From contig CANGCT010000015.1 of NCBI GenBank assembly GCA_947452415.1, positions 1-38,586 on the forward strand: a stretch of DNA of 38,586 nt, in the 5' to 3' direction. This document shows, piece by piece, positions 1 to 38,586 of this stretch. Position numbers and translations under genes: made by a program. The first letter of the stretch is position 1. Each line of letters starts with the position of its first letter. The notes below the pieces were generated by a model, which made no database searches, had not been told where the DNA came from, and worked only from the letters and a program-made list of their open reading frames with translations. The stretch comes from Flavobacteriaceae bacterium. GTDB taxonomy: Bacteria; Bacteroidota; Bacteroidia; Flavobacteriales; Flavobacteriaceae.

Positions 1-144
1 GATGAAATTGTGGAAGGATTCATGCCTAAAAGAGCCTTGAAATTGGTTTTTGAATGGATGGAATTGCATAAAAAAGAATTAATTGAAAACTGGGAACTAG
101 CTCAAAATGGGGAATTGCCAAAAAAAATTGAACCACTAAAATAA
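1..144 (+). CDS. DUF4160 family protein, C-terminal part (5' end outside window)
   Basis: The frame is open from the left edge to a TAA at 142-144, giving 47 visible residues. The tail contains KRALKLVFEWMELHKKELIENW followed shortly by NGELPKKIEPLK, which resembles the usual C-terminus of DUF4160 proteins: a basic helix, then ELxENWxxAxxGE and a short PxxIxPL end. The function of DUF4160 is not established. The next gene starts 6 bp after the stop and encodes a DUF2442 protein. The two families are commonly found side by side, so the pair is probably co-transcribed and may work together. The N-terminal half and the promoter lie outside the window, so nothing can be said about regulation. Confidence 0.75.
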   Translation, partial: DEIVEGFMPKRALKLVFEWMELHKKELIENWELAQNGELPKKIEPLK

Positions 145-150
145 TAAACA

Positions 151-387
151 ATGGGATTGATCTGGATAACTAACGCAAACTATTTGAAAGATTACAAAAT
201 AGAATTAGAATTTAATAACAATAAAAAAGGAGTATTTGATTTTGAAAATCATCTCCATACTAAACTATTTTTACCTCTTAAGGAACTAGAAACATTTAAA
301 AAATTTAAACTTAATTCTTGGACTTTAGAATGGGAAAATGGCGCCGATTTTTCTCCTGAATTTTTACTTGAAAACCTAAAAAAGTAA
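151..387 (+). CDS. DUF2442 domain-containing protein
   Basis: This is a 78-residue protein that fits DUF2442. It has an N-terminal beta segment (YKIELEFNNNKKGVFDF), a central PLKELETFKKFKLN stretch and the typical WENGADFSPEFL end. DUF2442 proteins are small, single-domain and of unknown biochemical function. The ATG lies 6 bp after the stop of the DUF4160 gene with no obvious Shine-Dalgarno sequence, which is usual in Bacteroidota. The tight spacing argues for a bicistronic unit. A toxin-antitoxin-like or regulatory partnership has to be considered because of the size and pairing, but the sequence does not show it. A hairpin with a T-rich tail about 155 bp downstream could end the transcript. 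Confidence 0.85.
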   Translation: MGLIWITNANYLKDYKIELEFNNNKKGVFDFENHLHTKLFLPLKELETFKKFKLNSWTLEWENGADFSPEFLLENLKK

Positions 388-541
388 ATCAAAAATCATT
401 TCTCTTTCTTAAGAACTAAAAACCCGACCGCACGGATATTTCATACAATAATTGCAAATCGCCATCAAGGTTTATTTCTTTGTGAAAGAACTTAGTACTG
501 TAACACAAAGAGCCACAAAGGTTCTACTTTTAAAATAACAG

Positions 542-577
542 AAACCATCAAAAGTAATTTTGGTGGTTTTTATTTAT
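542..577 (+). terminator. Probable intrinsic terminator after the DUF4160-DUF2442 unit
   Basis: A 12-bp stem, AAACCATCAAAA (542-553) and TTTTGGTGGTTT (558-569), closes a GTAA loop. The one non-Watson-Crick position is a G-U pair in RNA. A T-rich tail (ttatttat) follows. It lies between the DUF2442 stop and umuC. It is 155 bp from the stop, so it could instead belong to an unannotated short transcript. Confidence 0.5.
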
Positions 578-606
578 CAACAATTGCCAAAATTAACAAG
601 TGTTAT

Positions 607-638
607 TTGCCTACCTAAAATCGTATTCTGTAATTTTA
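607..638 (+). promoter_or_regulatory. Candidate umuC promoter (TTG-N21-TAATTTTA)
   Basis: TTG at 607-609 is followed after 21 bp by TAATTTTA at 631-638. This matches 7 of 8 positions of the Bacteroidota -7 element TAnnTTTG, with an acceptable spacer for a -33 TTG. The umuC ATG is at 643, only 4 bp beyond the element, so the mRNA would be leaderless or nearly so. No confident SOS operator was recognised here. Confidence 0.3.
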
Positions 639-642
639 CAAA

Positions 643-1917
643 ATGTATGCTTTAGTAGATTGTAACAATTTTTACGCTTCGTGCGAACGCATTTTTCAAC
701 CCCATCTTAACGGGGAACCAATCGTTATTTTATCTAATAACGATGGATGCATCATATCAAGAAGTTACGAAGCCAAAGCATTGGGTTTTGCAATGGGGGC
801 ACCTGAATTTAAGGTACGTCAAGAGTTGCGAGATAAAAAGGTGCATGTTTTTTCTTCTAATTATGCTTTGTATGGCGATTTGAGTAATCGGGTGATGAAA
901 ATTCTGGAAGGGTTCACGCCCAATCTTGAAGTGTATAGCATTGACGAGGCTTTCTTGAATTTTGACGGTGTACCAATTAATAATTTCCACGATTATGGTT
1001 TGCAGATGAAACAAAGGGTGCAAAAATGGGTTGGAATTCCGGTTTGTGTGGGGTTTGCTCCTACCAAAGCATTATCGAAAGTGGCTAATAAAATTGCCAA
1101 GAAATACCAAGAACGAACACAAGGTATTTATGTAATTGATACCGAAGAAAAGCGCATTAAAGCACTAAAATGGACTAAAATTGAAGACGTTTGGGGAATT
1201 GGTTACCGACTTAGAAAAAAGATGGTGGCGCATGCTATTCTTACTGCTTATGATTTTACAAAACCCCAACACGAAGCGTGGATACGAAAAGAAATGGGCG
1301 TTTTGGGAATGCGATTAAAATATGAATTAGAAGGCAAATCGGTGTTGGACTTGGAACCCATTAAAGAACAGAAAAAAAGTATTGCAACCACTAGAAGTTT
1401 CCCGAAACAACTATCCGATTGGGATGCTTTACGGGAGCGCGTGGCTACTTTTGCAGCGGTTTGTGCCGAAAAATTGCGAAAACAAAATTCGTGTTGCCAT
1501 ACCATTATTGTGATGCTAGTGATTGACAGACATAAATATGAAACCCAAAAATACTATTACAATAAAGCGATTACCTTGACGTATGCCACCAATTCTACCT
1601 TGACGATTTCTAATGCGGCAATTGCAATTTTAAAGGAATTACATGCTAGCAATGAAAACATTAAATTTAAAAAAGCGGGAGTTATTGTAACCGAATTTAT
1701 AGACGAAAACAAAAAACAACTACAATTATTTGAAGAAGAAAATCCGAAGCATTTGGCACTGATGAAAGCCATGGATGCACTAAACGCGAAGATTGGCGAT
1801 AGAAAGGTGAAGTTGGCATCGCAAGATTTACAAGTAACTTGGAACATGAACCAAAGGCACTTATCGCAAAACTATACTACTAAATTTAAGGAAATACTAG
1901 AAATAAAATGCCTGTAA
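643..1917 (+). CDS. umuC: Y-family DNA polymerase, error-prone pol V catalytic subunit UmuC
   Basis: This 424-residue protein is the usual length for UmuC. The N-terminus MYALVDCNNFYASCER carries the first catalytic Asp (D6) and the steric-gate region. YSIDEAF carries the second acidic pair (D101, E102). A helix-hairpin-helix (DVWGIGYRLRKKM, about 182-194) and the little-finger domain follow. QLQLF at 359-363 fits a beta-clamp binding motif. The C-terminus, with WNMNQRHLSQNYTTKFKEIL, is a DUF4113-type tail seen in UmuC. UmuC inserts nucleotides opposite DNA lesions when activated by processed UmuD and RecA. The ATG at 643 places the catalytic Asp at the conserved position. The umuD start lies inside the last codons (10-nt overlap), implying translational coupling. 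The order is the reverse of E. coli umuDC. Confidence 0.95.
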   Translation: MYALVDCNNFYASCERIFQPHLNGEPIVILSNNDGCIISRSYEAKALGFAMGAPEFKVRQELRDKKVHVFSSNYALYGDLSNRVMKILEGFTPNLEVYSIDEAFLNFDGVPINNFHDYGLQMKQRVQKWVGIPVCVGFAPTKALSKVANKIAKKYQERTQGIYVIDTEEKRIKALKWTKIEDVWGIGYRLRKKMVAHAILTAYDFTKPQHEAWIRKEMGVLGMRLKYELEGKSVLDLEPIKEQKKSIATTRSFPKQLSDWDALRERVATFAAVCAEKLRKQNSCCHTIIVMLVIDRHKYETQKYYYNKAITLTYATNSTLTISNAAIAILKELHASNENIKFKKAGVIVTEFIDENKKQLQLFEEENPKHLALMKAMDALNAKIGDRKVKLASQDLQVTWNMNQRHLSQNYTTKFKEILEIKCL

Positions 1918-2348
1918 AAAAAGAACCTACGTTAACGTTTTATCGTCCTGATTTTGAAAGTGAGGTAAGAATTCCGTATATAAAAGAAGGGGTTTCTGCT
2001 GGATTTCCATCGCCTGCCACTGATTTTTTAGGGAATGATATCGATTTGAATAAAGAATTATGTAAAAATCCGTTAGCGACTTTTTATATAAAAGTAAAAG
2101 GGAATTCGATGATAAATGCCGGCATCAGCGACAAGGATATTTTAATTGTCGACAGGAGTTTGGAACCACAAAACAACAAAATTGCGGTGTGTTTTATTGA
2201 TGGCGAATTCACGGTAAAACGAATTAAAACGGAAGACGACTGCTTGTATTTAATGCCAGAAAATACAAATTACCAACCCATTAAAGTTACTGAAGAAAAT
2301 GAGTTAGTTATTTGGGGAATGGTTACTTATGTAATTAAAAGTATGTAA
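1908..2348 (+). CDS. umuD: UmuD-like S24-family autoprotease (LexA-type peptidase fold)
   Basis: This 146-residue protein has the S24/LexA-type serine-lysine dyad: Ser67 in KGNSMI and Lys104 in FTVKRI. The predicted self-cleavage site is Ala31-Gly32 in VSAGFPSP, which would release a short N-terminal arm as in UmuD to UmuD'. No helix-turn-helix precedes the protease domain, so it is UmuD-like and not a LexA repressor. The ATG at 1908 overlaps the end of umuC by 10 nt, so the two subunits are made from one message. RecA-stimulated cleavage would switch on mutagenic translesion synthesis. Family and pairing are clear, while SOS control is inferred from the family and not seen here. Confidence 0.93.
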   Translation: MPVKKEPTLTFYRPDFESEVRIPYIKEGVSAGFPSPATDFLGNDIDLNKELCKNPLATFYIKVKGNSMINAGISDKDILIVDRSLEPQNNKIAVCFIDGEFTVKRIKTEDDCLYLMPENTNYQPIKVTEENELVIWGMVTYVIKSM

Positions 2349-2404
2349 TGACAAAAAATATTGTTGTACGATTAAAATAGGCCCTACATAATTTATTGAA
2401 TATT

Positions 2405-2456
2405 CTCACGCAAAGGCGCAAAGACTTAGTGGTACATTGCGCCTTTGCGTTTTTGC
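2405..2456. terminator. Hairpin between convergent umuD and psuG; probable bidirectional terminator or REP-like palindrome
   Basis: ACGCAAAGGCGCAA (2408-2421) and TTGCGCCTTTGCGT (2437-2450) form a perfect 14-bp inverted repeat with a 15-nt loop. TTTT follows on the plus side. It lies between two convergent genes, where a two-way terminator is expected. The GCAAAGGCGCAAAG wording is also typical of dispersed intergenic palindromes in flavobacterial genomes. The stretch cacaaagagccacaaagg near 504-521 looks loosely related. Confidence 0.55.
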
Positions 2457-2469
2457 GAGACAAAATTTA

Positions 2470-3384
2470 TTATTGGTAAAGCGCCACCGCTATTTCGGAA
2501 GCAACTTTGGCATTATTTTTTATTAAAGCAATATTGGCTTCCAAACTTTCACCATGGGTATGCGCTGCAATGGCTTTTAATAAAAATGGAGTAACTTCTT
2601 TTCCTTTTATGTGCAAACGATTGGCTTCTTGCAAAGCATCCAAAATGTGTACTTCAATTGCTTCTTGTTCCATTTCAAATTCTTTCGGAATTGGATTGGC
2701 AATCAACACCGATCCGTTAAGTCCTAAGTCCCATTTGGATTGTAATAGCAAAGCCATTTCTTGAGGAGTATCCATTCGCAAAGGCGATTGGAATCCGCTT
2801 TTGGAAGAATAAAAACTTGGGAAGGCATCTTGCCCGAAAGTAACCACTGGAATTCCAGAAGTTTCTAGATATTCTAAAGTTAATCCAATATCTAAAATAG
2901 ATTTTACTCCTGCAGCAACAATGGCAACATTGGTATGCGCCATTTCGGTTAAATCGGCTGAGATATCCATAGTGTCGGTAGCACCGCGGTGCACGCCACC
3001 AATTCCGCCAGTAGCAAAAATTTTAATTCCAACCATAGAGGCAATTCGCATGGTAGCAGCAACAGTTGTTGCCCCAGGTAATTTTTTTGCAATTACATAC
3101 GGCATGTCTCTAAGACTTACTTTCCAAACGCCTGGAGTTTGTCCTAAATAATCAATATCTTCATCGCGTAAACCAACCAAACATTTTCCGTCGCGAATGG
3201 CAATAGTTGCAGGAACTGCTCCATATTTTCGAACTTCATCTTCGACCAATTTAGCAGTAATGGCATTTTGAGGCCAAGGCATTCCGTGGGAAATTATAGT
3301 CGACTCTAAAGCAACTATAGGTAAATTAGTATCTAGTGCATGTTGCACCTCGGGACTGATAATTATCAAATCTGTATTAATCAT
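2470..3384 (-). CDS. psuG: Pseudouridine-5'-phosphate glycosidase
   Basis: This 304-residue protein matches PsuG along its length. It should cleave the C-C glycosidic bond of pseudouridine 5'-phosphate, giving uracil and ribose 5-phosphate. By comparison with E. coli PsuG, the visible key residues are Glu27 in ALESTIISHGMP, Asp144 in the DISADL metal-binding segment, the Schiff-base Lys161 in AAGVKSILDIG and Asn284 in LEANIALIKNNA. The glycine-rich ATGGIGGVHRGA segment is also typical. The ATG at 3384 overlaps the end of psuK by 8 nt, so the pair is a translationally coupled operon with the kinase first. A hairpin at 2405-2456 lies just past the stop. No sign of damage. Confidence 0.97.
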   Translation of the reverse strand: MINTDLIIISPEVQHALDTNLPIVALESTIISHGMPWPQNAITAKLVEDEVRKYGAVPATIAIRDGKCLVGLRDEDIDYLGQTPGVWKVSLRDMPYVIAKKLPGATTVAATMRIASMVGIKIFATGGIGGVHRGATDTMDISADLTEMAHTNVAIVAAGVKSILDIGLTLEYLETSGIPVVTFGQDAFPSFYSSKSGFQSPLRMDTPQEMALLLQSKWDLGLNGSVLIANPIPKEFEMEQEAIEVHILDALQEANRLHIKGKEVTPFLLKAIAAHTHGESLEANIALIKNNAKVASEIAVALYQ

Positions 3385-4303
3385 GGTAATAGTTATTTTT
3401 TATTTTTTGCAGAGAATTTGCAGTTATAGTAGTTGCTACGGCACCTTTTATTTGTAGTACTTCCATTGCTAAACTATGTGCTAGTTGGAGCGAAGTACGT
3501 TCATCTTCTTGATTGCAATACCCAAAAACCCAAGCTGCTAATGCGGCATCTCCAGCACCTGTGCTATCTATTATTGAAATAGTTGGCACGGATAGTTCTA
3601 GAGAATGGTTAGCATCCAATACTACCGAGCCTTGACTCCCTTTGCGAAGCCACACTTTTTCTACTCCTCTTGTTAACAAATGAGAAGCCAAAACCGATTC
3701 CTCCTCTGAATCTATAGTAGCAATGGCGCTCAATTCTTCTTGGTTTGGGGTAATCATATAAACCCCATTTAGATCTAAGGCTGCTAATTTTTTCGCTTTA
3801 GAAACCGAAACAGGTTCTATAATTAATTTTTGGTAGTTGGCTTTTGCAAATGAAATTATCCATTGCAGGGATTCCGCAGAACAATTGGCATCCAAAAGGA
3901 TCAAATCAAAATCTTTGATAAAATTGGATTTAGATTCCAAAAAAGGAATAGACAAATATTCGGGAGTAGCATCTTGACAGACGGAAACATAAAGATTACC
4001 GTCGGGTTGCGCTATAGAAACGTATTTTCCGGTGGAAGACGCATCAAAATTAGATTCCGAAAAGGATATTCCTAATTTGTTAAATTGTTCAGCAATAAAA
4101 TTAGCCTCGTTATCTTTTCCTAAAACAGTAATTAAAGTTGGCTGCAAGCCTAATAAAGCAAGGTGTTGCGCAATATTACCAATTACGCCACCAATACTTG
4201 AAGACTTTGTGGCAGGATTAGAAGAATTAGGAATAATGGTGTTTTGAGAGAAATACAATTCATCTACCAAAGTAGCACCAATACATAAAATAGATTTGCT
4301 CAT
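3377..4303 (-). CDS. psuK: PfkB-family sugar kinase, probable pseudouridine kinase
   Basis: This is a 308-residue ribokinase/PfkB-family protein counted from the ATG at 4303. It has the glycine-rich substrate-binding segment GGVIGNIAQHLALLG (about 39-52), TPNQEE (185-190) and the C-terminal signature DSTGAGDAALA with catalytic base Asp252. PfkB kinases act on many sugars and nucleosides. Pseudouridine is inferred as substrate because the next gene, overlapping by 8 nt, is psuG. Together they turn pseudouridine into uracil and ribose 5-phosphate. The frame also opens 5 codons upstream at a TTG (4318). That start was rejected because those codons overlap a good -7 promoter element, and family alignment begins at MSKSILCIGA. 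Confidence 0.9.
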   Translation of the reverse strand: MSKSILCIGATLVDELYFSQNTIIPNSSNPATKSSSIGGVIGNIAQHLALLGLQPTLITVLGKDNEANFIAEQFNKLGISFSESNFDASSTGKYVSIAQPDGNLYVSVCQDATPEYLSIPFLESKSNFIKDFDLILLDANCSAESLQWIISFAKANYQKLIIEPVSVSKAKKLAALDLNGVYMITPNQEELSAIATIDSEEESVLASHLLTRGVEKVWLRKGSQGSVVLDANHSLELSVPTISIIDSTGAGDAALAAWVFGYCNQEDERTSLQLAHSLAMEVLQIKGAVATTITANSLQKIKNNYYHD

Positions 4304-4307
4304 GCCA

Positions 4308-4315
4308 CAAAGATA
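4308..4315 (-). promoter_or_regulatory. -7 promoter element (TATCTTTG) of the psuKG operon
   Basis: Read on the minus strand, TATCTTTG matches the Bacteroidota -7 consensus TAnnTTTG exactly. It ends only 4 bp before the psuK ATG (4303), predicting a leaderless or almost leaderless transcript. No TTG was found at the normal -33 spacing, so the promoter may depend on an activator or be weak. Confidence 0.5.
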
Positions 4316-4368
4316 CAAATCACTAGGGAAAAATTAAGTGAATACAAAAATCAAGTTAAATAAAAAGA

Positions 4369-4587
4369 TTAAAAGTTAACAAAACATAAATTGCATTTCG
4401 TTCCATAAAAATAAGTTTCCTCTTTTTTATTGTATTCAATAACTACATTCATTTTGGTTTTCATAAAAACAATATAATAATGGAGACTGCGCGAAGAAAT
4501 TTCGAGTTTTTTCGCCAATTGATTTGGAGTCCCCGTTTGACTATTTTTAATTAGCTCGTGCAGTTGCATTAGTATTATTACATTCAT
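4369..4587 (-). CDS. Small helix-turn-helix protein, putative transcriptional regulator
   Basis: This 72-residue protein carries a winged-helix/HTH segment, LIKNSQTGTPNQLAKKLEISSRSLHYYIVFMK (about 12-43). A short basic strand ending in TYFYG and an F-terminal tail follow. Small Bacteroidota proteins with the same plan (LIxxxxTGTPxxLAxKLxISxRxLYxYI, then KxxTYYY) are common and probably bind DNA, though their targets are mostly unknown. It lies 65 bp upstream of psuK on the same strand, but psuK has its own -7 element, so control of psuKG is only a possibility. A perfect palindrome 13 bp upstream of the ATG could be its own operator. The ATG at 4587 is used; a second ATG 6 codons in would also leave the HTH intact. 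Confidence 0.7.
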   Translation of the reverse strand: MNVIILMQLHELIKNSQTGTPNQLAKKLEISSRSLHYYIVFMKTKMNVVIEYNKKEETYFYGTKCNLCFVNF

Positions 4588-4599
4588 TTTAATTGGTGT

Positions 4600-4614
4600 T
4601 TATACAGTGTATAA
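4600..4614. promoter_or_regulatory. Candidate operator palindrome upstream of the HTH gene
   Basis: TTATACA-G-TGTATAA is a perfect 7-bp inverted repeat around one central base, 13 bp before the HTH gene start. Position and symmetry suit a dimeric repressor site covering the promoter or leader. Binding by the adjacent HTH protein is inference. Confidence 0.4.
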
Positions 4615-4753
4615 CGATTAAAGGGCTGATTTTTCCCAAATCACTTTATCTTGATAAATAGTATGTTTCTTTTTCATAAGTAATAGAGTATGACCTTTAT
4701 TCTAAATTAGTAATATTAACATCATTGTGCAATTATAAGAAATTTATTTCACA

Positions 4754-4988
4754 ATGATTTAGTTCAAGTTAGTGCAAGTTGGTGCAAGTTATAAATCAGA
4801 GATTTATAACTTGATAAAAAAATGCAATTGAACAAGAATGTATATAAATCTTTTTAAAAAAGTTCCAAACTATAAATGATACTATTTTTCATAATTTTAA
4901 TGCATTATTTTATATTATAAATCAATATTATAAGATAATTAATAATAATTGATTTTTAAAAAGTTGCACCAACTTGAACTAAAATCAT
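4754..4988. mobile_element. MITE-like inverted-repeat element, no coding capacity
   Basis: The left arm (4754-4790) holds ATGATTT plus three near-identical 10-mers: AGTTCAAGTT, AGTGCAAGTT and GGTGCAAGTT. The right arm (4959-4988), read in reverse complement, is ATGATTTT, then AGTTCAAGTT, then GGTGCAAC. The arms therefore match with one 10-mer missing and a 1-bp indel. A second perfect hairpin, CAAGTTATAAATC / GATTTATAACTTG (4785-4797 / 4801-4813, loop AGA), starts within the left arm. The interior is AT-rich and lacks an ORF. ATTAGTAAT occurs on both sides (4706-4714 and 4989-4997), but not flush with the left arm, so it is weak evidence for a target duplication. It could simply be a regulatory structure. 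Confidence 0.4.
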
Positions 4989-5001
4989 ATTAGTAATTTT
5001 G
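4974..5001 (+). promoter_or_regulatory. Candidate promoter P1 of the giant adhesin operon (TTG-N17-TAATTTTG)
   Basis: TTG at 4974-4976 and TAATTTTG at 4994-5001, 17 bp apart, match both halves of the Bacteroidota sigma-A consensus. The -33 half lies in the right arm of the MITE-like element. Transcription from here would give a leader of about 265 nt. Confidence 0.4.
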
Positions 5002-5223
5002 TTTATTTTGCATTTTTAATAACTTAACCTATTTGTTATAATTAATTATTTAACTTTTAAAAATAATAAGGTCGATTATTAGTAAAAATAATTACACATT
5101 ATGAATTGTTTAATAACTATTGTTTAATTCTTAAATTTAGTTTCATATAGCCAATTCTTAAAAAGAATGAACTTTAAGGCATAATTAATAATAGCTCAAA
5201 CAAAGTTATTAACAATTTTTTAT

Positions 5224-5231
5224 TACATTTG
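5224..5231 (+). promoter_or_regulatory. Candidate promoter P2 of the giant adhesin operon (TACATTTG)
   Basis: TACATTTG fits TAnnTTTG exactly and would give a leader of roughly 35 nt before the ATG at 5272. No clear -33 TTG is present at 17-23 bp, so it is less complete than P1 but better placed. Confidence 0.4.
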
Positions 5232-5271
5232 TAACCTATATTATACCCCAAGCCAACGTAAACCTATCATT

Positions 5272-8200
5272 ATGAAAATATTAAGAATAGTAAAGATCCT
5301 TTTTGCTATAGCTCCATTGTTAATATCTAACCCGATATTTTCAAATGTTTTTGAAAACAATAGCAATATCACTGAAAAAAAACATAAATTAAATCCGCTA
5401 ACTGTTGCTGCGATTTCATGTAATTTTAGCAATGCTAAAACCGGTGTCGAAATTTCAGAAACTGGATTTAATTCAAGTTCTTTAAATTTGATTGGAGGTA
5501 AAATGAATAGCCTAAACAGTAATTCAATAATTACTGGTGTTTTGGCAGCACCCATTATCACTTCTCAACCTCAAGCTACATCAAAGTGTGTAGGAGGTAG
5601 CGCTTCTTTTTCTGTAGTTGCTACAGATACTGGAACTCTAACCTATTTGTGGAAAAAAAATGGTGTTTCACTTAGTAATGGGGGAAATATAAGTATTGTA
5701 AGTGGTGCAGGAACTTCAACTATAACTATTTCTAATCTTATAAGTGTTGACGCTGCAAGCTATACTTGTGTTGTTACAGACAGCTCAGACCCAACTAACC
5801 CAACTACTTCCACTGCGGCGCAATTAACTATAAATGCATTACCGGTATTAATTAAAAGCAGTACTACCAATGTTTGTATTGGGCAATCACTAAATATAAG
5901 TGTAAATGGAGCTAGCTCTAATTCCTATTTATGGAGTACTGGAAATACATCAAATTCAATTTCGGTTAATCCAACTGTAAATACTAGCTATTATGTTACA
6001 GGAACCGATAGTAACGGGTGTTCGGTTACAGAAACCTTCGCAATAACAGTTCGTGCTCTACCTGTAATTACTATTACTGGAAGTACAACAGTTTGTAGCG
6101 GAACAAGCACAACATTAACAGCTAATGGAGCGTCTACCTACGATTGGGGAGGCTTAACAAGCAATGCTAGTGTTGTAGTTAGCCCAATATCTAATACGAC
6201 TTATACAGTTAATGGAACTGATAGTTTCGGATGTATTGGTTCTGCCTACCAACAAGTTGTAGTAAATGCATTTCCAACTGCTACGGTTAGTGCAACTTCT
6301 CCAATTTGCTCTGGAGCTACTGCAACTTTCCAAATTACTGGAACACCAAATTCAACTGTTGTATATAAAATAGGTTCTGGAACGAGTCTAACTGTTGTTT
6401 TAAATAATACTGGACAAACTTTAGTAAATGTTACAGGAGCTACTTCAAATCAAACTTTAAATTTAATATCTGTTTCTTTATTAGGATGTCAAATTACCAC
6501 TTTTTCAGCACCAACAGCTACAGTAATTATTAATTCAATTCCTCTAATACCAACTACCTCATCTTTAGCTTATTGCCTAAATGAAACAGCAAATCCATTA
6601 ATCGCAACGGGAAATAACTTAAAATGGTATTTATCTCAAACTGGGGGCGGTGCTGAAACTTCTGTTCCAACCCCAAGTACTTCTGGTACTGGAATTACTA
6701 CTTATTATGTTAGTCAAACCATAAATGGATGTGAAAGTTTAAGAACGCCACTTGCTGTTACTGTAAATGCTTTACCAACAGTAAACGCTGGAATCGACCA
6801 AACTATTTGTGCAGGCGGATCAGTTACATTAGCTGGAAGTGGAGCAAATAGTTATGCATGGAGTAATGGCGCTACAACTACTACTATTTCAGTAACTCCA
6901 TCTGCTACAACAACTTATACTGTTACAGGAACAGATGCTAATGGATGTTCAAATACGGATCAAGTGCTAGTAACAGTGAATCCAATTCCAACTGTTCCTA
7001 CAATAACTATAAGTCCGGTTATCTATTGTCAAAATCAAACACCAAGTTCCCTTATAGCTTCGGGCAATTTGCTAAAATGGTATACTAATTCAAGCGGAGG
7101 AACTGGAAGTACCACAGCACCAATTCCAAGTACCGCTTTAACAGGTACTACTTCTTATTTTGTTAGTCAAACCGTAAATGGTTGCGAAAGTGGAAGAACT
7201 AAAATAGATGTTTTAATAAATATATTACCTGTAATTTCCATTACTGGCACTAATACTATTTGTGCAAATAGCACTACAACACTTACTGCTAGTGGCGCAT
7301 CAACCTATTCATGGAATGCAGGTCTTGGATCAACAGCTGCTATTACTGTTAATCCAGCAACAACTACAACCTATACTGTAACTGGAACAGCTACTAATGG
7401 CTGTATTGGAACAGCTCCTTTTTCTGTTAACGTAAATTCACTTCCAACAATAAGCGGGGGTTCTAACCAAACTATTTGTGCAGGAAATACCATAACACTT
7501 TCTGGATCTGGTGGAGTTGCACCTTACACTTGGAGCGGTTCAATACAAAATGGTATAGCGTTTACTCCTGCCACTACAACTACTTATACCGTTACAGCAC
7601 AAGGGGCTAATGGTTGTACTAATACCGCATCGGTTTTGGTGACCGTAAATAGTATACCAACGGCACCCGTATTAAGTGTAGTTCCACCAAATTGTACTTC
7701 AAATACAGGAACTATTCAATTTTCTGGATTACCACCAACCTCTGTGGGAAACTGGACTATACTGCCAGGGTCTATTAATGGATCAGGGACAACCTATTCC
7801 CTAAATAGTCAACCTGCTGGAAATTATATTTTTACTGTAAGAGATGCTAATCAATGTACTTCTCCAAGTTCAAGTATTACCGTTACTGCGGCGCCAACAA
7901 TTCCAGGCGCACCTATTGCAGCAGCGGCCCAATCGTTTATGGCTGCTGCAAACCCAACGGTGGCTAATTTACAAATAACCGGCCCAGGAACACCAGTATG
8001 GTATACAAGTTCTACTGGAGGCTCCTCACTTTCAAGTGGAACATTATTATTAAGTGGGACCTATTATGCAGCACAAATTTTAAATGTGTGTGAAAGTACT
8101 GCAAGAACATTAGTTGCAGTAACTGTTAATGCAAATTCGGTTGGAGGTACAGTTACAGGAAGTTCTTCAGTTTGTTTTGGAAGCAATTCTACTACAATAA

Positions 8201-11200
8201 CTTTGTCAGGAAATACAGGAAATGTTGTTAAATGGCAGAGTGCTAGCGATAGTAATTTTTTAAATAATCTTACTGATATTGCCAATACAAACTCATCAAT
8301 TACGATTACTAACTTAAGTGCTCCCACCTATTATAGAGCAGTAATTCAAAGCGGTACATCTTCTTCATTTTCAACAGCTGCATTTATTGACATTATTCCT
8401 CAAAGCGTTGGAGGTTCTATAACTTCAGCAGTTTCTGCAGTATGTTTAGGTCAAAATAGTGGATTGTTAATCCTTTCCAATTATGTTGGAACCATCCTTA
8501 GATGGGAACAGTCTAACAATGGAACTATTTGGAATACAATTTCAAATACCTCTTCTACTTATACTTCTGGAGCTTTAACTCAAACTACTTATTTTAGAGC
8601 TGTAGTTCAAAATTTAGGTTGTTCAATTGTTACTTCTCCTAATTTTACAGTTACTATTAATAGTATACCAGCAATATCAGGAACTCTATCGTCTTGTCTA
8701 AATACTACTTCTTTACTGTCTGGAGGAACATCACTGCCAGCTTCAACTAATGCATGGGCATCTTCAAATCCTGGAATAGCATCCGTTTCTCCAAACGGAC
8801 TTGTAACAGCGACATCGCCTGGAACCACTGTAATTACTTACACTAATTCAAATTTATGTTCAACAACTACTAATTTTGTTGTTTATGCTTCGCCATCCTT
8901 ACTTGTTACTAATCCTGCTCCCGTATGTAGTCCAAACACAGTAAATCTTACTTCAACAAATGTAACATTGGGTTCAACACCAGGATTATTCTACACTTAT
9001 TTCACAAACCAATTAGCTACAGCTACTTTAACTAATTCAACAGCAGTTGCAGCTTCTGGAACCTATTTTATAAAAGGTACAGACCCTAACGGATGTTCTA
9101 CAACAACAAATCCGGTAACTGTTTTAATAAATTCATTACCAACTTATACCATTACAGGAAATAATACTATTTGCGCAGGAAACAACACTACACTTACATC
9201 TTCAAGTGCAAACAGTTATTCTTGGAATAGTGGACTTGGAACAACAAATTCTATTACTGTAACCCCATTATCAACTACCCAATATATAATGACTGGGACC
9301 GACAATAATGGATGTACTTCATCGGCAACTTATACCGTAACTGTTAAACCGCTTCCAAATATAAATGCAGGTGTTGACAGAAGTGTTTGTTTAGGTTCTT
9401 CCATAACTCTTTTTGGTTCTGGCGCAGGAACAAATGGCACTTATAATTGGAATACTATTACAGATAATATTCCTTTTTTACCTTCTTCAACCGCAACCTA
9501 CACTGTTACCGGAACAGACACCAATGGATGTTCTAACACTGACAGTGTTATTGTTACTGTAAATAGCATACCATCTGCTCCAATATTAAATGTTACACAA
9601 CCAGATTGTAGTTCAACAATAGCGTCAATTAAATTTTCTAGTTTACCAACGACAGGATGGACAATAAACCCGGGATCATACACTGGAAATTCGACAAACT
9701 ATACTTTAAATAGTCAACCAGCAGGAACTTATAACTTTACTATAAAAGACAGCAATTTATGTACTTCTGCAATTACTAGCACTACAATAATTACTGCTCC
9801 TATAACTCCTAGCGCACCAATAGTTGGAGCTACAACGCAACCAAGTTGCGCTAACCCAACTGGAAGTGTAATTTTAAGCGGATTACCAACTGGAAGTTGG
9901 ACTATTACAAAATTACCCGGTGGACAAACCTATACCGGAACAGGTAATGCCTATACAGTTACTAATCTAGTAACTGGAAATTATACTTTTTCTGTTTCTA
10001 ATGGATCTTGTAGTTCAGTCGCATCAGCAAATGTAGTTGTTGATTCTGTTCCAGGACAAAGCGCACCGGTTGTTGGATTATTAGTACAACCTACATGTAC
10101 TACAGCAACAGGAAGTGTAACTTTAAATGGCTTACCTTCAACAGGAAGCTGGACATTAACTCGAATTCCTGATGGAGTTACTTTAACCAGCACAGGATTA
10201 ACCAAAACTATTACCGGATTAGCTTCTGGAACTTATAATTATACCGTTTCAAATTCAAATGGTTGTACTTCTCTTAGTTCTAATTCTATTTTAATAGATG
10301 TACAACCCGCTTCTCCTGTAGCGCCAATTGTCAATGCACAAACTTTCTTAGTTTCTGAAAATGCAACTGTTTCAAACTTACTAATCGTAGGTGGAGGAAC
10401 AGCAACTTGGTATAGTAACTCAGTAATTTTAACCCCACTTGCAGGTTCTACATTATTAGCTACTGGAGTTTATTATGTAACTCAAACTGTTAATGGTTGT
10501 GAAAGTAGTTTAAGAACCCCTGTGAATGTTACGGTATTTCCTAATTCTGCAGGAGGTATAGTTAATGGAGGAGCAATAGTATGTTATGGAACTAACTCAA
10601 CAGTATTGACATTAACTGGTCAAACAGGAACTGTTATTAAATGGCAAAGTGCTAGTGATGTAAATTTCACATCTTCTTTGGTTGATATACCAAATACAAG
10701 TACTTCTTATACCGTTACAAATACAACTACTCCTTTATATTATAGATCGGTAGTTCAAAGCGGAACTGCTCCGATAGAATATTCAAATCCTGCATTTATT
10801 GATGTTGCATCACAAAGTTTAGGAGGGAATTTAAACCCTTCAAATACAGCTATTTGCGTTGGACAAAATGGAGGTTTATTAACTCTTACTGGATATATCG
10901 GAACCATTATACGTTGGGAACAATCTATAACTAATGGAACTAGTTGGGCTCCAATATCCAATACAACCGACAATTATACTGTTGGTTCTTTAACTACCAC
11001 AACACAATATAGAGTAGTAGTTCAAAATGGTGTTTGCCCTGCAATATTTTCACCTGTTGCCATTATTACTGTAAAAAGCACTCCTATAGTTACCGATATT
11101 CCAAATCAACAAGTTTGTTATGGTGGTACTAAAACTTTTGGAGATCCATTTATTGCTGGATACGATTATAACTGGACTTCTGATATTGGCTATTCTAGTA

Positions 11201-14200
11201 TTTTACCTCAAATTAGTATTACTTTTAATCAAGTAGTTACACAAACCTATACTTATACTATAACTAACCATTTAACGGGTTGTTCGGCTCAAGATCAATT
11301 TCAGGTAATTGTAAACCCATTACCAAATGCTACCGTAATTACTGATACTTCCATTTGTGCTGGAAATTCAATTGCTTTAGGGTCCAATTCTACTATAGGA
11401 TCAACCTATTCTTGGAGTAGTATACCAGCAGGATTTGCTTCAACTAGTTCCAATCCGTCGGTAAGTCCAGCAGTTACAACCACTTATATTTTAGAAGAAA
11501 CAGTTACTGCAACGGGATGTAAAAAAACCAACCAAGTAACTATTACAGTACAACCAATTCCGGTTATTACTATTGTGGGTGCTCCACAATTTCACATTTG
11601 TGAAACCACTCCGCAAGTACAATTAAACGCAACAGTAACAAATAGTACCACTACTGTATGGAGAACCTTAATAGGGTCTGGAAGTTTTAGTGACAATTCT
11701 ATACTAAACCCAATCTATTCACCTAGCTTAAATGACATTTTTGCAGGAAGCGTAACATTACAATTAACTGTTACAGGAATCAATCCTTGTACAACAACTT
11801 ATACTCAAAATGTTGTTATAATAATTGACAAAAAACCAATTGCTAATGCTGGATTAGATGTGATAACATGTGGAACAAATCCGATTCAAATTAATGCTAC
11901 AGGAACCCAAAATGCAACTAACTTAGTATGGAATATGTCTCCTGGAATTACGGGGACATTAAACCTAGGCAATCCGTACATGCCAATTTATACCCCAAGT
12001 GCAAATGATCAAAATTATGTAGGACCAATAGATTTCACTTTAACTGCATCTTCAAGTTCTACTTGCCCAAGTTCTACTGATACAGTTTCTGTTCTAATTA
12101 TACCTGCTCCAAAAGTTGATGCCGGGCCACCAACTGTTACCATCTGTGAGGGGTCTAACTATTTTGTGCCGTATAACCCATTGGCAGCAGAAAACATAGT
12201 AAACAGCTCCATACTTTGGACTAATGGTACTGGTGATGGAACTATAGTTGGAATTAACTCCCTTACTCCTACTTATATTCCAGGGCCAAATGATATATTA
12301 AATGGATCAGTTACTTTAACGCTAAGTGCTTCTGGAAGCAACCCTTGTGTTACTCCAGCTACCGATAGTATTATAATAAAAATTGTTAAAAAACCTATAG
12401 TAAATGCTGGTATAGACAGAGAAGTATGTGATGGACCAATTAGCATTAACGCTACAATTCAAAATGCTGGAACCATACTTTGGACTTCCAGTGGACATGG
12501 TTCGTTTGTGAATCCAACTGTTATAAGTCCAATTTATAATCCTGATGTTAGTGATTTAAATACAATTGTAACTTTTACAGTTACGGTAGAACCTATAAAT
12601 GGATGTGGTTCAAGCGTTCCGGATTTTGTTTTATATACCATTAACGCAAAACCGAGTATTGTTGTAGGAGGGAATGCTACAATTTGTGAAAGTAATCCAA
12701 CTTTTAATTTATTTGCAACAACCTCTAATACAACTCCATTAACATGGACATCCACTGGGTCTGGTTCGTTTGATAATATCCATAATGAAGATCCAATTTA
12801 TACTTTAAGTCCTGGGGATAAGGGTGCAGGTTCAGTTACATTTACATTAACCGGAGTGCCAAAAATTGGTTGTACTAGTATACCAGACACAATGGTTTTA
12901 ACCATACAAAAAAATCCAACTGCTGATGCTGGATTAGCTCAAGTAATTTGCCAAGGAGATAGCATTATACTTCCTGGCACCTCTACAAATGCAAGTGGTT
13001 ATAGTTGGACAAGAACTAGTGGCACTGGCACTTTTATTAATGATAATACACAAACACCTACTTACATTTCACAAACAAGCGAAACAGGTACTATTTATTT
13101 ATCATTTATAGCTAATGCAATAGCGCCATGTACCAATCCTGCAAATTCCAATACGTCAATTACAATTATTCCTAAAGCTACTGCATATGCTGGTCTAGAT
13201 CATACCATTTGCGAAGGTGAATCGTACCAAATATCTACAGCAACCTCAACATTTAATTCAGGAGTGCAATGGAGTTCTAATGGAGATGGAACGTTTACAG
13301 GAGCAAATACTCTCAATCCAACCTATATTCCAGGAACTAATGACAAAAATAGTGGCTCTGTAAAATTAACGTTAGTTGCTTTCAAAAACGCACCTTGTTT
13401 TGCTAATGCTGTAAGTGACATGACACTTTTCATAAAAAAAGTACCTGTTATTACCGTAATCAATCCAAATGTAAATTTATGTGTTGGTGCCCCATCTTAT
13501 ATAGTAACTGGAGTAGTTCCTACTAATTATGATACTTTGTCTTGGAGCACCTCAGGATCTGGTACTTTTTCTCCAGATAATTTGGCTTTAGCGCCAACCT
13601 ATTACCCATCGGCAAGTGATTATACTCTAGGAACAGTAACTTTAACTTTAACGGCAGCCAGAGATCCGTTAAATTGTAACTCTTCTACTTCCAACACTAT
13701 AACATTACATTTTATAAGCCAACCTATCGCTGATGCAGGTCCTGCAACAGCAACTATATGTGAAGGATCTAGCTATGTAACGAACGGAACCACTGCATCT
13801 GCTCATTTTTCTAATGTAACGTGGTCAACTACTGGAACTGGTACCTTTACCAATGCCACCACTTTGTTGGCTACCTATACCCCTTCTGCAGCCGATATAA
13901 ATTTAGGATTTGTTGATTTAACTTTAACCGCTAATCCGCTTACTCCTTGTGCTGCTCTGGCTACGGATGTAATTCGATTGAATTTACAAAAATTACCTGT
14001 TATTACATTAAAAGCAACGGATGCTATTTGTGTGACACAAAATTCTTATGGAATAGGTGGAACAACTGTTACAGATTTTGCTCCTAACTCTATTGTTTGG
14101 TCTACGAGTGGAACCGGAACGTTCTCTGCTTCTGGAGATACTTTGAACCCAATTTACAATCCATCTCCTGCAGATTTGTCTGCTGGTTCTGTAACCTTAA

Positions 14201-17200
14201 AACTTACTGTTAATTCTATTACACCTTGTACAATTCCTGTTTTTAAAACCTTAATCTTATCCTTTCAGAAATTACCGGTTGCTAGTGCAGGCCCTAATTT
14301 AATTAAATGTGCATTACCATTTCAAATCACAGATTCAACAGTAGATTTATCAACAATTAATAATTTAGTTTGGTCAACTTCGGGTACAGGAACTTTTGAT
14401 TTTAATAATATCATAGATCCAAATTATACCCCAAGTGCAGCAGATATTTTAAGTATAAACCCAATTCGTTTAACATTAACTGCAAATCCAATAGCACCTT
14501 GTGCAGTACCGTTAGTAACTTATACAGATGTAACCTTAATTAAGGAACCTGTAATTACTTTAGTAACCCCTCAACCAACAATATGTGCGGATGAAACTAA
14601 TGTTTTGGTTAATGGAACAACAGTTCAATTTGCCTCTTCATACAACTGGACTTCTACTTCAGGAACTACTATTTCAAATTCAAACACGTTGACTCCATTA
14701 GTAACTCCGAGTTTAATTGATATTAATAATGGATATATAGATATTACAATAACTGCTATTCCAAATGCTCCTTGTAGCACTAATGATACAAAAACAGTAC
14801 GAATTCCTGTTCAGAAAAAACCAATTGTAGCTTCTGGAGCTTCTCAAACTTTATGTGAAGGAAGTATTATTACCACTTCGGATGCTTTATCTAGCAATGT
14901 CACTAATTTACATTGGGATAACAATGGTGGTGATGGTACTTTTACTACTTCTAACTTAAATACCGTTACCGAATATACTCCTGGACCACTTGAAATTGCA
15001 AGCGGACAAGTGTTACTTACCTTAATTGGTGATGCTGTTGCACCTTGTTCGGAAACAGTTTCTAGCACAACGGTATATACTATTGTTAGAAATCCAATCG
15101 TAACATTAAATCCTACAGAAGTTACAATTTGCGAAACCGATACTTATACAATTCCGGCAAACTATTTAACTATAGTTAACCCAACATCCATTTTATCACA
15201 CCAATGGACTACGACTACAATGTCAAGTTTGACTGGTGCTTCTTCTTGGACCCCTACTTACACTCCAACAGCTGCAGATATTGCTGCGACATTTGTAAAC
15301 CTTACACTTACCGTAACGCCTATTGCACCTTGTACAACGCCTATTGTAAGAACTATAAAAATTAATATTGCTAAAAAAGCAACTATTGACGCTACACAAA
15401 CTAATTACATTTTTTGTGAAAATACACCAAAACAATTAAATGCTGTTTTTGCTAATCACGATGCAACAACAATTCTTTGGAACATAGTTTCTGGAGCTGG
15501 AACTTTATCAGCATCCAATACTGCTACCCCAACATTTACTCCAGATGCTTCAAGCACTACTGTTGTAATTGAAGTGAGCGTATCTAGTAATTTACCATGT
15601 ACCGAAATAGTAACCAAGCAATTTACACTGAATGTAATTAAAAAACCAGTGGTAAGTGTTGCAAATACATCGGATGTCATTTGTAATAGCCAAACTTCGT
15701 ATCCTTTAAATGGAAATACAGTTGCCAATGCAACTGCTAGTACTACTTATTTATGGACTACTACAGGTACAGGTACTTTTGCAAATAATACTGCATTAGT
15801 TACAACCTATAATTTTTCTGCTGCTGATTTATTGCTAAATTCTGTTACACTAAGGTTATTAGCTACATCTGATAATGTATGTGCATTGACGGATTACAAA
15901 GAAATCACTATTAATATTACCAAAGCACCTACTGTTGTAACAGCGCCAACGGATGTTGTTTGTGAAGGTGCCGTGTTCACCGCATTTGCTACAGCAACGA
16001 ATTCTGCTTCAGTAATATGGACGACTGTTGGAAGTTCAAATGGAACTTTTACTGATGCAAATCTACCAACAGCTTCCTACACTCAAGGTTCTAACGATAC
16101 GAATTCATTTACAATAAAAGTTACTGCCAATAGTAATACGCCTTGTGCTGCAGTTTCTGCTACCAAAGTAGTAACCGTTCAGAAAAAACCAATATTAGAT
16201 GCAGGTTTAGAAAACAGATTTAATTGTTCTTCTGAAGCTTACTCTATCACAGGAGTTACAGGACAAAACCTAGGAGCCATACTTTGGGCATCTAATAGCG
16301 GTGCTCCAGGAACTTTTAGCGACCGTACAGCTTTAAACCCAACTTATACACCTAGCGCATCCGAATTAATTACTGGTACCGTGACATTAACTGTAACAGC
16401 CCAAGCATTAACCCCTTGTTTGGTTCCAGTTTCTGATTTTATAATATTGCATTTAACTCCAAACCAAGTAGTTGACGCTGGTACTTACGCATCAATTTGT
16501 GAAGGAGATAATATTAGTTTAATTGGTTCTGCAACCAATGCCTCTAGCGTTTATTGGACATCTTCCTCTGTAAACGGAACTTTTATTTCTGTAAATTCCT
16601 TAACGACTAATTATATCCCTAGTAATTCCGATCTAATTAGTGGTTCCGTTTCGCTTACATTACATGCAATTAGTGATTCTAATTGTCCTGAAGTAACAGA
16701 TACTACTTTTATTACCATTTTGAAAAAACCTACTGCAAATGCAGGAGCACCTGTTTCTATTTGTGAAGGAACAAGTTATACCTTAACAGCTGGAGAAGCA
16801 ACTGCTGCAAATTATACTACTGTTACTTGGACCGCAACAGGACCAGGTGCTCTAGATGCAACTACAATAAATACACTTACTCCAAAATATATTCCTGCTG
16901 TTGGACAAACCGGAACAGTTACTTTAACTTTAACTGCAACTGGATATACTGCTTGTGGAATAAATGCCGTTTCAGAAAAAACCATCACCATAGTTCCAAA
17001 ACCAATTGTTACCGTTATCCCTACCAAAACTATTTGTGAAGGGTCTACTTTTACAATTAGTAACACGGATGCCTCGGCAATTAATTATGCTAGTTTGCTA
17101 TGGAGTTCTTCTAACGGATTAGGAGGAACATTTACTCCAAATAATGCTGCAGCAACAATTTACACCCCTGCAACAGGCCAAACAGGATTAGTAACATTAT

Positions 17201-20200
17201 CGTTAACTGCGGCATCTGCAAATGGAGTTTGCCCTAGCAGCGTTGGAACTATTCAATTAGACATTATTGCAAAACCAATTGTAGAGGCAGGAACAAATGG
17301 AACCATTTGTCAAACTGGTACATATACAGTTACTGGAGCAAGTGTTCAAAATTCAAACTTATATTCATGGAATGTATCTGGCCCAGCAACTATTCAAGCA
17401 GGTACAGAAACTACATTAAGTCCAGTTATTGTACCTAATGCAGGAGCATCAGGTACCATTACTGTAACCTTAACTGCTGTTGGAAATGGAATTTGTCCTA
17501 TTTCAGTATCGGATTACTTAACAATTCAAGTAAATCCAGCTCCAATTGTAAGTGCTGGTACTAGTGGATATATTTGCGAGGGAACTGGATCTTTCCAATT
17601 AAACGGTACTGGATCTAATGCAACTACCTACTCTTGGACTACAACTGGTGGTGGAATTATTCAACAAACTGGAAATACATTAGCACCTTTATATGTTCCA
17701 AGTGCAAGTGATTACAATACTGCAAATGGAGTGAACGTTATTACAATTAATTTAAATGGAACAAGTACAAATGGATGTAGTTCTGCTACAGACAGTATTC
17801 AACTTACTTTATATGCTAAACCAAAAATTAATGCAGGATTAGACATTATAGCTTGTGAAGATAATACTTCTGCATTATTAAATAATGCTACCATAAGCAA
17901 TTATAATTCTGGTTATACTGTTTCATGGAGTTCTACAGGGAATGGAACTTGGGATTATTCTAATTCTAATGGTGGAATCAATCCGGTTTATATTTTTGGA
18001 TCTAGTGATACTTCAAGTGTAATATTAACGATGTCGGTTTATCCAAATGCAAATTGTCTACAAGTTGCAATAACCGATTCAATGACGATTACTATTCATC
18101 AAAATCCAAGTATTATTACTTCAACAAACGCAATAACCATGTGTGGTGAAACCTTTACCATGCAAGATTTAGTTACAGTAAATAATAGTAATAGCATTTT
18201 ATGGACCGATACCACAGGAGGAACTCTTGGTACATTGACAAATGCTACAACAGAAACTCCAATTTTCACTCCATCTGCGAATGAAATTGCAAATGGATTT
18301 GCTTTATTAACATTAACTGCATTGCCTCCATCTGGATGTACAGTTCCCGCTACTTCAACAATTACGGTTAATTTACAACCTAAAGCAACTGTGGATGCGG
18401 GGTCTAATATTACATCTTGTCAAGGTGAGGTGGTTACAATAAACAATAATGCGTCAGTTCAAAATTATTCAACTTTCGCTTGGACAGAAAACGGAACTGG
18501 TACTATAGAACCAGCAACTATTAATTCATTAAATCCAATTTATCACCCGGGTACTAATGAAGTAGGTTTGGTTACCTTTACGTTACAAGCTACTAATTTA
18601 GCACCATGTACAGGATCTGTATCACAAACTATGACTTTGACAATATCGGCACAACCAACAGTAAATGCAGGGCCTGATGCAACTATTTGTCAAAATTCAA
18701 CGTATACATTAAGTGGAGCTACAGCAACAAACAACAACTCTGTTGGCTGGTCAAGTTCACCAGATCCAAGTGGAATTATTGTATCAGGATATACTCCTGG
18801 AACATTTAATAGTGCGACAATTACAAATCCAATTTATACCCCTAGCCAAGATGATATAAATTTAGGTTATGTATATTTAACTATTAAAGCTTTAAATCCT
18901 GCATGTAATTCAGTAGTTACTGATATAATAAAAATTACTATTAATTCAGGCCCTTCTGTTTCAGCAGGATCTAATAAAACTATATGTGAAGGAAGTACAT
19001 ATACACTTTCTGGAACAAGTCAAGCAAACACTACTCCAACTATAGTATGGACTGCTTCTGACAATAGTAATGGTAACCCTACATTAGGGCATGTCTTTGG
19101 TACTTTCAGTAATAATGCCATTTTAAATCCGGTATATACCCCAAGTGTAGATGACATTAACATAGGACATGTTTATTTAACCTTAACTGGGAATGCAAGT
19201 TCAAATTGTCCTGCTGATAAAAGCACTATACTTTTAACAATTGTAAAAAAACCATCGGTTTCTACTACCGATGTTCAAATGTGTATGGACACTCCTCAAG
19301 TTACTTTAATTGGTAGTGCCTACAATTATCAAAATCTAAACTGGAGTATTTATAGCGGGCCAGGAACCATTATTACTAATGGCCCAAATCCATTACAACC
19401 TACATTTATTTCAGGTATTTCAGGATCACCAACAGGTACAACTACTATTGTAAGATTGTTTGTAACACCTTTAGATGGCTGTCCGCCAAGCACTTCGGTA
19501 TATAGTGATTTGACAATAACTATTCAACCATTACCAGTTGTTGAGGCCGGACAAGATGGATGGTTATGTTATACTTCTGGAACACCAATAGGGGTTTTCA
19601 CAATAAATGGAACTTCTATAACAAATAATGGAATTAATATTACCAATAATGCTGGAGTTCAAAACTGGAGTTCATCTAATGCATTCGGTATGTTTACTCC
19701 AGGTAATCCATATACGTATCAATCCAACGGTAATAGTTGTAATACAGAAACTTTAACGTTAACTGTTCACGGAACTGGGGCTTGCGCCAATCATGATCCT
19801 ATAACAGATTCTGTAAAATTAAATATAAGTTGTGCTAAGCCAAATTTAGGGCCGATATTCCCAGCTACAACACAAATTTGTGAAGGACAAACTATAACCT
19901 ATAATGTACAAAATACATTTAGCACTATTACCAATAATGGTGTACAGAATTATATATGGAGCATACCTACTGGAGCAACAATAGTATCTGGACAAGGAAC
20001 AAATTCGATTCAGGTTTTATTTGGTTCTAATTCAGGTGATATTACAGTAACAGCTACCAACGGTTGTGGAATTGCAACAGCTACGCTTCCAATAAATGTA
20101 ACTAGTTTGCCGTCAGGAGTTGCTACCATTTCGGGACCACGAATTGTTTGCGCAGGTTCTACTGGAAATATATATACTGCTACAACACTGCCAAATGCAA

Positions 20201-23200
20201 CTAGTTATATTTGGACATTGCCAAATGGAAGTTCTGTTACTACTTCTACTAACTCAATTACGATTTCTTATGGAGTCACTGAAGTTTCAGGAAATCTAAC
20301 TGTAATTGGAAGTAATTATTGTGGATCAGGAACTGCATCTGCAGCATATCCAATTACAATAAATCCTAAACCATCACTTACAAGTTCACTAACTCCTCCA
20401 TCAATTTGTAGCGGTTCTACTTTTGCTTACACCCCAACTTCAAGTGTTTCAGGAAGTACTTTTGTGTGGAGTATTACTCCCCCATCTGGAATTATAGTAA
20501 CAGGTCCAAGATCTGGTAATGGATCAATAAATGAAACATTGACAAATACAACCGACACTGTAATTTCTGTTGTTTACCAAATTACAAGTACTACTCCAGC
20601 TCCCCAAAGATGTACCAATACGGAAACTATTACTGTGGATGTGAATCCAGCTCCAAGTTTAACATCCAATCCGAATCCAGACCCAATATGTTCTGGAACT
20701 ACATTTAATTATACTCCAACAAGTGCTTCTGGGACCATATCATGGGTTAGGAATATGGTGCTTGGAATAACTGAATCCGGATCAAACGGAACGGGTATAA
20801 TAAATGAAATACTAACAAATACTACTAACGCACCAATAACGGTAACTTATTTATTAACGCTTCCGGCAACAGCAAATGGATGTACGATTTCTGCTCCTAT
20901 TTCATTAACTGTAATTGTTAATCCATCTGGACAAGTAGATACACCAATTTCGCCAGTAGTATGTAATGGTACTAACGAAAATATTGTTCTTACTACTTTA
21001 AATACTGGAGGACCCACTAATTATTCTTGGACAAATAGTGCTCAAAGTATTGGATTACTAAATGGAACTGGTAATAATCTGCCTTCCTTTGTAGCTTCAA
21101 ATTTAGGGAATGCTCCAGTAACTGGAAATATATCTGTAATACCAACATTTACATATGCAGGATTAAGCTGTTCAGGCGCTCCAATGGCATTTACTATTAC
21201 GGTAAATCCAGTAGCGAAAGTAAATCAACCAGCAACACAAGTATTTTGTAATGGAACTGCAGCAAATATTAATCTTACAACTTTAAATACTGGAGGTTTA
21301 ATGTCCTATGTATGGACCACTACTAATTCAAGTATCGGATTAAATGGAGGAACGGGTAATTTTATTACATCATTTACAGCCCTTAATTCTGGAACAGCTC
21401 CTGTTAATGCTACAATAGTGCTTACTCCATACTTTACAAATGATGCTGTAACCTGTTCAGGCCCATCAAAAACATTTACTGTTACGGTAAATCCATCCGC
21501 ACAAGTTAACCAACCAGTGCCTTTTGTTTATTGTAATGGAAATTCGGCAACAATTAATTTTACCACAGTTAACACTGGAGGCACTACTGATTATTCATGG
21601 ACAAATACCGATTCAAGCATCGGATTAAATTCAACTGGAATAGGTACTAATCAATCCTTTATAGCAACTAATGCTGGAACCTCCCCTATTGTTGCTTCTA
21701 TAGTGGTTACCCCTTCATTTTCAAATGGAGGAATGACTTGCTCAGGCTTAACCAAATCATATACTATTACTGTAAATCCTTCTGCACAAGTAAATCAACC
21801 TGATTCACAAGTATTGTGTAGCGGAAGTACTACAGCTGCCATTGCATTTAGTACCAATAACACCTTAGGAACAACCTCTTATTTCTGGACTAATAATAAT
21901 CCAAGTATTGGATTAATAGCTACAAGCGGCAATTCTGACAACATTCCATCTTTTACAGCAATTAATACTGGAACAGCTACAGCAGTTGCAACTATTATTG
22001 TAACTCCAACCTACACCTATAATGGTGTAACATGTACTGGAACAACTAAAACATTTACAATTACTGTAAATCCATTAGGACAGATTAATGTTACTGCACC
22101 GCAAATATTCTGTAATGGAACTGCAGCAAATATTAATCTTACAACTCAAAATACTGGAGGTATAACAAATTATACCTGGACAACTACTAATTCAAGTATC
22201 GGATTAACAGGTGGTAATGGCATCAATCTTCCATCATTTATTGCTACCAACATTGGATTAGTTCCAGAAACGGCTAATATTAATGTAATTCCAACATATA
22301 CATATAGCGGAGTAAGTTGTACTGGTACCCAAGGAACATTTACTATTACTGTAAACCCATCAGCTCAGGTGAATTTGGTGCCTTCTCAAGTAGTGTGTAA
22401 TGGATCTGCTACAACAGCAATTGCTCTTACTACAAATAACACATTAGGTACAACTACTTATTCGTGGACTAATTCTGATCCAAGTATTGGTTTAGCTGCA
22501 AGTGGTGGAACTAGCAATATTCCGTCATTTATTGCATCTAATTCAGGAAATACTCCAAAGGTTGCCACAATAACTGTTACTCCTACCTATACTAATGCGG
22601 GAGCCAGTTGTATTCAAAATCAAATAACTTTTACTATAACTGTAAATCCAAAAGCGAAAGTAAATCCTCTTGCTACACAAGTATTTTGTAATGGATCAAA
22701 CGCAACAATTAACTTAATTTCTCCAAGCATTGGTGGAACTACCTATACTTGGACCAATTCTGATCAAAGTATTGGATTAATTGATGGTGCTGGAACTTCG
22801 ATTCCTTCGTTTAATGCCTTCAATAGCAGTTCTATTCCTAAAGTGGCAACTGTAACTGTAATTCCAACATTTACTAATGTCGGAATAAGTTGTACTGGTG
22901 ATCCAATGACGTTTACTATTGTTGTAAATCCAGCGGCACAAGTAAACCCAACCAGCCCACAAGTATTTTGTAATGGAGCTCAAGCAAATATTAACCTTAC
23001 CACTACTAATGCTGGAGGGGCTACCACTTATGCTTGGACTAATACCAATTCAAGTATAGGATTACCAGCATCTGGTTCAAGTAACAATCTGCCTTCATTT
23101 ACTGCAGCCAATCTCGGAACCTTCCCTGTAGTGGTATCAGTTGTTGTAACTCCTGCCTTTACCAATGCAGGACTAACTTGTACTAGCGCTCCAGTAACCT

Positions 23201-26200
23201 TTACAGTTACGGTACACCCGTCGGTTGTGGTAGATCCTGTTGCTCCACAAGTACTATGTAATGGTGCAATAAGTACTTTAGTTAACTTTACGACACCTAT
23301 TTCTGGAGGAACGACAACTTATGCATGGACTAATAGTGATCCAAGTATTGGTTTAGAAGGAGCTGGAGCTGGAAATAACATTCCGGTATTTATTGCAACC
23401 AATTCAGGAAATGCGCCTAAAACGGCTACAATATCTGTAACTCCTACCTTTACTAATGCAGGAGTAAGTTGTGTTGGTGCACCAATGACATTTACAATTA
23501 TTGTAAATCCATCTGCTCAAGTAAATCCAATAAGTCAGCAAGTATTCTGTAATGGAAATCCAGCAATTATTAACCTATCTTCAATAAATACAGGTGGTAT
23601 AAATAGCTACAACTGGACAAATTCTAATCCTAGCATTGGATTGGCGCCTTCTGCAGCAAGTGTTATTCCAACATTTACAGCAACTAATTTAGGATCTGAT
23701 CCTATATCGTCAACAATAACGGTTACTCCAATATTTACTTTTGCTGGTGTTACTTGTACAGGTGCTCCAACAACTTTCCCGATTACCGTTAATCCTTCAC
23801 CACAAATTAATCCAATAGCTTCACAAGTTTTATGTAAAGGCGCTTCAAGTAATATAATAAACTTTACAACTACTAATTTTGGCGGGACTACTACCTATTC
23901 TTGGACAAATTCAAATCCAAATATTGGATTATTTCCTATCACAGGAACTGGTGACTACATTTTACCATTTACTGCGACAAATACAGTAAACACTCCTGAA
24001 GTGTCAACAATAACAGTTACTCCAACATTTACTAATGCAGGAGTTAGTTGTATTGGTAACCCTATTTCATTTACTATTACTGTAAATCCTTTGCCTCAAG
24101 TTAATACTCCTAACCCTCAAGTTTTCTGTAATGGTAGTACTGCTTTTGTTAATTTTACAACTATAAATACAGCAGGTGCGACATCATATACTTGGACAAA
24201 CAGCAATACCACCATTAATTTAGCTGCTACTGGATCTGGAAACATTCTTCCTTTTACCGCAATTAATACTGGTACAGTACCACAAGTGGCCACAATAATT
24301 GTAACTCCAACTTTTAGCAATGGTGGGTTAAATTGTGAAGGTGCTCCAATGACTTTTGAAATTATAGTAAATCCAACGGGACAAGTAAATCCAACTGTTC
24401 CACAAGCATTTTGTAATGGCACACCTGCTACTATAAATCTTACTACTTTAAATTCTGGAGGTGATACAACCTATTATTGGACAAATTCAGAGCCAAGTAT
24501 AGGGCTTCCAGCAAGTGGAACAAGTAACAACTTAGCTTCTTTTACTGCAACTAATACAGGAACCCTACCGGTAACGGCTAACATCTTAGTGACTCCATCC
24601 TTTTCTCACGCAGGTGTAACTTGTACTGCTACTCCACCAATGGCATTTACAATTACCGTAAATCCATCTGCACAAGTAGATCTTCCAGTTAACCAAGTTT
24701 ATTGTAATGGAAGTACTACTCCATTAATTAACTTTACTACACAAAATACTGGTGGAGTAACTACTTATAATTGGACAATCAATAATTCAAATATTGGTTT
24801 ATCAACTACAAGTGGCTCAGGTACTATTCCGACCTTTAATGCAATTAATACAGGGACTAGCCCTATTCTAGCAACAGTTACGGTAACACCTTATTTTACT
24901 AATAACAGTGTAACTTGTTCTGGTACTCCAAAAACATTTACAATTACCATAAATCCTTCTGGAGATATGAATACACCGGCTAACCAAGTATTTTGTAATG
25001 GTAGTACCGCAAACATTAACCTAACAACACCAATAACCGGAGGAATTACAACTTATGCATGGACAAATACAGAGCCGTCTATTGGGTTAGCTGCTACTGG
25101 AAATGGAATTCTTCCTCAGTTTGTTGCTCACAATACTACTACAACTCCTGTAGTTGCTATAATTGTGGTAACTCCAATATTTACCAATGATGGAGTAAGT
25201 TGTCTTGGCACTCCAAAAACATTTACCGTTACCATAAATCCTTCTGGTGAAGTTGCTCAACCAGCTTCGCAAATTTTATGTAATGGAAGTGCTTCTACGG
25301 CAGTATTATTTTCTACAAATAATAACCCTATAGGAACAACTACTTATTCTTGGACTAACGATAACCAAAATATTGGATTATTAACAAACGGAAACAACAA
25401 CATGCAGTCTTTTGTAGCTACTAATGCTGGAAATACTCCACAAGTAGCAAACATAACTGTAACTCCATCGTATTCATATGATGGCGTAATTTGTATTGGT
25501 GATTCAAAAACATTTACAATTAGGGTAAATCCATCTCCTCAAGTAGATCAAATGAGTCCTAAAGTATTTTGTAATGGTAGTGCAACTAATATGATATCCT
25601 TTACTACTGCCACTTCAGGAGGAATAACTACCTATTCATGGCATAACAGTAATACCAATATAGGATTGCAAGCAGATGGCACAGGATTTATACCATCCTT
25701 TATACCAATAAATATAAGCACTATTCCTATAAGCGCAACCATCACTGTAACTCCTACTTACACATATCAAGGGGTTAGTTGTATAGGTAATCCGATGACA
25801 TTTACTATTACAGTAAATCCATTAGCACAAGTAAATCCAATTACTCCACAAGTAAAATGTGACGGCGATTTAGTAACCATTAACCTGTCAACCTTAACAA
25901 GTGTAGGTGCTACATCTTATTCATGGACTAATTCTGCTCCTAGTATTGGATTAGGAGCATATGGAAATAATTTTCCTGCTTTTACAGCAATTAATTCTGG
26001 AACACAGCCTGTAGTAGCAACTATAATAGTAACACCAACTTATACCAATGAAGGCATGACTTGTGCTGGAACTACAACTACATTTACTATTACTGTGAAT
26101 CCAAAGGCACAAGTAGCTCAACCGGATAACCAAGTTTTTTGTAATGGTACTAGTACTTCATTGATTAATTTCTCAACAGAAAATACTTTAGGAAGTACTA

Positions 26201-29200
26201 CCTATACTTGGACTAATAGTAATCCAAGTATTGGATTGCAAACAAATGGATCAGGACCAATTCCAACCTTTTCAGTAATTAATATTGGGACAATTCCATT
26301 AGTAGCAACTATAGAAGTAACGCCAACTTTTACTTACGCTGGTGTAACTTGCACAGGTGATCCAAAAACATTTACAATTACAATAAATCCTTCTGGTGAA
26401 GTGGATCAACCATCTCCTCAAGTTTTCTGTAGTGAAAGTATGGCTACAATAAACCTTACTACACCAACTACGGTTGGCGTAACTAGTTACTCTTGGACTA
26501 ATACTGCTCCAAGCATTGGATTACAAAGTGGTATAGGAAGTAATATTCCTACATTTATGGCATCTAACCCTGGAAGTTCTCCGGTAGTTGGAACTATTGT
26601 AGTAACCCCAACCTATACTAATGCAGGAGTAAGTTGTACAGGTAACACAAAAACATTTACTGTAACGGTTAATCCATCACCACAAGTAAACACAGTACCT
26701 TCGCAAGTAATTTGTAATGGAAGTTTAACCAACCTAGTAAATTTCACTACAAATAATACTGGAGGAGCTACTGGTGGAACTACAACCTATCATTGGTTAA
26801 ATAATAATCTTAATATTGGTATGGCAATGGAAGGAACTGGAAATATACTTCCTTTTATTGCATTAAATACTGGATCAAATGTACAAGTGGCAACATTAAC
26901 GGTTACTCCTATCTATACCAATGCTGGTGTAAGTTGTACCGGAAACCCTATTACTTTTACTATTACGGTAAATCCTAAAGCACAAGTAATTCTGCCTACT
27001 TCACAGGTATTCTGTGATGGAAGTCCAGCTGTAGTTAACCTTAGTTCAATAACAACTGGGGCAAATACTACATATGAATGGTTAAATTCTGATCCAAGCA
27101 TTGGATTAATAGCACATGGATTTGGTAGCAACATTCCTCCGTTTGTAGCGACCAATCCAGGGCCAGTTCCTGTTGTGGCGACAATAACAGTTATTCCAAC
27201 CTTTACTAATGCAGGAATTAGTTGTGTGGGTACTTCTATTGTATTTACAATTACTGTGAATCCTAAGGCGCAAGTAAATGCATTTACATCATTAGTGAAA
27301 TGTAATCAAGATATTATAGCTTCAATTCCATTTAGCACAACAACTGGAGGTGGTATCACTACTTATGAGTGGACCAATTCCATGCCAAGTATCGGATTAC
27401 CTGCCCATGGAACAACAAACTATATTCCTGCCTTTTCGGCAACAAATACAGGAAGCATTCCATTAGTAGCAACAATTACAGTTACTCCTACCTACTCTAA
27501 TGCTGGAGTAAATTGTACTACTGGCGCTCCAGAAGTATTTACAATTACTGTTAATCCATCGGGGCAAGCAAATCAAATAGCGCCTCAAGCTTTTTGTAAT
27601 GGATTAAATACCAATACTATTAATTTAACTACAAATAATACTCAAGGAATTACCAACTATACTTGGACTAATTCAAATCCTAATATTGGATTAATAGGGC
27701 CAGGAATCGACTTTATTCAATCCTTTTTAGCAACAAATTCAGGAACAAATCCTTCTGTAGGATCCATAAATGTTATTCCAATATTTACCAATGCTGGATT
27801 AAGCTGTGTTGGAAACCCAATGACATTTACTATTTCCATTAATCCAACTGGACAAGTAGATCCAATAGGCTCATTAGTAAAATGTAGTGGAGATTCAGTA
27901 GCTATTAATCTTATAACTATTAATAGCGGAGGTACAACTACCTACTCTTGGACCAATACCGATCCTAGTATTGGATTAAATAACGGTTCTGGAACCAACC
28001 TCCCACTATTTACAGCGACCAATGTTGGACCGCTTCCTGTTGTTGCAACAGTCGTGGTAACTCCAACCTATACTTATTCGGGAGTAAGTTGTACAGGGCC
28101 ATCTAAAACATTTACTATTACAGTAAATCCATCTGCGCAAGTAAACCAACCTAATTCACAAGTAATTTGTGATAGCGAATCTAGTACTGCGGTTATTTTT
28201 AATACTGCAAATGTTGGAGGAACTACTAACTATACTTGGACAAATAGCATTCCGAGTAGTTACTTAGCGGCAAGTGGTATAGGAAATACTATTCCTCCAT
28301 TTATTGCAAGCAATTCTGGAACTGCTCCTATTGTACATACTATAACGGTAACTCCAAGTTATAATAATAATGGAATTACTTGTAGTGGAGCGCCTAAAAC
28401 TTTTACAATTACAGTAAATCCAATACCACAAGTAAATCCAGTGTCCTCACAAGTTAAGTGCAACGGAAGCTCAACTACATTAGTAAACTTTACTACTATT
28501 AATTCTGGAGGGGTTACCACTTATGACTGGACCAATTCCATACCAAGTATAGGATTACTAGCTTCTGGATCTGGACCAATTTCTGCATTTACTGCAATAA
28601 ATACGGGGACTGTTCCATTAGTGGCAACAATTACGGTAACTCCAAAATTCACTAATGGAGATACTACTTGTGCCGGTTTGCCAATGATATTTACTATTAC
28701 TGTAAATCCATCTCCACAAGTTAATCTGCCTACCCAACAAGTATTTTGTAACGGAGAAGTTGTAAACCTTAATCTTACTTCAACAACTTCAAATGCTGGA
28801 ACTACTTATATCTGGACGAATACCGATCCAAGTATCGGATTAATTACAAATGGATCTGGAAATAACCTTCCTACATTTACTGCTGTTAATATTGGATCTG
28901 TTCCTGTAGTGGCAACGATATCTGTAACTCCTATATTTACTAATTCTGGTGTTACCTGCACTGGTTCTCCATTAACGTTTACGATTACAGTAAATCCAAG
29001 CCCAAAAGCTACTATTAGTGGGCCAATTAATTTTGTGGCTTGCCAAAATGGAACTCAACCGGTAATTACATTTACTGGTACTAACGGAATTTCACCATAC
29101 ACTTTTAATTATCAAACAGTTGGGCCAAATGGAACTTTCTTATCAAGTGCAACTTCAATAGGAAATAGTGCTTCAATATCAATTCCAACTTCAGTATTTG

Positions 29201-32200
29201 GAAACTATACTATTATGCTTTTAAGCGTTCAAGACTCTAGTTCAAATTCATGTAGTTCTTTGGTAAATCCAGCAATGAATACCGCCTATGTTCAGGTTCA
29301 AGAAACTGGAACAGTAGTTCCGTTAAATGTGTCTTTAGTTTCACAAACTATTTGTCAAAATGTTTCTATTGCTCCTATCGTATTTACAATTGGTGGATCA
29401 TCAAATAACGCGTTTGTAACTAATTTACCTTCTGGGCTGACTCAAAGTTACAGTTCAAATATTTTAACCATTTCTGGAATACCAACTACTCCAGGAGTTT
29501 ATAATTATATAGTTCATACTACCGGATCAACAAATGGATGTAATTCTATTTACACAGCAGGAACCATTACTGTTAATTCAAATGGAAACACTTCGGCAAT
29601 GACGCCAATAAATCCTACAGTATGTGCAAATAATCCTTTAGTACCAATTATGTTTAATCTTGGAGGTGGCGCAACTGGAGGAATCGTTACTTTCTTACCA
29701 CATCAACCTTCAGGAATTACATGGTCAATAAGTGGCACTATATTAACCATTGAAGGAACATCAGCAGATGCAGGAATTTATACTTATACTGTTCAATCGT
29801 TTGGTATATGCGATCAAACGCCTATAACTGGAACTATAACCATAAAGAATGCTGCAACTATTTCTTTAGTTTCTGGAAATCCATCACCTACAGTTTGTAT
29901 TGGAAGTTCTTTTGCAACACCTATTCAATATAGTATAAATCCTGCAACGAATACAATGCTACTTTCAGCTTCTTCAACTTTACCTACAGGTGTAACTTTT
30001 AATCCTGCAATAGGAATAATTACTGGTACTCCAACTGAAAGTGGTACGTTCCCATATACTATAATTTCGGATAATGGTTGCGGAAATGCCCTTTCGGGAA
30101 TTATAACTGTAAATCCTTTACAATCTATTTCCTATTTGTCGGGTAATATCAATCAAGTTGCATGTCAAAACTCCCCTATTGACCCTATTAATTTCTTAGT
30201 TTCAGCAGGAGTAACTTCCATTACTGTTTCGCCGGCATTGCCTGCAGGAATAAATATGGTTTTAGTAGGTGGAATAGTTACAATTTCTGGTACACCAACC
30301 ACTGCAACAAGCATAGCTTTAAACTATACCATTACAACTCAAGGTGGTTGTGGTGCGCCTTCACCTTATAGCTTTACGCTAGATGTTCATCCTGCAGCAA
30401 CAATTACACTTACATCTGGATCGGGTGCAATTAACCAATCTGTTTGTCAAAGTTCTGCAATTGTTCCAATTGTATTTACAATTGGTGGTGGTGCAACGGG
30501 AATAATAATTAATCCTCCTTTACCAACAGGATTAACCTTGACTTCTCTTGCAGGCACCTATTCTATACAAGGAAATCCTCAAGTGAACGGCGTATATAAT
30601 TTTAATATTACCACAACAGGATGTCTTAATACATTATCAGTAACAATTTCTAATGTAAACACTTCTGTTGGTATTATTTTAAATTCTGCAGCTGGAACCG
30701 ACAATCAAACTCTTTGTCAAACTGGATTTGTTTCGCCAATTCAACCTATAATTTACAATGTAGTAGGTGCTACGAGTATCATTACAAATGGATTACCTGC
30801 GGGTGTAACGGCAGTATTTAATGGTGGACAGGTAACCATTTCAGGTACTCCAACTGTATCGGGTATTTTTAACTATACCGTTACCACACTTCCGTGTTCT
30901 ATTGTGAAAGCGGGTGTAATTAAAATTTCCACTCCAATATTTATAACCAATGAATTGGTTACAAATGTATCTTGTAGCAGTAATATTGATGGAGCAATTG
31001 CAGTAACCATAGTTGGTGGCGCACCATATTACGACCCAATAAATGGACAACCTCATTATGCAATTCACTGGTCTGGACCAAACGGTTTCCAACAAAATCT
31101 ATCTACTATTACTGGACTTCAGGCTGGTCAATATGTGCTTACAGGTTCGGATGCAATTGGATGCCCTATTCCAACAACGACCTACAATGTATTGCCTGCG
31201 CAACCGATTAATATATCCACAATATCTTCAACAAACGTTAGTTGTAATGGAGTTTTAGGAAGCGCTAACTTTAATATTACTGGCGGAAGTGGAATATATA
31301 CACAGTTTACCTTACAATATTTAGATCCAAGTTCTCAAAATTTAGTGCCAATAATTCCTGCAAATAACAATTATTATAACATTTCAAATTTGCAAGCAGG
31401 CATCTATTATTTAACTGTTAAAGACAGTCATAACTGTACTACAACGCCTCCATACTTATTCACTATTTATGATTATAGTTCCCTATCAATGGAATCAATT
31501 ACTATGGATAGTAGTTTGTGCCAAGATACACCAGGAAAAATAAGAATTAAAGTAAATAGTTTAGATACAAATTTAACGTTCTATTACAATAATATTTTAG
31601 TTCCATTTATAGACTTAGGAAATAACATCTATGAATTATCTATTAATAATCCTACGGTACCAAACGGGGTTGTAAAAGTTAAAAATGGACAAAATTGTTG
31701 GTTAAGTAAATTGGTTTCTACCGCAATTATCACCCCCAACTTTACATTTACTTCAAGTAATTTCCAAAATAATGGTTACTACTCTGTAAATGGTAGTGTA
31801 CAGTTTACAAACTTGGTGAACATGAGTAGTATACCTGCAGAATACGATCACATTGTATGGGATTTTGGAGATAGCACTCCATTTAAAGTATTCTATAAAC
31901 CAGCAAATTTATTGCCAAATTCTAATGGAGAAAACTTCCAAACAGTATTCCATACTTATACCACAGATGGAATTTATCAGATTACTTTAACTGTTTATAA
32001 CCAATTTGGTTGTTCAAGAATGGTAACTAAAACAATTATTATTGGAAGTGGGGCGACCATGATGTTGCCAACTATATTTACTCCTAATAATGATGGAATA
32101 AATGATTTATTCCGTCCTTCCTTAGTTGGTCTTAAAGACGTTTCCATGAATATTTATGATGAATGGGGTAATTTAGTTTATGAATTTTCTTCTGATGTTT

Positions 32201-32346
32201 CTCTACTAACTTCAGATTGGGGTTGGAATGGAATTGAAAAAGGAAAAAATGAGCCAATTAATAATGATTATAGATATTATATTATGGCCACTACTATTAA
32301 TAATGTTAAAATTGAGAAAGAAGGTAGATTCTTACTTGTAAAATAA
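5272..32346 (+). CDS. Giant (9,024-aa) repeat-rich surface adhesin with T9SS type B sorting domain, SprB-like
   Basis: A single uninterrupted 27-kb frame. Residues 1-24 form a signal peptide (MKILRIVKILFAIAPLLISN...FS). An Ig-like domain follows at about 97-192. Residues ~193-2093 hold mixed Ig/PKD-like repeats with a YTVTGTDxNGC motif, plus a BIG2-like domain near 1130-1205. About 30 repeats of ~92 residues (AGxxxTICEG...) span ~2094-4855. PKD-like domains occupy ~4855-5214. Then come 28 repeats of ~96 residues (QVNxPxxQVFCNG...) at ~5219-7909, six putative-Ig repeats at ~8017-8553, two SprB-type repeats at ~8554-8737 and a PKD domain at ~8834-8925. It ends in a gliding-motility-associated C-terminal domain (~8930-9024, LPTIFTPNNDGINDLF). 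Known type B proteins are exported by T9SS with a PorP/SprF partner, and such a gene follows 7 bp later. The likely role is surface adhesion, possibly gliding. It is longer than SprB of F. johnsoniae (about 6,500 aa). Confidence 0.93.
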   Translation: MKILRIVKILFAIAPLLISNPIFSNVFENNSNITEKKHKLNPLTVAAISCNFSNAKTGVEISETGFNSSSLNLIGGKMNSLNSNSIITGVLAAPIITSQPQATSKCVGGSASFSVVATDTGTLTYLWKKNGVSLSNGGNISIVSGAGTSTITISNLISVDAASYTCVVTDSSDPTNPTTSTAAQLTINALPVLIKSSTTNVCIGQSLNISVNGASSNSYLWSTGNTSNSISVNPTVNTSYYVTGTDSNGCSVTETFAITVRALPVITITGSTTVCSGTSTTLTANGASTYDWGGLTSNASVVVSPISNTTYTVNGTDSFGCIGSAYQQVVVNAFPTATVSATSPICSGATATFQITGTPNSTVVYKIGSGTSLTVVLNNTGQTLVNVTGATSNQTLNLISVSLLGCQITTFSAPTATVIINSIPLIPTTSSLAYCLNETANPLIATGNNLKWYLSQTGGGAETSVPTPSTSGTGITTYYVSQTINGCESLRTPLAVTVNALPTVNAGIDQTICAGGSVTLAGSGANSYAWSNGATTTTISVTPSATTTYTVTGTDANGCSNTDQVLVTVNPIPTVPTITISPVIYCQNQTPSSLIASGNLLKWYTNSSGGTGSTTAPIPSTALTGTTSYFVSQTVNGCESGRTKIDVLINILPVISITGTNTICANSTTTLTASGASTYSWNAGLGSTAAITVNPATTTTYTVTGTATNGCIGTAPFSVNVNSLPTISGGSNQTICAGNTITLSGSGGVAPYTWSGSIQNGIAFTPATTTTYTVTAQGANGCTNTASVLVTVNSIPTAPVLSVVPPNCTSNTGTIQFSGLPPTSVGNWTILPGSINGSGTTYSLNSQPAGNYIFTVRDANQCTSPSSSITVTAAPTIPGAPIAAAAQSFMAAANPTVANLQITGPGTPVWYTSSTGGSSLSSGTLLLSGTYYAAQILNVCESTARTLVAVTVNANSVGGTVTGSSSVCFGSNSTTITLSGNTGNVVKWQSASDSNFLNNLTDIANTNSSITITNLSAPTYYRAVIQSGTSSSFSTAAFIDIIPQSVGGSITSAVSAVCLGQNSGLLILSNYVGTILRWEQSNNGTIWNTISNTSSTYTSGALTQTTYFRAVVQNLGCSIVTSPNFTVTINSIPAISGTLSSCLNTTSLLSGGTSLPASTNAWASSNPGIASVSPNGLVTATSPGTTVITYTNSNLCSTTTNFVVYASPSLLVTNPAPVCSPNTVNLTSTNVTLGSTPGLFYTYFTNQLATATLTNSTAVAASGTYFIKGTDPNGCSTTTNPVTVLINSLPTYTITGNNTICAGNNTTLTSSSANSYSWNSGLGTTNSITVTPLSTTQYIMTGTDNNGCTSSATYTVTVKPLPNINAGVDRSVCLGSSITLFGSGAGTNGTYNWNTITDNIPFLPSSTATYTVTGTDTNGCSNTDSVIVTVNSIPSAPILNVTQPDCSSTIASIKFSSLPTTGWTINPGSYTGNSTNYTLNSQPAGTYNFTIKDSNLCTSAITSTTIITAPITPSAPIVGATTQPSCANPTGSVILSGLPTGSWTITKLPGGQTYTGTGNAYTVTNLVTGNYTFSVSNGSCSSVASANVVVDSVPGQSAPVVGLLVQPTCTTATGSVTLNGLPSTGSWTLTRIPDGVTLTSTGLTKTITGLASGTYNYTVSNSNGCTSLSSNSILIDVQPASPVAPIVNAQTFLVSENATVSNLLIVGGGTATWYSNSVILTPLAGSTLLATGVYYVTQTVNGCESSLRTPVNVTVFPNSAGGIVNGGAIVCYGTNSTVLTLTGQTGTVIKWQSASDVNFTSSLVDIPNTSTSYTVTNTTTPLYYRSVVQSGTAPIEYSNPAFIDVASQSLGGNLNPSNTAICVGQNGGLLTLTGYIGTIIRWEQSITNGTSWAPISNTTDNYTVGSLTTTTQYRVVVQNGVCPAIFSPVAIITVKSTPIVTDIPNQQVCYGGTKTFGDPFIAGYDYNWTSDIGYSSILPQISITFNQVVTQTYTYTITNHLTGCSAQDQFQVIVNPLPNATVITDTSICAGNSIALGSNSTIGSTYSWSSIPAGFASTSSNPSVSPAVTTTYILEETVTATGCKKTNQVTITVQPIPVITIVGAPQFHICETTPQVQLNATVTNSTTTVWRTLIGSGSFSDNSILNPIYSPSLNDIFAGSVTLQLTVTGINPCTTTYTQNVVIIIDKKPIANAGLDVITCGTNPIQINATGTQNATNLVWNMSPGITGTLNLGNPYMPIYTPSANDQNYVGPIDFTLTASSSSTCPSSTDTVSVLIIPAPKVDAGPPTVTICEGSNYFVPYNPLAAENIVNSSILWTNGTGDGTIVGINSLTPTYIPGPNDILNGSVTLTLSASGSNPCVTPATDSIIIKIVKKPIVNAGIDREVCDGPISINATIQNAGTILWTSSGHGSFVNPTVISPIYNPDVSDLNTIVTFTVTVEPINGCGSSVPDFVLYTINAKPSIVVGGNATICESNPTFNLFATTSNTTPLTWTSTGSGSFDNIHNEDPIYTLSPGDKGAGSVTFTLTGVPKIGCTSIPDTMVLTIQKNPTADAGLAQVICQGDSIILPGTSTNASGYSWTRTSGTGTFINDNTQTPTYISQTSETGTIYLSFIANAIAPCTNPANSNTSITIIPKATAYAGLDHTICEGESYQISTATSTFNSGVQWSSNGDGTFTGANTLNPTYIPGTNDKNSGSVKLTLVAFKNAPCFANAVSDMTLFIKKVPVITVINPNVNLCVGAPSYIVTGVVPTNYDTLSWSTSGSGTFSPDNLALAPTYYPSASDYTLGTVTLTLTAARDPLNCNSSTSNTITLHFISQPIADAGPATATICEGSSYVTNGTTASAHFSNVTWSTTGTGTFTNATTLLATYTPSAADINLGFVDLTLTANPLTPCAALATDVIRLNLQKLPVITLKATDAICVTQNSYGIGGTTVTDFAPNSIVWSTSGTGTFSASGDTLNPIYNPSPADLSAGSVTLKLTVNSITPCTIPVFKTLILSFQKLPVASAGPNLIKCALPFQITDSTVDLSTINNLVWSTSGTGTFDFNNIIDPNYTPSAADILSINPIRLTLTANPIAPCAVPLVTYTDVTLIKEPVITLVTPQPTICADETNVLVNGTTVQFASSYNWTSTSGTTISNSNTLTPLVTPSLIDINNGYIDITITAIPNAPCSTNDTKTVRIPVQKKPIVASGASQTLCEGSIITTSDALSSNVTNLHWDNNGGDGTFTTSNLNTVTEYTPGPLEIASGQVLLTLIGDAVAPCSETVSSTTVYTIVRNPIVTLNPTEVTICETDTYTIPANYLTIVNPTSILSHQWTTTTMSSLTGASSWTPTYTPTAADIAATFVNLTLTVTPIAPCTTPIVRTIKINIAKKATIDATQTNYIFCENTPKQLNAVFANHDATTILWNIVSGAGTLSASNTATPTFTPDASSTTVVIEVSVSSNLPCTEIVTKQFTLNVIKKPVVSVANTSDVICNSQTSYPLNGNTVANATASTTYLWTTTGTGTFANNTALVTTYNFSAADLLLNSVTLRLLATSDNVCALTDYKEITINITKAPTVVTAPTDVVCEGAVFTAFATATNSASVIWTTVGSSNGTFTDANLPTASYTQGSNDTNSFTIKVTANSNTPCAAVSATKVVTVQKKPILDAGLENRFNCSSEAYSITGVTGQNLGAILWASNSGAPGTFSDRTALNPTYTPSASELITGTVTLTVTAQALTPCLVPVSDFIILHLTPNQVVDAGTYASICEGDNISLIGSATNASSVYWTSSSVNGTFISVNSLTTNYIPSNSDLISGSVSLTLHAISDSNCPEVTDTTFITILKKPTANAGAPVSICEGTSYTLTAGEATAANYTTVTWTATGPGALDATTINTLTPKYIPAVGQTGTVTLTLTATGYTACGINAVSEKTITIVPKPIVTVIPTKTICEGSTFTISNTDASAINYASLLWSSSNGLGGTFTPNNAAATIYTPATGQTGLVTLSLTAASANGVCPSSVGTIQLDIIAKPIVEAGTNGTICQTGTYTVTGASVQNSNLYSWNVSGPATIQAGTETTLSPVIVPNAGASGTITVTLTAVGNGICPISVSDYLTIQVNPAPIVSAGTSGYICEGTGSFQLNGTGSNATTYSWTTTGGGIIQQTGNTLAPLYVPSASDYNTANGVNVITINLNGTSTNGCSSATDSIQLTLYAKPKINAGLDIIACEDNTSALLNNATISNYNSGYTVSWSSTGNGTWDYSNSNGGINPVYIFGSSDTSSVILTMSVYPNANCLQVAITDSMTITIHQNPSIITSTNAITMCGETFTMQDLVTVNNSNSILWTDTTGGTLGTLTNATTETPIFTPSANEIANGFALLTLTALPPSGCTVPATSTITVNLQPKATVDAGSNITSCQGEVVTINNNASVQNYSTFAWTENGTGTIEPATINSLNPIYHPGTNEVGLVTFTLQATNLAPCTGSVSQTMTLTISAQPTVNAGPDATICQNSTYTLSGATATNNNSVGWSSSPDPSGIIVSGYTPGTFNSATITNPIYTPSQDDINLGYVYLTIKALNPACNSVVTDIIKITINSGPSVSAGSNKTICEGSTYTLSGTSQANTTPTIVWTASDNSNGNPTLGHVFGTFSNNAILNPVYTPSVDDINIGHVYLTLTGNASSNCPADKSTILLTIVKKPSVSTTDVQMCMDTPQVTLIGSAYNYQNLNWSIYSGPGTIITNGPNPLQPTFISGISGSPTGTTTIVRLFVTPLDGCPPSTSVYSDLTITIQPLPVVEAGQDGWLCYTSGTPIGVFTINGTSITNNGINITNNAGVQNWSSSNAFGMFTPGNPYTYQSNGNSCNTETLTLTVHGTGACANHDPITDSVKLNISCAKPNLGPIFPATTQICEGQTITYNVQNTFSTITNNGVQNYIWSIPTGATIVSGQGTNSIQVLFGSNSGDITVTATNGCGIATATLPINVTSLPSGVATISGPRIVCAGSTGNIYTATTLPNATSYIWTLPNGSSVTTSTNSITISYGVTEVSGNLTVIGSNYCGSGTASAAYPITINPKPSLTSSLTPPSICSGSTFAYTPTSSVSGSTFVWSITPPSGIIVTGPRSGNGSINETLTNTTDTVISVVYQITSTTPAPQRCTNTETITVDVNPAPSLTSNPNPDPICSGTTFNYTPTSASGTISWVRNMVLGITESGSNGTGIINEILTNTTNAPITVTYLLTLPATANGCTISAPISLTVIVNPSGQVDTPISPVVCNGTNENIVLTTLNTGGPTNYSWTNSAQSIGLLNGTGNNLPSFVASNLGNAPVTGNISVIPTFTYAGLSCSGAPMAFTITVNPVAKVNQPATQVFCNGTAANINLTTLNTGGLMSYVWTTTNSSIGLNGGTGNFITSFTALNSGTAPVNATIVLTPYFTNDAVTCSGPSKTFTVTVNPSAQVNQPVPFVYCNGNSATINFTTVNTGGTTDYSWTNTDSSIGLNSTGIGTNQSFIATNAGTSPIVASIVVTPSFSNGGMTCSGLTKSYTITVNPSAQVNQPDSQVLCSGSTTAAIAFSTNNTLGTTSYFWTNNNPSIGLIATSGNSDNIPSFTAINTGTATAVATIIVTPTYTYNGVTCTGTTKTFTITVNPLGQINVTAPQIFCNGTAANINLTTQNTGGITNYTWTTTNSSIGLTGGNGINLPSFIATNIGLVPETANINVIPTYTYSGVSCTGTQGTFTITVNPSAQVNLVPSQVVCNGSATTAIALTTNNTLGTTTYSWTNSDPSIGLAASGGTSNIPSFIASNSGNTPKVATITVTPTYTNAGASCIQNQITFTITVNPKAKVNPLATQVFCNGSNATINLISPSIGGTTYTWTNSDQSIGLIDGAGTSIPSFNAFNSSSIPKVATVTVIPTFTNVGISCTGDPMTFTIVVNPAAQVNPTSPQVFCNGAQANINLTTTNAGGATTYAWTNTNSSIGLPASGSSNNLPSFTAANLGTFPVVVSVVVTPAFTNAGLTCTSAPVTFTVTVHPSVVVDPVAPQVLCNGAISTLVNFTTPISGGTTTYAWTNSDPSIGLEGAGAGNNIPVFIATNSGNAPKTATISVTPTFTNAGVSCVGAPMTFTIIVNPSAQVNPISQQVFCNGNPAIINLSSINTGGINSYNWTNSNPSIGLAPSAASVIPTFTATNLGSDPISSTITVTPIFTFAGVTCTGAPTTFPITVNPSPQINPIASQVLCKGASSNIINFTTTNFGGTTTYSWTNSNPNIGLFPITGTGDYILPFTATNTVNTPEVSTITVTPTFTNAGVSCIGNPISFTITVNPLPQVNTPNPQVFCNGSTAFVNFTTINTAGATSYTWTNSNTTINLAATGSGNILPFTAINTGTVPQVATIIVTPTFSNGGLNCEGAPMTFEIIVNPTGQVNPTVPQAFCNGTPATINLTTLNSGGDTTYYWTNSEPSIGLPASGTSNNLASFTATNTGTLPVTANILVTPSFSHAGVTCTATPPMAFTITVNPSAQVDLPVNQVYCNGSTTPLINFTTQNTGGVTTYNWTINNSNIGLSTTSGSGTIPTFNAINTGTSPILATVTVTPYFTNNSVTCSGTPKTFTITINPSGDMNTPANQVFCNGSTANINLTTPITGGITTYAWTNTEPSIGLAATGNGILPQFVAHNTTTTPVVAIIVVTPIFTNDGVSCLGTPKTFTVTINPSGEVAQPASQILCNGSASTAVLFSTNNNPIGTTTYSWTNDNQNIGLLTNGNNNMQSFVATNAGNTPQVANITVTPSYSYDGVICIGDSKTFTIRVNPSPQVDQMSPKVFCNGSATNMISFTTATSGGITTYSWHNSNTNIGLQADGTGFIPSFIPINISTIPISATITVTPTYTYQGVSCIGNPMTFTITVNPLAQVNPITPQVKCDGDLVTINLSTLTSVGATSYSWTNSAPSIGLGAYGNNFPAFTAINSGTQPVVATIIVTPTYTNEGMTCAGTTTTFTITVNPKAQVAQPDNQVFCNGTSTSLINFSTENTLGSTTYTWTNSNPSIGLQTNGSGPIPTFSVINIGTIPLVATIEVTPTFTYAGVTCTGDPKTFTITINPSGEVDQPSPQVFCSESMATINLTTPTTVGVTSYSWTNTAPSIGLQSGIGSNIPTFMASNPGSSPVVGTIVVTPTYTNAGVSCTGNTKTFTVTVNPSPQVNTVPSQVICNGSLTNLVNFTTNNTGGATGGTTTYHWLNNNLNIGMAMEGTGNILPFIALNTGSNVQVATLTVTPIYTNAGVSCTGNPITFTITVNPKAQVILPTSQVFCDGSPAVVNLSSITTGANTTYEWLNSDPSIGLIAHGFGSNIPPFVATNPGPVPVVATITVIPTFTNAGISCVGTSIVFTITVNPKAQVNAFTSLVKCNQDIIASIPFSTTTGGGITTYEWTNSMPSIGLPAHGTTNYIPAFSATNTGSIPLVATITVTPTYSNAGVNCTTGAPEVFTITVNPSGQANQIAPQAFCNGLNTNTINLTTNNTQGITNYTWTNSNPNIGLIGPGIDFIQSFLATNSGTNPSVGSINVIPIFTNAGLSCVGNPMTFTISINPTGQVDPIGSLVKCSGDSVAINLITINSGGTTTYSWTNTDPSIGLNNGSGTNLPLFTATNVGPLPVVATVVVTPTYTYSGVSCTGPSKTFTITVNPSAQVNQPNSQVICDSESSTAVIFNTANVGGTTNYTWTNSIPSSYLAASGIGNTIPPFIASNSGTAPIVHTITVTPSYNNNGITCSGAPKTFTITVNPIPQVNPVSSQVKCNGSSTTLVNFTTINSGGVTTYDWTNSIPSIGLLASGSGPISAFTAINTGTVPLVATITVTPKFTNGDTTCAGLPMIFTITVNPSPQVNLPTQQVFCNGEVVNLNLTSTTSNAGTTYIWTNTDPSIGLITNGSGNNLPTFTAVNIGSVPVVATISVTPIFTNSGVTCTGSPLTFTITVNPSPKATISGPINFVACQNGTQPVITFTGTNGISPYTFNYQTVGPNGTFLSSATSIGNSASISIPTSVFGNYTIMLLSVQDSSSNSCSSLVNPAMNTAYVQVQETGTVVPLNVSLVSQTICQNVSIAPIVFTIGGSSNNAFVTNLPSGLTQSYSSNILTISGIPTTPGVYNYIVHTTGSTNGCNSIYTAGTITVNSNGNTSAMTPINPTVCANNPLVPIMFNLGGGATGGIVTFLPHQPSGITWSISGTILTIEGTSADAGIYTYTVQSFGICDQTPITGTITIKNAATISLVSGNPSPTVCIGSSFATPIQYSINPATNTMLLSASSTLPTGVTFNPAIGIITGTPTESGTFPYTIISDNGCGNALSGIITVNPLQSISYLSGNINQVACQNSPIDPINFLVSAGVTSITVSPALPAGINMVLVGGIVTISGTPTTATSIALNYTITTQGGCGAPSPYSFTLDVHPAATITLTSGSGAINQSVCQSSAIVPIVFTIGGGATGIIINPPLPTGLTLTSLAGTYSIQGNPQVNGVYNFNITTTGCLNTLSVTISNVNTSVGIILNSAAGTDNQTLCQTGFVSPIQPIIYNVVGATSIITNGLPAGVTAVFNGGQVTISGTPTVSGIFNYTVTTLPCSIVKAGVIKISTPIFITNELVTNVSCSSNIDGAIAVTIVGGAPYYDPINGQPHYAIHWSGPNGFQQNLSTITGLQAGQYVLTGSDAIGCPIPTTTYNVLPAQPINISTISSTNVSCNGVLGSANFNITGGSGIYTQFTLQYLDPSSQNLVPIIPANNNYYNISNLQAGIYYLTVKDSHNCTTTPPYLFTIYDYSSLSMESITMDSSLCQDTPGKIRIKVNSLDTNLTFYYNNILVPFIDLGNNIYELSINNPTVPNGVVKVKNGQNCWLSKLVSTAIITPNFTFTSSNFQNNGYYSVNGSVQFTNLVNMSSIPAEYDHIVWDFGDSTPFKVFYKPANLLPNSNGENFQTVFHTYTTDGIYQITLTVYNQFGCSRMVTKTIIIGSGATMMLPTIFTPNNDGINDLFRPSLVGLKDVSMNIYDEWGNLVYEFSSDVSLLTSDWGWNGIEKGKNEPINNDYRYYIMATTINNVKIEKEGRFLLVK
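5848..11550 (+). repeat. Mixed Ig/PKD-like repeat region of the giant adhesin
   Basis: The region encodes successive modules of about 70-90 residues. Most start with a xxTICAGxS-type strand and end YTVTGTDxNGC...VTVN. Interspersed are K/VWY modules (WYTNSSGGTGS..., VSQTxNGCES), WTIxPG modules and WQSASD modules. A BIG2-like module with ASSNPGIASVSPNGLVTATSPG lies near 8,660-8,890. Two Cys per module are usual, suggesting a disulfide in each. Confidence 0.85.
11551..19836 (+). repeat. About 30 tandem ~92-residue repeats (AGxxxTICEG type)
   Basis: I counted about 30 units by the N-terminal Cys motif (TICEG, VICQG, AICVT and similar). Each usually carries LxWTSxGxGTF, then PxYxPSxxDIxxGxVxLTLTAxxxxPC. 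The average unit is about 276 bp. Units are diverged in DNA, so the array is old compared with the block that follows further on. Confidence 0.85.
20926..28998 (+). repeat. 28 tandem ~96-residue repeats (QVNxPxxQVFCNG type)
   Basis: Twenty-eight units were counted by the motif QVNxPxxQVFCNG. Each is followed by SYxWTNxxPSIGL, then a FxAxNxGxxPVxATIxVTPxFTNAGVxC segment and KTFTITVNP. The mean length is 288 bp. Units carry almost no charged residues and are rich in T, S, N and G. Two conserved Cys lie near the ends of each unit. Some units share long exact DNA strings, for example the CNGTAANINLTT segment of units 2 and 5. Confidence 0.92.
29320..30930 (+). repeat. Six putative-Ig (He_PIG-like) repeats
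   Basis: Six modules of roughly 80-90 residues share a start of the form NQxxCQNxxIxPIxFxIGG, a central LPxGLT and a C-terminal TISGTPTxxGxYNYTV strand. This is the usual look of putative-Ig or cadherin-like surface domains. One related copy is found in the convergent adhesin at about 37,766-38,040. Confidence 0.75.
30931..31480 (+). repeat. Two SprB-type repeats of the giant adhesin
   Basis: Two modules contain VSCSSNIDGAIAVTIVGG and VSCNGVLGSANFNITGG, then GLQAGQYVLTGSDAIGC and NLQAGIYYLTVKDSHNC. This is the pattern of the SprB repeat family found in gliding adhesins. The spacing between the Cys and the GxYxLTxxDxxxC end is preserved. Confidence 0.8.
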
Positions 32347-32353
32347 AAATAAT

Positions 32354-33379
32354 ATGAAAAATAATAACAGCTTTTTACTTTTGATATTATTAATTTCGAC
32401 TACCGTTTTTAGTCAAGATTATATCTATAAAAGTCAAAACATAGTAATGGGGTCTATGAATCCAAGTTTTTATGGATTTGGAGACTCCTCAAAGGCAGGT
32501 TTAATTTATAGCACCGAAGGTTTTAATCAAAACAGTAAATTGAACAATAAGTTTGCTTACGTAAATCATTATTTTGAAAACTATGATTTTTCCTTAGCAC
32601 TTGATGTCAATACGCTTCAAATTAATACTTTGGGATATTCAATTACATCTTCCAATTTACATTACATCTATAAAACCAAATTAAATGAACAATGGGTTTT
32701 CAATCCATCAGTTTCAGTAGGATTTGGAAACACTAAGTTAGATTATAATGCATTAATTTTTGAAGATCAGTTAAATGCTTTAACAGGTACAATTGCTGGA
32801 GTTTCTAATGATCCTATTAAAATCAATAATAAAGTTAATTTTCTTGATGTTGGAGCTGGTGTAAGTTTTTACAATACCGGAGATGTGTTTAACAATGGTT
32901 CTAATATATTAATTGGTGCAAATGTGAAACACATTAACAGACCAGAGACCTCTTTTAATAGCAATGCATCCAACATTAAAGACTTGTTTATTTCATTACA
33001 AACAGGAATTCAATTTGACATAAATAAATACGACCAAGGATTTTTGCCTTATTATTCCTACTTATTTTTATATAATACGTTTTCCAAACAAGGCTCTAAA
33101 TCAAGAATTGATTTATACCAAGAAGCTATTTTGGGTAACGTAGGTTTTGGATTAAATCAACATTTTAATAACTATAATGGCTTCTCGGTATCTCAATTTG
33201 GAACTTCTTTAAATATTTATATAGAGGAAATACAAATTGGCGCTAATTATTCTTTTGAAATTGGAAAGAAAATTGGTGGTGCTCCCTACAATACATTTGA
33301 AATGTATATAATATTTGATTTTAATCCATTCAAGAAAAATAGAAGAGGTGATAATAGTAGATTTTTTGATATGCAATAA
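32354..33379 (+). CDS. PorP/SprF-family type IX secretion outer-membrane protein
   Basis: This 341-residue protein has a signal peptide (MKNNNSFLLLILLISTTVFSQ) and a mature start of the form QDYIYKSQNIVMGSMNPSFYG, typical of PorP/SprF proteins. The rest reads as alternating amphipathic strands fitting an outer-membrane beta-barrel, including GAGVSFYNTGDVFNNGSNILIGANVKHINRPETSF. Members of this family are encoded right after type B sorting-domain adhesins. In F. johnsoniae SprF is needed to put SprB on the surface. Here the ATG is 7 bp after the stop of the giant gene, so co-expression is near certain. It probably acts as the dedicated partner for anchoring that adhesin. The exact orthologue (sprF) is not claimed. 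Confidence 0.92.
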   Translation: MKNNNSFLLLILLISTTVFSQDYIYKSQNIVMGSMNPSFYGFGDSSKAGLIYSTEGFNQNSKLNNKFAYVNHYFENYDFSLALDVNTLQINTLGYSITSSNLHYIYKTKLNEQWVFNPSVSVGFGNTKLDYNALIFEDQLNALTGTIAGVSNDPIKINNKVNFLDVGAGVSFYNTGDVFNNGSNILIGANVKHINRPETSFNSNASNIKDLFISLQTGIQFDINKYDQGFLPYYSYLFLYNTFSKQGSKSRIDLYQEAILGNVGFGLNQHFNNYNGFSVSQFGTSLNIYIEEIQIGANYSFEIGKKIGGAPYNTFEMYIIFDFNPFKKNRRGDNSRFFDMQ

Positions 33380-33459
33380 TTTTAAAAATCATCCAGAGAA
33401 TCAATTACAATGTGCTAATTTATTATTTTAATTATTCACTGATTTTTATAAAGGAGTAT

Positions 33460-33837
33460 GCTACAACTACAAGTCATCATGCTATAACTACAAATGCGGA
33501 TGCCTCAACTAAAAGTGCGGATGCTACAATTACAAGTCATCATGCTATAACTAAAAGTGCGGACGCCCCAACTACAAATGCGGACGCCCCAACTACAAAT
33601 GCGGACGCCCCAACTAAAAGTTCGGACGCTCCAACTAAAAGTGCGGATGCCCCAACTACAAATGCGGACGCCCCAACTAAAAGTGCGGATGCCCCAACTA
33701 CAATCCATCATGCCCCAACCACAAGTGCGGGCGCTCCAACTACAAGTGCGGATGCCCCAAATACAAGTCATTATGCCCCAACTACAATCCATCATGCCCC
33801 AACCACAAGTGCGGGCGCTCCAACTACAAATTTGTAT
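33460..33837. repeat. 21-bp minisatellite, 18 units
   Basis: Eighteen tandem 21-bp units fill this stretch exactly. The commonest form is GCCCCAACTACAAATGCGGAC, with variants at the last 6-9 bases (AGTCATCAT, ATCCATCAT, AGTGCGGGC). It is much more GC-rich than its surroundings. Because 21 is a multiple of three and units lack stops, frames stay open on both strands. The plus frame reads as heptads APTTNAD/APTKSAD. The only in-frame start there is a GTG at 33412 with no supporting signal, so I treat it as non-coding. Confidence 0.85.
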
Positions 33838-33873
33838 AAGAAAAGCATAATGTGAGCCAACAAATCCCAATAA

Positions 33874-33905
33874 AAAAGCCTCCTCAAATACTTGAGGAGG
33901 CTTTT
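33874..33905. terminator. Strong bidirectional intrinsic terminator
   Basis: AAAAGCCTCCTCAA (33874-33887) and TTGAGGAGGCTTTT (33892-33905) make a perfect 14-bp stem with an ATAC loop and T-runs on both strands. It lies 21 bp past the stop of the minus-strand adhesin, where it has the longer T-run, and also after the plus-strand operon and minisatellite. It serves both convergent units. Confidence 0.9.
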
Positions 33906-33926
33906 AGTTATTGAGAATCTTTAAGA

Positions 33927-36900
33927 TTATCTTTTAATCACACGTAGTGTTTTCACGTTATCTCCTTGGCTTACAATCACGTTGTACACACCAGAAGGGA
34001 AGTTAGCACCTACTTCAAATCCTTCTACTTCTGTAGTTTGTAGGATTCGGTTATCTACTAGTTTTCCTAGCATATCATATACTTTAACTTGTAAAGCTTC
34101 TTCACTACTAGTTTTAACATCTAGCTTGAAGTTCTCTGCAAATGGGTTTGGATATGCTGTAGCTTTAAACTCTACAGTAGTATCTTCTGTTCTAGAAGTA
34201 CCTCCACAAGATTTGATCCAAACGTTTACCGGTAAACTATAAGCTAATGTACAAGGACCGCTTGTAAACTTAACTCGGAACCAAATATTATTACTTATTG
34301 TTGTACTACTAGTTGGAGCAAACGTAGTAGCAGTAGCTCCATCAATATCTGTCCAAGCTACTGCACTTGTTGCAGTTACAGCTGTAGTACTTGTTCCAGC
34401 ATTATAAGACTGCCATTGGATAGCACCTGTATAACCTGTAGTTACTATTAATGTTCTTGTTCCACTACAAACCGGTGCAGTTGAAGTGGTAGCAGTTGGT
34501 AATACATTACCAGTAACTGCTGTAGCTTTTGCTACAGGACTAACGGTTACCGAAACAATGTTAGAAGTAGAACTACAAGAACCACTAGTAGCTACTGCTT
34601 TGTACCATGTTATTGGTGTAGTTGCTACATAAGTTAAACTTCCTGTAGCTAATGCGGAACTTGTTACTGTTGCAGATAATGGAACCAAAGTCCATACTAC
34701 TGCTGCAGAAGTTGCATTTACATAATTGGTAGATTTGTACCAAGAAACAGTTCCTGTTGCATTTTCTAATGTAAGATTAGTTCCTGTTGCAGTACAAACT
34801 GTAGCTGCTGCAGTTGTTAGTGTTCCTATAGAAGAAGCTGGACTTACTGTAATGGTAGTAGCAGCTGTTGATAAAGCAGTTGTACATACATCTCCATTGG
34901 TATTTTGTGAAGACACTAATACTTTGTAAGAAGTAGTACTTGCTATATCTGAAACAGCATCAAAAGTAACCGTATTTGCTACAACTGTTGCATATTTGGT
35001 TTGAATCGTAGTATAAAGACCTGTTTGTGCAGATAAAGACTGCAATTCAAATTTAGAACCTGTAGCGGCAGTAACTTTAAACGTTTTAGATCCAAAACTA
35101 CAAAGAGTAAGTCCTTCTACTGCAGTAAGCGTTCCAGCAACTGCTTTTGGAGCAACATATACTGCAACTGGTCCTGCAATTACTGTAGAACAAGTTCCTA
35201 TAGTAACAAGTGCTTGATAGTAAGTAGTAGCGGTTAAAGCACCTGTAGCTAAAGTAGCACCTGTAGCATTAGCAACATTAGCATAAACACCTGTTAAGGT
35301 AGCAGCTTTTTGCCATTGGATACTTCCAACATTTCCGTTTAGAGTTAATGTTGTTCCAGAACATACTGTAGTACCTGCACCAGAAATAGTTCCTGCCGTA
35401 GCTTCAGTTCCAATAACATATTGAACTGGAGTTGTGTAAAGCGTATTACAAACTCCACTTATTACTCTTGCTCTAAAATAAGTTGGCTCTGTAATATTAG
35501 TCACTAGATAAGCCGTTGCTGTAGTTCCGTTGGCAGAAGTAGTGCTAAAAGTAGCTCCATTAGGGTTACTAAGAACTTGTGTTGTACTATTATATGTAGG
35601 AACATTGTAATAATCTACATCATTAGTAGAATATTGCCATTGTACCAATCCAACGTTTCCAGTTACTTTTAAAGTTCCAGATCCTCCAGAACAAACCGTT
35701 CCACCACCTGTTACAGTTCCTGCTACCGTTGCCGGATTAACAACAATTGTTTTAACAGCAGTTGTTGCTCTTGTACAATCTCCGTTAGTTATAACGGCTC
35801 TAATAAACAAACTTGCTCCTGTAGCGTTAGTAACAGTATAAGAAAGTCCACCTGTTCCTACATTAGTAACTGTAGCTGTTGCTAGTGCAGCACTAGATAA
35901 CGATTGCCATTGAACAGAACCTAATTGAGTTGCTGGTAAACTAAAAGTAATTGTTCCACCTAAACAAACCGATTCAGCACTTGTAGTAATTGCCCCTGCA
36001 ACAGCAGCTGGAGTTACCGTTATCTTAACCACATCCGCATAATCAATACAAGCTCCATTAGTAACTATGGCTCTATACCAAGTAGTTGCTGCTAAATTTC
36101 CTACTGTTAATTCACTAGTTCCTGCTCCTGAATAAGTAGCTGCAATTGCAGTAGTTCCAGTAAGATTAGCTACTGCCGCCCAAACTGGTGCAGCATTAGT
36201 AGCATTTACATAATTTACTGATTGTTGCCATACAATAGTAGCTCCTGCAGTAACACTATTTAAAGATAAAACGGTGCTATTAGTAATAGGATTTGTTAAT
36301 GCATTACCATTGCTGTCAAATTTTGTAGTCGATGCAGCCACTGGCGCACATACGGTAACATTACCTCCTGAAATAGCTCCAGCATCTACTGGAGAACTTA
36401 CTGTTACTTTAACAGGTACTCCATTAGCAGAACATAAACCATTAGTAAATACAGTTCTAAACCAAGTATCTTGTGATAACGATTGTTTAGTGAATGTAAG
36501 AACACCATTAGTAGTAGCTGTTGAAGGAACCGCTAATTCATCATTCCATGTACCAAGACCAGTAACAGAATTATAATCTGTTGACGATTGCCATTGTACA
36601 TTTCCTGCTGAGGCAGTTAACATTGTTAATGTAGTACTGCTTCCTTGACATACTGTTGCTGGACTTGCAGAGATAGCTTTAACAACTACAGCTGGAGAAA
36701 CATTTACAGATACTGGGTCAGTTGTAGCAGTGTTACATACGCCGCTAGACAATACCGCTTTGTAATAGTGAGGACCAGCAGCAGTAGTTGCGGCAACGGT
36801 ATAAGTAGCAGTTGTAGCAGCTGCAATATTAGTAAAGTTACTATTATCTGTAGAAGTTTGCCATTGGATACTTCCTACATATCCTGTAGCTAATGTTACT

Positions 36901-38586
36901 ACTTTAGCCGTTCCAAAACATACATCGGTAGCTCCTGTAATAGCAGTAGCAACTGCAACAGGACTAACTGTTACTGCAACCGCAGCAGTTGTTGTTGCAG
37001 CAACACAAACACCACTTGTAACAACTGCTTTGTAGAAAGTAGTTGCTGTTAAGTTATTTGCAATATAAGAAGACAAATTAGCTCCAGAAATATTAGTAAA
37101 GGTACCCGTAGCTGATCCTGCAGATTGCCATTGGATGCTTCCAGTACTTCCTGCCAATAGTAAAGTTGTATTATTGCCTGACGCACATACTGTAGCACCT
37201 CCTGAAATAGTTCCAGCTACTGATTTAGCAAATACGGTTACAGCTACTGCATCTGTAGTAGCAGAACCACAAGCTCCACTTGATATAACTGCTCTGTAAT
37301 AGTAAGTACCCGCAACAGTAGTTGCAGCAACACTATACGTAGCTGCTGTAGCAGCTGCAATATTAGTAAAAGCAACATTATCTGTAGAAGTTTGCCATTG
37401 TATGCTTCCAACATATCCTGTTGACAATGTTAATGCCTTAGCAATTCCAAAACAAGTGCTTCCAGCTCCTGTAATAGCAGTAGCAACTGCAACAGGGCTA
37501 ACTGTTACTCCAACTGCAGCAGTTGTAGTTGCAGCAGCACAAACACCATTTGTAACAACTGCTTTGTAAAAAGTAGTTGCTGTTAAGTTATTTGCAATAT
37601 AAGAAGACAAATTAGCTCCAGAAATATTAGTAAAGGTACCCGTAGCTGATCCTGCAGATTGCCATTGGATGCTTCCAGTACTTCCTGCCAATAGTAAAGT
37701 TGTATTATTACCTGACGCACATACTGTAGCACCTCCTGAAATAGTTCCAGCTACTGATGCTGGGGTTACCGCAATAGTTCCTGTTGTAGTTATTGCACCA
37801 CATGCTCCTGTTACAGTTACTGTATAAGTAAAAGTTCCGGCTACAGATGGTGTACCAGCAATTGTTAAAACTTTAGTAGCAGCAACATAAGTTCCTGTTA
37901 CCCCTGTTGGTAATCCAGAAACACTAGCTCCTGTTACTGTTGTAACAGTTCCTGCAACAGTATAAACAATATTTGTTATTGCAGTACTGATACATTTTGT
38001 TTGAGCATTGGTACCAGCAGCTGAAGTTAATCCTACCGTATAGGCTGGAGTAACTGAAATTGTTCCAGTTGTTGTTGCAGTACATCCGTTAGCATCGGTT
38101 ACCGTATAAGAGTATGCTCCTGAACCACGAGTGATTGGACCTACTCCTGTGTAAGGAGCAGTTCCACCTGTAGCAGAAACAGTTACGGTAGTAGTTCCTG
38201 ATGTACAAGTAATAGTACCTGCAGTTGAAGATGCTGCTAATAGTGTTGGTTGTGTAATTGTTCCTGAAGCTGTAGAAGTACATCCATTAGCATCGGTTAC
38301 GGTATAAGAGTAAGCTCCTGCAGCATGTGTGAAAGAACCTGTTCCTGAGTAAGGAGTAGTTCCACCTGTAGCAGAAACAGTTACTGTAGCAGTTCCACCA
38401 TTACATAAGATAGCAGATGCTGAACCTGAAGCTGCTAATGCAGCTGGCTCTGTAATTGTTCCTGAAGCTGTAGAAGTACATCCGTTAGCATCGGTTACAG
38501 TATAAGAGTAAGCTCCTGCAGCATGTGTGAAAGAACCTGTTCCTGAGTAAGGAGTAGTTCCACCTGTAGCAGAAACGGTTACGGTA
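33927..38586 (-). CDS. Repeat-rich surface protein with T9SS type A sorting signal (N-terminus outside window)
   Basis: The minus frame is open from the right edge to the TAA at 33927-33929, giving 1,552 visible residues. From the visible N-side there are SprB-type repeats of 66 residues ([17 protein letters not shown], then [12 protein letters not shown]). A putative-Ig module follows ([17 protein letters not shown]). Then comes a long array of ~90-residue Ig-like repeats with GSIQWQSSTDNxxFTNI and [13 protein letters not shown]. The last ~77 residues ([15 protein letters not shown]...[22 protein letters not shown]) are a type A T9SS sorting domain, cleaved on export in known cases. The protein is therefore secreted or surface-anchored and is probably an adhesin. 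The true start is beyond the window. It is convergent to the giant adhesin operon and shares three module families with it. Confidence 0.92.
36692..37759 (-). repeat. Tandem 534-bp duplication of a two-Ig unit
   Basis: Positions 37021-37224 and 37555-37758 are aligned at a 534-bp offset with only two base differences over about 204 bp. The rest of the unit matches with scattered changes. The unit encodes 178 residues, two Ig-like modules. This points to a recent in-frame duplication within the minus-strand adhesin. Confidence 0.88.
38055..38586 (-). repeat. 198-bp SprB-type tandem repeats, continuing past the edge
   Basis: Unit borders fall at a 198-bp period (for example tgtaattg at 38253 and 38451), that is 66 residues. 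The two rightmost copies are nearly identical in DNA, and the third, nearest the Ig array, is more diverged. The array is cut by the right edge, so copy number is unknown. Confidence 0.85.

Follow-up and report, generated by a model that had tools for sequence, protein, structure and literature searches.

Results

The giant gene and its genomic context

The window that was analysed (38,586 nucleotides) is the entire contig C15 of a Flavobacteriaceae MAG (genome G000) of 2.89 Mb in 183 contigs, which is 92% complete and 6% contaminated. The window contains a gene for a giant type B T9SS protein and, directly behind it, a gene of the PorP/SprF family, whose product is referred to below as the carrier; the features of both are listed in Table 1. 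The giant frame opens with an ATG, the only stop in it is the terminal one, and the window is free of N, so that two statements made in a preliminary description of this DNA, viz. that the 27-kb frame is intact and that a PorP/SprF gene follows it after 7 bp, both hold. In composition the protein contains 194 cysteines versus only 168 lysines and arginines taken together.

Table 1. Features of the giant gene and of the carrier gene, with their positions in the window and the evidence on which each assignment is based.
Feature	Position	Strand	Basis
Giant type B T9SS protein, 9,024 aa	5272..32346	+	single N-free open frame; G063 orthologue of 8,968 aa
Likely signal peptide, aa 1-25	5272..5346	+	by eye: Lys, then a hydrophobic stretch
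N-terminal mixed Ig region, ~aa 94-2098, likely outer end	5551..11565	+	I-set, Ig_3, Ig_7, Big_2 (below its cut-off); GhpA matches
91-aa unit array, aa 2109-4755, ~29-30 units	11596..19536	+	own profile; collinear with G063, 29 reciprocal best matches
PKD_6 / PKD_5 domains, ~aa 4866-5209	19867..20898	+	Pfam
96-aa unit array, 28 units, aa 5216-7903	20917..28980	+	own profile, alignment, AlphaFold2 on two units
Six He_PIG-like units, aa 8028-8552	29353..30927	+	Pfam, 5 stretches; own profile, 6
Two SprB-like repeats, ~aa 8560-8732	30949..31467	+	PF13573, 23.1 bits, below cut-off 28
PKD domain, ~aa 8835-8916	31774..32019	+	PF18911/PF00801
Type B sorting domain, aa 8932-9022	32065..32337	+	TIGR04131 and CHU_C
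PorP/SprF-family carrier, 341 aa, no cysteine	32354..33379	+	TIGR03519 below cut-off; barrel model; homologues
Carrier tail, residues 323-341, FNPFKKNRRGDNSRFFDMQ	33320..33376	+	Cys-free in 119 of 120 homologues; conserved; predicted disordered

That the giant frame results from mis-assembly, or is a relic that no longer yields a protein, is a reading favoured by the source, a MAG in 183 contigs, and by some of the related loci, at which the closed frame upstream is short (277 and 694 aa). However, 9,024 codons without a stop speak against this explanation, as does the genome G063, which belongs to another species of the same genus and in which a single frame encodes the orthologue (8,968 aa), together with its carrier (carrier 89% identical). 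The two giants are 77% identical across 8,949 aligned positions, with the frame, the domain order and the unit order all conserved. Further, the flanks of the orthologue share with the window an indigoidine-synthase-like gene, an S24 peptidase gene and a DinB-like gene (87-92% identity), i.e. three of the four window neighbours tested, the fourth of which, a PfkB gene, was not found in the G063 stretch examined. Because all 28 of the 96-aa units match in order in this intact orthologue, the frame is not a mis-assembly, and its reading as an artefact or a relic is scarcely credible.

Domain architecture of the giant protein

A rough count by eye gives about 95-98 domains in the giant. At least five repeat families and a PKD domain had been described in it, and the profile searches agree with this (Ig_7, 91-aa, PKD_6/PKD_5, 96-aa, He_PIG-like, SprB-like and PKD). 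The Ig_7 family accounts for eight stretches by Pfam and four by its own profile, while the stretch of the 91-aa array matches no Pfam family at E 0.01, and a few weak 91-aa units are detected by their own profile also past aa 4755. At the C-terminus, the type B sorting domain scores 35.2 bits against TIGR04131 (cut-off 35), or 43 bits in the genome search, and exceeds the cut-off of CHU_C, which upholds the designation of this protein as a type B T9SS substrate. SprB repeats make up much of SprB, which is 6,497 aa in length. The giant is thus larger than SprB, as had been stated, and differs from it further in containing only two SprB repeats near its C-terminus, both of them below the threshold of the family.

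The 96-aa units share a mean pairwise identity of 53%, and each contains two invariant cysteines and one invariant tryptophan; classic Ig domains have two cysteines and a tryptophan. Structure prediction of each repeat family had been proposed earlier, and for the 96-aa family it was carried out with AlphaFold2 on one pair of adjoining units, using an alignment of the 26 other pairs of the same array. The model has a pLDDT of 96.7, and the Foldseek matches to it are Ig, cadherin and bacterial adhesin domains, inclusive of two fragments of the Aureispira grappling hook. The two adjoining units are thus predicted with high confidence to be Ig-like domains, and the suggestion that the protein forms a long filament is plausible.

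The carrier and its conserved tail

The carrier matches TIGR03519 over its whole length (E 6e-20; 71.8 bits, below the cut-off of 90.55), and the copy in the window has no Pfam match. Its structure is predicted, with low confidence (pLDDT 63), to be a barrel, in which residues 325-341 fall below 50. Among the 50 listed fold matches of this model are OmpG and FadL, together with chain F in structures of the T9SS translocon, and the highest TM-score of the 50, 0.58, is for a chain F of this kind, which we take to be PorV. Kinship of the carrier to solved structures was also sought by sequence, and discarded, as it gave only weak matches to designed SAKe proteins; a second carrier of the same genome, located on contig C52, gave no match in such a search. 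Based on the predicted barrel and its location 7 nt after the giant, the assignment of this gene as an adjoining PorP/SprF-family partner is supported.

The most distinctive part of the carrier is its tail, FDFNPFKKNRRGDNSRFFDM, which is predicted to be unstructured and yet is among the most conserved stretches of the carrier in the best 120 of its 197 homologues (E up to 1e-20). The mean majority fraction in these 120 sequences is 0.953 for residues 323-340 vs 0.818 for residues 21-312 (rank 4th of 304 carrier windows), and the last 35 residues are free of cysteine in 119 of them, the sole exception having an irregular end. As the tail is predicted to be disordered and is nonetheless so conserved, it most likely binds something. 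The tail ends in NSRFFDMQ, i.e. it is not of the PRFF/PRYF type, and a kindred tail, RRNRRGQYNRLQTDNYF, is present in a marine branch of carriers.

Distribution of the carrier and its partners

A scan of species genomes for the carrier identified 63 loci, of which 59 were taken as flavobacterial, a few of their records being titled otherwise. The other four, from Rufibacter, are only 23-27% identical, have one tail cysteine each and are without a long upstream frame. The 59 loci include those in F. ammonificans, Polaribacter, Lutibacter citreus, a Formosa MAG, Ca. Arcticimaribacter and many marine single-cell genomes and MAGs, and at every one of them the frame just upstream of the carrier matches the sorting domain of the giant (E up to 1e-5). 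No tail cysteine is present in any of the 57 tails that are fully readable (two hold unread letters), and no PorE-like gene was found downstream of the carrier at any of the 59 loci, 56 of which extend for at least 700 nt in this direction. The partners are not all giants, the upstream frame being 2,728 aa in the complete genome of F. ammonificans, and at 8 of the 59 loci closed upstream frames of 277 to 3,194 aa are found (the adhesin lengths in the genomes of loci L299-L307, L309 and L310 are from 10-kb flanks). In a quick tree of the carriers, made without the last 20 residues and with a program warning of several long branches, the giant-type and the marine carriers form one branch of 22 rows (SH-aLRT 100), inclusive of one odd Lutibacter row; marine carriers akin to the giant type, which the labelling rule had classed as 'other', were assigned by their branch. 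Five carriers with CxxC tails adjoin this branch (SH-aLRT 94), and this sister clade is likewise without PorE.

The number and order of the units in the giants were also compared. For the 96-aa array, 28 of 28 units of the window's giant are reciprocal best matches of G063 units at like positions, with a mean identity of 77% as against 53% within the array. The 91-aa arrays of these two proteins are collinear too; at the threshold used, the window's giant shows 32 units and that of G063 shows 29, which give 29 reciprocal matches. A protein database search, in which only 529 candidates were scored and whose rule misses proteins shorter than about 4,960 aa, gave 58 further giants (P0001-P0058) of 5,092-7,467 aa, all of them shorter than the window's. 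Those from P0001 to P0055 (Flavobacterium, Polaribacter, Lutibacter and others), which are annotated as 'gliding motility-associated' or 'PKD-like domain-containing', belong to the family of the window's giant: they are 48-81% identical to it in the C-terminal 625 aa, and the 91-aa array is common to them. Among 59 giants, viz. the window's, that of G063 and 57 of the 58 (P0056 was left out), the 96-aa unit is absent from 33, whereas 21 have 14 units, three have 28, one has seven and one has three; within the 57 database proteins, the corresponding numbers are 33, 21, one, one and one. For P0035, the best matches of 28 of 28 units are in order with those of the window's giant, 25 of them reciprocal, while for two 14-unit proteins from different lineages the best-match order is blurred (5-8 of 14 reciprocal). 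As the proteins compared are related and the search was restricted to long ones, this pattern speaks for the giant subfamily alone. An origin of the 28 units by a recent doubling of a 14-unit block was rejected, since units 14 places apart (mean identity 0.536) are no more alike than units at other spacings.

Tail class and the presence of PorE

The relationship between the carrier tail and a neighbouring PorE-like gene was surveyed in 95 carrier genes from 16 genomes, comprising 91 of 94 rows of a search (two contig-edge fragments and one weak match were dropped) and the four carriers of the window's genome. Carriers with (P/S)R(F/Y)(F/Y) tails numbered 57, and in 55 of them a PorE-like gene lies directly downstream. 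In contrast, PorE is absent next to all 24 carriers with CxC or CxxC tails, next to all four with giant-type tails (those of the window, G063, G085 and G026, the last with less than 700 nt left downstream on its contig) and next to the four carriers located inside frames of 770-1,579 aa; of six carriers with other tails, one has it. The association between tail class and PorE has a Fisher p of 9e-23, with the genes being related and not independent. A similar pattern is seen in 12 named genomes, where 53 further loci yielded 54 carrier frames (65 of 70 rows were read): a PorE-like gene accompanies 14 of the 15 with R(F/I/Y)F tails and none of the 39 with other tails. The PRFF/PRYF-type tail is a sequence signature that adds to the operon rule given in PMC12618676, and the carrier of the giant falls outside both kinds. 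In text searches of the literature, none of the papers listed, as judged by title and the opening of the abstract, describes this tail as a PorP motif, which leaves its absence from print unproven.

Gliding genes in the host and in related genomes

Because GldK, GldJ and a CxC carrier are all found in the genome of the window, the genes for the gliding track are present in this host. Its GldK has a cysteine at position 343 when counted, without alignment, from the second ATG of the frame, and the CxC carrier, that on C52, has a tail ending in CNCPAVN and lies beside a cut type B domain. GldJ was considered as a marker of lost gliding and rejected, since it scores above the cut-off in 14 of the 15 genomes tested and does not discriminate between them; for the same reason, loss of the track is not established. 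Twin-cysteine carriers are found in only two of the 12 named genomes with a giant-type carrier, most of the others being drafts, and none was seen in the complete chromosome of Ca. Arcticimaribacter. This rarity fits a role of the giant-type carriers that is apart from gliding.

Discussion

Two ways of mounting a type B adhesin are described in two papers of November 2025 (PMC12635249, PMC12618676), which have opened the question of what makes a T9SS adhesin track-dragged or stationary. In Flavobacterium johnsoniae, the tail of SprF contains twin cysteines by which SprB is carried along the track, and SprF is disulfide-bonded to Cys343 of GldK; loss of the tail CxC abolishes gliding and nearly all continuous movement of SprB while export is kept, and short directed runs remain with the cysteine-less SprF (PMC12635249). 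In the static type B system Fjoh_3952-Fjoh_3951-Fjoh_3950, the carrier gene is followed by a PorE gene, which is missing beside those type B proteins of F. johnsoniae that move (PMC12618676). The window's pair resembles SprB-SprF in its type B sorting domain, its very long repetitive protein and the PorP/SprF-family gene directly downstream, but its carrier lacks the tail CxC, which in this genome is found in the separate carrier on C52. With the Fjoh_3952-Fjoh_3950 system it shares a type B protein with its own carrier and a predicted immobility, but there is no downstream PorE-like gene at the giant locus and the carrier tail does not end in PRFF or PRYF. The lack of the cysteines argues against sustained movement, and the lack of PorE against the static mount already known, although the latter, taken alone, would point to movement, because the moving F. 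johnsoniae proteins lack PorE as well.

Based on these considerations, the interpretation that we regard as on balance probable is that the giant is a fixed surface tether, not propelled, which is held by a third class of T9SS carrier on an anchor outside both of the described mounts. It is likely a tether rather than a gliding leg because its carrier is without the cysteines that tie SprB to the track. We infer its immobility, its anchor partner and its ligand, whereas its predicted export as a type B substrate is, from what is known of the family, well founded. Of the roles proposed in the preliminary description, gliding is not supported, in view of the missing SprF tail cysteines, the presence of another CxC carrier in this genome and the occurrence of the carrier clade in some genomes in which twin-cysteine carriers were not seen; adhesion or cell-cell contact is the better, putative, option. 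Some observations also weigh against a fixed tether: the nearest sister carriers, as judged from their sequences, have CxxC tails and no PorE, the cysteine-less SprF retains its short runs, GldJ is kept in 14 of the 15 genomes tested, and the frames upstream of the clade's carriers are not all giant.

These observations are best considered together with other possible readings of the locus. If the tail gripped the moving track without a disulfide, or if the carrier rode on it only at times, then the giant would be a long SprB-like leg, and the twin cysteines of the sister carriers, the lack of a PorE gene as in the moving F. johnsoniae systems (PMC12618676), the GldJ and GldK of the host and a conserved tail that could be a track-binding peptide would all be in keeping with this. 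However, nearly all sustained movement is lost in the cysteine-less SprF (PMC12635249) and the carrier clade persists in genomes without any twin-cysteine carrier seen, which makes a gliding adhesin unlikely. The similarity of the SRFF in the tail to the (P/S)R(F/Y)(F/Y) endings, 55 of 57 of which adjoin a PorE-like gene, raises a different prospect, viz. a known kind of static tether, in which SRF(F/Y) would dock with a PorE-like protein from another locus, in the way that the PRFF tails next to PorE may, and two PorE-like proteins are in fact encoded in the genome of the window, on C65 and C19. However, each of these genes follows a carrier of its own, the tail of the giant's carrier continues beyond SRFF with DMQ, RF is replaced by RL in the marine branch, and both carriers that were read in the MAG G160 are without a PorE neighbour, so that docking on a distant PorE is decidedly doubtful.

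A further comparison is with GhpA of Aureispira sp. CCB-QB1 (5,898 aa), likewise a giant, T9SS-exported and Ig-rich surface protein, with a heptameric hook, and it would make of the window's giant a grappling-hook fibre for seizing other cells. The N-terminal half matches GhpA in 11 stretches (E 1e-73), fragments of GhpA are, as noted above, among the fold matches of the 96-aa units, and no match to GhpA is seen for another type B protein, of 1,844 aa in a cut frame, from the genome of the window. However, this score rests on repeated Ig domains with a strong composition bias, and the C-terminal half of the giant, unlike its N-terminal half, has no match at E 0.01; a fibre of the GhpA kind is thus very improbable.

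In the fixed-tether interpretation, the giant would be exported by Sec and then by the T9SS, and its sorting domain would, as in SprB-SprF, be loaded onto the barrel that the carrier forms in the outer membrane. The carrier would hold it as a fixed, cysteine-paired surface tether of set length, the outer end of which, where binding would occur, is the N-terminal Ig region. The carrier tail would dock on a partner in the periplasm other than a disulfide-bonded GldK or a PorE from an adjacent gene. When stretched out, some 95 Ig-like domains, in most of which two cysteines are likely paired as a disulfide, would extend for some 0.3-0.4 micrometre. At 4 nm per Ig domain, the estimate is about 0.4 micrometre. 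Scaling from the 200 nm of SprB (PMC12635249) gives about 280 nm. The job of such a tether would be attachment to particles, algae or other cells, and the number and order of domains, which are fixed between species, suggest that its length is itself under selection.

More broadly, we put forward, as a possibility and with rather less assurance, that flavobacteria have a third mount for T9SS adhesins. This would consist of a carrier clade with a cysteine-free tail of the RRGxNSRF(F/Y)DM type, seated on a periplasmic partner other than the disulfide-bound GldK track or a dedicated PorE, and the proteins that it holds would include giant tethers with a set count of Ig-like domains (0, 14 or 28 of the 96-aa units in nearly all giants seen, fixed between species) which serve as molecular rulers for attachment by planktonic bacteria of lakes and seas. 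As the clade fits neither of the two mounts described in PMC12635249 and PMC12618676, its tail lends itself to testing the rule by which an adhesin moves if its carrier has twin cysteines and stands still if there is a PorE gene. In addition, the clade is found in Flavobacterium, Polaribacter, Lutibacter, Ca. Arcticimaribacter and marine single-cell genomes, and with this spread it is a candidate means by which these bacteria may hold on to algae and particles.

Carrier tails, their neighbours and features flanking the giant gene

Among PorP/SprF-family carriers ending in the C-terminal motif (P/S/T)R(F/I/Y)F, a PorE-like gene lies directly downstream in 55 of the 57 from the 16-genome survey and in 14 of the 15 from further loci of the 12 named genomes, and this ending is possibly a docking tail for PorE, the known static mount of type B proteins. 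PorP/SprF matches also occur within open frames of 688-1,579 aa (G031:C9:834263, G006:C3:737578, G053:C2:177364, G041:C1:1075752 and locus L288), which may represent carriers fused to another domain. The flavobacterial giant-type locus also turned up in L180, L182 and L186, whose database titles are Rhizobium sp., Chitinophaga pinensis and uncultured Rhodobacteraceae; these three are probably mislabelled or mixed MAGs.

Features flanking the giant gene and its carrier
Feature	Position	Strand	Remark
DinB-like polymerase and S24 peptidase; indigoidine-synthase-like/PfkB pair	643-4318		neighbours of the giant gene
Minisatellite, 21/84 bp	33412-33855		between carrier and next gene
Type A T9SS protein, 1,552 aa up to contig end	33927-38586	-	holds 198-bp tandem repeats

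The minisatellite is open on both strands, the + frame consisting of heptads rich in Thr/Ser/Ala/Pro and the - frame being rich in Cys/Trp; a family search with these frames gave no match, and they are likely not a gene. The type A T9SS gene, within which the contig breaks off, contains 198-bp tandem repeats that by eye resemble SprB repeats.

Five carriers (L253, L257, L285, L287 and L290), judged by eye to be kin of SprF, lack its CxC tail, the twin Cys linking to the gliding track, and their genomes also hold a giant-type carrier; in these, gliding may have been lost.
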